DNA of 64,000 nt, taken from assembly GCF_003058225.1 (NCBI RefSeq), contig NZ_QBUG01000006.1, forward strand, positions 1 through 64,000, written 5' to 3'. The notes beneath the pieces were generated by a model that was given only the letters and a program-made list of their open reading frames with translations, ran no database searches and was not told the DNA's origin. The translations under genes were made by a program, and so were the position numbers. This DNA comes from Promicromonospora sp. AC04. Lineage in GTDB: Bacteria; Actinomycetota; Actinomycetes; Actinomycetales; Cellulomonadaceae. Every line of letters begins with the position of its first letter. Position 1 is the stretch's first letter. Of the stretch, positions 1 through 64,000 are shown in pieces.

Positions 1-140
1 TCGTCCGGCACTAGGCGCACGAGTGTCTCGTCACGCACGAACGCCTCACCCGGACCGCCCTGCTGCGCGAGTCCGTCGTCCAGGAACGCACCGGCCGCGG
101 GCCCGCTGCCCGTACCGCCGTCGAGCTGTCCTTCACGCAT
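1..140 (-). CDS. Partial gene of unknown function (N-terminus only, runs off the left edge)
   Basis: An ATG on the minus strand at 140-138 opens a frame that stays open to the window edge (46 residues, beginning MREGQLDGGTGSGPAAGAF). A good ribosome binding site (GAGAGGAG) lies 8-10 bases upstream. The visible part is Gly/Ala-rich, then acidic and soluble, with no signal peptide or recognisable domain. I do not recognise the family. The choice of frame rests on the start site and codon pattern only. It is transcribed away from the gene at 401. Confidence 0.5.
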   Translation of the reverse strand, partial: MREGQLDGGTGSGPAAGAFLDDGLAQQGGPGEAFVRDETLVRLVPD

Positions 141-400
141 ACCAGCACGCTCCTCTCTCACGTCTCTCTCACGTCGTAAAGTCTATGGAGCCGTCCCATT
201 GCTGCGGACACTTGTTTGATCCTATGGCGAGCCACCCACACCCGCCTGCGCTTCTGCCAGCCGCGTAAGAACCCCGCTCCAGGGTGCGTCGGCTGGTATC
301 GGCAGCATCACCCGTGACCCGTGCGACTGCCGATAGGGTCGGGCGTTTCCGGCCCGGCCCGTCGTCGTGCGGGCGCCAGACCCTGCGAAAGGAAACCCCC

Positions 401-1000
401 GTGCCAGTGCCCCGCCATGCGAGCCGAAACCTCGTGCTGCGGCCCTCGTTCGAGCCGGCCGAAGTCAGAGCCTTTGCCGACGACAGCGGGTGGGCCTTCT
501 TCGCGGAGGTCGACGCCGACCCGGAGCGCGGCATCTTCTACGAGGTGCGCTGGGACACCGCGGACGGCGGGACCGTCCACTACATCGTCGACGAGGTGGT
601 GGATGCCATCTACATGGTGGCGCGGCATGACGACCCGTCGATCGCCGAACAGGTGGCCGATCGCATCGCCGCCGCATTGCCGCTCTGGACACTGGACGAA
701 CTGCTGAACGACTTCGATGTGCACGTCTACCCGGCTGGGTGGGCGAAGGCCCTGCTACGCCTGGGCGCTGGGGCGCCGAAGCAGGCCGACGACGAAGTGG
801 TCATGCGGGTCAAGGAGTCCATCGGCCACACGAACGCGCAGGTCCGCGCGGCCGCCGTCTGGGCCATGGTCTACACGGAGTGGCCGGTCTTCCGGGACGT
901 TCTCGCCGACATGGCCGAGACGGACGCCGACCCGGACGTCGCGGCGGAGGCAGCCAAGGCCGTGAGGGAGTTCGACCGCGTGGCGAGCTCGGCGAGCTGA
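401..1000 (+). CDS. Hypothetical protein with HEAT-like C-terminal helices
   Basis: A protein of 199 residues starting at GTG 401, preceded by AAAGGA at 388-393; the frame is open upstream to 284 but that stretch is Arg/Pro-rich and looks non-coding. The N-terminal half holds a strand-rich segment (GWAFFAEVDADPERGIFYEVRW, shortened here to its core GIFYEVRW, and VHYIVDE). The C-terminal half is helical and ends with two HEAT-like repeats (TNAQVRAAAVWAMV and DADPDVAAEAAKAVREF). No catalytic motif, membrane segment or signal peptide is visible. It could be a small scaffold or immunity-like protein, but nothing fixes a function. A strong hairpin follows the stop. Confidence 0.7.
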   Translation: MPVPRHASRNLVLRPSFEPAEVRAFADDSGWAFFAEVDADPERGIFYEVRWDTADGGTVHYIVDEVVDAIYMVARHDDPSIAEQVADRIAAALPLWTLDELLNDFDVHVYPAGWAKALLRLGAGAPKQADDEVVMRVKESIGHTNAQVRAAAVWAMVYTEWPVFRDVLADMAETDADPDVAAEAAKAVREFDRVASSAS

Positions 1001-1004
1001 CGGG

Positions 1005-1042
1005 TCAGGTGTGCAGGCCACCCGGGCGGCCTGCACACCTGA
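1005..1042. terminator. Bidirectional hairpin terminator
   Basis: Perfect 15-bp inverted repeat: TCAGGTGTGCAGGCC at 1005-1019 pairs with GGCCTGCACACCTGA at 1028-1042 around an 8-base loop. It lies between two convergent genes (stops at 1000 and 1073), so it can end both transcripts. There is no T tract, as is usual in GC-rich actinobacteria. Confidence 0.75.
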
Positions 1043-1072
1043 CACGAAACTGGGTCTGACAGGGCTCAGGGC

Positions 1073-2494
1073 TCACGGCCTGACCGTGACCCCGACGGCG
1101 TTCCCCGGGCCGTCCCGGAACGTGAGCACCGCACCCGTCGTCGGCTCGGTCCAGGACGTGCCCGGCGCGAAGGGGGCGTCGTCGAGACCGTCCGCCGAGC
1201 CCGGCGTCGAGTCCACCACCCGGACCGGGCCCTCGCCCGACCGCACGGACGTGTCGACCGTGTAGACCAGCGCGCCGCTCGCGCCGATGGCCTCGTCGTA
1301 GCCGACGGGCTGCCGGTTCTCGACGACCACCGCGCGGGTGGCCGAGATCGGGTACACCAGCATCGTGTCCTGCCACGACGGCGCGTTTCCGGATCCCGCC
1401 ACCGGCCCCAGCCGCGCGGTGGTGGCCCGCCGCGGGTCGGCGCAGACCACCTGGGCGTCGTCGAGCCAGCCGAGCTGCCAGCGGTGCCAGGCGAAGTACT
1501 CCGGCCCCGAGCCCGAGATGAGGCCCATCAGGTCCCAGCCGCCGACCGCCGCATGCCAGTTGCCGGGATCCGACGGCGGCGCCTCGAACAGGTAGAGGTC
1601 GGGCAGGCCGAGCGTGTGCCCCGACTCGTGGGCCAGGACGAGCCCGCCCCAGCGCCACTGGTCGTAGCCGAACGTGACGGCGTGCGTGAGGTGGTTGTCG
1701 TCCGCCGTGACGTCCAGGAAGTTCGTCGTCGGCGAGTAGGTGATGTTCGGCGCCTCCTTCGTGGCCGTCACCCAGACGACGTCGACGTCGGAGAAGTCGA
1801 ACGTGGCGTCGGCGGCCGCTATGGCGTCGCCGATGTACCGCACGTGGTCCTCGTAGCTCAGCCCGCGCTCGAACGGGTACGACGTCGAGGGCTCGGGCAT
1901 CCGGACCCAGCCGTCCGACGACGTCGTGGTGACGTCGAGCCGTCCACCCGAGACTCGCTCCAGGTACTCGACCCCCGACGCGAGGTTGGTCTCCGCCTCG
2001 TCGAGCGAGCCGACGGCGGCCGGGTGGTCCTCGAAGTCCACGAAGAGCAGCGCCGCCTTGAGCGTGCCGACCGCCGGGAGCGCCTGGTCGTCGACCGGGA
2101 ACCCGGAGCCGAGGCCGTCGACGGCGGCGGGGAGCCGGCAGGTTGCCGCGGGTGGTGCCCCGGCGGGGGTGGCCCCGGTAGGGGCGGCCGCGACAGAGGT
2201 GGCCCCGGTAGGGGTGGCCGCGACAGGGGTGGCTGCGAGAGAGGTGGCTGCGAGAGGGGCGGCCGCGACAGGGGTGGCTGCGAGAGAGGTGGCTGCGAGA
2301 GGGGCGGCCCCGACAGAGGTGGCCCCGAGAGAGGTGGCCCCGAGAGAGACTTCGGACAGGTCGGTCGAGGCGCTCGCGGGAACCACGCCGAGGGCGAGGA
2401 CCGTCGCGGCCACGGCCGCGACCGGCAGGGCGAAGGACGGCAGGGCGAAAGACGGTCGGGCAAGGGGCGGTCGGGTGGCTCGCTTCTGGTGCAT
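1073..2494 (-). CDS. Secreted M6-family metalloprotease
   Basis: A 473-residue zinc endopeptidase of the M6 (immune-inhibitor-A-like) class. The start at ATG 2494 is chosen because GAAGGAG lies just upstream and a Sec signal follows (hydrophobic stretch ending ALGVVPASA, about residues 25-43). After the signal comes a Pro/Ala/Thr-rich tract of degenerate pentapeptides (about residues 49-115). The catalytic domain follows, with the zinc motif HESGHTLGLPD in LVLAHESGHTLGLPDLYLF and the GGWDLMG segment typical of M6 enzymes. It is the last gene of the leftward operon, 60 bp after the GH127 gene. The protein is probably secreted and could cut hydroxyproline-rich glycoproteins into importable peptides; that substrate is inferred from context only. 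Confidence 0.87.
   Translation of the reverse strand: MHQKRATRPPLARPSFALPSFALPVAAVAATVLALGVVPASASTDLSEVSLGATSLGATSVGAAPLAATSLAATPVAAAPLAATSLAATPVAATPTGATSVAAAPTGATPAGAPPAATCRLPAAVDGLGSGFPVDDQALPAVGTLKAALLFVDFEDHPAAVGSLDEAETNLASGVEYLERVSGGRLDVTTTSSDGWVRMPEPSTSYPFERGLSYEDHVRYIGDAIAAADATFDFSDVDVVWVTATKEAPNITYSPTTNFLDVTADDNHLTHAVTFGYDQWRWGGLVLAHESGHTLGLPDLYLFEAPPSDPGNWHAAVGGWDLMGLISGSGPEYFAWHRWQLGWLDDAQVVCADPRRATTARLGPVAGSGNAPSWQDTMLVYPISATRAVVVENRQPVGYDEAIGASGALVYTVDTSVRSGEGPVRVVDSTPGSADGLDDAPFAPGTSWTEPTTGAVLTFRDGPGNAVGVTVRP
2153..2349 (-). repeat. 15-bp tandem repeat tract encoding Ala/Thr/Pro pentapeptides
   Basis: About 13 head-to-tail degenerate 15-bp units (minus-strand reading of the GGGGTGGCCGCGACA type) encode pentapeptides such as SLGAT, PVAAT and PTGAT directly after the signal peptide of the M6 protease. 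Third positions are conserved between units, which suggests recent expansion by slippage. It probably forms a flexible linker, rich in Thr and Ser, that could be O-glycosylated. Confidence 0.8.
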
Positions 2495-2554
2495 GAGGTT
2501 CCAACTCCTTCGTTGTCGTGCTCGTGCGTGCTGCCCGGCGAACACGCCGGCGGG

Positions 2555-5290
2555 TCAGTCGGCGGGCGGGAGGACGAGGGTCCTCACGGGCTCCTCGTTG
2601 CCCGCCCGGTCGGTCGCGGCGAACTCGATGACCTGGGGCTCGTCGCCCAGCGCCCGGGTGAACGGCTCGCCGAAGGTGGCCCAGAACGTGTCCGGTCCCT
2701 TCCACCGGATGCTGTCCACGCCGGAGACGTCGTCGACGGCGGTGAGGTTGATCTCGACGCCGCGCGGGCCGAGGCGGCGGGCCGTGACCGTGGTCCGGGG
2801 CGGCTTGGTGTCGACGCTCACCTCGCGCACGACGCGGCGCTCGCGGCCCGCGCCGTCGACGGCGCGGGCGGTGACGGTGTGCACGCCGTCGCCCAGCACG
2901 AGCGGCGCGGGTCCGGCCGGAGCCCACGACGCGTCGCCGACCCGGATCTCGACGTGTGCCTCGCCGGCGTCGGCCCGGGCGGTGACGGTGAGCTCGGCGG
3001 GCCGGTGGTACCAGCCGGTGACGCTGGGCGCCGTGGCCGGGACGATCTCGATCCGCGGCGCGGACCCGGCGTGGGCGGCGGTGGGCGCCCTGGACAGGAG
3101 CGCGGCCTCGGCCGCGCGGGAGGCCTCGGGATCCTGGTCCGCATCGCGGCCGACGCCGGAGCGCGCGGCCGCCACCAGGACCCGCCGTGCCTCGTCGGCG
3201 CTGAGCAGCCCGACGTCCACGAACTCGTGCGTGGTGCTCAGCACCGTCCGGAGGAATTCGGCCCGGGACGCGAAGCCGCCGTCGGACCACAGGACGTCGA
3301 GGAACGTGCGGCCGTCCTCGCGCGCCGGGTTCGGCACGCCGGAGTCGGACTCGGCCTCGGAGCCGGTCCCAAGGTCGGCCCCGGAACCGGCCCGGACGTC
3401 GGCCCCAGGACCAACCCCGGCGAACGCGATCCGCGCATCCGCCCGCCGCAGGTACATGTGGTACCGCGCGTCGGACCCGGACCACGCCGGCTCCAGGACG
3501 AGGTCGCCCAGCCGCCACGTCCCGCCGTCGGCCCGGGTCAGCGGGACGTCGAGCGTCCCGTCGAGGCGCCGCCAGGTCGCCGCGGCGATCGGCAGCCAGG
3601 TGGTGGCGGCGCTGCGGGCGAGCAGGACGGTCGGCCCGAGCTCCAGGCTGACCACCGACGTGTCGTCGGGCGCCGGGACCTCGCGCAGCGTCAGCGGCAT
3701 GCTGATCTCGACCACCGTGCCCGGGCGCCAGAAACGCCGTATCGAGACGTAGTGTCCCGGGACCGCGTGCAGGGCCTGCGCCTCGCCGTCGACGGTCACG
3801 GTGAAGGCTGCCGTCGACCCGCCCGAGCCCATGACCCAGCCGGGCACCCGCAGCCGGAGCTCGAGCTCGCCGGCGGCGTCGACCCGGATCCTGCTCGTGC
3901 CCTCCAGGGGGTAGGAAGTCTCCTGGACGAGGCGGACGTCCTCCTCGGCCCAGCGCAGGGTCGAGGCCACGTAGAGGTTGACCCAGACCGTGCGGCCGGC
4001 GCCCCGGCGGGACCGGAAGTAGACGGAGTCCTGGTACTTGACGTGGTTCTCCAGCCCGGTGCCGCCGCAGCAGGTGCCGACGTTGTCGTACTCGCGCAGC
4101 GCCCCTGGGTGGACGGGGAACATGTACGTCACCTCGGGCGAGTCGTCGGAGTCGGCGTCGCGCCGCGACCCCAGGACCTGGTTGGTGACGGCCCGCTCGT
4201 AGTAGTCGGCGTAGCGCGCGTCGCCCGTGCGCTCGAACAGGGCGCGGGCGATCTTGAGCATGTTGTAGGTCACGCACGTCTCGGCGTTCCGGTTGCCGAT
4301 GTCACCCGCGACCGCGCCCGGCGGCCCCCAGAGCTCGTTCTCGCCCGAGCCGCCATGGGCGAAGGTGCGGCCGGGGACGAGCATGTCCCAGATGTTGCTG
4401 ACGGCGTCCAGGTACGACGTCTCGCCCGTGAGGTCGTGCAGCGCGAGGTAGCCCAGGAGCGTCGCGGCGTGCTGGTTGGCGTGCATGCCGTCGAGCGCGT
4501 CCCGGCCCGACGCCGCGGCGTCGAGCAGCGAGCCCAGGTCGAACAGGCGGGCGGTCTCCACGAACTGCTTGTCGCCGGTCAGCATCGCGAGGTCGCACAG
4601 GACCTCGTTCATGCCCCCGGTCTCGCCGGCGATGTACAGGGACCACATGTCAGTGCGCTGGTCCGCGGGCAGGGCCGAGAGCCGGCCGTGCACCCAGCGC
4701 CCCATCTCCGCGGCGACCTCCAGCGCGGCCTGCGATCCCGCGTGCCGGTGCGCGTCGAGCAGCCCGGCCATGATCTTGTGGCACGTGTAGTACGGCGCCC
4801 AGATCTCGCCGTACGGGGCCAGGCCCTCCAGGCGGGAGAACTGCCACTCGCCGTACGCCGCGAGGAACCCGGGATGGCTGTAGCGGCCCGACGCCGCCAG
4901 CGCCTCCTGGACCTCCCGCAGCCCCTCGACCATATCGTCGACCTTGGCCCGCAGTGCGGCGTCGCCCGTCCCGGCGTAGGCCATGGCCAGCATGGACAGG
5001 AAGTGGCCCGCGTAGTGGCCGCGCAGGAGGTTGGCCGTGGGGGCGGCCTCGCGGCCGGGGTAGTCGTCGGGACCCCACGCGTCCTCGTCCGGGTGGCCGA
5101 AGTCCTCCCAGCCGCCGGGCGGCAGGGCGCCGCGCGTGTCCAGGCCGGCATTCGCGCGGAAGACGGCGAGGACCCGGTCCACCGGGTAGACCCGCGCCAG
5201 GTGCAGCAGCTGGTCCCGGGCCCGCGTGAAGATGCCGTCGTGCAGCTCGACGGCGGAGAGCGGGAACGGCTCGGCGACGGCGTCGGACAT
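2555..5290 (-). CDS. GH127 (DUF1680) beta-L-arabinofuranosidase with C-terminal Ig-like domains
   Basis: A protein of 911 residues that most likely releases L-arabinose from beta-L-arabinofuranosides such as those on plant hydroxyproline. The (alpha/alpha)6 domain covers about residues 1-530. It carries the GH127 zinc site: Glu337 and Cys339 in NAETC, and Cys407-Cys408 in GTCCGG, at nearly the same numbers as in Bifidobacterium HypBA1 (338, 340, 417, 418); Cys407 would be the nucleophile. GENELWG near 320 matches the acid/base region. A beta domain follows, then a linker and two Ig-like modules (about 740-911). There is no signal peptide, so the enzyme should be cytoplasmic. The ATG overlaps the pepP-like stop by one base (TGATG); a GTG three bases upstream is an alternative start. 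Confidence 0.92.
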   Translation of the reverse strand: MSDAVAEPFPLSAVELHDGIFTRARDQLLHLARVYPVDRVLAVFRANAGLDTRGALPPGGWEDFGHPDEDAWGPDDYPGREAAPTANLLRGHYAGHFLSMLAMAYAGTGDAALRAKVDDMVEGLREVQEALAASGRYSHPGFLAAYGEWQFSRLEGLAPYGEIWAPYYTCHKIMAGLLDAHRHAGSQAALEVAAEMGRWVHGRLSALPADQRTDMWSLYIAGETGGMNEVLCDLAMLTGDKQFVETARLFDLGSLLDAAASGRDALDGMHANQHAATLLGYLALHDLTGETSYLDAVSNIWDMLVPGRTFAHGGSGENELWGPPGAVAGDIGNRNAETCVTYNMLKIARALFERTGDARYADYYERAVTNQVLGSRRDADSDDSPEVTYMFPVHPGALREYDNVGTCCGGTGLENHVKYQDSVYFRSRRGAGRTVWVNLYVASTLRWAEEDVRLVQETSYPLEGTSRIRVDAAGELELRLRVPGWVMGSGGSTAAFTVTVDGEAQALHAVPGHYVSIRRFWRPGTVVEISMPLTLREVPAPDDTSVVSLELGPTVLLARSAATTWLPIAAATWRRLDGTLDVPLTRADGGTWRLGDLVLEPAWSGSDARYHMYLRRADARIAFAGVGPGADVRAGSGADLGTGSEAESDSGVPNPAREDGRTFLDVLWSDGGFASRAEFLRTVLSTTHEFVDVGLLSADEARRVLVAAARSGVGRDADQDPEASRAAEAALLSRAPTAAHAGSAPRIEIVPATAPSVTGWYHRPAELTVTARADAGEAHVEIRVGDASWAPAGPAPLVLGDGVHTVTARAVDGAGRERRVVREVSVDTKPPRTTVTARRLGPRGVEINLTAVDDVSGVDSIRWKGPDTFWATFGEPFTRALGDEPQVIEFAATDRAGNEEPVRTLVLPPAD

Positions 5291-6759
5291 CACCGGGCGT
5301 CACCGATCCGCTCCTTCGTCCAGCGCTCGATGCCGGCGGCGTCGATCGGCAGCGCGTCCGAGAGTACCTCGGCGCCGTCGGGCGTGACCAGGAGGTCGTC
5401 CTCCAGGCGGACGCCGATGCCGCGCAGCTCGGGCGGCACGGTCTCGTCGTGCGCGTGGAAGTAGAGGCCGGGCTCGACGGTCATGACGACGCCCGGCTCC
5501 AGGGGAGCAGCCTGGTAGGTGGGGTAGTCCGAGTGGGCGCAGTCGTGCACGTCCAGACCGAGGTGATGGCCGATGCCGCAGACCAGCCAGCGCCGGTGCT
5601 GCTGACCCCCGGGCGACAGCGCCTCGTCGACCGAGACGTCCAGGAGCCCCCAGTCGTGCAGCCCCTGGGCGATGACCTCCATGGAGGCGTAGTGGAAGTC
5701 GAGGTACTCGACGCCCGGGCGGATCTGCGCCATGCCGGCGCGGTGCGCCTTCTCGACGAGGTCGTGCACCTGGCGCTGCACCGCGCTGAAGGCGCCCGAC
5801 GGCGGGATCGTCCGGGTCACGTCCGCGGTGTACAGGGAGTTGGCCTCGACGCCCATGTCCAGCAGCAGCGGCACGTCGGGCAGCACAGGGCCGTCGCAGC
5901 GCACCCAGTGCAGGGTCGGGGCGTGCGGTCCGGAGCCGACGATGGTCGAGTACCCCGGCCCGTTGCCGAACGTGCGGGCGTGCCGGTCGAACGTCCCCTG
6001 CAGCCAGCGCTCGCCCAGCCCGCCGATGGCGCGCGGCAGCTCGCCGGCAACCGCCTCGAACCCGGTCACCGTGTGGTCGACCGCCTCGCGCAGCTGGGTG
6101 ATCTCCCAGTCGTCCTTGATCATGCGCAGGTCCGACAGCGCGCGGGCGAGGTCCTCCGACGGCTTCAGGCCGAACCGGCGCACGGTCTCGTCGTCGACCG
6201 ACGGCGCGGCGAGCGCTCCGTCCAGCCTGGCGAGGACGCCGTCGAGCGCGGACAGCGGCTCGACGGCGATGTCAAACGCCTCCGCCCAGTCCCCCAGGTC
6301 GGGCGACGGCCCGACCCAGAGCTCGCCGTACGCCGCGTTCCCGAAGAACGCGCTGTCGCCCGGCTTGGCCGGCGGCGGCAGGTAGAGCGTGGCGTCGTGG
6401 CCGCCGTCGCTCGCCCGCAGGACGAGCACGCCGGCCTCGGCCTGCACCCCCGTGAGCCACACGAAGTCGCTGTCCGCGCGGAACCCGTACTGGACGTCGC
6501 CGTTGCGCAGGGCGGCGTGCCCCGCGCTCACCACGGCATCGACGGCCCCGATGCGCTCGGACAGCCGACGGCGGTGCGCGGCCGCGGCGGCCGGCCCACC
6601 GGGCGGCACGGGCACGACGACGTCGGGCGCGCCCCACCCGCGGGACATGTGGGCGTTGAACGCGTCGCTCTCGACCAGCCGGGGGGCACGCGTCCCGGCG
6701 TACGGGGGACGCTCCCGGTTGGTGTCTGGGCTGGTGGACGGGGTGGTGTGCGAGCTCAT
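5290..6759 (-). CDS. pepP: Xaa-Pro aminopeptidase (M24B)
   Basis: A 489-residue dinuclear-metal aminopeptidase that removes an N-terminal residue preceding proline. An AMP_N domain (about residues 45-200, with YGFRADSDFVWLTG) precedes the pita-bread domain. The metal ligands are visible: Asp in LLLDMGVE, Asp in YTADVTRT, His in GIGHHLGLDVHD, Glu in VEPGLYF and Glu in GVRLEDDLL. The start ATG 6759 has GAGGAGAG upstream and overlaps the previous stop (ATGA). No signal peptide, so it is cytoplasmic. It sits between the alpha/beta hydrolase and GH127 genes, which fits degradation of imported Pro/Hyp peptides. Confidence 0.93.
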   Translation of the reverse strand: MSSHTTPSTSPDTNRERPPYAGTRAPRLVESDAFNAHMSRGWGAPDVVVPVPPGGPAAAAAHRRRLSERIGAVDAVVSAGHAALRNGDVQYGFRADSDFVWLTGVQAEAGVLVLRASDGGHDATLYLPPPAKPGDSAFFGNAAYGELWVGPSPDLGDWAEAFDIAVEPLSALDGVLARLDGALAAPSVDDETVRRFGLKPSEDLARALSDLRMIKDDWEITQLREAVDHTVTGFEAVAGELPRAIGGLGERWLQGTFDRHARTFGNGPGYSTIVGSGPHAPTLHWVRCDGPVLPDVPLLLDMGVEANSLYTADVTRTIPPSGAFSAVQRQVHDLVEKAHRAGMAQIRPGVEYLDFHYASMEVIAQGLHDWGLLDVSVDEALSPGGQQHRRWLVCGIGHHLGLDVHDCAHSDYPTYQAAPLEPGVVMTVEPGLYFHAHDETVPPELRGIGVRLEDDLLVTPDGAEVLSDALPIDAAGIERWTKERIGDAR

Positions 6760-8090
6760 CTCTCTCCTCCTCGGTCGCGGACCAGCTCACGGAGGCGCTC
6801 CAGCACGCGCCCGTCGCCGATCCCGTCGTGCTCGTACTCGTTGGTGACCCATGCCTGGGACGACCCGACCCGCGAGAGCGTGTCGAGCTGCAGACCGGAG
6901 TCGACGAACATGTCGTCGTGGTAGACCACCGCGGCGACCGGCACCTCGTTGGCGGCCAGGCGGTCCAGGTCGTACAGCGGCGACCAGTCCTGGCGCGCCG
7001 CCAGCTCGTGCACGGCAGGTGCGAACGGCCGCAGGAGCCGCACCTCCTCGAACATCCAGGGGAACGCCATCTCGCCGGTGAACAGCAGCGGCCGTCGGGC
7101 CGGGTCGAACTCCGGACGGCGGTCCCGCTCCGCCTGCGCCGCCCAACCCGTCGGGCCGTTGGCGCCGTGGCCGTAGATCGACTCCTGCAGCGTCCAGAAC
7201 AGCGGGCCGTCCGCCTGCGACGTGCGCACCATCGCCTCCTGCAGGAACCCGGCCGACAGCCGGCCGGCCCGCACGAACGCCTTCTCGACGAACCAGTGCA
7301 TCCGCTCTGTGCCCGGCTTCATGCCCAGGTCGATCCCCATGGACTGGAACCGGCGGACGGTCAGCACGTCGCCGTCGGGCAGCCGGACGTCGCCCTCGGC
7401 GAGCCGGTCGGCGATCGTTGCGACCGCCTCGACGTCGGCCGGGTAGCGCCGGTAGAACTCGGCGGTGCGACCGGCGACCCGGCCGAACGTCCTGCGGTAG
7501 ACCTCCGCGGCGTCCGGCGGCGTGCCCGGCACACCCCCGGCGATGTAGCAGGCGCGGAGCGCCTCGGGCGCCACGGACAGGTAGGTGAGGGTGATCCAGC
7601 CGCCGAAGCTCTGCGCGAGTGTCGTCCACGGCCGCCCGCCGTACACCCGCGCCCGGACGTCCTCCAGGTCCGCGACCAGCGAGTCGGCCCGGAAGCACGC
7701 CAGCAGGTCCGCGCCCTCGCGGGCGCCGAGCCCGGCCAGCACCTCGCCGTCCAGCGGGCTGCTGCCGCCCGTGCCGCGCTGGTCGACCAGCACCACGCGG
7801 TAGTCGCGCAGCGCCACGTCCAGCCAGCCGTCCCGGCGCAGCGGCCGCGGGTTCGCGCCGCCCGGGCCGCCCTGCAGGTACACCAGCAGCGGCAGGTCGT
7901 CGTCGTCCCGCGTCGGGTCGACCAGCTCGCGGACCAGCAGCTCCACCTCGCCCGGCAGCCGGCCCGAACGGTCCAGCGGCACCGCGACACGGCGCTCGCG
8001 GACGCCGATTCCCGGCAGCAGGTACGTGGTCCAGGGGCTGGGTTCGATGCCCGCGGCCGTGCTCGTTGCCGTGCTCGTCACCGGGCTCAT
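6756..8090 (-). CDS. Alpha/beta hydrolase, prolyl iminopeptidase-like (S33)
   Basis: A 444-residue serine hydrolase. The start ATG 8090 overlaps the ATPase stop (ATGA). Motifs of the proline iminopeptidase family are in order: the oxyanion segment LQGGPGGANPR, then DQRGTGGSSP, then the nucleophile elbow AQSFGGW. The C-terminus carries the His in NEYEHDGIGDG. Such enzymes take N-terminal proline, or sometimes hydroxyproline, from small peptides. Placement between a peptide importer and an Xaa-Pro aminopeptidase supports that role; esterase activity cannot be excluded from sequence. No signal peptide is present. Confidence 0.87.
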   Translation of the reverse strand: MSPVTSTATSTAAGIEPSPWTTYLLPGIGVRERRVAVPLDRSGRLPGEVELLVRELVDPTRDDDDLPLLVYLQGGPGGANPRPLRRDGWLDVALRDYRVVLVDQRGTGGSSPLDGEVLAGLGAREGADLLACFRADSLVADLEDVRARVYGGRPWTTLAQSFGGWITLTYLSVAPEALRACYIAGGVPGTPPDAAEVYRRTFGRVAGRTAEFYRRYPADVEAVATIADRLAEGDVRLPDGDVLTVRRFQSMGIDLGMKPGTERMHWFVEKAFVRAGRLSAGFLQEAMVRTSQADGPLFWTLQESIYGHGANGPTGWAAQAERDRRPEFDPARRPLLFTGEMAFPWMFEEVRLLRPFAPAVHELAARQDWSPLYDLDRLAANEVPVAAVVYHDDMFVDSGLQLDTLSRVGSSQAWVTNEYEHDGIGDGRVLERLRELVRDRGGER

Positions 8091-8938
8091 GCCGGAGCCC
8101 CCGCCGAGCGGGCGGCGTTGGCTCGGCGCTGCCGTTCCCACTCGGGACGGATGCGCGGCACGGCGTCGAGCAGCTTGCGGGTGTACTCGTGGCGGGGCGC
8201 GCCGAAGACGCTGTCCCGGTCGCCCTCCTCGACGATCTGTCCCTGCGTCATCACGGCGACCCGGGTGGCGATCTGCCGCACCACCGCCAGGTCGTGCGCG
8301 ATGAACAGGTACGTCAGGCCCTCCTCGCGCTGCAGGTCGCGCAGCAGGTTGATCACCTGCGCCTGGACCGACACGTCCAGCGCCGAGACCGCCTCGTCGC
8401 ACACCACGACGCGCGGCCCGACCGCCAGCGCCCGGGCGATCCCGATGCGCTGCGCCTGCCCGCCGGAGAACTGCGCCGGGTACTTCTGCGAGTGGTCCGG
8501 GTCCAGCCCGACCCGCTCCATGAGCGACCGGGTGAAGGCGCGGGCGCCGCCCGGGACGGTCCGCTGCTGGTAGGTCAGGGGAGCGGTGACTATCCGCTCC
8601 ACCGTGTGTCGCGGGTTGAGCGAGGAGAACGGGTCCTGGAAGACGACCTGCACCTCGCTGCGGAATCTCCGCAGCTCGGAGCGCCCCAGCCCGGTGACGT
8701 CCTCGCCGTCGAGCTCGACGGTGCCCGAGGTGACGTCCAGCAGGCGTGCGGCGAGCCGCGCCGTCGTCGACTTGCCCGAGCCGGACTCGCCCACCAGGGC
8801 GAGCGTCTCGCCCGCGCGGATCTCGAAGCTCACGTCGTCCACTGCCCGGAACGTGGCCGGACGGCGCAGCAGGCCGCCCGTGCCCATGATGGGGAACTCC
8901 TTGACGAGGTTGGTGGCTCTCAGGAGCGGCTCGCTCAT
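8087..8938 (-). CDS. dppF: Peptide ABC transporter ATP-binding protein, DppF/OppF type
   Basis: A 283-residue ATPase starting at ATG 8938 (ATGA overlap with the preceding gene). Walker A GESGSGKST, the signature FSGGQAQRIGIARAL, Walker B VVVCDEAVSALD and the H-loop FIAHDLAVV are all present. The C-terminus has the oligopeptide-importer extension (GAPRHEYTRKLLDAVP). It pairs with the ATPase encoded just upstream to power the two permeases. The rightmost end of the operon encodes the binding protein. Confidence 0.93.
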   Translation of the reverse strand: MSEPLLRATNLVKEFPIMGTGGLLRRPATFRAVDDVSFEIRAGETLALVGESGSGKSTTARLAARLLDVTSGTVELDGEDVTGLGRSELRRFRSEVQVVFQDPFSSLNPRHTVERIVTAPLTYQQRTVPGGARAFTRSLMERVGLDPDHSQKYPAQFSGGQAQRIGIARALAVGPRVVVCDEAVSALDVSVQAQVINLLRDLQREEGLTYLFIAHDLAVVRQIATRVAVMTQGQIVEEGDRDSVFGAPRHEYTRKLLDAVPRIRPEWERQRRANAARSAGAPA

Positions 8939-9822
8939 GCCGGACCTCCGTTCGTGGGGACGACCTGGTCGGGGACGACGGCGGACCCCGGCGTCACCGC
9001 GCGCAGCTCGCCGATCTCGTCGTCGATGCGGGGGACGGCGTCGAGCAGCGCCCGGGTGTACGGGTGCTGGGGCCGGGTGAAGATCCGCTCGACCGGGCCG
9101 CGCTCGACGCACACGCCGTCCTTCATGACGACTATGTGGTCGGTGATCTCGCTGACCACCGCCAGGTCGTGCGTGATCAGGACGAGGCCGGTGCCGGTCT
9201 CGCGCCGGATCTCCTGCAGCAGGTCGAGGATCTGTGCCTGCACCGTCACGTCGAGCGCGGTGGTGGGCTCGTCGGCGATCAGCAGCTCGGGTTCGGTGCT
9301 CAGCGCCATGGCGATCATGACGCGCTGGCGCATGCCGCCCGAGAACTGGTGCGGGTAGTGGTTCACCCGCCGCGCGGCGTCGCGGATGTGCACCCGCTCC
9401 AGCGCCTCGACCGCCACCCGCCGCGCCTCGCGGCGGGTCACGCCGGGCCGGTGGGCGCGGTACGCCTCCTCGATCTGGAGCCCGACCGTGTAGTAGGGGT
9501 TCAGGGACGACAGCGGGTCCTGGAAGACCATGGCCACGCGGTCGCCGCGCACGCGGCGCAGGTCCGGCTCGGACATGCCGACGAGCTCGCGCCCGAGCAG
9601 CCGCACGCTGCCCGTGCGCCGCGCGGCCCTGGGCTGCAGGCCCATGATCGCCAGGCTGGTCATCGACTTGCCCGAGCCGGACTCGCCGACGATGCCGAGC
9701 GCCCCGCCGGGCTCCAGGTCCAGGTCCAGCGACCGGACGGCGTCGAGCGGGCCGCGCGGCGTCTGGAAGGTGACCGTCAGGTCGCGCACCTCGAGCAGCG
9801 CGTCGGACGTCGTCGCGGTCAT
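8935..9822 (-). CDS. dppD: Peptide ABC transporter ATP-binding protein, DppD/OppD type
   Basis: A 295-residue ATPase starting at ATG 9822, overlapping the permease stop by ATGA. It shows Walker A GESGSGKSM, signature FSGGMRQRVMIAMAL, Walker B LLIADEPTTALD and H-loop LITHDLAVV. The C-terminal extension RPQHPYTRALLDAVP is typical of DppD/OppD. With the neighbouring DppF-like protein it forms the heterodimeric ATPase of the importer. The operon context suggests Pro/Hyp-containing peptides as cargo. Confidence 0.93.
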   Translation of the reverse strand: MTATTSDALLEVRDLTVTFQTPRGPLDAVRSLDLDLEPGGALGIVGESGSGKSMTSLAIMGLQPRAARRTGSVRLLGRELVGMSEPDLRRVRGDRVAMVFQDPLSSLNPYYTVGLQIEEAYRAHRPGVTRREARRVAVEALERVHIRDAARRVNHYPHQFSGGMRQRVMIAMALSTEPELLIADEPTTALDVTVQAQILDLLQEIRRETGTGLVLITHDLAVVSEITDHIVVMKDGVCVERGPVERIFTRPQHPYTRALLDAVPRIDDEIGELRAVTPGSAVVPDQVVPTNGGPA

Positions 9823-10811
9823 GCGTTCACCCGCACTCTCGGGTCGATGGTGGTGTACACGACGTCGACCACTATGTTGCCGACGACCACGAGGAAACCC
9901 GCGAGCAGGGTGACGCCCATGATCACCGGCTGGTCGTTGCGGGCGATCGAGTCGGCGGCCATCTTGCCGACGCCGTTGATCCCGAAGACCGTCTCGGTGA
10001 TGAGCGCCCCGCCGAGCAGGCCGGCGAAGTCCATGCCGAAGATCGTCACGACCGGCGTCAGGGCCGGCCGCAGCGCGTGCCGCCGCCAGACGAGGGACGG
10101 TGGCAGGCCCTTCGCGAAGGCGGTCCGCACGTAGTTCTCGCGCAGGACGTCGAGCACGTTGGCGCGGGTGAGCCGCGTGTAGGCGGCCGCGTACCCGATC
10201 GCGAGGACCATCCACGGCATGACGAAGTTGAGGAACCACTGCACCGGGTCGTCCGCGAACGGGACCGCCTGGGGGAAGGGGAGCCACTGGAGCTTGACGA
10301 CCAGCACGTACTGCAGCACGAGGGCGAGCACGTAGTTGGGGATCGACATGCTCGTCAGGGTCAGGCCGGTGATGAACCGGTCGGCGAACGTGCCCTCCTT
10401 GACCGCGCTGAGCAGGCCGCCGGCCAGACCGGCGAGCAGCCACAGGACGGCGGCGCCGACGGCGACGGTCGCGGAGACCGGGAGCCGCTGCACGATCATG
10501 TCCCACACCGCCTGGCTGGACTGGAACGAGTAGCCGAGGCAGGGCGCGGCGCAGTCGACCGCGCTGACGCCCTCGCCGTAGGTGCGGCCGGCGAAGATCC
10601 CGACGACGAACTGGACGAACTGGGTCCAGAACGGCTGGTCCAGCCCGAGGTTCCCGCGGATCTGGTCGATCAGCTCGGGCGTGCAGTTCTTGCCGCAGAT
10701 CTGCACGGCCGGGTCCGGCGAGAGCGCGAAGAACACCAGGTACGTGAACAGGCACACCAGCAGCAGCACGCCGAGGCCCGACGTCACGCGGGAGAGCAGG
10801 AACCGGGGCAT
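9819..10811 (-). CDS. dppB: Peptide ABC transporter permease, DppB type
   Basis: A 330-residue inner-membrane protein with the N-terminal helix (FLLSRVTSGLGVLLLVCLFTYLV, about 3-26), a long extracellular loop containing a Cys pair (ICGKNCTPE), and five further helices. The EAA-type loop is seen in YTRLTRANVLDVLRENYVRTAFAKG. Start ATG 10811 shares one base with the upstream stop (TGATG), a mark of translational coupling. It forms the channel with the DppC-like partner. Confidence 0.92.
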   Translation of the reverse strand: MPRFLLSRVTSGLGVLLLVCLFTYLVFFALSPDPAVQICGKNCTPELIDQIRGNLGLDQPFWTQFVQFVVGIFAGRTYGEGVSAVDCAAPCLGYSFQSSQAVWDMIVQRLPVSATVAVGAAVLWLLAGLAGGLLSAVKEGTFADRFITGLTLTSMSIPNYVLALVLQYVLVVKLQWLPFPQAVPFADDPVQWFLNFVMPWMVLAIGYAAAYTRLTRANVLDVLRENYVRTAFAKGLPPSLVWRRHALRPALTPVVTIFGMDFAGLLGGALITETVFGINGVGKMAADSIARNDQPVIMGVTLLAGFLVVVGNIVVDVVYTTIDPRVRVNA

Positions 10812-11800
10812 CAGCGACCCTCCTGGGCGTCGACGACGGCGCGCAGACGGTCACCGAGCACGGTGAACGAGAGCACGAGCAGGAACAGGCACACGCCGGG
10901 CACCACGAAGTACGCGGGGTCGACGGCGTACCACTTCACGGAGGCGGAGATCATCTGCCCCCAGCTCGGCGCGGGCGGGACGACGCCGACGCCGAGGAAC
11001 GACAGCCCGGCCTCGGTGCCGATGTAGCCGGGCACCGCGAGCGTGGACATCACGATGATGGTCGAGCGCAGGTTGGGCAGGATCTCGCGGAACACGATGC
11101 GGGTGCCGCTCGCACCGGCGGCCCGGGCCGCCTCGACGAACTCCCGCTGCGCGAGCGACATGGTCTGCCCGCGGACGATGCGCGCCAGGTAGGGCCACCC
11201 GAAGACCGAGATCACGACGACGAGCAGCGCCGACCGGTTGCCCGCCGGCAGGGCGGAGAGCACGGCGATCATGAAGATGAGCGCCGGGAAGGCCATGAGG
11301 AAGTCCATGACCCGCGAGATGACGAGGTCCACCCGCCCGCCGAAGTAGCCGGCCATGAGCCCGAGCGACACGCCCAGCACCGTCGTCAGCAGGGTGGCGG
11401 ACAGTGCGATGCTCATGGACACCCGCGCGCCGTAGACGATGCGGGCGAAGATGTCCCGGCCGCTACCGGGCTCGACGCCGAACCAGTGCTCGGCGCTGAC
11501 GCCGCCCCACGGGCCGATCGGCATGCCGCCGAGGTTGGGGTCGATCGCCGTCTGGTCGAACTCGTACGGGGTCCAGCCGCTGATCGAGGTGAGCACCGGC
11601 GCGAGGATCGCGACGAGCGTGACGAGGACTATGTAGCCGAGGCCGAGCATCGCGCCGACGTCGTGGCGCAGTGCCTGCCAGGTCCCGCCGGCACCCGACC
11701 GGAGGGCGCCGGCGGCTGCTGCCGCCGGCGCCTCGGGGGTGTCGTCGGTCCCGGCCTCGACGGGCTGCGCCGTCGTGAGGTCAGTCGGGAAGGACGTCAT
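10811..11800 (-). CDS. dppC: Peptide ABC transporter permease, DppC type
   Basis: A 329-residue permease. An Ala-rich cytoplasmic N-terminus is followed by a first helix (LGYIVLVTLVAILAPVL) and five more. The EAA motif occurs in REFVEAARAAGASGTRIVFREILPN, cited here by its ends. It begins at ATG 11800, three bases after the binding-protein stop, and is read through into the dppB-like gene. Confidence 0.92.
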   Translation of the reverse strand: MTSFPTDLTTAQPVEAGTDDTPEAPAAAAAGALRSGAGGTWQALRHDVGAMLGLGYIVLVTLVAILAPVLTSISGWTPYEFDQTAIDPNLGGMPIGPWGGVSAEHWFGVEPGSGRDIFARIVYGARVSMSIALSATLLTTVLGVSLGLMAGYFGGRVDLVISRVMDFLMAFPALIFMIAVLSALPAGNRSALLVVVISVFGWPYLARIVRGQTMSLAQREFVEAARAAGASGTRIVFREILPNLRSTIIVMSTLAVPGYIGTEAGLSFLGVGVVPPAPSWGQMISASVKWYAVDPAYFVVPGVCLFLLVLSFTVLGDRLRAVVDAQEGR

Positions 11801-11803
11801 GGA

Positions 11804-13507
11804 TCAGCCCTTCTCAGGGTCCTTGAGACCGACACCGACGTAGTCGATGCCACCGGTCGCGGCGTTCGCCGAGGAGTACAGCCCGGCCACGTTCTCGCCA
11901 GGCAGCAGGACGGTCTTGGCGACCATGAGCGGGACGACCGGGGCCAGCTCGAGGATCTGCTCGTCGAGGTCACCCCACTGCTCGTTCGCGGCGTCGCTGT
12001 CCGTCATCGCCCCGATCTCGTCGATCCGCTTGTTGATCTCCGGGTCGTTGATCTGGGCGAGGTTGCCGTTGCCCTTCTCGTAGATGTTGCGGCCGTCGAA
12101 CAGCGGCGGGAGGAAGGTCGCCGCCGACGAGGCCCAGTCGGGGCACCAGCCGGTGATGGCGGCGTCGTGCTGCTGCGACGGGGTGCCGATGGTCTCGTAG
12201 TAGGTGGAGGTGTCGATCAGGTTGAGCTCGACGGTGATCCCGACCCGCTCGAGCGCCTGCTGCACCGCCTCGCCCTGGGCCTGCATGGACTCCTGCGAGC
12301 GGATGTCGAGCGTCAGGGTGAACCCGTCGGCCAGGCCTGCCTCGTCGAGCAGCTTCTTGGCGGCCTCGACGTCGCCCGTCCCGTCCTGCGACGGGTACAG
12401 GTCGAAGTCCTTGTGGCCCGCGACCGACGTCGGCAGGATCGTCGTGGCCGGGGCGCCGAGCTGCGTGCCGCCGCTCGCGTTCACGATGGTCGTGCGGTCG
12501 ATGGCGTAGCTGATCGCCTGCCGCACGCGGACGTCGTCGAGATGCTCCTTCGTGGTGTTCAGGCCCATGTACGTGGTGCAGATCCCGGGGAACTCCAGGA
12601 CGCGTTCCTTGAGCTGGGGCGTCTGCAGGCGGGGGAGCGTGGCCGGCTGGATGTTGCCGGAGATCGCGTTGACGTCGGCCCCCTGCCCGGCGATGAGGCG
12701 CTCGTCGATGGTGGCCGGGTCGAGGCCGATGGTGAACTCCCAGCCGTCCGGCTTGGCGGCCCGCACGTCGTCGGTCTCGGGGTCCCAGTTCTCGTTGCGC
12801 TCGAGCTTGATCGTGCTGCCCGGCACGTACTCGGCCAGCTTGTACGGGCCCGACGCGATGATCTTGTGGATGAACTCGTCACCCGCGCCGCTGTCCACGG
12901 GGAACGGCGTCGCGTTCACCTGGGAGAGCACGGCGTCGAACTCGGGGAACGGCTTGATGAGGTGGAAGACGATGGTCTTGTCGTCGGGCGTCTCGATCGT
13001 CGGCAGGTCGCCGGTCTTGTACGGGCCCTCGTAGCCCTCAGGGGCGTCGATGACCTGCTTGAGGTACGGCGAGCCGATGCCGATCTCGGGGTCCCACGCC
13101 CGGGAGATGCCGAACTTGACCTCGGCCGACGTGATTGGGTCGCCGTTGTCGAACTTGATCCCGTCCTTGAGCGTGTAGGTCCAGGTCAGGCCGTCGTCGG
13201 ACGCCTCGCCGAGGCTCTCGGCGAGGTCCGGGACGATCTCGGTGGGGTCCTCGGACGAGCCGGGCGCCGACGTGGTGAGCTGGCGGTAGACCAGCCGGTA
13301 GAAGTTGTTCACCCCGCCGTCCCAGCCGCGGGCCGGGTCGAGGTACGAGAAGTCGGCGTTCTGCAGCACGTGGACGGTGCCACCCTCGGCGGGCTCGGCG
13401 GTGAACCCACCGCCCCCTGAGGAGTCGTCCTGGGCGCCGCCGCAGGCGGCGAGCGCGAGTGTCGTGGCGACAGCGATGGCTGCTGTCACAAGAGGTTGGT
13501 GCTTCAC
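11804..13507 (-). CDS. dppA: Peptide ABC transporter substrate-binding lipoprotein (SBP family 5)
   Basis: A 567-residue solute-binding protein starting with GTG 13507, with GAGAGG seven bases upstream. The lipoprotein signal (MKHQPLVTAAIAVATTLALA, then AACGG) puts the lipidated Cys near residue 22. The SBP_bac_5 fold shows LDPARGWDGG near the N-terminus, DGLTWTYTLKDGIKFDNGDPI split around positions 100-120, and VRQAISYAIDRTTIV. It is the first gene of the leftward operon. Ligands are unknown; context suggests hydroxyproline-containing, possibly arabinosylated, peptides. Confidence 0.93.
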   Translation of the reverse strand: MKHQPLVTAAIAVATTLALAACGGAQDDSSGGGGFTAEPAEGGTVHVLQNADFSYLDPARGWDGGVNNFYRLVYRQLTTSAPGSSEDPTEIVPDLAESLGEASDDGLTWTYTLKDGIKFDNGDPITSAEVKFGISRAWDPEIGIGSPYLKQVIDAPEGYEGPYKTGDLPTIETPDDKTIVFHLIKPFPEFDAVLSQVNATPFPVDSGAGDEFIHKIIASGPYKLAEYVPGSTIKLERNENWDPETDDVRAAKPDGWEFTIGLDPATIDERLIAGQGADVNAISGNIQPATLPRLQTPQLKERVLEFPGICTTYMGLNTTKEHLDDVRVRQAISYAIDRTTIVNASGGTQLGAPATTILPTSVAGHKDFDLYPSQDGTGDVEAAKKLLDEAGLADGFTLTLDIRSQESMQAQGEAVQQALERVGITVELNLIDTSTYYETIGTPSQQHDAAITGWCPDWASSAATFLPPLFDGRNIYEKGNGNLAQINDPEINKRIDEIGAMTDSDAANEQWGDLDEQILELAPVVPLMVAKTVLLPGENVAGLYSSANAATGGIDYVGVGLKDPEKG

Positions 13508-13604
13508 GATGTGGCCTCTCGGTCGGTGACGCGGGGTGCGTCGGGGGGTCGTACAGGTCTGGCCCCGGCGCGGCCGCGGTCGTCGTCGACTCGTCCCCGC
13601 CTTC

Positions 13605-13625
13605 GATATGTGATGCGTGATATGT
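13605..13625. promoter_or_regulatory. Direct-repeat candidate operator for the GntR divergon
   Basis: The heptamer GATATGT occurs at 13605-13611 and again at 13619-13625, 14 bp start to start, in an AT-rich island about 100 bp upstream of the binding-protein gene and 190 bp upstream of the GntR gene. It is a plausible regulator site for the leftward operon. The 306-bp gap (13508-13813) holds no gene. Confidence 0.4.
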
Positions 13626-13747
13626 TACTGATCGAGAACAACGGTGTCGATGGGGTGAATGTAAACGTCAAGTTTCGGCGGCATCAGGCCACTTCTAGGG
13701 TCTCGTGCCCCGGCGTCGGCGGCCGCGCTCAGGTACCCTCAGGCGCA

Positions 13748-13783
13748 TTGACGATGGGATTCCCGTCTCGTGTAATATTCTAC
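13748..13783 (+). promoter_or_regulatory. Promoter of the GntR gene with an embedded dyad
   Basis: A -35-like TTGACG at 13748-13753 is followed 17 bp later by TGTAAT (13771-13776), overlapping TAATAT. The element GTAATATTCTAC at 13772-13783 is an imperfect dyad (GTA-n6-TAC) covering the -10 box. Such a position suits autoregulation by the GntR protein encoded 30 bp downstream. Confidence 0.45.
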
Positions 13784-13813
13784 TAGCGTTGCCTGACCAC
13801 CCAGGAGTGCACC

Positions 13814-14494
13814 ATGAGCACGGCATCACCAACCCCGTCGGTCCGTCGTCTTCCGCCGGTCGCGAGCCTGCGCGAGCAGGTTCACCGCGCCCTCGTGGCG
13901 GCGATCGTCGCGGGCGAGCTGGAGCCCGGTGAGCTTGTCTCCGTACCGACCCTCGCCGCGCGCTTCGACGTGTCGGCGACGCCGGTGCGGGAGGCCGTGC
14001 TGGACCTGGAGCGGCGGGGATTCCTCGAGGCCGTGCGGAACAAGGGATTCCGCGTCACTCGCGTCAGCGACCAGACGCTGCGGCATGTCGCCGCCGTCCG
14101 CCTCGTGATCGAGCCGGTCTGGATGGAGCGGCTGGCCAAGTCGTTCCCGGTGGGGCAGCTGGGGGAGTTCCGCGCGCTGGCCGACGAGATAGTCGAGGGC
14201 GCGCGCACGGGCGACCTGATCGCCTACCTGCAGGCGGACCAGGCGTTCCACCTGCGGCTCATGGGGCTGCTCGGCAACCCCGTCGCCGGCGAGATCGTGG
14301 CCGACCTGCGGGACAGGGCGCGCCTGCTCGGGCTGTCGACGATGGTCGCGAGTGGCACGCTGGCCAGCTCTGCCCAGGAGCACCACGAGCTGCTCGACCT
14401 GCTTGCGGCCGGGGACGGCCCCGGTGCAAAGGCGCTCATGGAGCGGCACATCGGGCACTCGCTGGGCACGTGGGCGGGCAAGCCGGAGGACTGA
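13814..14494 (+). CDS. GntR-family (FadR/FCD) transcriptional regulator
   Basis: A 226-residue regulator starting at ATG 13814 with CCAGGAG upstream. The winged helix-turn-helix covers about residues 18-82 (LREQVHRALVAAIVAGELEPG, cut to LREQVHRALVAAIV, then TPVREAVLDLERRGFL). The FCD ligand domain follows, with likely metal ligands Asp and His in QADQAFHLRL, His in QEHHELLDLL and His in MERHIGHSL. It sits between the peptide-import operon and the hydroxyproline catabolic operon and most likely controls both in response to a pathway metabolite. 47 bp separate it from the next gene. Confidence 0.92.
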   Translation: MSTASPTPSVRRLPPVASLREQVHRALVAAIVAGELEPGELVSVPTLAARFDVSATPVREAVLDLERRGFLEAVRNKGFRVTRVSDQTLRHVAAVRLVIEPVWMERLAKSFPVGQLGEFRALADEIVEGARTGDLIAYLQADQAFHLRLMGLLGNPVAGEIVADLRDRARLLGLSTMVASGTLASSAQEHHELLDLLAAGDGPGAKALMERHIGHSLGTWAGKPED

Positions 14495-14541
14495 ATGCCT
14501 CGCCGGCCGAACCGCGGCCGACGAGGTGAGTTCCGGGATCG

Positions 14542-15753
14542 ATGATCGAGAGGGTGGATGTGGCAGCGGACGTCGTGATCGTCGGCGCCGGGATAGTCGG
14601 CGCCGCGTGCGCGCGCGCCCTCGCGCGGGCCGGTGCCCGGGTGACGGTGCTCGACCGCGTGGCAGCGGCGTCCGCCACCAGCGCCCACGGCGAGGGCAAC
14701 CTGCTGGTCTCCGACAAGGGCCCCGGCCCGGAGCTGGAGCTGGCCAAGGTGTCCCTGCGCCGGTGGGCGCATCTCGCCGACGAGCTGGCGGACGAGCTCG
14801 GGCCGCTGTTCCCCTCGATCGAGCACGAGGCCAAGGGCGGCCTGGTCGTGGTCACCTCCGCCGACGGCCTGGACGGGCTGCGCGGGTTCGCCGAGGCGCA
14901 GCGCGCGGCCGGCGTCGAGGCCGTCGAGGTGACCGCCGAGCAGGCGCGCGAGCTCGAGCCCGACCTGGCCCCCGGCGTCGTCGGCGCCGTGTACTACCCG
15001 CAGGACGCGCAGGTGCAGCCGGTGGCCGCCGCCGAGGCGCTGCTCGCCTCCGCGCGCCGGGCAGGCGCCGTCGTCCGCACCGAGGTCGAGGTGACCGGAC
15101 CGCTGCTGGGCGACGGCGGTCGCCTCACCGGCGTCGCCACCACGCGGGGCGAGGTCTCCGCCGGCGCCGTGGTCGTGGCGGCGGGCCCCTGGTCGGCGGA
15201 GGTCGCAGAGAGGCTCGGCGCCCGGATCGCGGTGCGCCCGCGCCGCGGGATGGTGCTCGTCACCACCCCGATGCGGCAGCGAGTCCGGCACAAGGTCTAC
15301 GACGGCGACTACTTCGCGGCCACCCAGTCCGCGGGCGCCGAGCTGCAGACGTCCGCCGTGATCGAGTCGACGCGGGGCGGGACCGTGCTGATCGGGTCGA
15401 GCCGGGAGCAGGTGGGATTCGACGATCGCCTGAGCACCCAGGTGCTCGCCCAGCTGGCGCGGCGGGCTGTTGCCGTGTTCCCGTTCCTGGCGCGGACGAA
15501 CGTCATGCGCTCCTACCTCGGCTTCCGGCCGTACATGCCCGACCATCTCCCGGTGATCGGCCCCGACCCGGCCCTTCCCGGGCTGTGGTTCGCGACCGGT
15601 CACGAGGGCGCGGGCGTCGGGCTGGCCCCGGCGACCGGGGACCTGCTCGCCGCCGGGATGCTGGGGCTGGCGGCGGCCGTGGACCCGCGCCCGTACGCCG
15701 TCGACCGGCCGACGCTCCGGCCGAGGGTTGCTCACGGGGAGGCACTGGCATGA
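14542..15753 (+). CDS. FAD-dependent D-hydroxyproline dehydrogenase, DAO-type subunit
   Basis: A 403-residue flavoprotein with the N-terminal dinucleotide fold (DVVIVGAGIVGAACARAL, residues about 9-26, then VTVLDR) and the DAO-family C-terminus (FRPYMPDHLPVIGPDP and ATGHEGAGVGLAPATG). It resembles HcnC/LhpB-type subunits. With the next two genes it forms a three-part dehydrogenase that should oxidise cis-4-hydroxy-D-proline to 1-pyrroline-4-hydroxy-2-carboxylate. The start ATG 14542 gives the fold at the expected position. Glycine, sarcosine or D-proline oxidation are alternatives for the isolated protein, but the downstream genes favour hydroxyproline. Confidence 0.88.
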   Translation: MIERVDVAADVVIVGAGIVGAACARALARAGARVTVLDRVAAASATSAHGEGNLLVSDKGPGPELELAKVSLRRWAHLADELADELGPLFPSIEHEAKGGLVVVTSADGLDGLRGFAEAQRAAGVEAVEVTAEQARELEPDLAPGVVGAVYYPQDAQVQPVAAAEALLASARRAGAVVRTEVEVTGPLLGDGGRLTGVATTRGEVSAGAVVVAAGPWSAEVAERLGARIAVRPRRGMVLVTTPMRQRVRHKVYDGDYFAATQSAGAELQTSAVIESTRGGTVLIGSSREQVGFDDRLSTQVLAQLARRAVAVFPFLARTNVMRSYLGFRPYMPDHLPVIGPDPALPGLWFATGHEGAGVGLAPATGDLLAAGMLGLAAAVDPRPYAVDRPTLRPRVAHGEALA

Positions 15754-16088
15754 CGTCGCAGCGCATAGCGGTGGAGCGGGACCCCGTCGAACCGGGTCCC
15801 GACCGGCCACTGACCATCTGGGTCGACGGCGAGCCCGTCACCGGGACGGCCGGGCAGACGATCGCCGGCGTGCTGCTGGGTGCCGGACGGCGCCAGTGGC
15901 GCACCACCCGCGAGGGCGGCGCGCCCCGCGGCGTGTTCTGCGGGATCGGCGTGTGTTTCGACTGCCTCGTCGAGGTCAACGGCCTGCCGGACGTGCGGGC
16001 CTGCCTGCGGCGCGCGCAGGACGGCGACGTCGTGGCCGACCAGGGCGCTCCGCCGTCGGGCGGGTCGCTGCCGGAGGTGACGTCGTGA
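15750..16088 (+). CDS. (2Fe-2S)-binding subunit of the D-hydroxyproline dehydrogenase
   Basis: A 112-residue HcnA-like ferredoxin-fold protein, start ATG 15750 overlapping the previous stop (ATGA). It contains the plant-type cluster ligands in GVFCGIGVCFDCLV plus a later Cys in VRACLRRAQ. The GQTIAGVLLGAGRRQWR segment is typical of this subunit. It carries electrons between the two flavoprotein subunits encoded on either side. Confidence 0.9.
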   Translation: MTSQRIAVERDPVEPGPDRPLTIWVDGEPVTGTAGQTIAGVLLGAGRRQWRTTREGGAPRGVFCGIGVCFDCLVEVNGLPDVRACLRRAQDGDVVADQGAPPSGGSLPEVTS

Positions 16089-17524
16089 GCAAGGGTTTGC
16101 GGCACGTCGTCGTCGTGGGCGCGGGCCCGGCGGGGCTGGCCGCCGCGCGGGCGGCTGCGGAGGCCGGGGCGCGGGTCACGCTGCTCGACGCCGCGGACGG
16201 CCTCGGCGGCCAGTACTGGCGGCACCTGCCCGCCGCGCGGCCGGCGGGGCGCGAGCACGTGCTGCACCATCGCTGGTCGACGTTCGGCGAGCTGAGCGGC
16301 GCCCTGCGGGCGAACCCGGCCGTGACGGTGGTGGAGTCGGCGCAGGTCTGGTCGCTCGAACGGCCGGACGGCGGCATCCGCCTGAATGTGCTCGTCGGGG
16401 AACCGGACGCCGTCGGGCGCGCGGTCCTGGTGCTGGAGCCGGACGCCCTGGTGCTGGCCACCGGCGCCCACGACCGGACGCTCCCGTTCCCCGGCTGGCA
16501 GCTGCCCGGGGTCTACTCTGCCGGGGCGGCGCAGGCGCTGGCCAAGGGGGAGCGGGTCGCCGTCGGGCGCCGGGTGGTCGTCGCCGGGGCCGGGCCCTTC
16601 CTGCTCCCCGTCGCGTCGGCGCTGCTGTGGACCGGCGCCACCGTCGTCGGCGTGCACGAGGCAGCCGGGCCGGGTGCGCTCGCGCGCGGCTGGCTGAGCC
16701 GGCCCTGGGAGCTGGCCGGCGCGGCGGGCAAGGCCGGTGAGCTGGCCGGATACGTCGGCGAGCTGGCGCGGCACCGCGTGCCGTGGCGGCCCGGCGAGGC
16801 AGTGGTTGCCGCGCACGGCGACGGGCAGGTCGAGGCGGTGACGATCGCCCGCCTGGACGAGCGCTGGGCGCCCGTTGCAGGTACCGAGCGGCAGGTCGAG
16901 GCCGACGCCGTGTGCGTGAGCCACGGCTTCACCCCGCGCCTCGAGCTGGCGGTCGCCGCCGGGTGCGCGCTCTCGCCGAGCCGGTTCGTGGTCGTCGACG
17001 ACGCGCAGGCCACGTCCGTCCCGGGCGTGTGGGCCGCCGGCGAGATCACGGGCATCGGCGGGGCCGACGCCGCGCTCGCCGAGGGCGCCGTCGCGGGCAC
17101 GGCGGCCGCCGGGGGCGACCTCGGCGTCGTCCGCGTCGCCGTCCGCGCCCGGGCCAGGGCCCGCGGCTTCGCCGCCCGCATCGAGGCCGCCCACGGCGTG
17201 CGCGGCGGGTGGGTGCGCTGGCTGCGCGACGACACCGTCGTCTGCCGCTGCGAGGAGACCACCTACGGGCGCGTGCGCGAGGTCGTCGAGCTCACCGGGT
17301 CGCACGAGACCCGCTCCGTGAAGCTCACCAGCCGCGCCGGGCTCGGCCCGTGCCAGGCGCGGATGTGCGGCCGGACCCTCCAGGAGCTGCTCGGGGACGC
17401 ACCCGGCGGCGACTCGGATGCGGGCGGCACCGCGCCCGGCGTCGACCGCCGTCCGCTCGTGGTGCCGGTCCGGCTCGGTGACCTCGCATCCCTGCCTTCG
17501 ACCTCTGCCTCTACCTCACCTTGA
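16085..17524 (+). CDS. FAD/NAD(P)-binding subunit with C-terminal BFD-like [2Fe-2S] domain
   Basis: A 479-residue HcnB-like oxidoreductase starting at GTG 16085 (GTGA overlap). The N-terminal Rossmann fold VVVVGAGPAGLAAARAAAEAG, abbreviated GAGPAGLAAA, is followed by the second nucleotide site VVVAGAGPFLLPVASAL. The C-terminal cluster domain has CRCEE and GPCQARMCG. It is the third part of the D-hydroxyproline dehydrogenase. The last 40 residues are low-complexity (LPSTSASTSP) and run into a tandem repeat, so the natural C-terminus may have drifted by repeat expansion. Confidence 0.88.
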   Translation: MSKGLRHVVVVGAGPAGLAAARAAAEAGARVTLLDAADGLGGQYWRHLPAARPAGREHVLHHRWSTFGELSGALRANPAVTVVESAQVWSLERPDGGIRLNVLVGEPDAVGRAVLVLEPDALVLATGAHDRTLPFPGWQLPGVYSAGAAQALAKGERVAVGRRVVVAGAGPFLLPVASALLWTGATVVGVHEAAGPGALARGWLSRPWELAGAAGKAGELAGYVGELARHRVPWRPGEAVVAAHGDGQVEAVTIARLDERWAPVAGTERQVEADAVCVSHGFTPRLELAVAAGCALSPSRFVVVDDAQATSVPGVWAAGEITGIGGADAALAEGAVAGTAAAGGDLGVVRVAVRARARARGFAARIEAAHGVRGGWVRWLRDDTVVCRCEETTYGRVREVVELTGSHETRSVKLTSRAGLGPCQARMCGRTLQELLGDAPGGDSDAGGTAPGVDRRPLVVPVRLGDLASLPSTSASTSP

Positions 17525-17537
17525 GCCTTGCTCTCGA

Positions 17538-17580
17538 CCTTGCCTTGAACCTTGCCTTGAACCTTGCCTTGAACCTTGCC
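17538..17580 (+). repeat. 12-bp tandem repeat between dehydrogenase and deaminase genes
   Basis: The unit CCTTGCCTTGAA occurs three times head to tail (17538-17549, 17550-17561, 17562-17573) plus seven bases of a fourth. More degenerate copies extend left into the 3' end of the upstream gene. It occupies the spacer before the ribosome binding site of the deaminase gene. In frame with the deaminase it would read LALN repeats. Confidence 0.85.
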
Positions 17581-17610
17581 CTCAGCATCCCGACCACCAG
17601 GAGACCAGAC

Positions 17611-18528
17611 ATGAACCAGCGCTTCGACCTCGGCGGCGTGATCGTCGCCACCACCCTCGCCTTCAAGCCGGACGCGTCAGCCCCTGCCGGGCTCGCCGTC
17701 GACTACGAGCGGTTCGCCGCGCACTGCGAGTTCCTCGTCGACAACGGCTGCCGCGGCGTCGGCCCGAACGGCTCGCTGGGCGAGTACTCGTCGCTCACCG
17801 ACGACGAGCGCCGCAAGGTGGTCCAGACCGCCGTCCAGACGGTGGGTGATCGCGGGCTCGTTGTCGCCGGTGTGCACGGCGTCGGCTGGCACCAGGCCAA
17901 GTACTGGGCGGAGCTCGCGGCCGAGGACGGCGCGGACGCCGTCCTCCTGCTGCCCCCGACCATCTACCGCGCGAACCGCTCCGAGGTGATCGAGCACTAC
18001 GCGCGCGTCAACGAGGTCGGCATCCCGATCATGATCTACAACAACCCGATCGACACGAAGGTCGACCTCACCCCAGGCATCCTGGCCGAGCTGGCCCAGC
18101 TGGAGAACGTGGTGGCCGTCAAGGAGTTCTCCGGCGACGTGCGGCGCGTGCTGGAGATCAAGGAGCTGGCCCCGGACCTGGACGTCATCGCCGGCGCCGA
18201 CGACCTGCTCTTCGAGTCGCTCGTGACCGGGGCCACCGGCTGGTTCGCCGGCTACCCCAACGCGTTCCCGCGCGAGGCCGTCGAGATCTACACGCTGGTC
18301 ACCGAGGGCAAGATCGCCGAGGCCCGCGAGCTGTACAGCCACCTGGTGCCGGCCTTCCGGTGGGACTCCCGGACCGAGTTCGTGCAGGCGATCAAGCTCT
18401 CGATCGACATGGCCGGGCAGAGCTACGGTGGTCCGACCCGCCCGCCGCGCGGACCGCTCACCGCGGAGCACGAGGCGCAGGTGCGCAAGGACACCGAGGC
18501 GGCGCTCAGCTACATCGCCTCGCGCTGA
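17611..18528 (+). CDS. DapA-family 1-pyrroline-4-hydroxy-2-carboxylate deaminase
   Basis: A 305-residue TIM-barrel lyase, the usual length of the family. The start at ATG 17611 is supported by AGGAG eight bases upstream; an in-frame TTG at 17521 would add a repeat-encoded LALN tail that is not expected. Key residues are the Schiff-base Lys171 in VAVKEFSG, Tyr143 in IMIYNNP and the carboxylate loop GPNGSLGE. DapA homologues in hydroxyproline operons deaminate 1-pyrroline-4-hydroxy-2-carboxylate to 2-oxoglutarate semialdehyde; neighbours on both sides (dehydrogenase, epimerase, semialdehyde dehydrogenase) support this over dihydrodipicolinate synthase. Confidence 0.9.
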   Translation: MNQRFDLGGVIVATTLAFKPDASAPAGLAVDYERFAAHCEFLVDNGCRGVGPNGSLGEYSSLTDDERRKVVQTAVQTVGDRGLVVAGVHGVGWHQAKYWAELAAEDGADAVLLLPPTIYRANRSEVIEHYARVNEVGIPIMIYNNPIDTKVDLTPGILAELAQLENVVAVKEFSGDVRRVLEIKELAPDLDVIAGADDLLFESLVTGATGWFAGYPNAFPREAVEIYTLVTEGKIAEARELYSHLVPAFRWDSRTEFVQAIKLSIDMAGQSYGGPTRPPRGPLTAEHEAQVRKDTEAALSYIASR

Positions 18529-18556
18529 CCCGGCCGGACCGAGCACAGGAGCGACC

Positions 18557-19558
18557 ATGCGCAGCAGCAGGACCATCACCGCCGTCGACTCGCACACGGA
18601 GGGCATGCCGACGCGCGTCGTCACCGGCGGCGTCGGGCCCATACCGGGCGAGACGATGAACGACAAGCGGCTGTACTTCATGGAGCACATGGACGAGCTG
18701 CGGCACTTCCTGATGGACGAGCCGCGCGGGCACGGCGCGATGAGCGGCGCCATCCTGCAGCCGCCCACGCGGCCCGACTGCGACTGGGGCGTGGTCTACA
18801 TCGAGGTGTCCGGCTGCCTGCCCATGTGCGGGCACGGCACCATCGGCGTCGCCACGGTCCTGGTCGAGACGGGCATGGTCGACGTCGTCGAGCCCGTGAC
18901 CGAGATCAGGCTGGACACGCCCGCCGGGCTCGTCGTCGCGAAGGTCGCCGTCAGCGACGGCCACGCGGACGCCGTGACCATCGAGAACGTGCCCAGCTTC
19001 GTGACGGCCCTCGACCAGACGATCGAGGTGCCCGGCTACGGCACCGTCCCGTACTCGATGGCGTTCGGCGGCAACTTCTACGCGCTCGTCGACCTGGACG
19101 ACCTGAAGCTGCCCTTCGACCGGGCGCGCCAGCAGGACCTGCTCGCCGCCGGGCTCGCGATCATGGACGCGATCAACGAGACCGCGAAGCCCAAGCACCC
19201 GGAGCTCGACGGCGTCGAGGGCTGCCACCACGTCGAGCTGATCGCCCCCGGCTCGGACGCCCGCCACTCCCGCCACGCCATGGCCATCTGGCCCGGCTGG
19301 TTCGACCGGTCGCCCTGCGGCACCGGGACGTCGGCCCGGATGGCCGAGCTCTGGGCCCGCGGCGAGCTCGCGATCGGCGACGACTTCGTCAACGAGTCGT
19401 TCATCGGCAGCCGGTTCGTCGGCCGGCTGGTCTCCGAGACCACGGTCGCGGGCGTGCCCGCCGTCGTGCCGACCATCACGGGGCGGGCCTGGGTGACCGC
19501 GACCGCCAACTACCTGCTCGACCCGAGCGACCCGTTCCCCACGGGCTTCGTCTTCTGA
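18557..19558 (+). CDS. 4-hydroxyproline 2-epimerase (proline racemase family)
   Basis: A 333-residue PLP-independent epimerase. Both catalytic thiols are present: Cys91 in PMCGHGTIG and Cys254 in SPCGTGTSA. This separates it from trans-3-hydroxyproline dehydratases, which have Ser or Thr at the first site. The start ATG 18557 has AGGAG upstream. It should convert trans-4-hydroxy-L-proline to cis-4-hydroxy-D-proline, the entry step for the dehydrogenase encoded upstream. Proline racemase activity is the alternative; the operon argues for hydroxyproline. Confidence 0.92.
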   Translation: MRSSRTITAVDSHTEGMPTRVVTGGVGPIPGETMNDKRLYFMEHMDELRHFLMDEPRGHGAMSGAILQPPTRPDCDWGVVYIEVSGCLPMCGHGTIGVATVLVETGMVDVVEPVTEIRLDTPAGLVVAKVAVSDGHADAVTIENVPSFVTALDQTIEVPGYGTVPYSMAFGGNFYALVDLDDLKLPFDRARQQDLLAAGLAIMDAINETAKPKHPELDGVEGCHHVELIAPGSDARHSRHAMAIWPGWFDRSPCGTGTSARMAELWARGELAIGDDFVNESFIGSRFVGRLVSETTVAGVPAVVPTITGRAWVTATANYLLDPSDPFPTGFVF

Positions 19559-19611
19559 ACCTGCTTGCTCGACCCGCCCGCCCTGCCCGTCATCCGCTGA
19601 GGAGCCCATCC

Positions 19612-21123
19612 ATGACCGCCACCGCGGCACCCGACCTCGATCGCACCGTCGACGACGTCGCCCGCCGGGCCGCCGACGCCTTCGACCAGCTGTCCCGGAC
19701 GGCGCCCCGCGTGCGCGCCGAGGGCCTGCGCGGCGCGGCCGCCGCCCTGGCCGACCACGCGGACGAGCTGGTCGCCATCGCCCAGGAGGAGACCGGCCTC
19801 GCCGAGGCGCGGCTGCGCGGCGAGCTCAAGCGCACCCAGGTCCAGCTCCGCCTGTTCGCGCACGTCGCGGAAGACGGCACCTACCTCGACGCCCGCGTCG
19901 ACGAGGCCGACCCGGACTTCGTCCTCGGCCCGCGGCCCGACCTGCGCCGCCTGCTGTGGCCGGTGGGGCCTGTGCTGAACTTCGCGGCGAGCAACTTCCC
20001 GTTCGCGTTCTCCGTGGCCGGCGGGGACACCGCGGCGGCGCTCGCGGCGGGCTGCCCGGTGATCGTCAAGGCGCACCCGGGGCATCCGCGGCTGTCCGAG
20101 CGCGTCGCGGAGCTCGTGGCCGCCGCGCTCGTCGCGGCGGGGCTGCCCGAGGGCACGCTGCAGCTCGTGACTTCGCAGGAGGCGGGCGTCGCCCTGGTCG
20201 AGCACCCGGCGGTGCGGGCGGCGGCCTTCACCGGGTCCCAGCGGGTCGGGCAGCTGCTCGCCGCCCGGGCCGCCGCGCGGCCCGACCCGATCCCGTTCTT
20301 CGGCGAGCTGGGCAGCGTCAACCCCGTCCTCGTGACCGGGGAGGCGCTGCGCGAGCGCGGCGACGGCCTGCTCGGCGGTTACGTGGCGAGCGTGTCCGGC
20401 TCGGCCGGCCAGCTCTGCACCAAGCCCGGTTTCCTGCTGGTCCCCGAGGGCTCCGCCTACGACGACGCAGTGGTCGCCGCAGCCTCGGAGGTACCCGTGC
20501 ACCGGTTGCTCAACCCGTCGATCGCGGACGGGTACGAGCGGCGGGTCACGGAGGCGCTGGGGGCGGACGGCGTGCGGGTTGTGCACTCCGGCGACTTCCG
20601 CCGCGACGCCGAGGGGCAGGCCTGGGTGAGGCCCACGTTCGTCGCCGTGCCGCTCGACGCGCTGCGCCGCGCGGGGGCCGCGCTGCTCGACGAGGTGTTC
20701 GGGCCGTTCTCCGTGATCGTGGAGTACCCGGACGGCACGGACCTGGCGGCCGTCGTCGCCGAGCTGTTCCCCGGCAACCTGACCCTGACCCTGCACCTGG
20801 GGTCGGGGGAGGCGGCCGGGGAGCAGGGCACGCCCGGTGGGTTCGGCGGGTTGGTGACCCGGCTGGCCCCGCACGCGGGCCGCATCCTGCTCGGCGGCTG
20901 GCCCACCGGCGTCGCCGTCACGCCCGCGATGCAGCACGGCGGCCCCTGGCCGGCGACGACCACCGACGGGACGTCGGTCGGCACCGCGGCGATCGGCCGG
21001 TTCCTGCGCGGGGTCACGTTCCAGGACGCGCCCCAGGAGCTGCTGCCCCCGGCGCTACGCGACGACAACCCCTGGGGCGTGCCCCGGACGGTCTCCGTGC
21101 GCGGGGAGTCGCTGGGGTGGTGA
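19612..21123 (+). CDS. 2-oxoglutarate-semialdehyde dehydrogenase (ALDH family)
   Basis: A 503-residue aldehyde dehydrogenase whose catalytic Cys269 is in SAGQLCTKPG and general-base Glu232 in FFGELGSVNP; the nucleotide region shows PVGPVLNFAASNFPFAFS (about 112-129). It matches the NADP+-type class that oxidises 2-oxoglutarate semialdehyde, the last step of hydroxyproline breakdown, giving 2-oxoglutarate for the TCA cycle. The start ATG 19612 follows TGAGGAG. It is the last gene of the rightward operon and is followed by a very strong hairpin. Confidence 0.91.
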   Translation: MTATAAPDLDRTVDDVARRAADAFDQLSRTAPRVRAEGLRGAAAALADHADELVAIAQEETGLAEARLRGELKRTQVQLRLFAHVAEDGTYLDARVDEADPDFVLGPRPDLRRLLWPVGPVLNFAASNFPFAFSVAGGDTAAALAAGCPVIVKAHPGHPRLSERVAELVAAALVAAGLPEGTLQLVTSQEAGVALVEHPAVRAAAFTGSQRVGQLLAARAAARPDPIPFFGELGSVNPVLVTGEALRERGDGLLGGYVASVSGSAGQLCTKPGFLLVPEGSAYDDAVVAAASEVPVHRLLNPSIADGYERRVTEALGADGVRVVHSGDFRRDAEGQAWVRPTFVAVPLDALRRAGAALLDEVFGPFSVIVEYPDGTDLAAVVAELFPGNLTLTLHLGSGEAAGEQGTPGGFGGLVTRLAPHAGRILLGGWPTGVAVTPAMQHGGPWPATTTDGTSVGTAAIGRFLRGVTFQDAPQELLPPALRDDNPWGVPRTVSVRGESLGW

Positions 21124-21210
21124 TCGGCGGGCTGATCCCGACTGCACGCCGCTGACCTACACCCGAGCACTGCCACGAGGTCGGCACACTCCTGAGGTGG
21201 ATCAGCAGGG

Positions 21211-21268
21211 TCGGCAGTCTGCATCGAGATCGGTCCAGGCCTGGACCGATCTCGATGCAAACTGCCGA
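21211..21268. terminator. 58-bp near-perfect palindrome, probable bidirectional terminator
   Basis: The core 21221-21258 is a perfect 38-bp palindrome centred on GGCC. Pairing continues outward to 21211/21268 with a single C:A mismatch (21219/21260). It lies in the 228-bp gap between the end of the hydroxyproline operon and the convergent epoxide hydrolase gene. Nothing else is seen in this gap except the direct repeat just downstream. Confidence 0.75.
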
Positions 21269-21289
21269 GTTCGTGAGGCAAACTGCCGA
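21257..21289. repeat. 12-bp direct repeat flanking the palindrome
   Basis: GCAAACTGCCGA is present at 21257-21268, forming the right end of the long palindrome, and again at 21278-21289. The left arm of the palindrome carries the complementary TCGGCAGT. Three related copies in 80 bp suggest a mobile or recombining intergenic element. Confidence 0.6.
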
Positions 21290-21351
21290 CCTTGTCGGGG
21301 GTCGTCGAGTCCGGTCACCAGTCGGTGGTCTAGGGGCGCTCGGGCCTGGCT

Positions 21352-22530
21352 TCAGGCCGGGACGGTCCCGCGGTACGGGCGGAAGAAGTCCCGCAGCTCC
21401 CGGGCGTAGAGCTCGGGCTCCTCGAACGCGGCGAAGTGGCCCCCGCGCTCGGGCTCGGTCACGCGCACGGTGTTCGCTGTGCGTTCGAGCCAGGCCCGCG
21501 GCGGGCGGACGACGTCGCCCGCGAACAGCGAGAACCCGGACGGCACCTCGACCCGGCGCGTGAGCTGCTTGGCCGAGATCGCCGCGTTGGCGTGGTACAT
21601 CCGCATGGACGAGCCGATCGTCCCGGTGAACCAGTAGATCGACAGCAGCGTGAGGATCTCGTCCCGGGTGTAGCTGTCCTCGATGTCGCCGTCGCTCCAG
21701 GACTGGAGCTTCTCGACGATCCACGCGGCGAGGCCGGCGGGGGAGTCGTTGAGCGCCGCGGCGAGAGTCTGGGGCTTGGTGCGGTGCACGGCACCGTAGG
21801 CGCCCTCGGTGGCGCTCCAGGTGGCGGTCTCCGCGAACCAGGCCCGTTCCTCGGCCGCGAGGGTCGCCGGGTCCCCGGTGAAGATGGGCAGCCCGCCGTC
21901 GGTGCGGTGGACGGCGGCGACGCGGTCGGGATGGTCGAGCGCGAGGTAGCGGCTCACATGGCTGCCCATGTCCCCGCCCGCCGCGCCGAACCGCTCGTAG
22001 CCCAGCACGGTCATGAGCCCGGCCCACAGCCCGGCGACGGCTATCGAGTTCAGCGGCGGCCCCGTCGGCCGGTCGGAGTACCCGAAGCCCGGCATGTCGG
22101 GGACGACGACGTCGAACGCGTCCGCCGGGTCCGCGCCGTGCGCGCCCGGGTCGGTCAGCAGGGAGACGACCTTCGAGTACCGCCAGAACGAGTCGGGCCA
22201 GCCGTGGCTGAGCACCAGCGGCAGGACGGGACCGGCCGGCGCGACGGCCCGGGCGTGCACGAAGTGGATCCCGAGCCCGCCGACCGAGACCCGGAAGCGG
22301 GGCAGCCGGGCGAGCGCGGCCTCCTGCGCGGGCCAGTCGAACCCGTCCGCCCAGTACGCGACCAGCTCGCGGAGATAGTCGAGGTCCGTGCCCAGGGACC
22401 ACCCGACGTCCTCGGGCGCGTCGGGCCAGCGGGTCGCCCGCAGCCGCGCGCGTAGGTCCTCGATCGCCTCTGGGGTGGTCTGCGGGGCAAACGGCTCGGG
22501 GGCAGGGAGGTTGTCCGGCACGGTGCTCAC
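21352..22530 (-). CDS. Epoxide hydrolase (EHN plus alpha/beta hydrolase)
   Basis: A 392-residue protein from GTG 22530 (a GTG at 22521 is an alternative). The N-terminal EHN segment (about 12-115, AIEDLRARLRATRWPD, DLDYLRELVAYWADGFDW) precedes the hydrolase core: HGWPDSFWRY oxyanion region, PDMPGFGYSDRP, probable nucleophile Asp in AGGDMGSHVSR, and catalytic His in RGGHFAAFEEP. These are features of microsomal-type epoxide hydrolases. It is divergent from the TetR gene at 22676, and the operator between them may regulate both. No signal peptide is seen. Confidence 0.88.
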   Translation of the reverse strand: MSTVPDNLPAPEPFAPQTTPEAIEDLRARLRATRWPDAPEDVGWSLGTDLDYLRELVAYWADGFDWPAQEAALARLPRFRVSVGGLGIHFVHARAVAPAGPVLPLVLSHGWPDSFWRYSKVVSLLTDPGAHGADPADAFDVVVPDMPGFGYSDRPTGPPLNSIAVAGLWAGLMTVLGYERFGAAGGDMGSHVSRYLALDHPDRVAAVHRTDGGLPIFTGDPATLAAEERAWFAETATWSATEGAYGAVHRTKPQTLAAALNDSPAGLAAWIVEKLQSWSDGDIEDSYTRDEILTLLSIYWFTGTIGSSMRMYHANAAISAKQLTRRVEVPSGFSLFAGDVVRPPRAWLERTANTVRVTEPERGGHFAAFEEPELYARELRDFFRPYRGTVPA

Positions 22531-22635
22531 CCTACGTGGACCGCGGTCGCCGGGCGCATCCGCCCCATCGGCGATCGGACCGCCCGCCGAGGACGCGTCG
22601 GCGGGGCGCACGGCGGTGCGCCCGAGCGTTAGACG

Positions 22636-22661
22636 ACACTTGTTAAATAACTTACAGGTGT
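22636..22661. promoter_or_regulatory. TetR operator in the epoxide hydrolase / tetR intergenic region
   Basis: ACACTTGT at 22636-22643 and ACAGGTGT at 22654-22661 form an inverted repeat with one mismatch and a 10-base AT-rich centre. It ends just before the TetR start and overlaps the likely -10 region, suiting autorepression and control of the divergent epoxide hydrolase. Confidence 0.6.
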
Positions 22662-22675
22662 ATATGATCGTGCTC

Positions 22676-23299
22676 ATGGGATTCGATCTGGCCGTGGCCA
22701 CACCCGCGAAGGACCGCCGAGTGCGGCGATCCCGGGCGGCCCTCACCGAGGCCGCCGTCGCGCTGGTGACCGAGCGGGGGACCGCCGCGATTCCGATCGC
22801 CGATATCGCGGCGGCCGCCGATGTGAGCCGGCAGCTCGTCTACCAGCACTTCGGTGACCGTGACGCCCTGCTGCTCGAAGCGGCGCTCGACCTGGCCAGG
22901 ACCGAGCTGCTGTCCCAGGCGACGGAAGCCGATGCGGTGGCGGGGCGGGACCGTGTGCTGGTCATCGCCCGGCACTTCGCCCGGCATCGGGTCTTCTACC
23001 GGGCGATGCTGACCAGCTCCAGCGCCTTCGCGCTGAACAAGGCCCTCAGCGGCCTGCTCGTCCCGGTCAACCGGCGTGCGATGGAGGAACACTTCGCTGC
23101 CGACGTCGACCCGCAGCGGCTCGAGGACCTGGCCGCTTTCATGACCGGCGGCGCGGCCGCCGTCATCAACGAATGGGTGACCGAAGCGGACGACCCGCTC
23201 GATCCCGAGAACCTCGCCGATCGGCTGATCGCCGTGGCCGAGGTCGTCACCACCGCACTGCGCCAGACAGCCACCTCGCACACGGAGACCAACCGATGA
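22676..23299 (+). CDS. TetR-family transcriptional regulator
   Basis: A 207-residue regulator; ATG 22676 is taken as start because it directly precedes the expected N-terminus (an ATG at 22664 would add four residues). The helix-turn-helix spans about residues 20-66, with IADIAAAADVSRQLVYQHFGDRD as its recognition part (core SRQLVYQHFG). The C-terminal ligand domain is helical. Its stop overlaps the CocE-type hydrolase start (ATGA), so it probably regulates that esterase and, through the palindrome upstream, the epoxide hydrolase. Confidence 0.88.
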   Translation: MGFDLAVATPAKDRRVRRSRAALTEAAVALVTERGTAAIPIADIAAAADVSRQLVYQHFGDRDALLLEAALDLARTELLSQATEADAVAGRDRVLVIARHFARHRVFYRAMLTSSSAFALNKALSGLLVPVNRRAMEEHFAADVDPQRLEDLAAFMTGGAAAVINEWVTEADDPLDPENLADRLIAVAEVVTTALRQTATSHTETNR

Positions 23300-24897
23300 C
23301 CCTGACAAGCCACGCCCTCCAGCGCCAGCAGAAGCTTTCCGACCCACCCACGCGCCGACTCGCCGTCGACCGCGACCTGCGCGTGCCGATGCGCGACGGC
23401 GTCGAGCTCCTGGCCGACCGCTGGGCACCTCGAGGAGGCGGGCAGGGACTGCCGACTGCGCTCTTCCGCAGCCCGTACGGCCGCGCCGGCATCTTCGGCA
23501 CGATGATGGCCCGCCCGCTCGCCGAGCGCGGATTCCAGGTGATCGTCCAGAGCACCCGCGGCGGTTTCGGGTCCGGCGGGGTCCTGGACCCGATGCGCCA
23601 GGAGCGCGAGGACGGCCTCGACACGCTGGACTGGGTCGTCAAGCAGTCCTGGTTCGGCGACTCGATGGTGCTGGTCGGTATGAGCTACCTGGGCTACGTG
23701 CAGTGGGCGGTCGCGGACAGCCTGCCGCCGCAGGTCAAGGCCATGATCCCGGTGGTGACCGAGTCGGCGCTGACCAAGGAGTTCATGCGCGCCGACGGCC
23801 GGTCCCTGGAGCTGCCGTTCGAGTGGGGCGCCCTGGTCGCCGTCCAGGAGCGTCCGCTCGCGATGTTTCGCAGGGGTAGCCAGACGAGGAAGAACACCCG
23901 CGCGCTGCACACGCTGCCGCTGCGGGACGCCGATGTGGAGGCCATCGGCCGGCACTCGCAGTACATCCAGGACGTCCTCGACCACGATGGCGACGACCCG
24001 CACTGGGATCGCCTCGACCACCGCCACCGGGTCGCCGGCACGATGGTCCCGGTCAGCTCGGTCGCGGGCTGGTACGACATCTTCCTGCCGGGCCAGCTGC
24101 GGGACTTCACGGTCCTGCAGGACGCCGGCAGGCCCGCCCGGCTCACCGTCGGGCCCTGGACGCACCCGGAGGCTCCGGTCGTGCCCGAAGCCATCGACTT
24201 CGGACTGGCCCACGCGCGCGGCGAGGAGCCGCCCGAGCGGGCACCGGTGCGGCTGTTCGTGATGGGGCAGGACGCCTGGCGCGACTTCGAGAGCTGGCCG
24301 CCGAAGGACTATGCACCAGAGCGGTTCCACCTCCAGGCCGACGGCCGGCTGTCCGTCGCGGCGCCGGGCGAGTCCGAGGCCGACGTGTATCGGTACGACC
24401 CAGCCGATCCGACGCCCGCGGTGGGGGGCATCAGCATCACCAACGGCGGACGCATCGACAACACGGCACTGGAAGCGCGGCCGGACGTGCTCACGTACAC
24501 CACAGCGGTGCTCGACGAGGACGTCGAGGTCGTCGGCGAGGTGAGCGCCGAGGTCTGGTTCCGGTCGAGCCTGGCTCACGCCGACGTGTTCGTGCGGCTC
24601 TGCGACGTCGACGAGGAGGGCCGCTCGCACAACGTCTGCGACGGGCTGACGAGCCTGACGTCCGCCGAGGAGCTCACCCGCGCGGACGTGCGGCTCTGGC
24701 CCACGGCGTACCGGTTCAAGAGCGGTCACCGCATCCGGGTCCAGGTCTCCAGCGGCGCCTTCCCGCGGTATGCCCGCAACCCCGGCACCGGCGAGCCGAT
24801 CGCGACCGCCACGACGCTCCGGGCCGGCGACCAGGCGGTCCACCACGACCCGGAGCATCCGTCGGCGCTGATCCTGCCGGTTCGCCGGGCCCTATGA
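23296..24897 (+). CDS. CocE/NonD-family serine hydrolase (X-Pro dipeptidyl-peptidase S15 fold)
   Basis: A 533-residue hydrolase translated by ATGA overlap from the TetR gene. The nucleophile elbow is LVGMSYLGYV (Ser near residue 132), the acid is Asp in VAGWYDIFLPG and the His lies in VGPWTHPE. A C-terminal jelly-roll domain (X-Pro_CN type) runs from about residue 360, with AEVWFRSSLAHADVFVRL (core). Relatives are acyl esterases such as cocaine esterase and a few dipeptidyl peptidases. No signal peptide. Its 3' end overlaps the convergent flavodoxin gene by six bases. Confidence 0.88.
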   Translation: MTLTSHALQRQQKLSDPPTRRLAVDRDLRVPMRDGVELLADRWAPRGGGQGLPTALFRSPYGRAGIFGTMMARPLAERGFQVIVQSTRGGFGSGGVLDPMRQEREDGLDTLDWVVKQSWFGDSMVLVGMSYLGYVQWAVADSLPPQVKAMIPVVTESALTKEFMRADGRSLELPFEWGALVAVQERPLAMFRRGSQTRKNTRALHTLPLRDADVEAIGRHSQYIQDVLDHDGDDPHWDRLDHRHRVAGTMVPVSSVAGWYDIFLPGQLRDFTVLQDAGRPARLTVGPWTHPEAPVVPEAIDFGLAHARGEEPPERAPVRLFVMGQDAWRDFESWPPKDYAPERFHLQADGRLSVAAPGESEADVYRYDPADPTPAVGGISITNGGRIDNTALEARPDVLTYTTAVLDEDVEVVGEVSAEVWFRSSLAHADVFVRLCDVDEEGRSHNVCDGLTSLTSAEELTRADVRLWPTAYRFKSGHRIRVQVSSGAFPRYARNPGTGEPIATATTLRAGDQAVHHDPEHPSALILPVRRAL

Positions 24898-25584
24898 GGT
24901 GAGCAGGCCGACCCGGCGCAGCCAGTCCTCGACGTCGGGCCGCGACTGCTCGGCCTCCTCGCCCTGCACGGCGAGGCCCTCGCCGATCGTGGCGCCGGCG
25001 CAGAGCTCGGCGTACTCGTCGGCGACCTGGCCCATCCCGCTGACGGCGTAGGTCACCACCGGGAAGACGGTCTTGCCGGTGAGGTCGAAGCTCTCCACGA
25101 ACGTGCGCATGATCATCGGCGCGCGGACGTTCCACACCCCGCTGCCCAGCAGGACGACGTCGTAGCCCGCGAGGTCGGGCAGCGCACCCGCGATCTCGGG
25201 GCGGGCGTCCGACTCCTGCTCGCGGACGTTGCGCTGCACCGTCGCCTCGTACGCCTCCGGGTACGGGTCGGCGGCCTCGATCTCGTAGACGTCGAGGTCG
25301 ACCAGGTCCGCCATGATCCCGGCGACCACCGCCGTGTTGCCCGTCGTCAGGTCGATCCGGTCGCCGTAGTAGTAGTTCTCGCCGGCCCGGGAGAAGTAGG
25401 CAAGCAGGGCCCTGCCGCGCGTCGCGTCGGGTGTCTCGGTCACGGTTGGGTCCTCGCTCGGGGTCTGGCTGGCGGTCTGGCCGGGGGTGGGCGACGGAGA
25501 ACAGCCCGCGGCGCTCGCGACCAGGCCGGCGCCGGCCAGCGTGAGGGCGGACCGGACGAAGGTCCGGCGGTCGAGCTGGGTCAT
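24892..25584 (-). CDS. Flavodoxin-domain lipoprotein with twin-arginine signal
   Basis: A 230-residue exported protein. The N-terminus has DRRTFVRSAL, a Tat-like motif, a hydrophobic stretch and the lipobox ASAAGC (Cys near residue 28). After a Ser/Thr/Pro linker the flavodoxin fold begins with ALLAYFSRAGENYYYGD, the FMN phosphate loop, and continues to VVLLGSGVWNVRAPMIMRTF (core VVLLGSGVW). Tat export would carry the folded FMN protein to the outside of the membrane. A redox role is inferred; the partner is unknown. Confidence 0.85.
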   Translation of the reverse strand: MTQLDRRTFVRSALTLAGAGLVASAAGCSPSPTPGQTASQTPSEDPTVTETPDATRGRALLAYFSRAGENYYYGDRIDLTTGNTAVVAGIMADLVDLDVYEIEAADPYPEAYEATVQRNVREQESDARPEIAGALPDLAGYDVVLLGSGVWNVRAPMIMRTFVESFDLTGKTVFPVVTYAVSGMGQVADEYAELCAGATIGEGLAVQGEEAEQSRPDVEDWLRRVGLLTS

Positions 25585-25739
25585 GCGCGGGTTCCTTCGC
25601 GGTAGGCGCCGGACGGCCGCCCGGCGGGTGTGCGGGCGTTCTCACGCTAGGTCGCCGGGCGCGGCCGTGGGAGGCACTGTCGTTGCCTGGTTCGACAGGA
25701 GCTCCCGTCCGGCGTCGGCCGTCCGTAGCGTGAGCGGCA

Positions 25740-25828
25740 TGAGCACACCGGTCGTCGGCACAGCCGAGTGGCCCGCCGCCGTCCGCTCTGATGAGATGAC
25801 TTGTCACGCCATCGAGGAGCGGTCATGA
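25740..25828 (+). CDS. Candidate 29-residue upstream ORF, coupled to the antiporter gene
   Basis: ATG 25740 opens a short frame (begins MSTPVVGTAEW) ending in TGA 25826-25828, which overlaps the antiporter ATG at 25825 as ATGA. TAGCGT eight to thirteen bases before the ATG resembles a -10 box of a leaderless transcript. The 240-bp gap 25585-25824 holds no other gene. It could be a leader peptide, a remnant, or chance. Confidence 0.3.
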
Positions 25829-27525
25829 ACGGGCTGGAGATCACGGTGATGCTCGGCACCGCGGTGTTCGCGGGTGCCGTGCTGGCGCCACGGCTGCGGA
25901 TCGCCGCACCCCTGCTCCTGCTGGTCTTCGGCCTCGCGCTCGGGTTCGTCCCCGAGCTGCGCGAGGTCGAGCTGCCGCCCGAGACGGTCCTGCTCCTCTT
26001 CCTCCCGGTCATGCTGTTCTGGGAGAGCCTCACCACGTCGCTGCGCTCGATCAAGCGGGACTTCCGCGGCATCGTCATCCTGAGCACGCTGCTGGTGGTC
26101 GCTACCGCCTTCGGCGTGGCCGGCATCGCCTACGCGCTCGGCATGCCGTGGGAGGCCGCGCTCATCATCGGCGCCGCGCTGGCGCCGCCCGACGCCACCG
26201 CCGTCGCGGCGCTGGGCCGCACCCTGCCCCACCGCAACTTCATGGTGCTCAAGGCCGAGAGCCTCACGAACGACGGCACGGCGCTGGTGGTCTACGCCAT
26301 CGCCGTCGGCACCGCCGTCGGAGGGAGCTACACGCCCCTGGACATCACCGGCCTGGTGGTCCTGTCCTACGCGGGCGGGCTGGCCGCCGGCGCCCTGGTG
26401 GGGGGCGCGGCCTATCTCGTGCTGCGGCGGCTGCGCGACGCGACGGTCATCAACATCGCCCTGCTCCTCATCCCGTTCACCGCCTACCTGCTGGCCGAGC
26501 TGGCCGGGGCGTCCGGCGTGCTCGCCGTGGTGGTCGCCGGGCTCATCGTCTCGTACGTCGCGCCGCTGATCAGCACGGCGGCCTCCCGCCGCCAGACGGA
26601 GTCGGTCTGGCCGCTGGGTTCGTACCTGCTCAACGGGGCGCTGTTCGTGCTCATCGGGCTCGAGGTCCAGGTGGTGGCCCGCGACCTGGCCGGCGGCTCG
26701 GTCGGCCGGCTCCTCGTGATCGTCGTCGCGGCCTGGGTGGCCCTGATCGTCGTGCGGTTCCTGTTCCAGACGGTCTCCGTTGCGATCATCCGGCTGGTCG
26801 ACCGGCGACCCGCCCAGCGGGCCCGCCGGATGGGCTACCGCGCCCGGGTGGTGAGCGCGTTCGCCGGGTTCCGCGGCGCGGTGTCCCTCGCGATCGCGCT
26901 GTCCGTCCCGGCGGCGCTGGACAGCGGGGAGCCGTTCCCCGGCCGGGCCGACATCGTCTTCGTCACCGCCGGCGTCATCCTCCTCACGCTGCTCGTCCAG
27001 GGCCCGCTGCTGCCGGCGGTCGTACGCTGGGCGAACCTGCCGCACGACGCCGCCACCGATCAGGAGCTCGGCCTGGCCGAGCGGGTGATCACCACCACCG
27101 CCATCGAGGCGATCCCCGAGCTGGCCGTCGAGCACGACATCAGCGACGAGGTGCGCGACCGGCTCCGCCGGGACTACGACGAGCACCTGCGGGTCGCCGA
27201 GGCGAGGGGCCGGGAGTCCGCCGGGCAGACCCCACCCGAGGTCGAGGCGCTCGAGGCCGTGCTCGAGGACGCCGGCACCGTCGGTGAAGCGGACACCAGC
27301 ACCGAGACGACGACGCCACTGCAGCGGGTTGCCGTGACCGGGCACGCGCCGCTCGCCCGCAACGAGGAGTACACCCGGCTCCGGCTCGCCCTCCTGGACC
27401 GCGAGCGCGAGGCGCTGTACCGGTTGCGCCGCGAGGGCAAGATCGACGACACGGTGGCGCTCCGGATCCAGACCCGGATGGACGTCGAGGAGCTGCGGCT
27501 CACCGGGGTCGAACCGCTGGACTGA
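25825..27525 (+). CDS. Na+/H+ antiporter (CPA1/NhaP type)
   Basis: A 566-residue membrane protein with about 12 helices in the first 410 residues and a charged cytoplasmic tail to the end. The start ATG 25825 has GAGGAG seven bases upstream. The ion-binding helix reads ALAPPDATAVAALGRTLP, matching the DP-motif region of CPA1 antiporters, and FRGAVSLAIALSVP is the conserved later helix. It should exchange Na+ or K+ for H+ at the plasma membrane. The gene stands alone and is convergent with the trypsin-like protease gene. Confidence 0.9.
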   Translation: MNGLEITVMLGTAVFAGAVLAPRLRIAAPLLLLVFGLALGFVPELREVELPPETVLLLFLPVMLFWESLTTSLRSIKRDFRGIVILSTLLVVATAFGVAGIAYALGMPWEAALIIGAALAPPDATAVAALGRTLPHRNFMVLKAESLTNDGTALVVYAIAVGTAVGGSYTPLDITGLVVLSYAGGLAAGALVGGAAYLVLRRLRDATVINIALLLIPFTAYLLAELAGASGVLAVVVAGLIVSYVAPLISTAASRRQTESVWPLGSYLLNGALFVLIGLEVQVVARDLAGGSVGRLLVIVVAAWVALIVVRFLFQTVSVAIIRLVDRRPAQRARRMGYRARVVSAFAGFRGAVSLAIALSVPAALDSGEPFPGRADIVFVTAGVILLTLLVQGPLLPAVVRWANLPHDAATDQELGLAERVITTTAIEAIPELAVEHDISDEVRDRLRRDYDEHLRVAEARGRESAGQTPPEVEALEAVLEDAGTVGEADTSTETTTPLQRVAVTGHAPLARNEEYTRLRLALLDREREALYRLRREGKIDDTVALRIQTRMDVEELRLTGVEPLD

Positions 27526-27567
27526 CCGGTCCCCGGCGGCCCGTCGTCGGCCCGGCGGCGTGCGCCG

Positions 27568-28569
27568 CTACCCGGCGATGATGCTGTCGGCGACGTCGGC
27601 CGCCCGGTCGATCGGAACGGCGAACCCGATGCCGATGTTCCCCGAGCTGCCGACGGTCGCGATGGCCGTGTTGATCCCGATCACCTGCCCCCGCAGATCG
27701 ACCAGCGGCCCGCCGGAGTTGCCCTGGTTGATGGACGCGTCGGTCTGGATCATCGGCCCGGGATAGTCGTCGGCGCTGCGGTCGACGGCGCTGACCACTC
27801 CCGCCGTGACGCTGCCGGTCAGCCCGAGCGGCGACCCGACAGCGATCACCGGCTGGCCGATCTGCAGCCCGGCACTGCTGCCCAGTGCCGCCGCCGGGGT
27901 GCCACCGAGGTCCGCCTCGACCACCGCTATGTCGTTGCGCTCGTCGGCCCCGAGCACCCGTCCGACGACGGAGCGCCCGTCGCCGAGAAGCAGCTCGACC
28001 GTCTCGCTGCCGACCACCACGTGCCCGTTGGTGACCACGTGGCTCTCGTCGATGATCACGCCCGACCCGCCGCGCGTACCGGCCCGGACCTGCACGACGC
28101 TGGGCAGCACGCGCTCTGCGGCGCTCGCCGTCGTCGTGCTGCCGCCGGCCTGGTTCGCGACGGCGGGTGCCGGGGCGTCCTGCTGGGCGAGGGTCAGGCC
28201 GGTCACGACGCCGGTGGTGGCCGAGCCGAGCAGCGCGCCCAGCGCCAGGGCGGTGGCCAGCGTCAGCAGGGGGCGCTGACGGCGGGGTGCGGCGCCGTGC
28301 GGGTCTTCGCCGTCGGGCCGCGGGCTCAGGAGCGGACCTGGCGGCGCCGAATCCACCGGCGCCCCGGGCGCCGGTGCCGGGGCGGGGGTCGGCACCAGCC
28401 GGACGGCGGGGGCCGGCGCAGGTGGTCGGGGTGTGGCCGGCTCGCCGACGACGAAGCGGCGCGGACCGGCGGGCCGGCCCAGACCGTGCGGAGGATGATC
28501 GGGCGCAGGTCGGTCGGGCGCAGGCCGGTCGTGCGGACGTCCATTCAGCTGTGCGTCGGGGTTCTGCAT
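27568..28569 (-). CDS. Membrane-anchored trypsin-like serine protease (HtrA-like, no PDZ)
   Basis: A 333-residue protein with a Pro-rich cytoplasmic head (about 1-100), one membrane helix (TLATALALGALLGSATTGVV, about 105-124) and an S1C protease domain. The triad is His in VVTNGHVVV, Asp in RNDIAVVEAD and Ser in NQGNSGGPLVD. The chain ends with the protease fold, so the PDZ domain of classical HtrA is absent. Start ATG 28569 has AAGGAG upstream. It follows the VWA gene by 21 bp and may be the last gene of that operon, suggesting envelope stress or surface proteolysis. Confidence 0.88.
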   Translation of the reverse strand: MQNPDAQLNGRPHDRPAPDRPAPDHPPHGLGRPAGPRRFVVGEPATPRPPAPAPAVRLVPTPAPAPAPGAPVDSAPPGPLLSPRPDGEDPHGAAPRRQRPLLTLATALALGALLGSATTGVVTGLTLAQQDAPAPAVANQAGGSTTTASAAERVLPSVVQVRAGTRGGSGVIIDESHVVTNGHVVVGSETVELLLGDGRSVVGRVLGADERNDIAVVEADLGGTPAAALGSSAGLQIGQPVIAVGSPLGLTGSVTAGVVSAVDRSADDYPGPMIQTDASINQGNSGGPLVDLRGQVIGINTAIATVGSSGNIGIGFAVPIDRAADVADSIIAG

Positions 28570-28590
28570 CGGAACGCTCCTTCGAACGGG

Positions 28591-29595
28591 TCAGACCAGG
28601 CGGGAGAACCAGCGCAGGGACAGCGCGGTGGCGGTGATCGCGAGGGCCAGGCCGAGCATCACCAGCGGCGTGGTGACGAGGGTGGTCTCGGTGCGCCAGC
28701 CGATCGCCGACCCGATGTCCTCGTAGACCTGGTCCAGCTCGGCGCCGCTCTCGGCGCGGTAGAAGTGGCCGCCGGTCTCCTCCGCGAGCATCCGCAGGGA
28801 CTCGTCGTCGGCCGGCACCGGCTGGGTGCGCAAGCCGCTGCCGATGACGCCGCCGGGCGTGCCGTAGGCGATGGTGGAGATGGGCATCTCGGCGTCGAGC
28901 GCCGCCCGCACGGAGTCGGCGGGGCTGCGGCCCGCCGTGTTGAACCCGTCGGAGAGCAGGACCAGCCGGGCGGGGATCGGCTCGCCGTCCTGCCCGCCGG
29001 TCTGCTCGTCGGCCTGGGCGGGCGAGCCGGAGCCCGACGCCGCGTCGTCGGCGGCCGCCTGGCGCACGACCTCCGCCGCGGAGGCGAACACTGCCTCGCC
29101 GATCGCGGTGCCGCCCTGTGGCTGGAGGGCGTCGATGGAGTCCTCGACGAGCGCGCGGTCGTCCGTCACGGGCACTATCAGCTCCGCGTCGGCGGAGAAC
29201 GCGACGACCCCGACCTGGACGGTGGGCGGCAGCTCGCGGACGAACTGGACGGCGGCCTGCTTCGCCGCGGTCATGCGGTCGGGCGGCACGTCCTGCGCCT
29301 CCATCGAGCCCGACACGTCGATGGCGACGATGACCGTCGCGCGCTCGTACGGCACCCGGAGCTCCATCTGGGGCCCGGCCGCCGCGGTGGCGAACGCGCC
29401 GAGCGCGAGCAGGACCAGGCCCGTGGCCACGTGTCGCCGCCAGCGGGGCCGGGTGGGCGCGACGCGGTCGAGCATCGGCAGGGTCGCGAAGCGGACGGCG
29501 TAGCGGGTGCGCCGCCGCTGCAGCACCAGGTAGGCGATCGCGAGGGCGGCGACGGGGACGAGCGCGAGCAGGATCAGGGGGCTGGTGAAGGTCAC
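28591..29595 (-). CDS. VWA-domain membrane protein (BatA-like)
   Basis: A 334-residue protein starting at GTG 29595 (GGAGG upstream, GTGA overlap with the DUF58 gene). Two N-terminal helices (about 7-25 and 57-73), then a von Willebrand A domain with the metal site DVSGSMEAQD, and a C-terminal helix (LVMLGLALAITATALSLRWF core). This is the BatA arrangement found with MoxR ATPases and DUF58 proteins. The insertion at about 195-215 is Gly/Ser/Gln-rich. Confidence 0.88.
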   Translation of the reverse strand: MTFTSPLILLALVPVAALAIAYLVLQRRRTRYAVRFATLPMLDRVAPTRPRWRRHVATGLVLLALGAFATAAAGPQMELRVPYERATVIVAIDVSGSMEAQDVPPDRMTAAKQAAVQFVRELPPTVQVGVVAFSADAELIVPVTDDRALVEDSIDALQPQGGTAIGEAVFASAAEVVRQAAADDAASGSGSPAQADEQTGGQDGEPIPARLVLLSDGFNTAGRSPADSVRAALDAEMPISTIAYGTPGGVIGSGLRTQPVPADDESLRMLAEETGGHFYRAESGAELDQVYEDIGSAIGWRTETTLVTTPLVMLGLALAITATALSLRWFSRLV

Positions 29596-30509
29596 GGTGT
29601 CCTCCGGTGGCGTCGGGCGGGGGCGCGCCGACGGTCCTTGACGAACCGGGCGAGCGCCGCCGCCCAGTCCTGGCTGGTGTTCACGCGCAGGTGCTCGGCG
29701 CGGCAGGCGCGCACGGCCGCGGCAGTCTGGTCGCGGTGGCGGGCGGCGGCCATGGCGTAGGCGAAGCGCAGCTCGGGGTCCGACGTCGACACCTCGCGCT
29801 GCATCCCGGTCTCGGGGTCGACGAAGACCGCTTCACCGACGTCCGGCAGCTCCTGCTCGCGCGGGTCGTCCACCTCGACGACTATCACGTCGTGCCGGGC
29901 GGTCAGCCGCCGCAGCGCCTCCTCCCACTCGAAGGGCCGCTCGACGCCGCAGTCGGGCCCGACCAGGTCGGTGACGACCACGCACAGCCCGCGGCGTCGG
30001 GCGCGGGCGCCGAGCCCGCGCAGGGCGTTCGAGAGCGAGACCTGCGGGCTGCCCTGCCGCCCCGCCGCGGGCAGCCTGGACAGCGTCACCGCGGCGGCGC
30101 GCCCCGGGCGGGGCGCGATCCAGCGCAGGCCGGCCGAGTCGAGCAGGCCGATGCCCACCCGGTTGCCCGGCGCGGCGGTGAGCAGCCCGACGGCGGCCGC
30201 CACCTGCTCGGCGACGTCGACCTTCTCGGTGAGCGCGGTGCCGAACGCCATGCTGGGGCTGCGGTCGACCAGGAGCCACGTGTCCAGCACGTGCTGGGCG
30301 CGCGTGAGCCACAGGTGCGCCTCGCCGGTGCGGGCGGTGACGTTCCAGTCGATCCGCCGCACGTCCTGTCCCGGCCGGTAGTGGGCGAGCTCCTCCGGGT
30401 CGGCGCCGGGCCCGAGGGCGTGCCCGTCGACGTCGCCCTGCAGCAGGCCGTCGACGCGGCGCCGGACGGTGAGCTCGAGCCGGCGGAACCTGCGCGCCGA
30501 GTCGTTCAT
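29592..30509 (-). CDS. DUF58-domain protein
   Basis: A 305-residue cytoplasmic protein, ATG 30509 overlapping the MoxR stop (ATGA). The DUF58 signature appears as RPGQDVRRIDWNVTARTG followed by a VWA-like DTWLLVDRSPSMAFG. The function of DUF58 is not established; it almost always accompanies MoxR and VWA genes, as here, and may be a client or adaptor of the MoxR ATPase. Confidence 0.9.
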   Translation of the reverse strand: MNDSARRFRRLELTVRRRVDGLLQGDVDGHALGPGADPEELAHYRPGQDVRRIDWNVTARTGEAHLWLTRAQHVLDTWLLVDRSPSMAFGTALTEKVDVAEQVAAAVGLLTAAPGNRVGIGLLDSAGLRWIAPRPGRAAAVTLSRLPAAGRQGSPQVSLSNALRGLGARARRRGLCVVVTDLVGPDCGVERPFEWEEALRRLTARHDVIVVEVDDPREQELPDVGEAVFVDPETGMQREVSTSDPELRFAYAMAAARHRDQTAAAVRACRAEHLRVNTSQDWAAALARFVKDRRRAPARRHRRTP

Positions 30510-31564
30510 CGCGTGATCACCTCCTCCTCGGCCGGGGCCACGCGCGGCTGGGGCACGGCGGCCAGGACCGCGTCGACGACGGTGCGGGGGTCGACGCCGT
30601 CGGCGGCGGCGTCGAACGTGAGCACGAGCCGGTGCGCGAGGGTGTCGCCCGCCAGGTCGACCAGGTCGGACGGCAGCACGTAGTCCCGCCCGCGCAGGAG
30701 GGCCAGCGAGCGCCCGGCGGCGATCAGGCCGAGGCTGCCGCGGGCGCTGACCCCGTACTCGAGCACGCCGTCGAGGTGGTGCAGGCCGTACTGGTGGGGC
30801 CGGCGGGTGGCCATCACCACGGCCACCGCGTACTGCGCGACGGCGTGGTGGACGAACACCTGGTCGGCCTCCTCCTGGAGCTGGCGGACCAGCACGGGGT
30901 CGAGCAGCGGTTCGGCCTGCGGGGGAGTGGCGCTCATGCGCTGCACGATCGTCAGCTCCTCCAGCTCGTCGGCATGGTCGACGTCGACCTTGAGCAGGAA
31001 CCTGTCGCGCTGGGCCTCCGGCAGGGCGTAGACGCCGTCGCTCTCGATCGGGTTCTGGGTCGCCAGGACGAGGAAGGGGTCGGGCAGGGCGTAGGTGCGG
31101 CCGCCGATGCTGACCTGGCGCTCGGCCATGGCCTCCAGGAGGGCGGACTGCACCTTCGCCGGAGCGCGGTTGATCTCGTCGGCGAGGACGAGGTTGGCGA
31201 AGACGGGGCCGAGCTCGACGTCAAAGTCCTCCCGCGAGGGCTTCCAGACCCGGGTGCCGACGATGTCCGACGGCATGAGGTCCGGGGTGAACTGCAGGCG
31301 GGCGAAGGATCCCCCGGCGACGGTGGCCAGGGTGCGCACGGCGAGCGTCTTGGCGACGCCCGGCACGCCCTCGAGGAGGACGTGGCCGCGCGAGAGCAGG
31401 CCGATCATGATGCGCTCGACCATGTGGTCCTGCCCGACGATCACCCGTTTGACCTCGAACAGGGCGCGTTCTAGGAGGGCTGCGGCCGGGCGGAGCGGCG
31501 GGTGCTTGGCGACGGCAGGGATGTCCTGGGTGGCGGGCCGGTGTACTTCCATGGGCTCTTCCAT
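30506..31564 (-). CDS. MoxR-family AAA+ ATPase
   Basis: A 352-residue ATPase from ATG 31564 (ATG 31552 possible). Walker A is EGVPGVAKT, Walker B NLVLADEINRAP, sensor 1 LVLATQNPIE, and the MoxR tail PEAQRDRFLLKVDVD follows. These ATPases act as chaperone-like assembly factors for VWA-domain partners, encoded here by the two following genes. Its promoter shares a 115-bp gap with the divergent response regulator gene, where four GAAA boxes lie. Confidence 0.92.
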   Translation of the reverse strand: MEEPMEVHRPATQDIPAVAKHPPLRPAAALLERALFEVKRVIVGQDHMVERIMIGLLSRGHVLLEGVPGVAKTLAVRTLATVAGGSFARLQFTPDLMPSDIVGTRVWKPSREDFDVELGPVFANLVLADEINRAPAKVQSALLEAMAERQVSIGGRTYALPDPFLVLATQNPIESDGVYALPEAQRDRFLLKVDVDHADELEELTIVQRMSATPPQAEPLLDPVLVRQLQEEADQVFVHHAVAQYAVAVVMATRRPHQYGLHHLDGVLEYGVSARGSLGLIAAGRSLALLRGRDYVLPSDLVDLAGDTLAHRLVLTFDAAADGVDPRTVVDAVLAAVPQPRVAPAEEEVITR

Positions 31565-31589
31565 GGCACCGACTCCACCCGACAGTGAA

Positions 31590-31633
31590 GAAAACTGCGG
31601 GAAACCCGAGCGAAAGCCGACCGAAAGCAGGTC
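31590..31633. promoter_or_regulatory. Four direct repeats at 11-bp spacing, candidate response-regulator site
   Basis: GAAA begins at 31590, 31601, 31612 and 31623, exactly 11 bp apart; the last two units share GAAAGCnGG-like flanks. OmpR/PhoB-type regulators bind tandem direct repeats with this helical period. The block lies between the MoxR start (31564) and the response regulator start (31680), so it could control both operons. Confidence 0.6.
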
Positions 31634-31679
31634 CCGACAGAACCTGTCAGGACCTGCGCCGGGCGGTTACCGTGCTGCT

Positions 31680-32396
31680 GTGCGGCTGCTGATCGTGGAG
31701 GACGAGGCTGGCCTGGTGAGTGCCCTGCAGGTGGCACTGCGCCGCGAGGGCTACGCCGTCGACCAGGCGCGCACGTGTGCCGAGGCCAGGGAGAAGCTGG
31801 GCCTCAACCCCTACGACGTCGTGCTGCTGGACGTGACCCTGCCCGACGGGACGGGCTTCGACCTGACCCGCGCGGTCCGCGCCGGGCAGGTCCCGCTGGC
31901 CGAGGGCGACCCGCCGCGCATCCTCATGCTGACCGCGCGGGGTCGGCTGACCGACCGGGTGACCGGGCTGGACGTTGGGGCCGACGACTACCTCGTCAAG
32001 CCGTTCGCGATCATCGAGCTGTCCGCCCGGATCCGCGCCCTGCTGCGCCGTGAGGCGCGGGAGGCGGCGGCCGTGCTCGTGCACGGCCCGATCCGGCTCG
32101 ACGCCGCCCGGCAGCTCGCCTGGCGCGGCACTCGGGAGCTGGTCCTGACCCGCAAGGAGTTCGCGGTGCTGCGCTACCTGATGAACCGGCCCGCCTACGT
32201 GGTGGCGGCGGAGGAGCTGCTCGAGCACGTGTGGGACGAGAACGCGGACCCGTTCACGCAGACGGTCCGGGTCACGGTCGGCACGCTGCGGCGCAAGCTG
32301 AGCGTCGACGGCGAGGAGCCCGCGCTGGAGACCGTCATCGGCCGCGGGTACCGGCTGCGCGAGCTGCCCGCGTCCGTCGAGGGCGTTCCCGCATGA
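31680..32396 (+). CDS. OmpR-family response regulator
   Basis: A 238-residue regulator from GTG 31680; the receiver domain begins at once (RLLIVEDEAGL), so an earlier start is not needed. There is no clear ribosome binding site, which suggests a leaderless or weakly led message. The phosphoacceptor is Asp51 in VVLLDVTLP; Thr in LMLTARGR and Lys in YLVKPF complete the site. The winged-helix DNA-binding domain ends the protein (TQTVRVTVGTLRRKL, GRGYRLRE). ATGA overlap with the kinase gene. Confidence 0.93.
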   Translation: MRLLIVEDEAGLVSALQVALRREGYAVDQARTCAEAREKLGLNPYDVVLLDVTLPDGTGFDLTRAVRAGQVPLAEGDPPRILMLTARGRLTDRVTGLDVGADDYLVKPFAIIELSARIRALLRREAREAAAVLVHGPIRLDAARQLAWRGTRELVLTRKEFAVLRYLMNRPAYVVAAEELLEHVWDENADPFTQTVRVTVGTLRRKLSVDGEEPALETVIGRGYRLRELPASVEGVPA

Positions 32397-33673
32397 CCGG
32401 TCTGCGGCTTCCCGGGTGGGTAAGGCTTCCCGGGTGGGCCAGGACCGTGCGGATGCGGCTTGCCCTGACCTACTCCGCGACGCTGTTCGGCATCACCGCG
32501 CTCATCCTGGCCGGGGTGTACTTCGCGCTGTCGCAGACGATCGTCGCCGCGCCGCTGGACCCCGTCACGGTCAAGCGGTTCGAGAAGAAGTCCGACGGCA
32601 GCATCGCCTACAAGCCCGGCGAACAGTTCCAGGCCGCCGACCTCGACACCGTCCAGCACGCCGTGAACTACACGGCGCTGCAGACCCTGCGGGACTACTC
32701 GGCGATAGCGCTCGTGGTGATGTTCCTGCTCAGCGTCGCCGTCGGCTGGTGGGTCTCGGGACGTGCCCTGCGGCCGGTCGAGGCCATCACGCGCACCGCC
32801 CAGGAGATCGGCGCCACCGACCTGTCCCGCCGGATCGGCGCGACGGGTCCCCACGACGAGCTGCGCACGCTGGCCGACACGATCGACGGGATGCTCGACC
32901 GCCTCGACCGGGCGTTCAGCGCGGAGCGCAGGCTCATCGAGGACGTGTCCCACGAGCTGCGCAACCCCGTCATGGTGGTGCAGGCGAACGTCGAGGCGGT
33001 GCTGGGCAACGACCAGGCCGACCGGGCACAGCGCGCCGAGGCGACCGCCGTCGTGCTCGGTGCGACCAGCCGGATGTCCCGCCTCCTGGAGGACCTGCTG
33101 GCGACCGCGCGGTTCCGCTCGGAGGCCTTCACCGACCGGGAGGTCGACCTCGCGGCCCTGGCCGAGGGCGCGGTCCGGGAGAACCGCGCGGTGGCCGAGC
33201 GGCGCGGCGTGTCGATCGCGGAGCGGACCCACCCGGGGCCGGTCGCCTACGGCGACGCCAACGCGCTGGCCCGGGCGGTGGACAACCTGCTGTCCAACGC
33301 GGTGCGGCTCGCGCCCGTGGGCAGCGCGATCACGGTGGGCGTGGGCAGCAGGCAGGGCTGGGCGTGGATCGCCGTCGCCGACGAAGGTCCCGGCGTACCG
33401 CCCGAGGCCAGGGACCGGATCTTCGACCGCTTCTACCGGGGCGCGGACGGCGGCGGCGCGGGCCGTTCGAACGGGGCCGAGGACCGCCCGGACGGCTCCG
33501 GGCTCGGCCTGGCGATCGCCCGCCAGGTCGCCGAGAGCCACGACGGGCACCTCCTGCACACCGATCACGGCCCGCGGGGCAGCACGTTCACGGTCTGGCT
33601 CCCGGACCGGACCCTGGACCGCGCGACGCAGCGCGGAGACGCGCCGCCGAGCGGCGACCCGCTCGCGTCGTGA
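32393..33673 (+). CDS. Sensor histidine kinase
   Basis: A 426-residue kinase. Two membrane helices (about 23-45 and 103-121) frame a short extracellular sensor of some 55 residues; a HAMP domain follows. His187 in EDVSHELRNP is the phosphorylated residue, DNLLSNAVR is the N box, and DEGPGVPP and GSGLGLAIA are the ATP-lid motifs. The N-terminus repeats RLPGW, from an 18-bp DNA duplication at 32406-32440. Forms a pair with the regulator encoded upstream. The signal is unknown; the neighbouring MoxR and protease genes hint at envelope stress. Confidence 0.92.
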   Translation: MTGLRLPGWVRLPGWARTVRMRLALTYSATLFGITALILAGVYFALSQTIVAAPLDPVTVKRFEKKSDGSIAYKPGEQFQAADLDTVQHAVNYTALQTLRDYSAIALVVMFLLSVAVGWWVSGRALRPVEAITRTAQEIGATDLSRRIGATGPHDELRTLADTIDGMLDRLDRAFSAERRLIEDVSHELRNPVMVVQANVEAVLGNDQADRAQRAEATAVVLGATSRMSRLLEDLLATARFRSEAFTDREVDLAALAEGAVRENRAVAERRGVSIAERTHPGPVAYGDANALARAVDNLLSNAVRLAPVGSAITVGVGSRQGWAWIAVADEGPGVPPEARDRIFDRFYRGADGGGAGRSNGAEDRPDGSGLGLAIARQVAESHDGHLLHTDHGPRGSTFTVWLPDRTLDRATQRGDAPPSGDPLAS

Positions 33674-33721
33674 GCCCTGGCCGAGGGAGCGTGCTCGGCC
33701 AGGCGTCGGTGTGACGGCCAA

Positions 33722-33740
33722 GGGGAAACTGCTGTTTCCC
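33722..33740 (+). terminator. Hairpin after the histidine kinase gene
   Basis: GGGAAAC (33723-33729) pairs with GTTTCCC (33734-33740) around TGCT. It lies in the convergent gap between the kinase stop (33673) and the MarR stop (33842). Stem is only 7 bp, so this is a moderate candidate. Confidence 0.45.
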
Positions 33741-33841
33741 GGGGTCTGTTGCTGTGCGTAGACGTTGTCTACCGTCAGCAACGCATCCCGTCCGTGGAGT
33801 GACTCTCCCCGCCGGCACTCGTGGTCGAGCCTGTCCCGGAG

Positions 33842-34291
33842 CTACGGCGCCAGCTTGCGGGCTGCCTCCAGCAGGCCGCGCGTGCCCTGGACGAGCGCGC
33901 GCAGGTCGTCGACGTCGAGCAGGGCGAGGAGCTCGGGCGGCAGCGCGTCCTCGTGGGCGAAGAGGCGCCGGATCGCCTCGGTGCCCTTCTCCGTGCTGGT
34001 CACCCGGCGCACGCGGCCGTCCGCCGGGTCGGGGGTGCGTACCGTCATGCCGGCGGCGGTGAGCCGGTCGAGGATCCCGGACACGGTCGCGGCGGAGACG
34101 CCGAGCGCCTCGGCGAGACGCTGAGGTGTCGACTCGCGGTCCACCTGCACGAGCGCGAGCGCCCGGATCTGCTGCACGGTCAGGTCCGTCTCCAGCAGGG
34201 GCCGGAGGCGGGAGGCGAAGAACGCCTCGCCGAGCTGCTGGTGCAGGGTGGCGAGCTCCGTGAGGAGCTGGTCGCGGTTCTCGTCGGTCAC
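33842..34291 (-). CDS. MarR-family transcriptional regulator
   Basis: A 149-residue regulator beginning at GTG 34291. The winged helix spans about residues 35-100, with LAEALGVSAATVSGILDRLTAAG as recognition helix region (core SAATVSGILDRL) and DPADGRVRRVTST as the wing. It is divergent from the RND exporter gene, and a dyad lies in the gap, so it most likely represses the exporter in the absence of its ligand. Confidence 0.9.
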   Translation of the reverse strand: MTDENRDQLLTELATLHQQLGEAFFASRLRPLLETDLTVQQIRALALVQVDRESTPQRLAEALGVSAATVSGILDRLTAAGMTVRTPDPADGRVRRVTSTEKGTEAIRRLFAHEDALPPELLALLDVDDLRALVQGTRGLLEAARKLAP

Positions 34292-34370
34292 GGAGCGACT
34301 GTAGTCGTCACTTCACCCCCTGGGGCCGGGCGGGAACCGGAGTTGCGGGGCGGGAACCCCGGGGAGATCC

Positions 34371-34385
34371 TTTGCGTTAGGCAAA
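34371..34385. promoter_or_regulatory. MarR-type dyad upstream of the RND exporter
   Basis: TTTGC (34371-34375), spacer GTTAG, GCAAA (34381-34385) form a perfect 5-bp-arm inverted repeat in the marR/exporter gap, followed at once by an AT-rich AAATACT that could be the -10 box. A repressor bound here would block the exporter promoter. Confidence 0.55.
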
Positions 34386-34440
34386 ATACTGCGCCGAAGG
34401 AGTCGCGGGACCCGGCGTGAACCCCAGATCTGGAGGCAGT

Positions 34441-37400
34441 GTGTTTCGTCTTGCCCGAATGTCGATCGCGAACCGTGCGGTCGTCGCGCTAGCGACGATC
34501 GCCGTCTTCCTCGTCGGCATCTTCAGCATGGGGCAGCTCCGTCAGGAGCTCATCCCGTCGTTGAACGTGCCGATGGTGGCGGTCACCGCCGCCTACCCGG
34601 GCACCTCGCCGGAGATCGTCGCGGAGCGGGTCACCGACCCGATCGAGACGGCGGTCCAGGTGATCGACGGCGTCACGGGCGTCAGCTCCACGGTCTCCAC
34701 GGGCATCTCGACGACCACCGTCGAGCTCGAGTACGGCACCGACATCGACGAGGTCGACCAGGAGGTGACGTCCGCCCTCGGCAACATCCAGGACCTTCCG
34801 GAGGACGTCGAGCCCCAGGTCATGGCCGGTTCCCTCGACGACCTGCCGGTCGTCCAGCTCGCGGTGTCCGGCGACGGCAGCGAGCAGGAGCTGACCGACG
34901 CCATCGACACGGTCCTGGTGCCCGAGCTGTCGGGGATCGCGGAGGTCCGCGACGTCACGGTGACCGGCACCACCGAGCAGCAGGTGGTGATCGAGCCCGA
35001 CGAGGAGAAGCTCGCCGCGGCCGGCCTCACCGCCGCGCAGCTCTCGTCGCTGCTGCAGGACAACGGCACGGTCACGCCGGTCGGCTCGGTCACCGAGGAC
35101 GGTGAGACGAGCAGCGTCCAGGTGGGCACGTCGGTCGCCTCCGTCGAGGAGCTCGAGAAGCTGCCGATCGTCCCCGCCGCGGCTTCGTCCGCCGGCGCGT
35201 CCGCCTCCGCCGGCACCGGCGCCTCCGCAGGCCCGGCCGCCGGTTCGGCCGACGCCGCGGGCGCCGTCCCCGGGACGCCGACGGCCCCGGACGCCGAGGC
35301 GGGTCCCGCCGCCGTCGTGCACCTGGGCGACGTCGCGAAGGTGAGCGTGCAGGACGTGGCGCCCACCTCCTTCTCGCGCCTGGACGGCGAGCCGTCGCTC
35401 GCGATCGCCCTGACCAAGACGCCGGACGGCAACACGGTGGACGTCTCCCACGCCGTGCAGGACGTGCTGGCCGACGTCGAGGACGAGCTCGACGCCGACG
35501 GCGTGAGCACCGCGATCACGTTCGACCAGGCGCCGTTCATCGAGGAGTCCATCGAGGGCCTGACGACGGAGGGCGGGCTCGGCCTGCTGTTCGCCGTGCT
35601 CGTGATCCTGGTGTTCCTGGCTTCCGTGCGGGCCACGCTCGTCGCGGCGCTCTCGATCCCGCTGTCGCTGGCCGTGACGTTCGCAGCGATGAACCTGACC
35701 GGCTACACCCTGAACATCCTCACGCTCGCCGCCATGACCATCTCGATCGGGCGCATCGTCGACGACTCCATAGTCGTGATCGAGAACATCAAGCGACACC
35801 TGTCGTACGGCGAGGAGCGGGTGCACGCGATAGTCACCGCCGTGCGCGAGGTGGGCGCGGCCATCACGGCGTCGACCGTCTGCACGGTCGCGGTGTTCGC
35901 CCCGATCGCGCTCGTGGGTGGCATGGCCGGCGAGCTGTTCCAGCCGTTCGCCGTCACGGTCGCCATCGCCATGGGCGCGTCCCTGGTCGTGGCGCTGGTC
36001 GTCGTGCCGGTGCTGGCGTACTGGTTCATCAAGGTCCCGATGTCGGCCGACGGCGGGGTCGCGATGCGCGAGGCCGCCGAGCTCAAGGAGCGCCGCGGCG
36101 TCTGGCAGCGCGCCTACGTGCCGTCGCTGGGCGCCGCGCTGCGGCACCCGGCCGTGACGCTGGTCGTCGCGATCGCGCTGCTGGGCGGCACGCTCGCGCT
36201 GGTGCCGCGCATGGAGACCAACTTCATCGGGGCCGCGGGGCAGGACACGCTCTCGGTGACGCAGGAGTTCGAGCCGGGCACGTCGCTGGAGGCGCAGGAC
36301 GAGGCGGCCAAGGAGGTCGAGGACGTCCTCGACGACGTCGACGGCATCGCGACGGTGCAGACCACCGTCGGGTCCGGCGACGGGTTCGCCGCCGCGTTCG
36401 GCGGGGGCGGGGGCGCGAGCAGCGCCTCGTTCGCGATGACGCTGGACGAGGACGCCGACGGCGAGGCCGTGCAGGACGACGTGAGCGAAGCGCTCGACGC
36501 CGCCGCCCTGGACGGCGAGATCACCGTGGCCGCCGGCGACACGGGGTTCGCCAGCACGACGGTGGACCTGGCGGTCACCGCGCCGGACGCCGACACCCTG
36601 GCGGAGGCCGCCAGCGCCGTCGAGGACGCGGTGACCGGCCTCGACACCGTCGAGAACGTGACGAACAACCTCGCCGCGGAGCAGTCCACCGTGCAGGTGA
36701 CGGTGGACCGGGACGCGGCCGCCGAGGCCGGGCTCACCGAGTCCACGGTCTCCGGCCTCCTGGCCGGGGCGATGAACGAGTCGAGCATCGGCACCGTGGA
36801 CCTGGACGGCTCGTCGCTCGACGTCGTCGTCGCCGGGGACGTGCCGGCCACTACCGCCGAGATCGAGGAGATCCAGGTGCCGACGGCGGCGGGCATGGTC
36901 CCGCTGAGCGACCTGGTGACGGTCGAGCGGGTGTCGGCCCCGGCGTCGGTCACGCGGCTGGACGGGGAGCGCAGCGCCACCGTGGCGGTCACGCCCGCCG
37001 GGCAGGACCTGGGCTCGCTGACCGTTGCCCTGACCGAGGAGATCGACAACCTCGACCTGCCGGACGGCGCCGAGGTGACCATGGGCGGCGTGGCGGCCGA
37101 CCAGGCCGACGCCTTCGCGGACCTGGGCCTGGCGCTGCTGGCGGCCATCCTCATCGTCTACCTGGTGATGGTGGCGACGTTCCGGAGCATCGGGCAGCCG
37201 CTGATCCTGCTGGTCTCGGTGCCGTTCGCCGCGACCGGCGCGCTGCTCGCGCTGCTGCTGACCGGCACGCCGCTCGACGTCGCGGCGCTGATCGGTGTGC
37301 TCATGCTGGTGGGGATCGTGGTGTCGAACGCGATCGTGCTGATCGACCTGATCAACCAGTACCGGGCCGACGGCCGGCCGCTCGACGAGGCCGTGCGGGA

Positions 37401-37722
37401 GGGCGCGCGCCAGCGCCTGCGGCCCATCGTGATGACGGCGGCCGCGACGATCCTCGCGCTGACGCCGATGGCGTTCGGCCTGACGGGCGGCGGGGCGTTC
37501 ATCTCGCAGCCGCTGGCGCTGGTGGTGATCGGCGGGCTCGTCTCCTCGACGCTGCTCACGCTGTACCTGGTGCCGGTGATCTACACGCTGTTCGAGCGGC
37601 GTACGGAGGACCGCACCGGAAAGCGCGCGGCCCGGGCGGCGCGCCGGGCGGAGAAGGCGCAGGTCAGGGCAGCCGAGGCGGCGAGGGTCGCCCAGCGGCT
37701 CACGGCGGACAGCGCGGGGTAG
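34441..37722 (+). CDS. RND-superfamily efflux transporter, HAE1 type
   Basis: A 1093-residue transporter. GTG 34441 is chosen for the GGAGG just upstream and the N-terminus MFRLARMSIANRAVV; GTG 34417 is in frame but less well placed. Twelve helices with two large extracellular loops are visible. The proton-relay Asp pair lies in GRIVDDSIVVIENIKRH. A low-complexity insert rich in Ala/Gly/Ser/Pro lies at about residues 245-295 in the first loop. No adaptor or outer-membrane partner gene is nearby, as is usual for Gram-positives. Drug or lipid efflux is likely; the cargo is unknown. Controlled probably by the divergent MarR. Confidence 0.9.
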   Translation: MFRLARMSIANRAVVALATIAVFLVGIFSMGQLRQELIPSLNVPMVAVTAAYPGTSPEIVAERVTDPIETAVQVIDGVTGVSSTVSTGISTTTVELEYGTDIDEVDQEVTSALGNIQDLPEDVEPQVMAGSLDDLPVVQLAVSGDGSEQELTDAIDTVLVPELSGIAEVRDVTVTGTTEQQVVIEPDEEKLAAAGLTAAQLSSLLQDNGTVTPVGSVTEDGETSSVQVGTSVASVEELEKLPIVPAAASSAGASASAGTGASAGPAAGSADAAGAVPGTPTAPDAEAGPAAVVHLGDVAKVSVQDVAPTSFSRLDGEPSLAIALTKTPDGNTVDVSHAVQDVLADVEDELDADGVSTAITFDQAPFIEESIEGLTTEGGLGLLFAVLVILVFLASVRATLVAALSIPLSLAVTFAAMNLTGYTLNILTLAAMTISIGRIVDDSIVVIENIKRHLSYGEERVHAIVTAVREVGAAITASTVCTVAVFAPIALVGGMAGELFQPFAVTVAIAMGASLVVALVVVPVLAYWFIKVPMSADGGVAMREAAELKERRGVWQRAYVPSLGAALRHPAVTLVVAIALLGGTLALVPRMETNFIGAAGQDTLSVTQEFEPGTSLEAQDEAAKEVEDVLDDVDGIATVQTTVGSGDGFAAAFGGGGGASSASFAMTLDEDADGEAVQDDVSEALDAAALDGEITVAAGDTGFASTTVDLAVTAPDADTLAEAASAVEDAVTGLDTVENVTNNLAAEQSTVQVTVDRDAAAEAGLTESTVSGLLAGAMNESSIGTVDLDGSSLDVVVAGDVPATTAEIEEIQVPTAAGMVPLSDLVTVERVSAPASVTRLDGERSATVAVTPAGQDLGSLTVALTEEIDNLDLPDGAEVTMGGVAADQADAFADLGLALLAAILIVYLVMVATFRSIGQPLILLVSVPFAATGALLALLLTGTPLDVAALIGVLMLVGIVVSNAIVLIDLINQYRADGRPLDEAVREGARQRLRPIVMTAAATILALTPMAFGLTGGGAFISQPLALVVIGGLVSSTLLTLYLVPVIYTLFERRTEDRTGKRAARAARRAEKAQVRAAEAARVAQRLTADSAG

Positions 37723-37767
37723 GCGCGGCCGAGCCCCGGCGTCGTGAACGGCCCTGCTGGCGAAAAA

Positions 37768-37785
37768 TAGATTCCGAGGAATATA
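37768..37785. promoter_or_regulatory. Palindromic operator upstream of the second marR gene
   Basis: ATTCC-GA-GGAAT at 37771-37782, extended by a TA/TA pair to 37768-37785, lies 24 bp before the marR start. It overlaps AT-rich sequence likely to be the promoter, consistent with autorepression. Confidence 0.6.
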
Positions 37786-37808
37786 GTTCGGTCGTCGAGG
37801 GGAGAGAC

Positions 37809-38258
37809 GTGACCGACTACATCGGATTCCTGACATCGCTGGTCCGGTTCGAGACCACGCTGTGGAACACGGTCGACAGGGAGCTCGTGCGCCGGACCGG
37901 GGTCACGCTCGCGCGGTTCGAGGCGCTCCGCGTGGTGCGCACCCGGGGGAGCGACTGCCGGGTCAACGAGATCGCTGCCGACCTGGACATCACGATCGGC
38001 GCGGCGAGCAAGCTCGTGGACCGGCTGGAGCGGGACGAGCTCGCCGTCCGCCGGCCCAACCCGCACGACGGCCGATCCTCGCTGATCGCCCTCACGCCCG
38101 AGGGCGACGGGCGGTTCCAGGGCGTCTCGGACGCCCTGGCGGAGATCCTGGCCGAGCTGCTGGGCCCGGAGATGTCGGGTCCTGAGCTCCGGGACCTGGC
38201 CGCGCGGATCGAGAGCCTCAGACAGAACCTTCGACGGAGAGCAGGGGTGTTGGCATGA
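37809..38258 (+). CDS. MarR-family transcriptional regulator
   Basis: A 149-residue regulator from GTG 37809 with GGGGAGAG upstream. The winged helix includes VNEIAADLDITIGAASKLVDRLERDELAVRRPNPHDGRSS (core ITIGAASKLVDRL, wing NPHDGRSS). Its stop overlaps the start of the oxidoreductase gene (ATGA), so the two are cotranscribed and probably respond to the same electrophile or quinone. Confidence 0.9.
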   Translation: MTDYIGFLTSLVRFETTLWNTVDRELVRRTGVTLARFEALRVVRTRGSDCRVNEIAADLDITIGAASKLVDRLERDELAVRRPNPHDGRSSLIALTPEGDGRFQGVSDALAEILAELLGPEMSGPELRDLAARIESLRQNLRRRAGVLA

Positions 38259-39238
38259 GTGACACGACGATGCGGGCGGCAGTGATCGACGCCCCCGGGG
38301 CCCCGGAGGTGCTGCAGGTCCGCCGGGTGCCGGTCCCGGAGAGCGTGCCGGGACGGGTGCTGATCCGGGTCAGGGCGTTCGGGCTCAACCGGTCCGAGCT
38401 GCACTTCCGGCAGGGCGTTGCCTACTCGGGCAGCTTCCCGCGCATCCCGGGGATCGAGGCGGCCGGGATCGTGGAGGACGCGCCGGGTGGCGAGCTGGCC
38501 CCGGGCACGCAGGTGGTGACGATGATGGGCGGCATGGGCCGCGAGTTCGACGGCGGGTACGCCGAGTACGTCAGCGTCCCGGCGTCCCAGGTGATCCCGT
38601 TCCGCAGCGACCTGCCGTGGGACACGATCGGCGCGGTGCCGGAGATGCTGCAGACCGCGTACGGCTCCCTGGTGATCGGGGCCGGCGTCACGGCGGGGCA
38701 GACCCTCCTGATCCGTGGCGGTACCTCATCGGTCGGCCTGACGATAGCCGTGCTGGCGAAGCTGCGGGGCGTCACGGTGCTGTCGACGACGCGGTCCGCT
38801 TCGCGGACCGAGCGGCTCCGAGGCGTGGGCGTCGACCACGTCCTGGTCGACGACGGCGAGGTCGCCTCCGCGGTCCGCCGCATCGTCCCGCAGGGAGTCG
38901 ACGGCGCCGTCGAGCTCGTCGGTGTGAACGTCATGCGGGACACCCTCCGGGCGACGCGGCAGGGCGGGACGACCTGCTTCACCGGGATGCTCTCGGACCA
39001 GTGGACCATCCCGGACTTCTACCCGATGGACTGGCTGCCCAACGGGGTGCGCCTGACCGCGTACTCGGGGGAGGCCGCCGACCTCCCCGCCGAGGCCCTC
39101 CAGGAGTTCCTCGACGCCGTGGCCGACGGGGCCGCCGTGGTCCCCGTCGGCCGCACCTACGGCATCGACGACATCGTCCAGGCGCACCGTGACATGGAGG
39201 CGAACGTCATCGGTGGCAAGGGCGTGGTCCTGCTCTGA
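38255..39238 (+). CDS. Zinc-free MDR oxidoreductase (quinone reductase-like)
   Basis: A 327-residue NADPH-dependent oxidoreductase of the medium-chain superfamily. The GroES-like N-terminus contains RAFGLNRSELHFRQG and FPRIPGIEAAGIVE; the Rossmann site is LIRGGTSSVGLTIAVLAK (core GGTSSVGL). The Cys/His zinc ligands of alcohol dehydrogenases are absent, pointing to a quinone or enone reductase. Cotranscribed with the MarR gene. A strong hairpin follows the stop. Confidence 0.9.
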   Translation: MSDTTMRAAVIDAPGAPEVLQVRRVPVPESVPGRVLIRVRAFGLNRSELHFRQGVAYSGSFPRIPGIEAAGIVEDAPGGELAPGTQVVTMMGGMGREFDGGYAEYVSVPASQVIPFRSDLPWDTIGAVPEMLQTAYGSLVIGAGVTAGQTLLIRGGTSSVGLTIAVLAKLRGVTVLSTTRSASRTERLRGVGVDHVLVDDGEVASAVRRIVPQGVDGAVELVGVNVMRDTLRATRQGGTTCFTGMLSDQWTIPDFYPMDWLPNGVRLTAYSGEAADLPAEALQEFLDAVADGAAVVPVGRTYGIDDIVQAHRDMEANVIGGKGVVLL

Positions 39239-39256
39239 CCGCTGTGGCCGGTCGCG

Positions 39257-39282
39257 GCCGCGGCGCCTGGCGGCGCCGCGGC
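39257..39282. terminator. GC-rich hairpin terminator
   Basis: GCCGCGGCGCC (39257-39267) pairs perfectly with GGCGCCGCGGC (39272-39282) around TGGC. It separates the convergent oxidoreductase and giant surface-protein genes and probably serves both. Confidence 0.75.
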
Positions 39283-39290
39283 GGCTGACA

Positions 39291-42200
39291 TCAGCTGTTC
39301 CACCTCGAGACCTCGTACCGCTTGCCGTCGACGTAGAAGGCGACCTCCGTACCGTTGTAGTTCGCGCCCATGTAGCACGAGAGCTGCCTCGAGCCTTGGG
39401 AGCCGTCCATCGGGTACTTGGTGGCGCCCGCCCAGGTCGTGGCGTGTCCCTCGTGGATGTCGTGCCAGCCCGACGGGCCGCCCTCGGCCGACGTGTCGCC
39501 GGCCCAGCAGGCCGCCTGGTGGTTGCCCGCGTCGAAGCCCGACCAGTTCAGCTCCCAGTACCGGCACGTCTCGGCGCATCCGCTGCGCACGGCGCCCTCG
39601 GTCACCCATGCCCTCGGCGTCAGAACCGTCCCAGAGTCGCAGTCCTGCGCGGTCTTCCCCATCTCGTCCTCCACCGTGACGCAGGCCTCCATGGTCTGGC
39701 CGGGGCTGCCGGCCACCGTCACGGTGCCTGTCTTGTTCGTGCTTCTGACCGCCCCGCTCACCTGGACCGTGGTCTTCAGGCCGTTGTACCCGTCCCCATC
39801 CCACGTGAACGTGACCTTCTCGATCCCGTCGGTGGCGGTCATCGTCGGTTGGATCGGCGGGCCGTACGGCTTGACGGCGTTGGACGCCGCGGACCAGGCA
39901 CCGCATATGTACTGGTTGCAGGCCCGCACCCGGAACGTGTAGGACGTCCCGTTGGTCAGGCCGGTGTCGTTGTACGACGTGGTGTCCCCGGCGTTCTCGG
40001 CGGCCCCGCCGTTGGCCGAGACCTCGTACCGGTGCGCCGGGCCGCGGAAGCCCGTGCTCGAGATAGCGCTCCAGCTCACGGTCGCGCGCCCGTCACCGGG
40101 GTTGCTCGCGCGCACGCCACTTGGGCTGTCGGGTTCGCCGTAGGCCGGCTCCGCGGCGGACTGGGCGCTGACCAGGGACTTGCCCGCCTTGTTCTCGGCC
40201 TGGACCGTGAACGTGTAGGACGACTCCGGGTTCAGCGCTTCGACAACCGTCGAGGTACCGGACCGCGTCAGCGTCTTGGTCTTGCTCCCGTTCTCGTACA
40301 CGTCCAGGTAGTACATCCTGATCGCGTCACCGTTGTTGGCCGGCGCCGTCCAGCCCACGTTGATCTGGCCGCCCACCTTGTTGTTCACGCGGCTCGCGGT
40401 CGGGGGCTCCGGCTGTGCGGGCTTCGCGGCGGGGATCTCCGGCGCGGACGGATCGCTCCACTCCGACGGCTCCTCCGCTGCGTTCTTGGCCTGCACCCGC
40501 ACCGTGTACGCGGTGCCGTTGTCCAGCCCCTCCCAGACGACCGGGCTGTTGTCCTCACAGACCTTCTGTGTCGCGCCGTCGGTCGGGGGCGGGCTGATCT
40601 CCAGGGTGACGCAGTCGATGGGGGACCGGTCCGTGTACGACTTGTTCTGCCACGAGACGGTGAGCTTCTTGTCGCCGAACTTGAGCGACGGCGGCTCGGG
40701 CTTGTCCGGACGCTCGTCGGGACGCACCTCGCGGGACGACGGCGACGGCGCCGACTCGTCCACCTCGTTGGTGGCCGTGACCGTGAACGTGTACTTCACG
40801 TTGTTCTTCAGTCCGTCGAACGTGCACGTGGTCGTGTCGCACTTGTGCTCCTGACCGGTGTTGGTGCGCAGCATGTAGCTCGTGATGTCTGCGCCGTTGT
40901 TGTTGGGCTGGTCCCAGCTCAGCACCACGGTCTCGGAGCGCACCTCCTCCACGCGCGGTGCGCGGGGAGCGTCGGGCTTGCCCAGCACCGTCAGCTTCGC
41001 GAAGCCGTCGACCTGGCGGGCCGGGTCCCCGGTCGCGTCCTGCACCGTGTAGCGCACGGTCATGACGCCGGTGAAGTCGGGCTCGGGGGTGACGACCACG
41101 TCGGAGTCGGTGAACGTCACATCGCCCCCGCCCGCCTCGCTGGCCGCGGCGACGACCTTGAGCGGGGTCTCGGGGAACGGGTTGGAGTCGTTCGCCAGCA
41201 CCGGGACCGTCGTCGCCTTGCCCTGGTGCGCGTCCAGCACCACGTCATCGGTCGTCTTCGCCGGTGGCCGGGTCGACGGCGTGACCTCGACGGTCAGCTC
41301 GGCCTGCACGGAGTGCCTGCCGTCGGAGACGGTCATCGGCAGCTGCACGATGGTGCCCTTGGGGACCGACGCGTTGACCTCCCCGGTGACCGTGGCGCCG
41401 GAGACCAACATCTCGAAGCCGTCCCTGCCCTCGACCTCGAAGGTCAGCGGGTCCTTGTCCGGGTCCTTGACGTACCGCGACAGGTCGACGGCCGCCTCCT
41501 CGGCGGCCGCCACCTTGAGCACCGGGGTGCCCGTGATCTTCGGCGGCTGGTTCTCGGAGGGGGTCACGTCGATCGGCAGGGTCAGCACCGCGGTGAGACC
41601 CTCCTCGTCGTCGGGGCCGGTGCCGTCGGTCACCTCGAAGCTGACCGACGCCGCACCCGCGTAGTCCTCGGCCGACGTGTACACCAGGGTGTCGTTGTCG
41701 GTGATCTCGACCTTGCCCTCCAGCGCCTTGACCGTGTTGTCCTCGGTGATGCGCGGCACCCGGCCCTCGCGGACCACCACGTAGTCGGCGAGGTCGATCG
41801 TGAGCGGCTCGCCGCTGAACGCCTTGAGCGGATCCAGGCCGGGCTTGATGTGCGGTCGCAGCTGGTCGCCGGGCACCCGCACGAACGCCTTGGCCTCCAG
41901 GCCGTCCATGTCCGTCACGGTGTAGGTGATGACCTGCGCGTTCTCGGTGAGCTGTACCTCTATCGCGTTCGACTCGGTGACCGCAACGCCCTCGAGGCCC
42001 GGGTCCACCGAGACCTCGAGGTCGGCACCCACCCCGTCCGGGTCCACGTCGTTGTCGAGCACCTGCACCGTGACACTGGTCGAGCCCTCGACGTCGTCGA
42101 CCGTGACCACGTCGTCGTGCGCGATGGGGCGTAGCAGCGGCGCGTTCTGGTCCACGTTCACCGTGATGGCACCACTGGCGCTTGCCTGGTAGCTGTCCTG

Positions 42201-45200
42201 GATGCCGTAGTAGAAGGAGTACGGTCCCTCGTCGCCGGGCGCGGTGACGACCACGTCGTCCTCCACGGCCTTGGGCTTCAGGCCCTCGGTGCCCTCGAAG
42301 CCCTTGGCCACCAGACCGATCTGGTCGCCGTCCGGGTCGGAGTCGTTGTCGAGCGCCGTGATGGCCACCGTCCGGCCCGGCCGGACCGTCGTCTCGTCGT
42401 CGAGCGCCTGCGGCTCCTGGTTGGTGGCCGGGGGCGCCACGATGCCGACGCGGACCAAGCCCTCGCCCACCGCACCGCGCGTGTCGGCCACCTGGTAGGT
42501 GAAGGTGTCCAGGCCCGTCGCGTTCGCGGCCTTGTAGTCGATGAACCCGTCCACGATGGTGGCGTTGCCCTTGGCGGGCGCTCCCGAGATGGAGCTCAGC
42601 GTCACGTAGTCGCCGTCAGGATCGCTCCCGTCCAGCGGCAGCGGGATCCGGACGATGCCCTCGCTGAGCACCCGTGCCTCGATGTCGGGCAGCTGTGGGG
42701 CCGTGTTCTCCGGATCGTCCTTCACGGTGATCGTGACCCGTGCGGAGTCCTTCTGCCCGTTGGCGTCCTCCACCTCGTAGACGGCGTCGTAGACCCCGGC
42801 GTCGTCGCCCGCGCGGAAGCGCACCGTGTCCTCGGAGACGAACGCCTCGCCCGCCGAGGCCGACGGCTCCTCCTGCAGCTCGTCGGTGACCCTCATCGCC
42901 ACGCCGTCGGGGTGCGTGTCGTTCTTCAGCACCGGGATGGTCACCACGTCCCCGACGTGGACGACAGCCTCGTCGTTGCCTGCCTCCGGCGGCCGCATCT
43001 GCGCGGGCGTCGGGATGGGCACCACGCGCACCTGCCCCGTGACCGTGCCCGAGCCGTTCGCCACCTTGTAGTTCACGATCACCGGCTCACCGAGCCGCTT
43101 GATCTCGGACACCTTCAGGATCTGATGGTTCAGCACAGACACGCTGATCGGGGCGTTGGCGGGCACGCTGACGCCCTGCACCACGAGCACGCCGCCCGCG
43201 GGGTCGGTGTCATTGGCAAGCACGTCCACGAGCGCGGTGCCGCCGGTCGGCAGCAGCACCTGGTCCGAGACGGCGACGGGTGCGCCCGCCTCGGTCGGCG
43301 GGTCGACCACATCCACCCGCACCAGCCCCATCGTCGCTTCGGGGCCGTCGGTGATCTGGTAGGTCACGTCGTACGAGCCGGCCTGGTCGCTCTCGAACTT
43401 GAAGGTACGGGCCGCCGTGTTCTTGGTGACGGTCGTCCCGAGCGGTTCGTCGACGCGGTTCAGGCTCAGCTCGTCACCGTTGGCGTCGTAGTCGTTCTTC
43501 AGCGGGCTGACCGTGACCGGCTCGCCGGTCAGCACGGTCACGTGGTCCTGCACCGCCACGGGCTTCACGTTGGTGGACACGACGTCCACGCGCAGCTTGC
43601 CCTCGACGGGGGTGCCACTCGAGTCCGACACCTGGAGGTCGACCATCTTGAGTCCCGTGCCGCTGCCGCCGTCAAGGAACTCGACGGTGCCGTCCGGGCG
43701 GAACCGCACCTCGTCCATCGGGTCCGCGGTGGTCGCGTTGGACAGGAACAGGTCGTCGCCGTCCGGGTCCTTGAAGTACGGCAGCACCTTGATGCTCGCC
43801 TGCTCGTCCTGCGCCACCCGCAGCACGGGCACGCCGTCGGGCTGGGTGGGCGGGTGGTTCTCGGCCGGCGGCACCACGTTGAGGGTCACGGACGCCTCCG
43901 CCTTGCCGCCCTCCCGCCCGTCGTCGACCTCGTACTTGAACGTGATCCTGCCCGTCGCGTCGTCGGGCACGTCGGCCTGCAGGGCCACGCCGTCGAGCAC
44001 GCGGTCGATGGTGATGTCGCTCTGGGGCTCGGTCTTGACCGTGGCCGTCAGCACGTCGCCGTCCTTGTCCGTGTCGTTGCCCAGCACGTTGAGCACCGTG
44101 GTGCGGCCGGGCCGGACGCCGAACGTGTCGTCCTTGGGCTCCGGCTTGGTGTTGGGCTTGCTCCGATCGGCCACGAAGTTGTCGACCATCAGCGGCGTGG
44201 TCTGCTCCGACTCGGTCTTCTCACCCTTGCCGGCCTTGGGCTCCGTGGTGTCCCAGTCGTCGACCAGCTCGAACTCGTCCGAGGCCATCCACAGCTGGCC
44301 GTTCGTCATGTCGTTCAGCACGATGACGTCGCGGTTCACGCGATAGACCAGACTCGCGGAGGGAATCAGGCCCTCCAGCACCTGGCCGAAGTCGTTGTCC
44401 TCGTCCTCGCAGTTCCGGATGACCTGACCCGACCCCGCCCAGGCACCGTAGACGCACCCGTTCAGCTGCACCGGGGCGGACGCCGTACCCGACGCGCCAC
44501 CGTCCACCACCTGGGTCGTCTCGTCGCCGCCGCCCAGCGGCTGGAGAACCAGGCTCTTCGGGGTGGCGAGCACCACGTTGTCGGCCTCGCCGGACGGCTG
44601 CTGCAGCATGCCCTGGGAGCCGTCCGCCACCTCGACCGTGTCGCCGTCCGGCAGCACCAGGTTCCCGGTCGCCTGGTCCAGGACCACAGGCTTGTCGCCG
44701 ACGGCGGAGACCTGCACCTCCGCATCCGTGGCGACCGGGAGGGACGACTCCTGCACGTCGTCCGCGACGCCCTGCGCGCTGGTCGGGATCGTGTAGATCT
44801 TGCCGTCGCTCGGCACGGCGAGGAAGGCGGTGCCGTCGTTGCCCACGGTGAGCCGACCGCCCTTGCCGGCCTTGACCGTCGGCTTGAGCTTCTTCTCGTC
44901 GAAGGCGGCCGAGTCGAACGGCATGACCCAGGCTCTGCCCGTCTCCGGGTCATACACCGCGGTGGTCGGGCCGCCCGAGGAGACCTGCGCTCCCGCGGGG
45001 AGCTCCATGGTGCTGTCCAGCGCCAGCTGCGCCGCGTTCACCGGGCTCGCCGAAGAGGTGCTCGCGCTGTTCAGGAGGATGCGCTGCGCGTCCTGCTCCA
45101 CGTCGAAGCCCGTGGAGCTCGCCTGCAGGACGCCGTCCGTAGCCTTCGCCTCGTAGTTGAACCGCCCGAGCTCGCCCTTCGTGGTCCGGGTCACCCAGAC

Positions 45201-45344
45201 GCCCGAGTCGTTGAGGTCGACCTCCGCGGTCGACTCGCCGTCGTACAGGAGAGCGAAGCCCAGGAGCCCCGCGGCGAAGAGGGTCACCAACCCGACAGAC
45301 ACTATCGACCGGCGGTTCTCATACACGCGTGAGGCAAAGCTCAT
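39291..45344 (-). CDS. Giant membrane-anchored protein of tandem Ig/cadherin-like and FN3 domains
   Basis: A protein of 2017 residues with a type-II anchor (helix IVSVGLVTLFAAGLLGFALLY, cut, at about 14-34) and a long exterior. Residues 40-400 look like a beta-propeller-type head (VYDPETGRAWVM, VGNDGTAFLAVPSDGKIY in part). From about 400 to 1350 run some ten Ig/cadherin-like (Big_9-type) repeats marked by VLxNDxDxDGD motifs such as NVLGNDTDKDGD, which may bind calcium. Four or five fibronectin-III domains follow (DAPRAPRVEEV onward). The last 110 residues hold several Cys and Trp. ATG 45344 has GAGGAGG upstream. Probable adhesion or envelope-organising protein; such genes often accompany MoxR/DUF58, but not here. 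Confidence 0.85.
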   Translation of the reverse strand: MSFASRVYENRRSIVSVGLVTLFAAGLLGFALLYDGESTAEVDLNDSGVWVTRTTKGELGRFNYEAKATDGVLQASSTGFDVEQDAQRILLNSASTSSASPVNAAQLALDSTMELPAGAQVSSGGPTTAVYDPETGRAWVMPFDSAAFDEKKLKPTVKAGKGGRLTVGNDGTAFLAVPSDGKIYTIPTSAQGVADDVQESSLPVATDAEVQVSAVGDKPVVLDQATGNLVLPDGDTVEVADGSQGMLQQPSGEADNVVLATPKSLVLQPLGGGDETTQVVDGGASGTASAPVQLNGCVYGAWAGSGQVIRNCEDEDNDFGQVLEGLIPSASLVYRVNRDVIVLNDMTNGQLWMASDEFELVDDWDTTEPKAGKGEKTESEQTTPLMVDNFVADRSKPNTKPEPKDDTFGVRPGRTTVLNVLGNDTDKDGDVLTATVKTEPQSDITIDRVLDGVALQADVPDDATGRITFKYEVDDGREGGKAEASVTLNVVPPAENHPPTQPDGVPVLRVAQDEQASIKVLPYFKDPDGDDLFLSNATTADPMDEVRFRPDGTVEFLDGGSGTGLKMVDLQVSDSSGTPVEGKLRVDVVSTNVKPVAVQDHVTVLTGEPVTVSPLKNDYDANGDELSLNRVDEPLGTTVTKNTAARTFKFESDQAGSYDVTYQITDGPEATMGLVRVDVVDPPTEAGAPVAVSDQVLLPTGGTALVDVLANDTDPAGGVLVVQGVSVPANAPISVSVLNHQILKVSEIKRLGEPVIVNYKVANGSGTVTGQVRVVPIPTPAQMRPPEAGNDEAVVHVGDVVTIPVLKNDTHPDGVAMRVTDELQEEPSASAGEAFVSEDTVRFRAGDDAGVYDAVYEVEDANGQKDSARVTITVKDDPENTAPQLPDIEARVLSEGIVRIPLPLDGSDPDGDYVTLSSISGAPAKGNATIVDGFIDYKAANATGLDTFTYQVADTRGAVGEGLVRVGIVAPPATNQEPQALDDETTVRPGRTVAITALDNDSDPDGDQIGLVAKGFEGTEGLKPKAVEDDVVVTAPGDEGPYSFYYGIQDSYQASASGAITVNVDQNAPLLRPIAHDDVVTVDDVEGSTSVTVQVLDNDVDPDGVGADLEVSVDPGLEGVAVTESNAIEVQLTENAQVITYTVTDMDGLEAKAFVRVPGDQLRPHIKPGLDPLKAFSGEPLTIDLADYVVVREGRVPRITEDNTVKALEGKVEITDNDTLVYTSAEDYAGAASVSFEVTDGTGPDDEEGLTAVLTLPIDVTPSENQPPKITGTPVLKVAAAEEAAVDLSRYVKDPDKDPLTFEVEGRDGFEMLVSGATVTGEVNASVPKGTIVQLPMTVSDGRHSVQAELTVEVTPSTRPPAKTTDDVVLDAHQGKATTVPVLANDSNPFPETPLKVVAAASEAGGGDVTFTDSDVVVTPEPDFTGVMTVRYTVQDATGDPARQVDGFAKLTVLGKPDAPRAPRVEEVRSETVVLSWDQPNNNGADITSYMLRTNTGQEHKCDTTTCTFDGLKNNVKYTFTVTATNEVDESAPSPSSREVRPDERPDKPEPPSLKFGDKKLTVSWQNKSYTDRSPIDCVTLEISPPPTDGATQKVCEDNSPVVWEGLDNGTAYTVRVQAKNAAEEPSEWSDPSAPEIPAAKPAQPEPPTASRVNNKVGGQINVGWTAPANNGDAIRMYYLDVYENGSKTKTLTRSGTSTVVEALNPESSYTFTVQAENKAGKSLVSAQSAAEPAYGEPDSPSGVRASNPGDGRATVSWSAISSTGFRGPAHRYEVSANGGAAENAGDTTSYNDTGLTNGTSYTFRVRACNQYICGAWSAASNAVKPYGPPIQPTMTATDGIEKVTFTWDGDGYNGLKTTVQVSGAVRSTNKTGTVTVAGSPGQTMEACVTVEDEMGKTAQDCDSGTVLTPRAWVTEGAVRSGCAETCRYWELNWSGFDAGNHQAACWAGDTSAEGGPSGWHDIHEGHATTWAGATKYPMDGSQGSRQLSCYMGANYNGTEVAFYVDGKRYEVSRWNS

Positions 45345-45487
45345 GCGTCCTCCTCATTCATCACTCCACGAAAGGACCGCCCGGCCAGCACACACGGGCG
45401 CAACTGGTGCACCCTACCTAGGCGAGGGGTGAATAGTCGTCGAAAGTCGGGTGGGCAGAACTACCCATATGACCCTTCCGACTGCCG

Positions 45488-45802
45488 TCAGTAGGAGGCG
45501 CTGCGCTGGTCGACCCACGCCTTCGCATCGGCGAGGGTGGCGCCGGTGGCCTGGCGGTAGAGCTTGATCGCCTCGATCCGCCGGTCGGACCAGATGCACC
45601 GGTCGATCTCGGCCAGGATGTCCAGCGGGATCCCGTCGGCGGGGAGGCCTTTGATCCCGAGATGGTTGATCACCAGGTCCAGCTTGCGTTCGACCCTCTC
45701 GACGGTCCGCCCGTTGGCCCTCATGTTGCCGCTGACGGTGATGAACAGCAGCAGGAGGATGACGAAGATCGCTGCGAGGGCGGTCTCGATGAAGGGAAAC
45801 AT
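45488..45802 (-). CDS. Small membrane protein with L7/L12 C-terminal-like domain
   Basis: A 104-residue protein from ATG 45802 (AAGGGAAA upstream). One helix (FIETALAAIFVILLLLFITV, residues about 4-23), a basic coiled segment, then a domain ending in RRIEAIKLYRQATGATLADAKAWVDQ, which resembles the ribosomal protein L7/L12 C-terminal fold. Such anchored L7/L12-like domains occur widely in actinobacteria with no known role. The 143-bp gap to the giant protein gene shows nothing clear. Confidence 0.75.
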   Translation of the reverse strand: MFPFIETALAAIFVILLLLFITVSGNMRANGRTVERVERKLDLVINHLGIKGLPADGIPLDILAEIDRCIWSDRRIEAIKLYRQATGATLADAKAWVDQRSASY

Positions 45803-45863
45803 GACGGAACCGTAGCGGCCGACCCGCTGACGACACTCGGATAGTCGGCCCTTCTGTCCAGAT

Positions 45864-45889
45864 TCGTTGACTGACTGTTCAGTCAACGA
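45864..45889. promoter_or_regulatory. TetR operator, perfect 11-bp arms
   Basis: TCGTTGACTGA (45864-45874) and TCAGTCAACGA (45879-45889) are exact inverted repeats around CTGT. It lies 49 bp upstream of the TetR start, over the likely promoter. The TGACTG/CAGTCA core is a well-known type of TetR-family site. Confidence 0.8.
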
Positions 45890-45937
45890 GTAGCCTGTGC
45901 GGGTGCCAACAACTTTCGACGCAGAGGATCGCCCCGC

Positions 45938-46522
45938 ATGACGCCGCCGACACGACGCGAACAGGCGGACGCCCGTCGGGCCCAGCTCGTGAAAGTGACC
46001 CTCGACCTGTTCGTCGAACGAGGTATCGAGCACGTGACGATCGCCGAGGTAGCCACGCGAGCGGGGGTCGCGCCCGGGCTGCTCTACCACTACTTCGGCA
46101 ACAAGGACGGGCTGTTGAGCGCGGTCTTCGCGGCGGCCGACCCACGCGACGCATTCGCGGGCCTGGCCGAGAGCCTCTCCGGCCAGCCGGTCGCCGTTGG
46201 ACTCCGCGAGTTCTGCGTCCGCGCAGCGGCCGCGCTCGAGGAGCGGGGCGACGTCGTGCGGGTCCTGTTCCGGGAGATGCTCGCCCCCGAGACGTCCCTG
46301 CCGATCGGGATGGCCGACATCCAGGAACAGGTGCTCGACAATCTCGCGAGCTATCTCGCGGAGCGGATCGACGCCGGCGAGCTGCGTCCCCACGATCCGC
46401 GCGCGCCACTACGGCTGCTGATCAGCGGGATCCTCGTGCTCGGCGTGACCCGCCAGCCCGTCGAGCCGTGGGTCGACGGCTTCGTCGACGCCATCCTCAC
46501 CGGAATCGGAGCACAGGAATGA
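45938..46522 (+). CDS. TetR-family transcriptional regulator
   Basis: A 194-residue repressor. The N-terminal helix-turn-helix spans about residues 9-55 (VTIAEVATRAGVAPGLLYHYFGNKDG, core GVAPGLLYHYFGNKD). The start ATG 45938 is preceded by GAGGA. Its stop overlaps the next start (ATGA), and a perfect palindrome lies upstream, so it probably autoregulates and controls the three genes that follow. Confidence 0.9.
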   Translation: MTPPTRREQADARRAQLVKVTLDLFVERGIEHVTIAEVATRAGVAPGLLYHYFGNKDGLLSAVFAAADPRDAFAGLAESLSGQPVAVGLREFCVRAAAALEERGDVVRVLFREMLAPETSLPIGMADIQEQVLDNLASYLAERIDAGELRPHDPRAPLRLLISGILVLGVTRQPVEPWVDGFVDAILTGIGAQE

Positions 46523-46944
46523 CCTCGATGCGACACGGCCTGCTCTGGCTGCTCAAGAACACCCTCAACCGCTGGACGACCAGGCTCGCCCGGGCCGGTA
46601 CCGGCCCGTTCTCCCTGGTCCGGCACGTCGGACGCAAGTCCGGCACCGCCTACGAGACCCCGATCATCGTCGCCGAGGCCGAGGACGGTTTCATCGCCGA
46701 GCTCACCTACGGCGAGAACGTGAGCTGGTACCGCAACATCGTCGCCGCGGGCGGCTGCGAGCTCGTCGTCGGCGGGGTTCCGCGCCAGGTCATCGCAATT
46801 GAGTCCTACCCGTCCGACGCCGGACGCCGTGCGTTCGGGTTCCCGGCCCGGCTCGTGCTGAGCCTGCTGCGACGCGAGGAGTACCGCCTGCTGCGCACCG
46901 CCGACGCCGGTGGGCCGACGCCGCAACCAGAGACGGCTCCCTGA
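46519..46944 (+). CDS. Deazaflavin-dependent nitroreductase-family protein
   Basis: A 141-residue split-barrel protein starting at ATG 46519 by overlap with the TetR stop. The family signature is seen in LVRHVGRKSGTAYETPI and NVSWYRNIVAAGGCELVV (central parts). Members use coenzyme F420 or heme; actinobacteria make F420, so an F420H2-dependent reductase is likely. It is the first structural gene of the TetR operon. The C-terminal tail is Pro-rich. Confidence 0.85.
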   Translation: MTSMRHGLLWLLKNTLNRWTTRLARAGTGPFSLVRHVGRKSGTAYETPIIVAEAEDGFIAELTYGENVSWYRNIVAAGGCELVVGGVPRQVIAIESYPSDAGRRAFGFPARLVLSLLRREEYRLLRTADAGGPTPQPETAP

Positions 46945-46945
46945 C

Positions 46946-47542
46946 GTGCCCGGGGCAGGGGCAGGCGAGCGCGAAAGGAGGTTCTGGGTCGACGCCGCAA
47001 GTGTCGTGGCGTGCGCGGCGATCTACCTGCTGGCCGAGCTCGTCCTCGCACCACGGGTGATGCTGTCGGCAGGTGTCCTGCTCGTCGGCGGACTCGTCCT
47101 CTGGCGGTTCGCGCCGGCGGATCGGCGGGTGGATCCTCATCGGATCGCCGTCCCGTACCTCCTGACCGTGATCGCGTTCCTCGTGCACGTGTATGAGGAG
47201 TACCGCGCATTCGTCCTGGGATTCCCCAGCGTCCTGGACCCGGTGGTCGATCTCGATCTCGACACGCTGGTCTCGCACGCCGCGTTCCTCTCGCCCGTCG
47301 TGTGGCTGGCGGCCGCCGTCATGTTCCTGAGGCGATGGACGGCGGGGTACTACCTGGCGTGCGTCTTCCTGTTCGGCATGATGTTCATGGAGCCGACCCA
47401 CTACATCGCGCCGTTCCTCGACGGCGGCTCGTGGCACTACGTCGGGGGAGCGTGGACCGCTCTGCTGCCCGCGGTCCTGGGTTGGTACACCTTTCTCCGG
47501 CTGCGTCGCGAGACGATGCACGCGACCCGGGTGGGCGCCTGA
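46946..47542 (+). CDS. HXXEE-motif membrane protein
   Basis: A 198-residue protein with five to six membrane helices, read from GTG 46946. The first helix carries HVYEEY after VIAFLVHV, matching the HXXEE family, and a second conserved segment is EPTHYIAPF near the end of the fourth helix. The function of HXXEE proteins is not established. It is 1 bp after the nitroreductase stop and ends at the start of the next gene. The exact start is uncertain. Confidence 0.7.
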   Translation: MPGAGAGERERRFWVDAASVVACAAIYLLAELVLAPRVMLSAGVLLVGGLVLWRFAPADRRVDPHRIAVPYLLTVIAFLVHVYEEYRAFVLGFPSVLDPVVDLDLDTLVSHAAFLSPVVWLAAAVMFLRRWTAGYYLACVFLFGMMFMEPTHYIAPFLDGGSWHYVGGAWTALLPAVLGWYTFLRLRRETMHATRVGA

Positions 47543-48009
47543 TGGACGGGTTCTCGATCCTGCTGGTCGCCACGGTGTTCCTGCGGGGCCTGGGGGCGGG
47601 CATGATCACGGGCATCCTGCTGCTGACGATGCCTGCCCGGTCGCGGCTCGGTCCTGTGCCGTACGCGCGAGCCCTCCGGTCGATGTATCAGTCCTGGGGT
47701 GTCCGGGTGTACGCGGTGGTCACCGTCCTCGGCCTGCTGCTCACGATCGCTGCGCTGACGCTGTCCGTCGCGCGCGGCGAGGGCGGTTGGGCGACCGGTC
47801 TCCTCGCCGCTTGCCTGGCGGCGACGGTGGCCGGCTTCGTGGGCACGGCCGGCGCCTATCCCGCAATGAGAAGGCTCTGGGCCACCCCGGACGGCGACCA
47901 GGATCTCGTCGCAGCGCTCCTCAACCGCTTCGGCCGATGGGGCATCGCCAGCGCCGTGTGCCATCTCCTGGCCTTCACATCGGCTCTGGGAGCGCTCGCG
48001 TCGATTTAG
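47542..48009 (+). CDS. Four-helix membrane protein (DUF1772-like)
   Basis: A 155-residue membrane protein with helices at about 6-28, 56-76, 87-107 and 134-153. The start ATG 47542 overlaps the HXXEE stop (TGATG). The pattern of an early GAGMITGILLL helix, a middle charged loop and RWGIASAVCHLLAF at the end resembles the anthrone-oxygenase/DUF1772 group, but no diagnostic residue settles it. Last gene of the TetR operon. Confidence 0.7.
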   Translation: MDGFSILLVATVFLRGLGAGMITGILLLTMPARSRLGPVPYARALRSMYQSWGVRVYAVVTVLGLLLTIAALTLSVARGEGGWATGLLAACLAATVAGFVGTAGAYPAMRRLWATPDGDQDLVAALLNRFGRWGIASAVCHLLAFTSALGALASI

Positions 48010-48212
48010 CTCGAACCCCGACGCCCCGACAGCGGCATGAGGCCCGCCGCCGTCGGCCGGAGTCCGCATTGCGCGTAGAAGGACTCGAGGTGTGGCTCGT
48101 AGTCGACGTGCAGCCACGCGGCGCCCGAGTACGCCGCCTCCTCGGCGGCCGCGAGCGCCGGGCGTACCGCCAGCTCCGCGCCGCCGTCGTGCGGTGAATC
48201 GCTGCTCGTCAT
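48006..48212 (-). pseudogene. Remnant of a GNAT acetyltransferase (C-terminal part only)
   Basis: A 68-residue frame whose second half (AAWLHVDYEPHLESFYAQCGLRPTAAGL) is the usual C-terminal beta5-alpha4-beta6 of GNAT enzymes; the acetyl-CoA-binding loop and the N-terminal strands are missing. It begins at ATG 48212 without a good ribosome binding site and overlaps the preceding gene's end by four bases. It may be a decayed gene fragment next to the copper island. Confidence 0.5.
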
Positions 48213-48244
48213 GGACGCCAGCCTGCCAGTTCGTCCGGGCCGCG

Positions 48245-48305
48245 TTGACGGAGATACCCCAGAGGGGTATATGGTGAGGGCATACGGCTACCCCCTAGGG
48301 GTAGC
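48245..48305 (+). promoter_or_regulatory. copZ promoter with two CsoR operators
   Basis: -35 TTGACG (48245-48250) and -10 TATATG (48268-48273) are 17 bp apart. Operator 1 is ATACCCC-AGA-GGGGTAT (48254-48270), filling the spacer. Operator 2 is GCTACCCC-CTA-GGGGTAGC (48287-48305), 24 bp before the copZ start. Both match the CsoR site type with G-tract half-sites. Confidence 0.85.
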
Positions 48306-48329
48306 ATCGCGTGAGTGGAAGGCGAGACG

Positions 48330-48542
48330 ATGGCGACGAGCGAGTACCAGGTGACCGGGATGAGCTGCGGGCACTGCGAGGTAGCGGTCCGTGGCGAGGT
48401 GGGCCGGCTGCCCGGCGTGGAGCAGGTCGACGTGAGCGCCGCGACGGGCAAGCTCGTGGTCCGGAGCACTGCGGTGCTGGACGAGGCAGCGGTCCTGGGC
48501 GCAGTGGACGAGGCCGGGTACGAGGCGGAGCGGGTCGCATGA
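48330..48542 (+). CDS. copZ: Copper chaperone CopZ (HMA domain)
   Basis: A 70-residue protein with the single metal motif [11 protein letters not shown] at about residues 10-20 and the ferredoxin-like HMA fold. ATG 48330 is chosen over GTG 48315 because GAAGGCGAG lies just upstream. It would carry Cu(I) to the ATPase encoded two genes downstream. It is the first gene of the CsoR-controlled operon; the next gene overlaps it by ATGA. Confidence 0.93.
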
Positions 48543-49462
48543 ACGCGCCCCAGCGGCTCGGCCTGTACGGCGCGGGCCTCGCGGCGCTGTTCGTCGCGGC
48601 CTTCGTCGTCGCGGGCGCGGTGGTGCCGGAGAGCTCCGTCGCGGCCTGGTCGGCGTCGGCCGAGGACGAAGCGGCGGACGGCGCGGAGATGGAGGGCATG
48701 GCGGGCATGGACGAGCAGCCCGCCGAGGCCGGCCCGACGCCGGTGCGCGGGCTGTCGCTCGAACAGGACGGCCTCCTCCTGAGCCCGGTGACCGTGCCCG
48801 ACGAGGTGGGCGAGGAGGGAGTCCTCTCGTTCACGATCACGTCGGCCGACGGCGAGGCCGTGACCGGCTTCGAGACCGAGCACGACAAGAAGCTGCACCT
48901 GATCGTGGTGCGCTCCGACGGCGACCTGTTCCGGCACGTCCACCCGACGATGTCGGCCGACGGCGTCTGGTCCATCCCGTGGACCTGGGACGAGGCGGGC
49001 ACCTACCGGGTGTTCACCGACTTCGTCCCGGAGGAGACCGGCGAGAACGTGACGCTCAGCCGCACGGTCGACGTCGCGGGGCGGCTCTCCCCGGAGCCCG
49101 CGACGTCGGTGTCGGCGAAAGACACGACTGGCGGATACACCGCCACGCTCACGGGAGACCTGAGCGCGAGCGGCGACTCGATGCTCACCGCGACCATCAC
49201 CAAGGACGGCGAGCCCGTCACGGACCTGGAGCCGTACCTCGGCGCGTACGGGCACCTCGTCGCGCTGCGCGAGGGCGACCTGGCCTACCTGCACGTGCAC
49301 CCCGAGGGCGACGAGCCGGCCCCCGGTTCCCTCTCGGGGCCGGACGTCACCTTCATGACCGAGGCGCCCACGCCGGGCCGGTACCTGCTGTACCTGGACT
49401 TCAAGGTCGACGGGGACGTGCACACGGCGCGCTTCGTCCTGGACACGACAAGGAGGGGCTGA
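48539..49462 (+). CDS. Anchored copper-island protein with Met-rich linker (unknown function)
   Basis: A 307-residue protein with an N-terminal signal anchor ([21 protein letters not shown], cut, at 9-29) and an exterior linker containing [10 protein letters not shown]. Two beta domains follow, each with an HxH motif in a similar setting: [20 protein letters not shown] and [20 protein letters not shown] (central parts). The repeated setting suggests two related metal-binding domains. It lies between copZ and copA, with overlapping ends. It could accept exported copper on the cell surface; this is inference. Confidence 0.8.
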
Positions 49463-51783
49463 TGTCGGACACCACGTCCCGGACGGACGCGCCGGGAACC
49501 ACCGTGGACCTCGAGATCGGGGGAATGACCTGCGCCTCGTGCGCCATGCGGATCGAGAAGAAGCTCAACCGGCTCGACGGGGTGAGTGCGACGGTCAACT
49601 ACGCCACGGAGAAGGCGCAGGTCACCGCGCCGGCCGGGTACGACCTGAGCGTTCTCGTCGCGGAGGTCGAGAAGACCGGCTACACGGCGGCCCTGCCCGC
49701 CCCGAAGCACACCCCGGCGGACGACGGCGCCGCCGTCGACCCGCGGGACGCGGAGCTGCTGTCGCTGCGGAACCGGCTCATCACCTCGATAGTGCTCGCC
49801 GTCCCGGTGATCGCCATGGCGATGGTCCCGGCGTGGCAGTTCACCTACTGGCAGTGGGCGTCGCTCACGCTCGCGGCCCCGGTGGTCCTGTGGGCGGCCT
49901 GGCCGTTCCACAGGGCCGCGTGGACCAACCTGCGGCACGGCGCGGCGACCATGGACACCCTCGTCTCGGTCGGTGTCGTGGCCGCGTTCGCATGGTCCCT
50001 GTACGCGCTGTTCCTCGGCACCGCGGGCGAGCCCGGGATGACGCACGGGTTTGAGCTGACCGTCGCCCCGTCCGACGGCGCAGGCAACATCTACCTCGAG
50101 GTCGCCACCGGCGTCACGATGTTCGTGCTCGCCGGGCGCTACTTCGAGAAACGGTCCAAGCGCCAGGCCGGCGCCGCGCTGCGCGCGCTGCTGGAGCTCG
50201 GCGCGAAGGACGTCGCCGTGCTGCGGGGCGGGGCCGAGACCAGGATCCCGGTCGAGAGCCTCGCCGTCGGCGACGAGTTCGTCGTGCGGCCGGGGGAGAA
50301 GGTCGCCACCGACGGCGTCATCGTCACGGGCTCGTCCGCCATCGACGCGTCGATGCTGACGGGGGAGTCCGTCCCGGTCGAGGTCGGCGTCGGCGACACC
50401 GTTGCCGGGGCGACCGTGAACTTCGGCGGCCGGCTCGTCGTCCGGGCCACGCAGGTCGGCTCGGACACCCAGCTCGCGCGGATCGCCAAGCTCGTCGAGG
50501 ACGCCCAGTCCGGCAAGGCCGAGATCCAGCGCCTCGCCGACCGGGTCTCCGGGATCTTCGTCCCGGTGGTCATCGCCGTCGCGGTCGCGACCCTCGGCGT
50601 CTGGCTCGGCGGCGGCTTCCCCGTCACAGCCGGGATGACGGCCGCCGTCGCGGTGCTGATCATCGCCTGCCCGTGCGCGCTCGGGCTGGCCACGCCCACC
50701 GCGCTGCTGGTCGGCACGGGACGGGGCGCGCAGCTGGGCATCCTCATCAAGGGGCCGGAGGTGCTGGAGTCCACCCGCAAGGTCGACACGATCGTGCTGG
50801 ACAAGACCGGCACCGTCACCACCGGCAAGATGACCCTGCTCGACGTCGTCCCGGACGACAGCACCACGCGCGAGGAGCTGCTCCGGCTCGCGGGCGCCCT
50901 GGAGGACGCCTCCGAGCACCCCGTCGCGCAGGCGATCGCCAAGGGCGCCACCCAGCAGGTCGGGGACCTGCCGGCTCCGGAGTCGTTCGAGAGCATCCAG
51001 GGCAAGGGCGTGCAGGGGGTCGTCGAGGGGCACGCCGTCGTCGTCGGGCGCGAGAGCCTGCTCGCCGACTGGTCGCTGTACCTGCCGGCGGACCTCGCGG
51101 ACGCCAAGGCTCATGCGGAGGGCGAAGGCAAGACCGTCGTAGCGGTCGGCTGGGACGGGCAGGCCAGGGGCATCCTCGTCGTGGCGGACCAGGTCAAGCC
51201 CACCAGCGCGGCCGCCGTCGCGCAGCTCATCAGGCTCGGCCTCACGCCCGTGCTGCTCACGGGCGACAACAGGGCCGTGGCCGAGCAGGTGGCGGCGGCC
51301 GTCGGGATCACCCGGGTCATCGCCGAGGTACTGCCCCAGGACAAGGCCGACGTCGTCGCGCGGCTGCAGGCCGAGGGCAAGGTCGTCGCGATGGTCGGCG
51401 ACGGCGTCAACGACGCCCCGGCCCTTGCGCAGGCCGACCTGGGCCTGGCGATGGGCACCGGCACCGACGTCGCGATCGAGGCGGCGGACATCACGCTCGT
51501 CCGGGGCGACCTCACCTCCGCGGCTGACGCGATCCGGCTGTCCCGCCGGACGCTCGGCACCATCAGGACGAACCTGTTCTGGGCCTTCGGGTACAACGTC
51601 GCCGCGATCCCGCTGGCCGCCCTCGGCCTGCTCAACCCCATGCTCGCCGGTGCGGCGATGGCGTTCTCCAGCGTCTTCGTCGTCGGCAACAGCCTCCGCC
51701 TGCGCTCCTTCGCGAGCCGGACGGCGGACACCCAGGCGCCCGCGCCGTCGGGGCGGACCGCCCGGGCGCTGCAGGACGCCTGA
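49462..51783 (+). CDS. copA: Copper-exporting P1B-type ATPase CopA
   Basis: A 773-residue ATPase starting at ATG 49462 (TGATG with the previous stop; AGGAGG upstream). One N-terminal HMA domain has [11 protein letters not shown] (about 20-30). Eight membrane helices, the CPC motif [13 protein letters not shown], phosphorylation site [10 protein letters not shown], the HP motif SEHPVAQAI and the hinge [10 protein letters not shown] are all present. It should export Cu(I) using the copZ chaperone. Its 3' neighbour is the His-rich YHS protein. Confidence 0.95.
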
Positions 51784-51810
51784 CCACCCCGCACCGACGA
51801 AAGGACCCAC

Positions 51811-52197
51811 ATGGGACACGACCACTCGCACGGCGACCACGAGCACGGCGACCACGAGCACGACGGCCACTCGCACGACGGCCACGAGCACGACGGCCAC
51901 TCGCACGACGGCCACTCGCACGACGGCCACTCGCACGACGGTCATGCGCACGACGGTCATGCGCACGACGACCACTCGCACCCGGGCGGAGCGAGCCAGT
52001 TCGGCCTCAACCTGCTCGGCCCGTCGGACGACGAGCTCGCGGAGTGCCCGGTGATGCGCGGCAGCACGGTGGTGAAGGCCGACGCAGAGGCCAAGGGCCT
52101 GTTCCGCGACTACGAGGGCCAGCGGTACTGGTTCTGCTGCGCCGCGTGCGAGGACCCGTTCGACGCCGACCCCGCCAAGTACGCGGCGGCGGCCTGA
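51811..52197 (+). CDS. His-rich YHS-domain metal-binding protein
   Basis: A 128-residue protein in two parts. Residues 2-58 contain about twenty His in HDGHS/HDGHA pentapeptides. Residues 78-124 form a YHS domain with CPVMRGSTVV and the pair CCAAC in YWFCCAACEDPF, which can hold a metal. Start ATG 51811 has GAAAGGA upstream. It may store or buffer copper (or zinc) in the cytoplasm; there is no signal peptide. It lies between copA and csoR. Confidence 0.85.
   Translation: MGHDHSHGDHEHGDHEHDGHSHDGHEHDGHSHDGHSHDGHSHDGHAHDGHAHDDHSHPGGASQFGLNLLGPSDDELAECPVMRGSTVVKADAEAKGLFRDYEGQRYWFCCAACEDPFDADPAKYAAAA
51826..51981 (+). repeat. Tandem repeat encoding His-Asp-Gly-His-Ser units
   Basis: About nine 15-bp units of the CACGACGGCCACTCG type, with some 9-bp variants at the start, lie head to tail. 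The codon usage is nearly identical in each unit (CAC, GAC, GGC), suggesting recent expansion at the DNA level. Confidence 0.8.
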
Positions 52198-52208
52198 CCC
52201 AGCCCGCA

Positions 52209-52246
52209 GGTTCCGCGGCGCACCTCGTGCGGTGCGCCGCGGAACC
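52209..52246 (+). terminator. Strong hairpin between the YHS and csoR genes
   Basis: A perfect 16-bp stem: GGTTCCGCGGCGCACC (52209-52224) and its complement (52231-52246) around TCGTGC. It lies 12 bp after the YHS stop and 51 bp before csoR, so csoR may be partly insulated from the copper operon or have its own promoter. Confidence 0.75.
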
Positions 52247-52296
52247 CGCCAGATCGCCCGCCCGGCCAGGGCATTTGACCAGACGGAGATGAGACC

Positions 52297-52641
52297 ATGG
52301 GAACCATGACGGAATCAGGATCCCCTGCCGACGTGGCCGGAGAGGGTGACGCGCCCACCACCCACGGCTACATCACCGACAAGGACAAGTACCTCGCGCG
52401 GCTCAGGCGCATCGAGGGGCAGGCGCGCGGTATCCACCGGATGGTCGACGAGGAGCAGTACTGCATCGACATCCTGACCCAGGTGTCCGCCCTGACGAAG
52501 GCCCTCGAGAGCGTCGCGCTCGGCCTCCTGGACGACCACCTCAAGCACTGCGTGGTCGACGCCGCCCGGGCCGGCGGCGCCGAGGCGGACGCCAAGGTCA
52601 AGGAAGCCTCCGACGCGATCGCGCGGCTCGTCCGCTCCTGA
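52297..52641 (+). CDS. csoR: Copper-sensing repressor CsoR
   Basis: A 114-residue all-helical repressor. Copper ligands of the family are visible: Cys in QYCIDILTQ, then His and Cys in DHLKHCVVD. The DNA-binding part includes YLARLRRIEGQARGIHRMV (core). ATG 52297 is used; ATG 52306 is an alternative. It should bind the two palindromes upstream of copZ and the one upstream of copB and release them on Cu(I) binding. Confidence 0.94.
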   Translation: MGTMTESGSPADVAGEGDAPTTHGYITDKDKYLARLRRIEGQARGIHRMVDEEQYCIDILTQVSALTKALESVALGLLDDHLKHCVVDAARAGGAEADAKVKEASDAIARLVRS

Positions 52642-52692
52642 CCCGGGCCGGCGCGGGCCGACGGCCCAGGACGCGCGCGTCCGGCGCCGTCG

Positions 52693-55569
52693 ATGGATGA
52701 TCGCTGTGTGGCAGCTCCATACCGGCCCGCGCAGCCGCCGTCCGTCGCCGCACCCGTCGGTACGCCGTTTGATCCGTCGGTGCGGGAGGCGGACGACGTC
52801 GCCCGCGAGCTCGGCGTCGACCCGGCCGTCGGGCTGAGCGACGCCGAGGCCGCGCGCCGCCTGGCCGCCGACGGCCCGAACGAGCTGCGGTCCAGGCCGC
52901 CCGTGCCGCTCTGGCGCAAGATCCTGGACCAGTTCCGGGACCCGCTGGTGGCCCTGCTGCTGGTGGCCGTTGGCATCTCGGTCGCCGTCTGGTGGGTCGA
53001 GGGCGCCGAGGGCGTACCCGTGGACGCGGTGGTGATCGCCGCCATCATCGTGCTCAACGCGGTGCTCGGCCTGGTCCAGGAGAGCAAGGCGGCGAACGCC
53101 GTCGCGGCACTCCGATCCATGACGGAGGCGACCTCCACCGTGCTGCGCGACGGCCGCCGGGTCACCGTGCGGTCGGCCGAGCTCGTGCGCGGGGACGTGC
53201 TCGTGCTGGCCGAGGGCGATGCCGTCGGCGCCGACGCGCGCCTGCTGAGCGCTACGGCCCTGCGTGTCCAGGAGTCGTCGCTGACCGGGGAGAGCGAGGC
53301 GGTCCTCAAGGACGCGGCAGTGCTCCCGGCCAGGGCACCGCTCGGCGACCGGTTCGACATGGTCTACAAGGGCACCGCCGTCGCCCAGGGCGTCGGCCGC
53401 GCCGTCGTGGTGGCCGCCGGCATGGACACCCAGATGGGTGCCATCGCGCAGCTGCTCGACGCCACCGAGGAGGAGGTCACCCCGCTGCAGCGGGAGATCT
53501 CGCACGTGAGCAAGGTGCTCGGCCTCACGGTGATCGGCATCGCCGTCGTCGTAATGGTCCTGGCGGCGGTCGTCAACGGCGTCCGCACCGCCGCCGACCT
53601 CGTCACCGTCCTGCTGCTCGGCGTCTCGCTCGCCGTCGCCGCCGTGCCAGAGGGCCTGCCCGCCATCCTGTCGGTGGTCCTGGCCGTCGGGGTGCAGGCC
53701 ATGGCCCGCCGCAACGCCGTGGTCAAGAAGCTGCACTCCGCGGAGACGCTCGGTTCGGCGTCGGTCATCGCGTCGGACAAGACCGGCACCCTGACCAAGA
53801 ACGAGATGACGATCCAGCGCGTCGTCACCGCCTCCGGCGAGGTCACGCTCACCGGTGTGGGCTATCGGCCCGACGGCGAGGCGCGGACCGGCGCGGACGA
53901 CGGCGGTGCCGGCCAGCCGGTCACGGACGAGCGGCTCGTCCGGGAGGTGGCTATGGTGCTGGGCGGCGGCTCGCTGGCCAACGACGCCCAGCTCGTCGAG
54001 CACCACGGCGAGTGGGCGGTGCAGGGCGACCCCACCGAGGCCGCCTTCCTCGTGGCCGCGCACAAGCTCACCGGCACGGTCGACCGCGTGGCCGGCTTCG
54101 AGCGCCGCGGCGAGGTCCCGTTCACGTCCGAGCGCAAGATGATGTCCGCGCTCGTTGACCCGCCCGGCGACGGCGCCTGGGCGCTGGTCACCAAGGGCGC
54201 ACCCGACGTGCTCCTGACGCGCTGCAGCGACGTGCAGGTCGGCGACGAGACCGTCCCGCTGGACGACGAGCGCCGGGCGGCGGCGCTCGATGCCGTCGAG
54301 CGACTGTCCCGGCAGGCGTACCGCACGCTGGGCGTCGCCTACCGGCGGGTGGCGGAGGGGCTCGGCTCCGAGGGGCTGGAGGAGCACGAGTCCGACCTGG
54401 TCTACCTCGGCACGGTCGGCATCATCGACCCGCCGCGCCCTGAGGTCACGGCCGCGGTGGCCGAGGCCCACCGGGCCGGCATCCGCGTCATCATGATCAC
54501 CGGCGACCACCCGATCACGGCCACCCGGATCGCTACCGACCTGGGCATCGTCGAGCCCGGGGCCCGCGCCGTTACCGGCGTCGACCTCGACGGCCTCGAT
54601 GCCGCCGGGCTGCGCGAGACCACCCGGACCGTGTCGGTGTACGCCCGCGTCGCCCCGCAGAACAAGCTGCAGATCGTCGACGCGCTCCAGGCCGACGGCC
54701 ACGTCGTCGCCATGACCGGCGACGGCGTGAACGACGCCCCCGCCCTGAAGACCGCCGACATCGGCGTGGCCATGGGCATCACGGGCACCGAGGTGACCAA
54801 GGAGTCGGCCAAGATGATCCTGGGCGACGACAACTTCGCCACCATCGTCGCCGCCGTGCGCCAGGGCCGGATCATCTTCGACAACATCAAGAAGTTCCTG
54901 CGCTACCTGCTCTCCTCCAACATGGGCGAGGTCTGCACGGTGCTGTTCGGCGTGGTGCTGGCCGGGGTCGTCGGCCTGGATGGTGCGGCCGGCGGGGAGG
55001 CCGTCGTCGTGCCGCTGCTGGCCACCCAGATCCTGTGGATCAACCTCGTGACCGACTCCGGGCCGGCCCTCGCCATGGGCGTGGACCCGGAGACGGACGA
55101 CGTCATGGCCCGGCCGCCGCGCGGCACGAACGAGCGGATCATCGACGCCCGCATGTGGACCGGCGTCCTGAGCATCGGGTTCGTCATGGGCGTGGCCACC
55201 CTGCTCACCATCGACATCTTCCTGCCGGGCGGACTGGTCGAGGGGAACGACTCGCTCACCGTGGCGCGCACCGCCGGCTTCACCACGCTCGTCCTCGCCC
55301 AGCTGTTCAACGTGCTCAACTCCCGGTCGGAGACCACCAGCGCCTTCCACCGGATGTTCGTCAACCGCTGGCTCTGGGGAGCGATCGGCCTGGGCGTGGT
55401 GCTCCAGGTCGCCGTCGTGCAGGTGCCGTTCCTCCAGGTCGCGTTCGGCACCGCCGGTCTCGACCTCGCGCACTGGGGCGTGGCGGTCGCCATGGCCTCG
55501 TCGGTGCTCTGGTTCGACGAGATCCGCAAGCTGGTCTGGCGCGCACGGCGTGCCGGCGTGCCGGCCTAG
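52693..55569 (+). CDS. Cation-transporting P2-type ATPase (Ca2+-ATPase-like)
   Basis: A 958-residue P-type ATPase. An N-terminal cation-ATPase domain (DDVARELGVDPAVGLSDAEA) is followed by the membrane domain with VPEGLPAILSVVLAVG, the phosphorylation site SDKTGTLTKNEMT and [20 protein letters not shown]. The PEGLP motif and overall order match type II Ca2+/cation pumps, not copper pumps. ATG 52693 lacks a clear ribosome binding site; GTG 52708 is possible. It is 51 bp downstream of csoR and may not share copper control. Confidence 0.9.
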   Translation: MDDRCVAAPYRPAQPPSVAAPVGTPFDPSVREADDVARELGVDPAVGLSDAEAARRLAADGPNELRSRPPVPLWRKILDQFRDPLVALLLVAVGISVAVWWVEGAEGVPVDAVVIAAIIVLNAVLGLVQESKAANAVAALRSMTEATSTVLRDGRRVTVRSAELVRGDVLVLAEGDAVGADARLLSATALRVQESSLTGESEAVLKDAAVLPARAPLGDRFDMVYKGTAVAQGVGRAVVVAAGMDTQMGAIAQLLDATEEEVTPLQREISHVSKVLGLTVIGIAVVVMVLAAVVNGVRTAADLVTVLLLGVSLAVAAVPEGLPAILSVVLAVGVQAMARRNAVVKKLHSAETLGSASVIASDKTGTLTKNEMTIQRVVTASGEVTLTGVGYRPDGEARTGADDGGAGQPVTDERLVREVAMVLGGGSLANDAQLVEHHGEWAVQGDPTEAAFLVAAHKLTGTVDRVAGFERRGEVPFTSERKMMSALVDPPGDGAWALVTKGAPDVLLTRCSDVQVGDETVPLDDERRAAALDAVERLSRQAYRTLGVAYRRVAEGLGSEGLEEHESDLVYLGTVGIIDPPRPEVTAAVAEAHRAGIRVIMITGDHPITATRIATDLGIVEPGARAVTGVDLDGLDAAGLRETTRTVSVYARVAPQNKLQIVDALQADGHVVAMTGDGVNDAPALKTADIGVAMGITGTEVTKESAKMILGDDNFATIVAAVRQGRIIFDNIKKFLRYLLSSNMGEVCTVLFGVVLAGVVGLDGAAGGEAVVVPLLATQILWINLVTDSGPALAMGVDPETDDVMARPPRGTNERIIDARMWTGVLSIGFVMGVATLLTIDIFLPGGLVEGNDSLTVARTAGFTTLVLAQLFNVLNSRSETTSAFHRMFVNRWLWGAIGLGVVLQVAVVQVPFLQVAFGTAGLDLAHWGVAVAMASSVLWFDEIRKLVWRARRAGVPA

Positions 55570-55573
55570 GCCG

Positions 55574-56833
55574 CTACCAGACGGAGACCTCGCTCAGGGT
55601 GCCGCTGCTCCCGCCCGCGTCCCGGACGCAGACCAGGCCGGTCTCCACCGGCTCGGCGAACCGGACGGGATAGACCTCGTCGAACGCGTCCCCGGTCACG
55701 GTGCTGCTGCGCACGGTGCGCCGCTCGGCGTCGAGCAGCTCCACGGTCAGCCCGCTCGGGCTGAATGGTGTCCGGACGACCACCAGGCTGACCTCCCGAG
55801 GCTCCGGGAGGGCTACGCAGGCCCGCGGGTGTTCCGGCGCGGTGCAGCGGGCGTTCGTCCCGGAGCCGGACGTGCCGTCGGTCGGCTCGGCCGAGCCGTC
55901 GGCCGCCTCGGGGGCGCAGTCGGTGGGGAGCCGGACGCCGTCAGTGTTCCACTCGACGTCGCCGTCAGTGATCGGGCACGGTGACACTGCCTGCTCGAGC
56001 CGCCCGGAGGCCTTGTCCTCCGCCAGGCACTCAGCGCCCCTTGACGGCGGCGTCAGGTCGCTGGGCTGGGGAACTCCGGCGCTGCGATAGGTGGCCTCGA
56101 CCTGCTCGCCGTCGATCTTCGTGGTGGTCTGCGCGACGACCATGAGCTCGGACCGCGCGTCCGCGTAGACCCGGGCGTCCACCCGGGCAGTCGTCTCGGT
56201 CGTCGGCCCGGCGAGGAGGCGCGGTTCGGAAGCCGTGGCCTCCGTGCTGGCGGACACCACTGTGTAGGTGACCTTCTTGCCGGTCGGTATCTCCGCCGCC
56301 GCCGGCCAGCTCACCCGCAGCAGGCCGTTCTTGCCGGTCACCGTGAGCTCGGGTTCCCAGTACACGAGGTCCGGGACGCGCCGCGGCCCGTCGGTGTCCG
56401 ACGCCGGGAGGGTGAGCACGGTGCTCGGGCCGAACACGGCGTCGTCGACGTGGAGCGTCGCGGTGGCCCGCAGGCCGGCGGTGGCGTCGCCCACCTCGTC
56501 GTCCTCCAGAGACCAGAGCCCTCGCTCGTCCGGCTCCGCGGACACCGGCCGCGGGCAGAACGGCCCCGGTAGCACGCAGAAGAACCCGAGCGACATGGCC
56601 GCGGTCACGGCCTTGACGTCGTTCTCGGCGTCGTACAGGTACACCGAGACGGAGGAACGCGGGGCCGAGTACCCGTCCGAGTGCATGACCCGGCTGTAGA
56701 GCGCACCGGTGGGTGAGGGTTCCGGCGCCGGCTCGCCGCGCACGGCCGCGCCCCGGTCGTACGTGCAGGCGGTCACGGCCAGGACGGCGGCGACCAGGGC
56801 CAGGGCAACGGCGCGACGGCGCTTCGGGAGCAC
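55574..56833 (-). CDS. Lipoprotein of unknown function
   Basis: A 419-residue secreted lipoprotein: signal MLPKRRRAVALALVAAVLAV and lipobox VTACT (Cys near 23). The rest is beta-rich, with an FN3-like middle (PELTVTGKNGLLRVSWPAA). Several Cys occur in the second half (ECLAEDK, SPCPITDG, DCAPEA, RCTAPEHPRACVAL) and may form disulfides. No catalytic motif is seen and I do not recognise the family. It ends 4 bp from the ATPase stop, with no hairpin between. Confidence 0.75.
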   Translation of the reverse strand: MLPKRRRAVALALVAAVLAVTACTYDRGAAVRGEPAPEPSPTGALYSRVMHSDGYSAPRSSVSVYLYDAENDVKAVTAAMSLGFFCVLPGPFCPRPVSAEPDERGLWSLEDDEVGDATAGLRATATLHVDDAVFGPSTVLTLPASDTDGPRRVPDLVYWEPELTVTGKNGLLRVSWPAAAEIPTGKKVTYTVVSASTEATASEPRLLAGPTTETTARVDARVYADARSELMVVAQTTTKIDGEQVEATYRSAGVPQPSDLTPPSRGAECLAEDKASGRLEQAVSPCPITDGDVEWNTDGVRLPTDCAPEAADGSAEPTDGTSGSGTNARCTAPEHPRACVALPEPREVSLVVVRTPFSPSGLTVELLDAERRTVRSSTVTGDAFDEVYPVRFAEPVETGLVCVRDAGGSSGTLSEVSVW

Positions 56834-56950
56834 GCGCGGAGGCTACCAGCGCACCTCACGCCGGCATGCCGGCGTCGGACACGACGCGCGGGGTGTCAGG
56901 AAGCCGTCAAGGTCGAGGCGGCGCGCGACGTGCGCCACTAGGTTCCTCAG

Positions 56951-58885
56951 ATGACTAGTGTTCCTCGGGTGACGAGTCCTATATCGCGGCCCGCAGACGT
57001 TCTGCGCCTCGCTGTTGTCGTCGGCGCGCTCGGCGTCGTGTTCGGAGACATCGGGACCAGCCCGATCTACACCATCCAGACGATCTTCAACCCCGCGGAC
57101 CCGCACCCGGTCGCGGCCACCACTGAGAATGTCTACGGCGTCATCTCGCTGATCTTCTGGTCCGTGATGTTGATCGTCACCATCACGTACGTGCTCCTCG
57201 CCATGCGGGTGGACAACGACGGCGAGGGCGGGATCATGGCCCTGATCACCCTCCTGCGCCGGTGGGCCGCCAACGGGAAGACCCGGGTGACCATGACGCT
57301 GGCGGGTCTCGGGCTGTTCGGGGCCGCGCTCTTCCTCGGCGACAGCATGATCACTCCGGCGATCTCGGTGCTCTCCGCGGTGGAGGGCCTCAAGATCATC
57401 GACCCCTCGTTCGAGGAGTGGATAGTCCCGGTCACCGCGGTGATCATCGTGGGCCTGTTCGCCGCCCAGAAGTTCGGGACGGCGGCCGTGGGGCGGCTGT
57501 TCGGGCCCGTGATGATCACGTGGTTCGTCGTCATCGGGGCCTGCGGCGTGTGGGGCATCACGAGCGAGCCGGAGATCCTGAAGGCGCTCTCGCCGACGTA
57601 TGCGCTGGGGTTCCTGGCCGGGCACTTCGACCTGGCCTTCTTCGCGCTGGCCGCGATCGTGCTGTCGGTGACCGGCGCGGAAGCCCTGTACGCCGACATG
57701 GGCCACTTCGGCCGCAGGCCGATCTCCGTCGGGTGGATCTTCCTCGTGCTCCCGGCCTGCACGCTGAGCTACCTGGGCCAGGGCGCGCTGATCCTCCAGG
57801 ACCAGGCGAACATCTCGGCGCCGTTCTTCCTGCTGACGCCGGACTGGGCACTGATCCCGATGGTCGTCCTCGCCACCGCCGCAACGGTGATCGCGTCGCA
57901 GGCCGTCATCACCGGCGCGTTCTCCGTGACGGCCCAGGCCGCGCAGCTCGGCTACCTGCCCCGTCTGCGGATCCTGCACACGTCGCGGTCGTCCCGCGGC
58001 CAGATCTACGTCCCGTGGATCAACTGGCTGCTGATGGTCTCGGTCCTCACCCTGGTCTTCGCGTTCCGTAGCTCCGCGTCGCTGGCCTACGCCTTCGGCA
58101 TGGCCGTCACGGGCACCATCACGATCACGACGATCCTGTTCTTCTACGTCGCCTGGCGCACCTGGCGTACGCCCAGGTGGGCGCTCGCGACGATGGCCGT
58201 CGTGCTGCTGGCGGTCGACCTCCTGTTCCTCGCCGCGAACCTGACCAAGCTCGTGCACGGTGCCTGGCTCCCGCTGTTCATCGCCGTCACCGCCTTCACC
58301 GTCATGACGACGTGGCAGCGCGGACGGGAGCTGGTCACGGAGAAGCGCGAGGCCATGGAGGGCTCGCTGCGCGCGTTCGTGGACGGCCTCACGGACCGTC
58401 CTGCTCCGGTGCAGATCGTCAGTGGTACCGCGATCTTCCTGAACCGCGGGAGCGAGACCGCACCGCTGGCGCTCCGCGCCAACGTCGAGCACAACCGTGT
58501 GCGCCACGAGCACGTGGCAGTGGTGGCCGTGGAGGTCGCGATCGTCCCGCGCCTCGCCGACGACGAACGCGTGACCGTCGAGCACCTCGGCGAAGGCGAG
58601 GACGGCATCACCCACCTGACCGTGCGGTTCGGCTACGCCGAGAAGCCGGACGTCCCCGCGGCCCTCGCCCAGCTGGGGCCGGAGGACACCGAGGGTGATC
58701 TCGACCTCGAGAACGCCACCTACTTCCTGTCCCGGATCGAGCTGCGCCTGGGCGACGAGCCCGGGATGCCGGACTGGCGCAGGCGGCTGTTCATCGCGAC
58801 GTCGTTCATCACCGCCGACGCGGCCGAGCACTTCGCGCTGCCGCGCGACCGGACCGTCCTGCTCGGGTCGCACGTCGACGTGTAG
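56951..58885 (+). CDS. kup: Low-affinity potassium transporter Kup
   Basis: A 644-residue K+/H+ symporter with 12 helices in the first 440 residues and a soluble C-terminal domain. The family signature GVVFGDIGTSPIYTIQT is near residues 30-46, and ALFLGDSMITPAISVLSAVEG (core GDSMITPAIS) follows. Start ATG 56951 gives the normal N-terminus; a clear ribosome binding site is not seen. I looked for a c-di-AMP riboswitch in the 117 bp upstream and found none. Single-gene unit, convergent with the DUF305 gene. Confidence 0.93.
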   Translation: MTSVPRVTSPISRPADVLRLAVVVGALGVVFGDIGTSPIYTIQTIFNPADPHPVAATTENVYGVISLIFWSVMLIVTITYVLLAMRVDNDGEGGIMALITLLRRWAANGKTRVTMTLAGLGLFGAALFLGDSMITPAISVLSAVEGLKIIDPSFEEWIVPVTAVIIVGLFAAQKFGTAAVGRLFGPVMITWFVVIGACGVWGITSEPEILKALSPTYALGFLAGHFDLAFFALAAIVLSVTGAEALYADMGHFGRRPISVGWIFLVLPACTLSYLGQGALILQDQANISAPFFLLTPDWALIPMVVLATAATVIASQAVITGAFSVTAQAAQLGYLPRLRILHTSRSSRGQIYVPWINWLLMVSVLTLVFAFRSSASLAYAFGMAVTGTITITTILFFYVAWRTWRTPRWALATMAVVLLAVDLLFLAANLTKLVHGAWLPLFIAVTAFTVMTTWQRGRELVTEKREAMEGSLRAFVDGLTDRPAPVQIVSGTAIFLNRGSETAPLALRANVEHNRVRHEHVAVVAVEVAIVPRLADDERVTVEHLGEGEDGITHLTVRFGYAEKPDVPAALAQLGPEDTEGDLDLENATYFLSRIELRLGDEPGMPDWRRRLFIATSFITADAAEHFALPRDRTVLLGSHVDV

Positions 58886-58915
58886 GGATCGTCATCGACT
58901 CCGGCCGACCGCGTC

Positions 58916-59536
58916 TCACATGTCAGCGAGCAGGTTCTCCATCATCCGGATCTCGCGGGTCTGGGACTCGACGATCGACCGGGACAGGTCGATGGTGCCC
59001 TCGTGCGCCCCGTTGTCGATCTCCGTCTGCGCCATCTCGATGGCGCCCTGGTGGTGGACGATCATCCCCTCGAGGAACAGCCGGCCGGCCTGCGGTCCTT
59101 CGGCGTCGTCGAGTGCCCGCACGTCGTCCTCGGTCATCATGCCGCCCATGGATCCACCACCCATCGAACCGTTGTCCATGCCCATGGAGCCCGGCCCGGG
59201 GACACCCCACTCGTCGAGCCAGGCGGTGAGCTGCACGATCTCCGGGGCCTGGGCCTCCTTGATCTGGGTGGCCAGGTCTTTGATCGTCCGGTCGACGCCG
59301 TCGGTGCCGAGGATGATGTCGGACATCTCGATGGCCTGCTCGTGGTGCGGGATCATCATCCGCGCGAACATCACGTCGGCATGGTTGAACGCCTCGCCGC
59401 CTGCGCCCTGGCCGTCAGGACGTGGCGCGTCCTCGGACCTGGACATGCCGGGCATGTCCATGCCCGGGTCATCGGAGCAGGCGGAGAGGGTCAGGGCAGC
59501 GGCCAGCACGAGACTGGGCGCAAGGATGCGCTTCAT
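58916..59536 (-). CDS. DUF305-domain lipoprotein
   Basis: A 206-residue lipoprotein: signal MKRILAPSLVLAAALTLSAC, with the Cys near 20; ATG 59536 is preferred over ATG 59542 for its AAAGG spacing. The mature chain starts with DDPGMDMPGMS, Met-rich, and carries two DUF305 His motifs: ARMMIPHHEQAIEMSD and GMIVHHQGAIEMAQ. A Gly/Met linker (SMGMDNGSMGGGSMGGMM) joins them. DUF305 proteins bind copper in some studied cases and sit in copper loci. Probably surface copper binding. Confidence 0.9.
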   Translation of the reverse strand: MKRILAPSLVLAAALTLSACSDDPGMDMPGMSRSEDAPRPDGQGAGGEAFNHADVMFARMMIPHHEQAIEMSDIILGTDGVDRTIKDLATQIKEAQAPEIVQLTAWLDEWGVPGPGSMGMDNGSMGGGSMGGMMTEDDVRALDDAEGPQAGRLFLEGMIVHHQGAIEMAQTEIDNGAHEGTIDLSRSIVESQTREIRMMENLLADM

Positions 59537-59628
59537 GGTCATGCCTTTCAGTTCGGAGTGGTAGACACACGGCGCGGCCCCGAGGGGTCGCCAGACGATC
59601 GGACCGACGGTCCGAAGGGCGTGTGCTC

Positions 59629-60132
59629 CTACGTCCGAGAGATGCCCAGCGCGCACAGCGACGGCGCTGCCGCCGGTCGCGAACGCGGCCCGGCCGCGAG
59701 CCTCCGCCTGGCGAACGCCGGCACCACCGCATGGAGGAAGCTCGCCGGCGGTGCGGCGAGGGTCAGCAGGACGGCGAGCACCATGAGGCACATCGCCGTC
59801 GTCATGTCGTGCTGGTCGTGCGCGTCGCAGCCCGGCGCACAGCCCGCGTGCTCGGCGCCGTCCGGCGTGGCCGCGACATGGGTGTGGACGGGTGGCACCT
59901 GAGCCGGCGTCGCCTCGGCGAACCCCGCTCCGGGCGCCATGGCCTCGGCGGGGCTCGCGTGCGCGACATCGTCTGTCGCGACTGCTCCGGCGGGCGAGAG
60001 ATGGACGCTCGGCGAGGCGCTCATCGAGTGCATCGACACGACGCCCGCGATCACCAGGGCGATCAGGAGCGCACCGGTCACCCCTCGCCGCGGCGCGGCA
60101 AGCAGCGATCGAAGGGCTGAGATCACGTGCAT
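59629..60132 (-). CDS. DUF6153-family membrane protein
   Basis: A 167-residue actinobacterial protein with two helices (about 16-34 and 110-128) and a periplasmic-side loop containing HTHVAATPDGAEHAGCAPGC and HDQHDMTTAMC. Cys, His and Met cluster there, suggesting metal binding. Family members usually lie next to DUF305 and copper genes, as here. Divergent from copB across a CsoR site and probably transcribed with DUF305. Confidence 0.8.
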   Translation of the reverse strand: MHVISALRSLLAAPRRGVTGALLIALVIAGVVSMHSMSASPSVHLSPAGAVATDDVAHASPAEAMAPGAGFAEATPAQVPPVHTHVAATPDGAEHAGCAPGCDAHDQHDMTTAMCLMVLAVLLTLAAPPASFLHAVVPAFARRRLAAGPRSRPAAAPSLCALGISRT

Positions 60133-60197
60133 GGCCTATTCAGCGTAGCCGTTCGCCGTCGGCGGCGACCCTGCCCGGGCGGCGGCTCGGCGACCTC

Positions 60198-60226
60198 TTG
60201 ACGTTGATACCCCCATGGGGTATATC
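60198..60226 (+). promoter_or_regulatory. copB promoter with CsoR operator in the spacer
   Basis: -35 TTGACG (60198-60203), -10 TATATC (60221-60226), spacer 17 bp. ATACCCC-CAT-GGGGTAT (60207-60223) fills the spacer as in the copZ promoter. It may also affect the divergent DUF6153 gene. Confidence 0.85.
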
Positions 60227-60281
60227 TGGTCCTACTGCCGCCGCCCCGCAGGTGTCACTGCTTCAACCCAGGAGCGATTCC

Positions 60282-62489
60282 ATGAACGAGTCACACGACC
60301 ACCCCACCGGACAGCCCGTCGCCCACGACCCCGCAGTGCATGACGGGCACGGCCACGAGCACGGCGCGGCCGTCCACGAGATGCACCAGGAACATGCGTC
60401 GCACCAGGGTGACCATGCGGGCCACGAGGGCCACGCCGACCACAGCAGCCACGAAGGCCATGGCAGCCACGAAGGCCATGGCGGCCACGAGGGCCATGGC
60501 GGCCACGAGGGCCATGGCGGCCACGCCGGCCACGGCGACCACGTAGGCCAGTTCCGGCGGCTGTTCTGGATCATGCTCGTCCTGGCCGTGCCGGTGGTCG
60601 CTTTCTCCGGCATGTTCGCGATGATCCTGGGCTACGAGCTGCCCGACGCCACCTGGGTGACCATGGTCTCGCCCGTGCTCGGCACGGTCATGTACGTGTG
60701 GGGCGGCTCGCCGTTCCTCACCGGGGCGGTCGGCGAGCTCCGCTCCCGCAAGCCCGGGATGATGCTGCTGATCGGGCTCGCGATCACCGTCGCGTTCGTC
60801 GCCTCCCTGGGCGCGAGCCTGGGCCTCCTGGACCACCAGCTCGACTTCTGGTGGGAGCTGGCGCTGCTGATCGTGATCATGCTGCTCGGCCACTGGATCG
60901 AGATGCGCTCGCTCGCGCAGACGACGTCGGCCCTGGACTCCCTCGCGGCGCTGCTGCCCGACGAGGCCGAGCGCGTCGAGGGCGACCTGATCGTCAAGGT
61001 CGCGCCGGCCGACCTCGCGGTCGGCGACGTCGTCGTCGTGCGGCCGGGCGGGAGCGTCCCCGCCGACGGCCGAATCGTCGACGGGCGCGCGGAGATGGAC
61101 GAGTCGATGGTCACGGGGGAGTCGCGCACGGTCGGCCGCGGCCTCGGCGAGCCCGTGACCGCCGGAACGGTCGCCACCGACTCCGGGCTGCGGGTCGAGG
61201 TGACCGCCACCGGTGACGACACCGCTCTGGCCGGCATCCAGCGGCTGGTCACCGAGGCACAGAACTCGTCCTCGCGCGCACAGCGCCTGGCCGACGTCGC
61301 CGCGGCCTGGCTGTTCTGGTTCGCCCTCGGCGCCGCCGCGGTCACGGCCGTGGTCTGGTCGCTCGCCGGGATGCCGGACGACGCCGTCATCCGCACCATC
61401 ACCGTGCTCGTGATCGCCTGCCCCCACGCCCTGGGGCTCGCCATCCCGCTCGTCGTCTCGATCGCCACCGAACGGGCTGCCCGCGGCGGCGTACTCATCA
61501 AGGACCGGCTGGCGCTGGAGAGCATGCGCACCGTGGACACCGTGCTGTTCGACAAGACCGGCACCCTCACCAAGGGCGAGCCCACCGTCGCCGACGTGCA
61601 GTCGGCCGGCGGCCTCGACACCGACACGCTCGTGGCGCTCGCGGCGGCCGCGGAGTCGGACAGCGAGCACCCGCTGGCCAAGGCGATAGTGCGGGCGGCC
61701 CAGGAACGCGGACTCACTGTCCCGCGGGCCTCCGGCTTCACCTCGTCGCCCGCGGTGGGCGTGACCGCGACGGTCGACGGCCACGGGATCCGGGTCGGTG
61801 GCCCGCGCCTGCTGGAGGAGACCGGCCGGGACGAGCTGTCCGTGGCCGACGAATGGCGCCGGGACGGCGCGATCATCCTGCACGTCCTGCGCGACGGCGT
61901 GGTGGTCGGTGGGATCAAGCTCGCGGACGAGGTCCGCACCGAGTCCGCCGACGCCGTCCGGAAGCTGCACGACCTGGGCGTCCAGGTCGTCATGATCACC
62001 GGCGACGCCGAGGCGGTCGCCCGGTCGGTCGCGGAGGAGATCGGCGTCGACCGGTACTTCGCGGGGGTGCGGCCCGAGGACAAGTCCGCCAAGGTCCAGC
62101 AGCTCCAGGGCGAGGGCCGGAAGGTCGCGATGGTGGGCGACGGCGTCAACGACGCTCCCGCGCTGGCGCAGGCCGACGTCGGCATCGCGATCGGTGCCGG
62201 GACCGACGTCGCGATCGCGTCCGCCGGCGTCATCCTCGCCAGCGACGACCCCCGGTCCGTCCTGTCGGTGATCGAGCTGTCGCGGGCGAGCTACCGCAAG
62301 ATGAAGCAGAACCTGTGGTGGGCCGCCGGGTACAACCTGATCTCGGTGCCGCTGGCCGCGGGCGTCCTGGCGCCGATCGGGTTCGTGATGCCGATGTCGG
62401 TGGGCGCGCTGCTCATGTCGCTCTCGACCGTCGTGGTCGCGCTCAACGCCCAGCTCCTGCGCCGGCTCGACCTCCGTCCGGGGCGCTGA
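60282..62489 (+). CDS. copB: Copper P1B-type ATPase CopB with His-rich N-terminus
   Basis: A 735-residue ATPase from ATG 60282 with AGGAG upstream. The first 85 residues have about thirty His in GHEGHG-type repeats and no HMA domain. Helix 6 carries CPH (VIACPHALGLAIP), the mark of the CopB (P1B-3) class; DKTGTLTKGEP, SEHPLAKAI and [10 protein letters not shown] complete the pump. It should export Cu(I) or Cu(II), and acts beside CopA under the same CsoR. Confidence 0.94.
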   Translation: MNESHDHPTGQPVAHDPAVHDGHGHEHGAAVHEMHQEHASHQGDHAGHEGHADHSSHEGHGSHEGHGGHEGHGGHEGHGGHAGHGDHVGQFRRLFWIMLVLAVPVVAFSGMFAMILGYELPDATWVTMVSPVLGTVMYVWGGSPFLTGAVGELRSRKPGMMLLIGLAITVAFVASLGASLGLLDHQLDFWWELALLIVIMLLGHWIEMRSLAQTTSALDSLAALLPDEAERVEGDLIVKVAPADLAVGDVVVVRPGGSVPADGRIVDGRAEMDESMVTGESRTVGRGLGEPVTAGTVATDSGLRVEVTATGDDTALAGIQRLVTEAQNSSSRAQRLADVAAAWLFWFALGAAAVTAVVWSLAGMPDDAVIRTITVLVIACPHALGLAIPLVVSIATERAARGGVLIKDRLALESMRTVDTVLFDKTGTLTKGEPTVADVQSAGGLDTDTLVALAAAAESDSEHPLAKAIVRAAQERGLTVPRASGFTSSPAVGVTATVDGHGIRVGGPRLLEETGRDELSVADEWRRDGAIILHVLRDGVVVGGIKLADEVRTESADAVRKLHDLGVQVVMITGDAEAVARSVAEEIGVDRYFAGVRPEDKSAKVQQLQGEGRKVAMVGDGVNDAPALAQADVGIAIGAGTDVAIASAGVILASDDPRSVLSVIELSRASYRKMKQNLWWAAGYNLISVPLAAGVLAPIGFVMPMSVGALLMSLSTVVVALNAQLLRRLDLRPGR
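60447..60536 (+). repeat. Five 18-bp tandem units in the copB His-rich head
   Basis: Units of GGCCACGAGGGCCATGGC type start at 60447, 60465, 60483, 60501 and 60519, with few differences. They encode GHEGHG. Synonymous sites are conserved, suggesting recent duplication. Confidence 0.85.
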
Positions 62490-62526
62490 CCGGACGTCGG
62501 CGCCGTCGGGCGCCGGATGTCCGGTC
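62488..62526 (+). terminator. Hairpin after copB
   Basis: GACCGGAC (62488-62495) pairs with GTCCGGTC (62519-62526), and inside it GGCGCC (62499-62504) with GGCGCC (62509-62514). A two-part stem right at the copB stop, likely its terminator. Confidence 0.65.
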
Positions 62527-62587
62527 AGGCGCCGGAGTTGCATAGGCTGCTCGGCATGACGACACATCGATCGCAGATGGGGGCGCC

Positions 62588-63547
62588 GTGGGTGGCCTGA
62601 TGGGACTGCTGGACGACATCGCAGCGCTGGCGAAGCTGGCGGCGGCGTCGATCGACGACGTCGGCGCCGCCGCGGGCCGGGCGACCGCGAAGGCGGCGGG
62701 CGTCGTCGTGGACGACACCGCGGTCACGCCGCAGTACCTGCGCAGCGTCGCGGCGCAGCGTGAGCTGCCGATCGTGAAGAAGATCGCCATCGGGTCGATC
62801 CGCAACAAGCTGATCTTCATCCTCCCGGCCGCGCTGCTGCTCAGCCAGTTCCTGCCGTGGCTGCTGCCGATCATCCTCATGATCGGCGGCACGTACCTGG
62901 CCTACGAGGGCGCCGAGAAGATCTGGCACAAGGTCTCCGGCCACCACGACGCCGACCTGCCGGCCACGGAGGTCAGCCCCGAGGCCGAGAAGAAGATGAT
63001 CGCGGGTGCCATCCGCACCGACCTCATCCTGTCGGCCGAGATCATGGTGATCGCGCTCGCCGAGGTGGCCAGCGAGCCCTTCTGGTCCCGGCTCGCGATC
63101 CTCGTGGTCGTGGCGTTCGTCATCACGATCATCGTCTACGGCATCGTCGCGGCGATCGTGAAGATGGACGACGTCGGACTGCGCCTGGCGCAGCGGGACT
63201 CAGGGTTCTCCAAGTCGCTGGGCCGCGGGCTGGTCAAGGCGATGCCCCGGGTGCTCGCGGTCATCTCGGTGGTCGGCACCATCGCCATGCTGTGGGTCGG
63301 CGGGCACATCCTGCTCGTCAACCTGGGCGCGGACGGCACCGGCTGGCTACCCGGGCCGTACGAGTGGGTGCACCACCTCGAGGTCGCCATCCACGACGCC
63401 ACCGGCGTGTTCGGCGGCACCCTCGGCTGGCTCTTCAACACGCTGTGCTCCGCCGTCGTCGGCCTCGTGGTCGGTGCCGTCGTGGTGGCCGTGCTGCACC
63501 TGCTGCCCTCCCGGAAGAAGAAGGAAGAGGAGCCGGTCAGCCACTGA
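62588..63547 (+). CDS. DUF808-family membrane protein
   Basis: A 319-residue membrane protein with about seven helices and a Lys/Glu-rich C-terminus. GTG 62588 gives MGGLMGLLDDIAALAKLAAASIDD (start), which matches the family N-terminus; ATG 62600 is an alternative. The conserved KAAGVVVDDTAVTPQYL is present. The function of DUF808 is unknown. Its stop lies inside the convergent GNAT gene (11-bp overlap). Confidence 0.88.
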   Translation: MGGLMGLLDDIAALAKLAAASIDDVGAAAGRATAKAAGVVVDDTAVTPQYLRSVAAQRELPIVKKIAIGSIRNKLIFILPAALLLSQFLPWLLPIILMIGGTYLAYEGAEKIWHKVSGHHDADLPATEVSPEAEKKMIAGAIRTDLILSAEIMVIALAEVASEPFWSRLAILVVVAFVITIIVYGIVAAIVKMDDVGLRLAQRDSGFSKSLGRGLVKAMPRVLAVISVVGTIAMLWVGGHILLVNLGADGTGWLPGPYEWVHHLEVAIHDATGVFGGTLGWLFNTLCSAVVGLVVGAVVVAVLHLLPSRKKKEEEPVSH

Positions 63548-64000
63548 CCGGCGTGCGGATGCTGGCGAAGGCCATGGGGCGGCGCAGCCTGAAGCCCAGG
63601 CTCTCGTAGAGCCGGATCGCGCCCGTGTTGCCCGCCGCGGCGTGCAGCATGGCGCGGTCGCCGCGCTCGTGGATGTGGTGCACGACGTCGAGCACGAGGC
63701 GTGAGGCCAGTCCCTGGCCGCGGTACCGCTCGTCGGTCGCGACGGCGCTGATCTCGGTCCACCCGGCGGGGCTCAGGCGCTCGCCGGCCATGGCCACGAG
63801 GCGCCCGTCGCGCCGGATGCCGACGTACCGGCCCAGCAGGTAGGTCCGCGGCAGGAACGGGCCGGGCTGCGCGCGGGCCACCAGGTCCAGCATCTCCGGG
63901 ACGTCGTCGGCCCCCAGGAGCACCGCCTCGTCGTCGGGCCGCCCGTGCAGGCGGTCGGTCTCGACGAGCTGCACTCCGTGGAAGGGCTCCCCGCGGTCCC
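63537..64000 (-). CDS. GNAT-family acetyltransferase (partial, runs off the right edge)
   Basis: At least 153 residues. The frame is open from the edge to GTG 63974 and beyond, and the residues before it (GEPFHGVQLVETDRLHG) fit this family, so the gene probably begins outside the window. The acetyl-CoA loop ATDERYRGQGLASRLVL, AAAGNTGAIRLYESLGF and the ending are typical FR47-like GNAT features. The substrate is unknown. Overlaps the DUF808 stop by 11 bp. Confidence 0.85.
   Translation of the reverse strand, partial: DRGEPFHGVQLVETDRLHGRPDDEAVLLGADDVPEMLDLVARAQPGPFLPRTYLLGRYVGIRRDGRLVAMAGERLSPAGWTEISAVATDERYRGQGLASRLVLDVVHHIHERGDRAMLHAAAGNTGAIRLYESLGFRLRRPMAFASIRTPVSG

What the first reader, a model, noticed from the sequence alone, without database searches (positions are those of the whole stretch)
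1073..21123. A complete utilisation locus for arabinosylated hydroxyproline peptides (extensin-type glycoproteins)
Two divergent operons around one GntR gene join functions rarely seen as one unit. The leftward one has a secreted M6 protease, peptide importer, Xaa-Pro aminopeptidase, prolyl-iminopeptidase-like hydrolase and GH127 beta-L-arabinofuranosidase. The rightward one has all steps from trans-4-hydroxy-L-proline to 2-oxoglutarate. Hyp linked to beta-L-arabinofuranose occurs mainly in plant extensins and related glycoproteins. Sequence motifs support each enzyme; the link into one pathway is inferred from gene order.
Basis: partly seen in the sequence, partly recalled or inferred. Interest (0 to 1): 0.9.

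Follow-up and report, generated by a model that had tools for sequence, protein, structure and literature searches.

The report
Operon for eating arabinosylated hydroxyproline peptides
A soil actinobacterium carries a gene unit, which probably lets it import sugar-decorated hydroxyproline peptides from plant cell walls and burn both the sugar and the amino acid, and versions of this unit turn up in many other actinobacteria.

Summary
At 1073-21123 two divergent operons flank a GntR(FCD) gene: peptide importer, S33, M24, beta-L-arabinofuranosidase and secreted M6 protease leftward; a predicted trans-4-hydroxyproline route rightward. Correction: the glycosidase is GH146, not GH127; GH146 includes enzymes reported to cleave Araf-beta-Hyp. 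Comparisons support the link. Nine of 13 genus genomes carry this GH146, seven with the locus in one piece. Three Promicromonospora, Krasilnikoviella and Isoptericola have a GH127 in the same operon. Of 75 loci of that GH127 clade, 73 have the same peptide SBP beside it. The clade's GH127 is within 35 kb of a Hyp epimerase in 31 of 70 genomes, against 2 of 121 other GH127 copies. A palindromic operator-like site recurs at both halves in some genera. Likely mechanism: secreted protease, import of still-glycosylated peptides, cytosolic de-arabinosylation, peptidases, Hyp to 2-oxoglutarate. Substrates are inferred; no biochemistry was done. Against a strict unit: 4 of 13 genus genomes lack the GH146. 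New variant of known kinds, widespread rather than rare.

The parts
1073..2545 (-). secreted M6-family metalloprotease, motif HESGHTLGLPD, N-terminal signal sequence
   Evidence: TIGR03296 123.5 bits > cut-off 110.8; signal sequence read by eye; last gene of the leftward operon; found in 6 of the 9 genus genomes with the GH146, not in G187, G189, G194
2555..5293 (-). GH146 beta-L-arabinofuranosidase, cytosolic form (no signal peptide); Zn/Cys residues in ETCVTYNML and TCCGGTGLENH; C-terminal Ig/OmpL47-like domain
   Evidence: PF07944 3.8e-77; PDB best 5opj, 8k7y, 8k7x; OmpL47 domain model; clade of 9 locus enzymes 100/100
5290..6759 (-). M24 aminopeptidase P (Xaa-Pro/Xaa-Hyp aminopeptidase)
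   Evidence: PF00557 2e-40, PF05195 1.2e-15
6756..8090 (-). S33-type alpha/beta hydrolase, prolyl-iminopeptidase-like
   Evidence: PF00561 6.4e-13; TIGR01249 8e-7, 28.5 bits against a cut-off of 259.75; start chosen by the 4-bp overlap
8087..8938 (-). peptide ABC importer ATPase (OppF-type)
   Evidence: PF00005, PF08352; coordinates
8935..9822 (-). peptide ABC importer ATPase (OppD-type)
   Evidence: sequence; 75-93% identical orthologs in the same slot; coordinates; no family scan of its own
9819..10811 (-). peptide importer permease (OppB-type)
   Evidence: PF00528, PF19300
10811..11800 (-). peptide importer permease (OppC-type)
   Evidence: PF00528, PF12911
11804..13507 (-). peptide-type solute-binding lipoprotein (SBP_bac_5), first gene of the leftward operon
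   Evidence: PF00496 4e-82; lipobox-like LAAC read
13617..13628 (+). operator-like palindrome GTGATATGTTAC, overlaps the -10 of a promoter-like site for the leftward operon (13650-13622, -)
13772..13783 (+). operator-like palindrome GTAATATTCTAC, contains the TAATAT of a putative rightward -10
   Evidence: TTGACG-19-TAATAT read by eye, not found by the scan
13814..14494 (+). GntR-family FCD regulator
   Evidence: PF00392, PF07729
14542..15753 (+). DAO-type flavoprotein subunit, predicted D-hydroxyproline dehydrogenase
   Evidence: PF01266 2.8e-71
15750..16088 (+). small ferredoxin-like subunit, predicted part of the D-Hyp dehydrogenase
   Evidence: frame; orthologs in the same slot 70-86%; coordinates; [2Fe-2S] nature judged from the sequence by eye
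16085..17524 (+). Pyr_redox_2/Fer2_BFD subunit of the predicted D-Hyp dehydrogenase
   Evidence: PF07992, PF04324
17611..18528 (+). DHDPS-family enzyme, predicted pyrroline-4-hydroxy-2-carboxylate deaminase
   Evidence: PF00701 6.1e-47; function from position in the operon only
18557..19558 (+). predicted 4-hydroxyproline 2-epimerase (two catalytic Cys; Ser and His at the discriminating sites)
   Evidence: PF05544 2.1e-128; alignment to 1w61 read with PMC1964878
19612..21123 (+). aldehyde dehydrogenase, predicted 2-oxoglutarate semialdehyde dehydrogenase
   Evidence: PF00171 1.8e-42; coordinates; substrate from position only

Best explanation
The locus is a regulon for using peptides that carry hydroxyproline-O-beta-L-arabinofuranose. 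Inferred sequence of events: a secreted M6 protease cuts plant Hyp-rich glycoprotein; a peptide-type (not sugar-type) ABC importer takes up short, still arabinosylated peptides; the cytosolic GH146 removes beta-L-Araf from Hyp; the M24 aminopeptidase P and the S33 prolyl-iminopeptidase-like enzyme take apart the Xaa-Hyp/Hyp-Xaa peptides; free trans-4-L-Hyp goes by 2-epimerase, D-Hyp dehydrogenase, deaminase and semialdehyde dehydrogenase to 2-oxoglutarate; L-arabinose is used through AraA encoded elsewhere. The FCD-GntR represses both operons from two palindromes that overlap the -10 regions until a Hyp-derived effector appears. Shown here: gene content, tight operon, conserved linkage, exchange between the glycosidase families GH146 and GH127 in one operon, shared operator-like sites. 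Inferred: substrates, direction of regulation, effector.
For: Gene content and 1-4 bp overlaps from oppC to GH146. GH146 is the family of XeHypBA1 (mainly Araf-beta-Hyp) and Bll4HypBA1 (Araf-beta-Hyp): PMC10850190 section 18 and passages; PMC6085000 passages (that paper still files XeHypBA1 under GH127). This GH146 in 9 of 13 genus genomes, epimerase in 13 of 13. A GH127 sits between SBP and GntR in G186, G188, G189 beside GH146, and in G137 and G145, where the GH146 query gave no hit at 1e-30 (Pfam on two of the five; PDB search on one, best 4qjy 1e-104, 3wkw 9e-87). GH127 clade: 73 of 75 loci have the SBP, 71 each OppB, OppC and OppD, 70 OppF, 70 S33 or M24. Epimerase within 35 kb in 31 of 70 genomes for this clade against 2 of 121 other GH127 copies in the 74 genomes searched (Fisher p 5e-14). 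Operator-like sites: 2 exact in the 306-bp gap and no other with up to 1 mismatch in 64 kb, expected 0.15; 3 exact in the genome; in 72 loci of other genera 25 sites against 0.37 expected, 17 near starts of these genes. The nine locus GH146s have no signal peptide and form one clade (100/100); 23 of the 24 other GH146 rows match my Tat-like pattern. Epimerase has Ser and His where proline racemase has Phe102 and Cys270.
Against: No activity, growth or expression data. GH146 also acts on beta-1,2 and beta-1,3 Araf in arabinan and AGP, and in one of two paralog neighbourhoods examined a Tat-type GH146 lies by a GH43. No GH43/GH121 in the locus to trim Ara4/Ara3-Hyp. Four of 13 genus genomes lack the GH146 yet keep Hyp genes; P. 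soli (G189) keeps only 36 residues of S33. In 28 of 75 GH127-operon loci no Hyp gene lies in the flank of at most 10 kb; in 39 of 70 genomes no epimerase is within 35 kb (some are contig ends, and L076 has an epimerase piece in its flank that one search missed). Mere presence of an epimerase does not discriminate: it is in 69 of 70 operon-type genomes and also in 3 of 4 genomes of loci without the operon. 54 of 72 loci outside the genus have no operator-like site. For the epimerase the best NCBIfam model is proline racemase (356.6 bits) just ahead of 4-Hyp epimerase (344.4), both under their cut-offs, and the best PDB chain is a proline racemase. S33 and the DHDPS-type enzyme are named by family and context only; no equivalog cut-off is met.
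Confidence: 0.72

Rival explanations
1. Sugar first, outside: the peptide is de-arabinosylated outside the cell; the importer takes bare Hyp/Pro peptides and the cytosolic glycosidase acts on imported arabino-disaccharides, as in Bifidobacterium longum.
For: B. longum HypBA1 is intracellular and acts on imported beta-Ara2 (PMC7263609 passages); G188 has a second, Tat-type GH146 in tandem.
Against: The co-encoded importer is a peptide-family system (SBP_bac_5, OppB/C/D/F), not a sugar SBP, and is beside the GH127 clade in 73 of 75 loci; no sugar importer or GH121 among the Pfam hits of the locus.
Confidence: 0.17
2. Two neighbouring but independent functions: a general Pro/Hyp-peptide and Hyp-use operon pair that happens to carry a glycosidase for another plant beta-Araf glycan (arabinan, AGP, RG-II).
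For: GH146 enzymes with arabinan/AGP activity exist; Hyp genes occur without the peptide half in G185, G191, G195.
Against: Glycosidase start overlaps the M24 stop; recurrent linkage with two different families; signal peptide absent in the locus clade; aceric acid hydrolase model scores 59 bits of 950 needed.
Confidence: 0.08
3. A collagen/gelatin peptide locus: Hyp comes from animal collagen and the glycosidase is irrelevant.
For: Secreted protease plus Xaa-Pro peptidases plus Hyp catabolism would also suit gelatin (inference).
Against: Collagen Hyp is not arabinosylated (general knowledge); a beta-L-arabinofuranosidase-family gene lies with the importer in 73 of 75 loci (the loci were found through that gene, so this shows a stable pairing, not its frequency among all such importers).
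Confidence: 0.03

Closest known systems
Bifidobacterium longum HypAA-HypBA2-HypBA1 system with a beta-Ara2 sugar importer (PMC7263609, passages)
   Same: beta-L-arabinofuranosidase of clan GH-P working in the cytosol on sugars from Hyp-rich glycoproteins, linked to an ABC importer
   Different: there a GH121 cuts off beta-Ara2 outside and a sugar importer takes the disaccharide; the passages seen say nothing of Hyp use. Here the importer is of the peptide family and a Hyp pathway is attached
Xanthomonas euvesicatoria XeHypBA1/BA2/AA (PMC6085000, passages)
   Same: GH146-type enzyme acting on Araf-beta-Hyp; a (broken) prolyl oligopeptidase gene lies next to the cluster in that paper
   Different: enzymes extracellular; 'transporter' and 'catabol' have 0 occurrences in that text; organism reported unable to use L-arabinose
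trans-4-hydroxyproline catabolic clusters with 4Hyp epimerase (PMC4113996, term search only; PMC1964878 for the epimerase, passages)
   Same: epimerase, D-Hyp dehydrogenase, DHDPS-type deaminase, semialdehyde dehydrogenase (the pathway is recalled general knowledge)
   Different: 'arabino', 'glycos' and 'DUF1680' have 0 occurrences in PMC4113996
Latescibacteria in-silico scheme for extensin use (PMC4454575, passages)
   Same: GH127 proposed for extensin arabinose, oligopeptide uptake listed separately
   Different: no linked locus and no Hyp pathway in the passages seen

Membership tests
GH146 (clan GH-P) | closer by sequence to characterised GH146 than to GH127 | tested here: met
   5opj 8e-70, 8k7y 2e-54, 8k7x 4e-54 against 6ex6 2e-21 and GH127 4qjy 7e-17. 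That 5opj is BT0349 and 8k7x/8k7y Bll3HypBA1 is recalled; PMC10850190 gives both as the GH146 structures
GH146 (clan GH-P) | Cys3-Glu zinc site with Cys nucleophile | tested here: met
   E-T-C and C-C align with 5opj and 8k7y; residue roles from PMC10850190 section 21
GH146 (clan GH-P) | beta-L-arabinofuranosidase activity on Araf-beta-Hyp | not testable with these tools
   needs recombinant enzyme
GH127 | GH127-type ETCAAIG and CACCPPN motifs (my own reading of the operon GH127s) and C-terminal domain PF20737 | tested here: not met
   absent in the window enzyme; present in the operon GH127 of P. soli
4-hydroxyproline 2-epimerase | two catalytic Cys; Ser/Val instead of Phe102 and His instead of Cys270 | tested here: met
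   alignment to 1w61 read; the third element (R3) was not resolved
4-hydroxyproline 2-epimerase | NCBIfam 4-hydroxyproline epimerase cut-off | tested here: not met
   NF010578 344.4 bits against 376; proline racemase model 356.6 against 556
trans-4-Hyp degradation pathway | epimerase, D-Hyp dehydrogenase subunits, deaminase and semialdehyde dehydrogenase families in one operon | tested here: met
   families, order; the substrates of the enzymes are by context
M6 metalloprotease | TIGR03296 over cut-off, HExxHxLGLPD | tested here: met
   Pfam M6 model below its cut-off; the motif is recalled
HypBA-type beta-arabino-oligosaccharide system of B. longum | GH121 arabinobiosidase and sugar importer | tested here: not met
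   no such family among the Pfam hits at 1073-21123
aceric acid hydrolase (RG-II) | NF049879 over cut-off | tested here: not met
   59 bits against 950

The most novel reading that the evidence does not exclude
A widespread actinobacterial regulon imports intact arabinosylated Hyp glycopeptides and takes apart both halves in the cytosol, with two glycosidase families (GH127, GH146) exchanged within one operon and a shared operator tying glycopeptide uptake to Hyp catabolism. If the importer is not choosy, rhizosphere actinobacteria would also scavenge plant arabinosylated signal peptides (CLE- or PSY-type), an unrecognised microbial sink for them.
Probability: 0.45. Interest if true: 0.8.

Novelty: new variant of a known kind. 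Interest (0 to 1): 0.62.

Why it matters
Extensin-type glycoproteins are abundant and resistant parts of plant walls, and the bacterial systems described in the papers I read (B. longum, X. euvesicatoria) concern the sugar. This unit predicts how soil and plant-associated actinobacteria recover the carbon and nitrogen of the peptide as well. It names a testable glycopeptide importer, a cytosolic glycopeptide deglycosylation step and a short operator motif, and it gives a functional label to a GH127 clade found with the same peptide importer across many genera.

Tried and rejected
Rejected: GH127 label for the window enzyme; RG-II aceric acid hydrolase; rarity of the locus. The third exact operator match in the genome, C7:43588, lies in a stretch whose frames look like glycolysis and whiA-type genes by eye (no family scan), and is taken as chance. 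A first palindrome and GT-N-AC scan for the operator found nothing in the window gap; the motif was then taken from the alignment and the G191 palindrome. Papers: ten searches for this gene combination and passages or sections of PMC10850190, PMC7263609, PMC6085000, PMC4454575, PMC1964878, PMC8424115 and a term search in PMC4113996; none of what I saw shows a Hyp catabolic operon with a beta-L-arabinofuranosidase and a peptide importer. Most papers appeared to me as listings only; subscription papers and preprints are not held, so prior description cannot be excluded. Not done: structure prediction and fold search; comparison with the sequences of Bll4HypBA1 and XeHypBA1, which I did not have.
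Full report
What is there. The window is the start of contig C6 of a 6.85 Mb genome. Two operons diverge from a 306-bp gap. The leftward one runs SBP, OppC, OppB, OppD, OppF, S33, M24, glycosidase, M6; from oppC to the glycosidase neighbours overlap by 1-4 bp, and M6 starts 9 bp after the glycosidase. The rightward one starts with a GntR-FCD regulator followed by a predicted three-subunit D-Hyp dehydrogenase, a DHDPS-type enzyme, a Pro_racemase-family enzyme and an aldehyde dehydrogenase. The Pro_racemase-family enzyme has both catalytic Cys, Ser in place of TcPRAC Phe102 and His in place of Cys270, which PMC1964878 gives as marks of hydroxyproline epimerase against proline racemase (passages). 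On the other side, its best NCBIfam model is proline racemase (356.6 bits) ahead of 4-hydroxyproline epimerase (344.4), both under their cut-offs, and its best PDB chain is a proline racemase.

The glycosidase. Pfam's PF07944 covers GH127 and GH146. By sequence the window enzyme is GH146 (that 5opj is BT0349, 8k7x/8k7y Bll3HypBA1 and 3wkw HypBA1 is recalled). PMC10850190 (outline and abstract, sections 18, 21, 23 and passages) reports GH146 members with different tastes: Bll3HypBA1 on beta-1,3-Araf, BT0349 on arabinan-derived substrates and beta-1,2-arabinobiose, XeHypBA1 mainly on Araf-beta-Hyp, Bll4HypBA1 on Araf-beta-Hyp. So the family label fits the proposed role, but does not prove it. 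In a tree of 33 GH146 rows the nine locus enzymes form one clade (100/100), and none of them has a signal sequence. Of the 24 other rows, 23 match my Tat-like pattern and the 24th (second copy of G192) looks shifted in frame upstream. Two paralog neighbourhoods were scanned: one Tat-type GH146 lies by a GH43 (G174), the other (G192) by a protein with F5/8-type domains. I read this as a secreted enzyme recruited once into the cytosolic operon.

Conservation in the genus. The epimerase is in 13 of 13 genus genomes and in 16 of 221 family genomes. A GH146 of at least 75% identity is in 9 of 13 genus genomes: seven with the locus in one piece (the window, G186, G189, G190, G192, G193, G194) and two over broken contigs (G187, G188). 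Against a strict unit: G185 keeps only a GH146 tail of about 365 bp beside GntR; G191 and G195 show no importer, peptidase or glycosidase gene of the operon in the 25 and 40 kb searched; G184 has no GH146 hit and a contig end. G191 also lacks the three D-Hyp dehydrogenase genes at that place. P. soli (G189) keeps only 36 residues of S33. M6 is in 6 of the 9; in its slot G137 and G145 have a secreted HEXXH protein with no peptidase-family hit (family scans on the G137 protein).

Exchange of the glycosidase. In G186, G188 and G189 a GH127 lies between SBP and GntR, together with GH146. In Krasilnikoviella flava (G137) and Isoptericola sp. 4D.3 (G145), which gave no GH146 hit at E 1e-30, the GH127 is there without it. 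The five are 59-84% identical to the first; two were scanned with Pfam and one against the PDB. Two families of one clan with the same kind of activity thus alternate or coexist in one operon, which is hard to explain unless beta-L-Araf removal is part of its work. HypBA1-type GH127 acts on Ara-Hyp to Ara3-Hyp, XeHypBA1 mainly on Ara-Hyp (PMC6085000 passages), so the pair could be complementary (inference).

Spread. A scan of 84,980 species genomes with the five operon GH127 proteins, through two short peptide patterns and so leaning to close relatives, returned the best 80 of 94 loci. Five of the 80 (L144, L145, L147, L148, L150; 40-43% identity) have none of the operon genes at my identity thresholds and were set apart. 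Of the other 75, 73 have the SBP, 71 each OppB, OppC and OppD, 70 OppF, and 70 S33 or M24; 47 have at least one Hyp gene inside the flank of at most 10 kb and 28 do not; the two without SBP end at contig ends. They include Streptomyces, Nonomuraea, Kribbella, Terrabacter, Plantibacter, Agromyces, Leifsonia, Clavibacter and Acidipropionibacterium. The genomes of 74 of the 80 loci were searched further (not those of L071-L073, L075, L077, L150). An epimerase is present in 72 (39 of 40; 33 of 34): 69 of 70 operon-type genomes and 3 of the 4 others, so presence alone does not discriminate. Nearness does: the operon-type GH127 is within 35 kb of an epimerase in 31 of 70 genomes; of 121 other GH127 copies found in the 74 genomes, 2 are, both in G232, where they are nearer to it than the operon copy is (p 5e-14). 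The cut of 35 kb was set with the data in view; the remaining 39 are over 200 kb apart, on other contigs or without an epimerase. In many genomes only part of the candidates was scored, so the 121 may be incomplete; and L076 has an epimerase piece in its flank that one search missed, so 31 is a lower bound. The 72/74 against 16/221 comparison computed is not matched for taxonomy and I put no weight on it.

Regulation. The palindromes at 13617-13628 and 13772-13783 are conserved in all five aligned genus intergenic regions. The pattern GTRATATNYTAC with up to one mismatch occurs only there in the window (expected 0.15) and exactly three times in the genome; since the pattern was taken from this gap, these two counts are partly circular. 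A more independent test: the perfect form from G191 (GTAATATATTAC), with up to two mismatches, in 72 loci of other genera gave 25 sites in 18 loci against 0.37 sites expected from base neighbours, 17 of them from -400 to +50 of starts of these genes. In six loci (L120, L126, L128, L130, L131, L140) sites lie both by the GH127 and by the Hyp half some 10 kb away; in some of these the site is at or just inside the extrapolated GH127 start. 54 of the 72 loci have no site, so the motif is not general. The one promoter-like match in the first 20 kb has its -10 over the left palindrome. I infer repression by the FCD regulator; the effector is unknown.

Verdict. The step that is least certain is whether the peptide is imported with its sugar on; the peptide-type importer tied to a cytosolic glycosidase is the main reason to think so.

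Noticed in passing
G137 C6:598755-600773 and G145 C14:463285-465312 (-), in L066/L062 and L067/L064: Secreted 672-675 aa proteins with VHEFGHA sit where Promicromonospora has M6; the G137 one has a ricin-type lectin domain and an OmpL47-type domain and no peptidase family hit in Pfam or NCBIfam.
   Followed up: partly
L036:4423-6465 (G188 C51): Tandem GH146: the cytosolic locus enzyme is followed by a second, Tat-type GH146 (56%) and then M6 in the same direction.
   Followed up: partly
L055 (G191 C1:780265-783018): The Hyp operon of this genome lacks the three D-Hyp dehydrogenase genes between GntR and the DHDPS-type gene.
   Followed up: no
L034/L035 (G189 C8:166118-166225): P. soli keeps only a 36-residue piece of S33 between M24 and oppF.
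   Followed up: no
window 21352-25584: Right of the locus: epoxide-hydrolase-like gene, TetR, an S15/PepX_C protein and a flavodoxin; the first three are also together beside the locus in G188, the first in some others.
   Followed up: no
window 34417-37722: A large RND-family efflux protein (ACR_tran) beside a MarR regulator in an actinobacterium.
   Followed up: no
L034:11070-13937 (G189): A GH2 beta-galactosidase gene converges on the GH146 end of the operon in P. soli, where others have M6.
   Followed up: no
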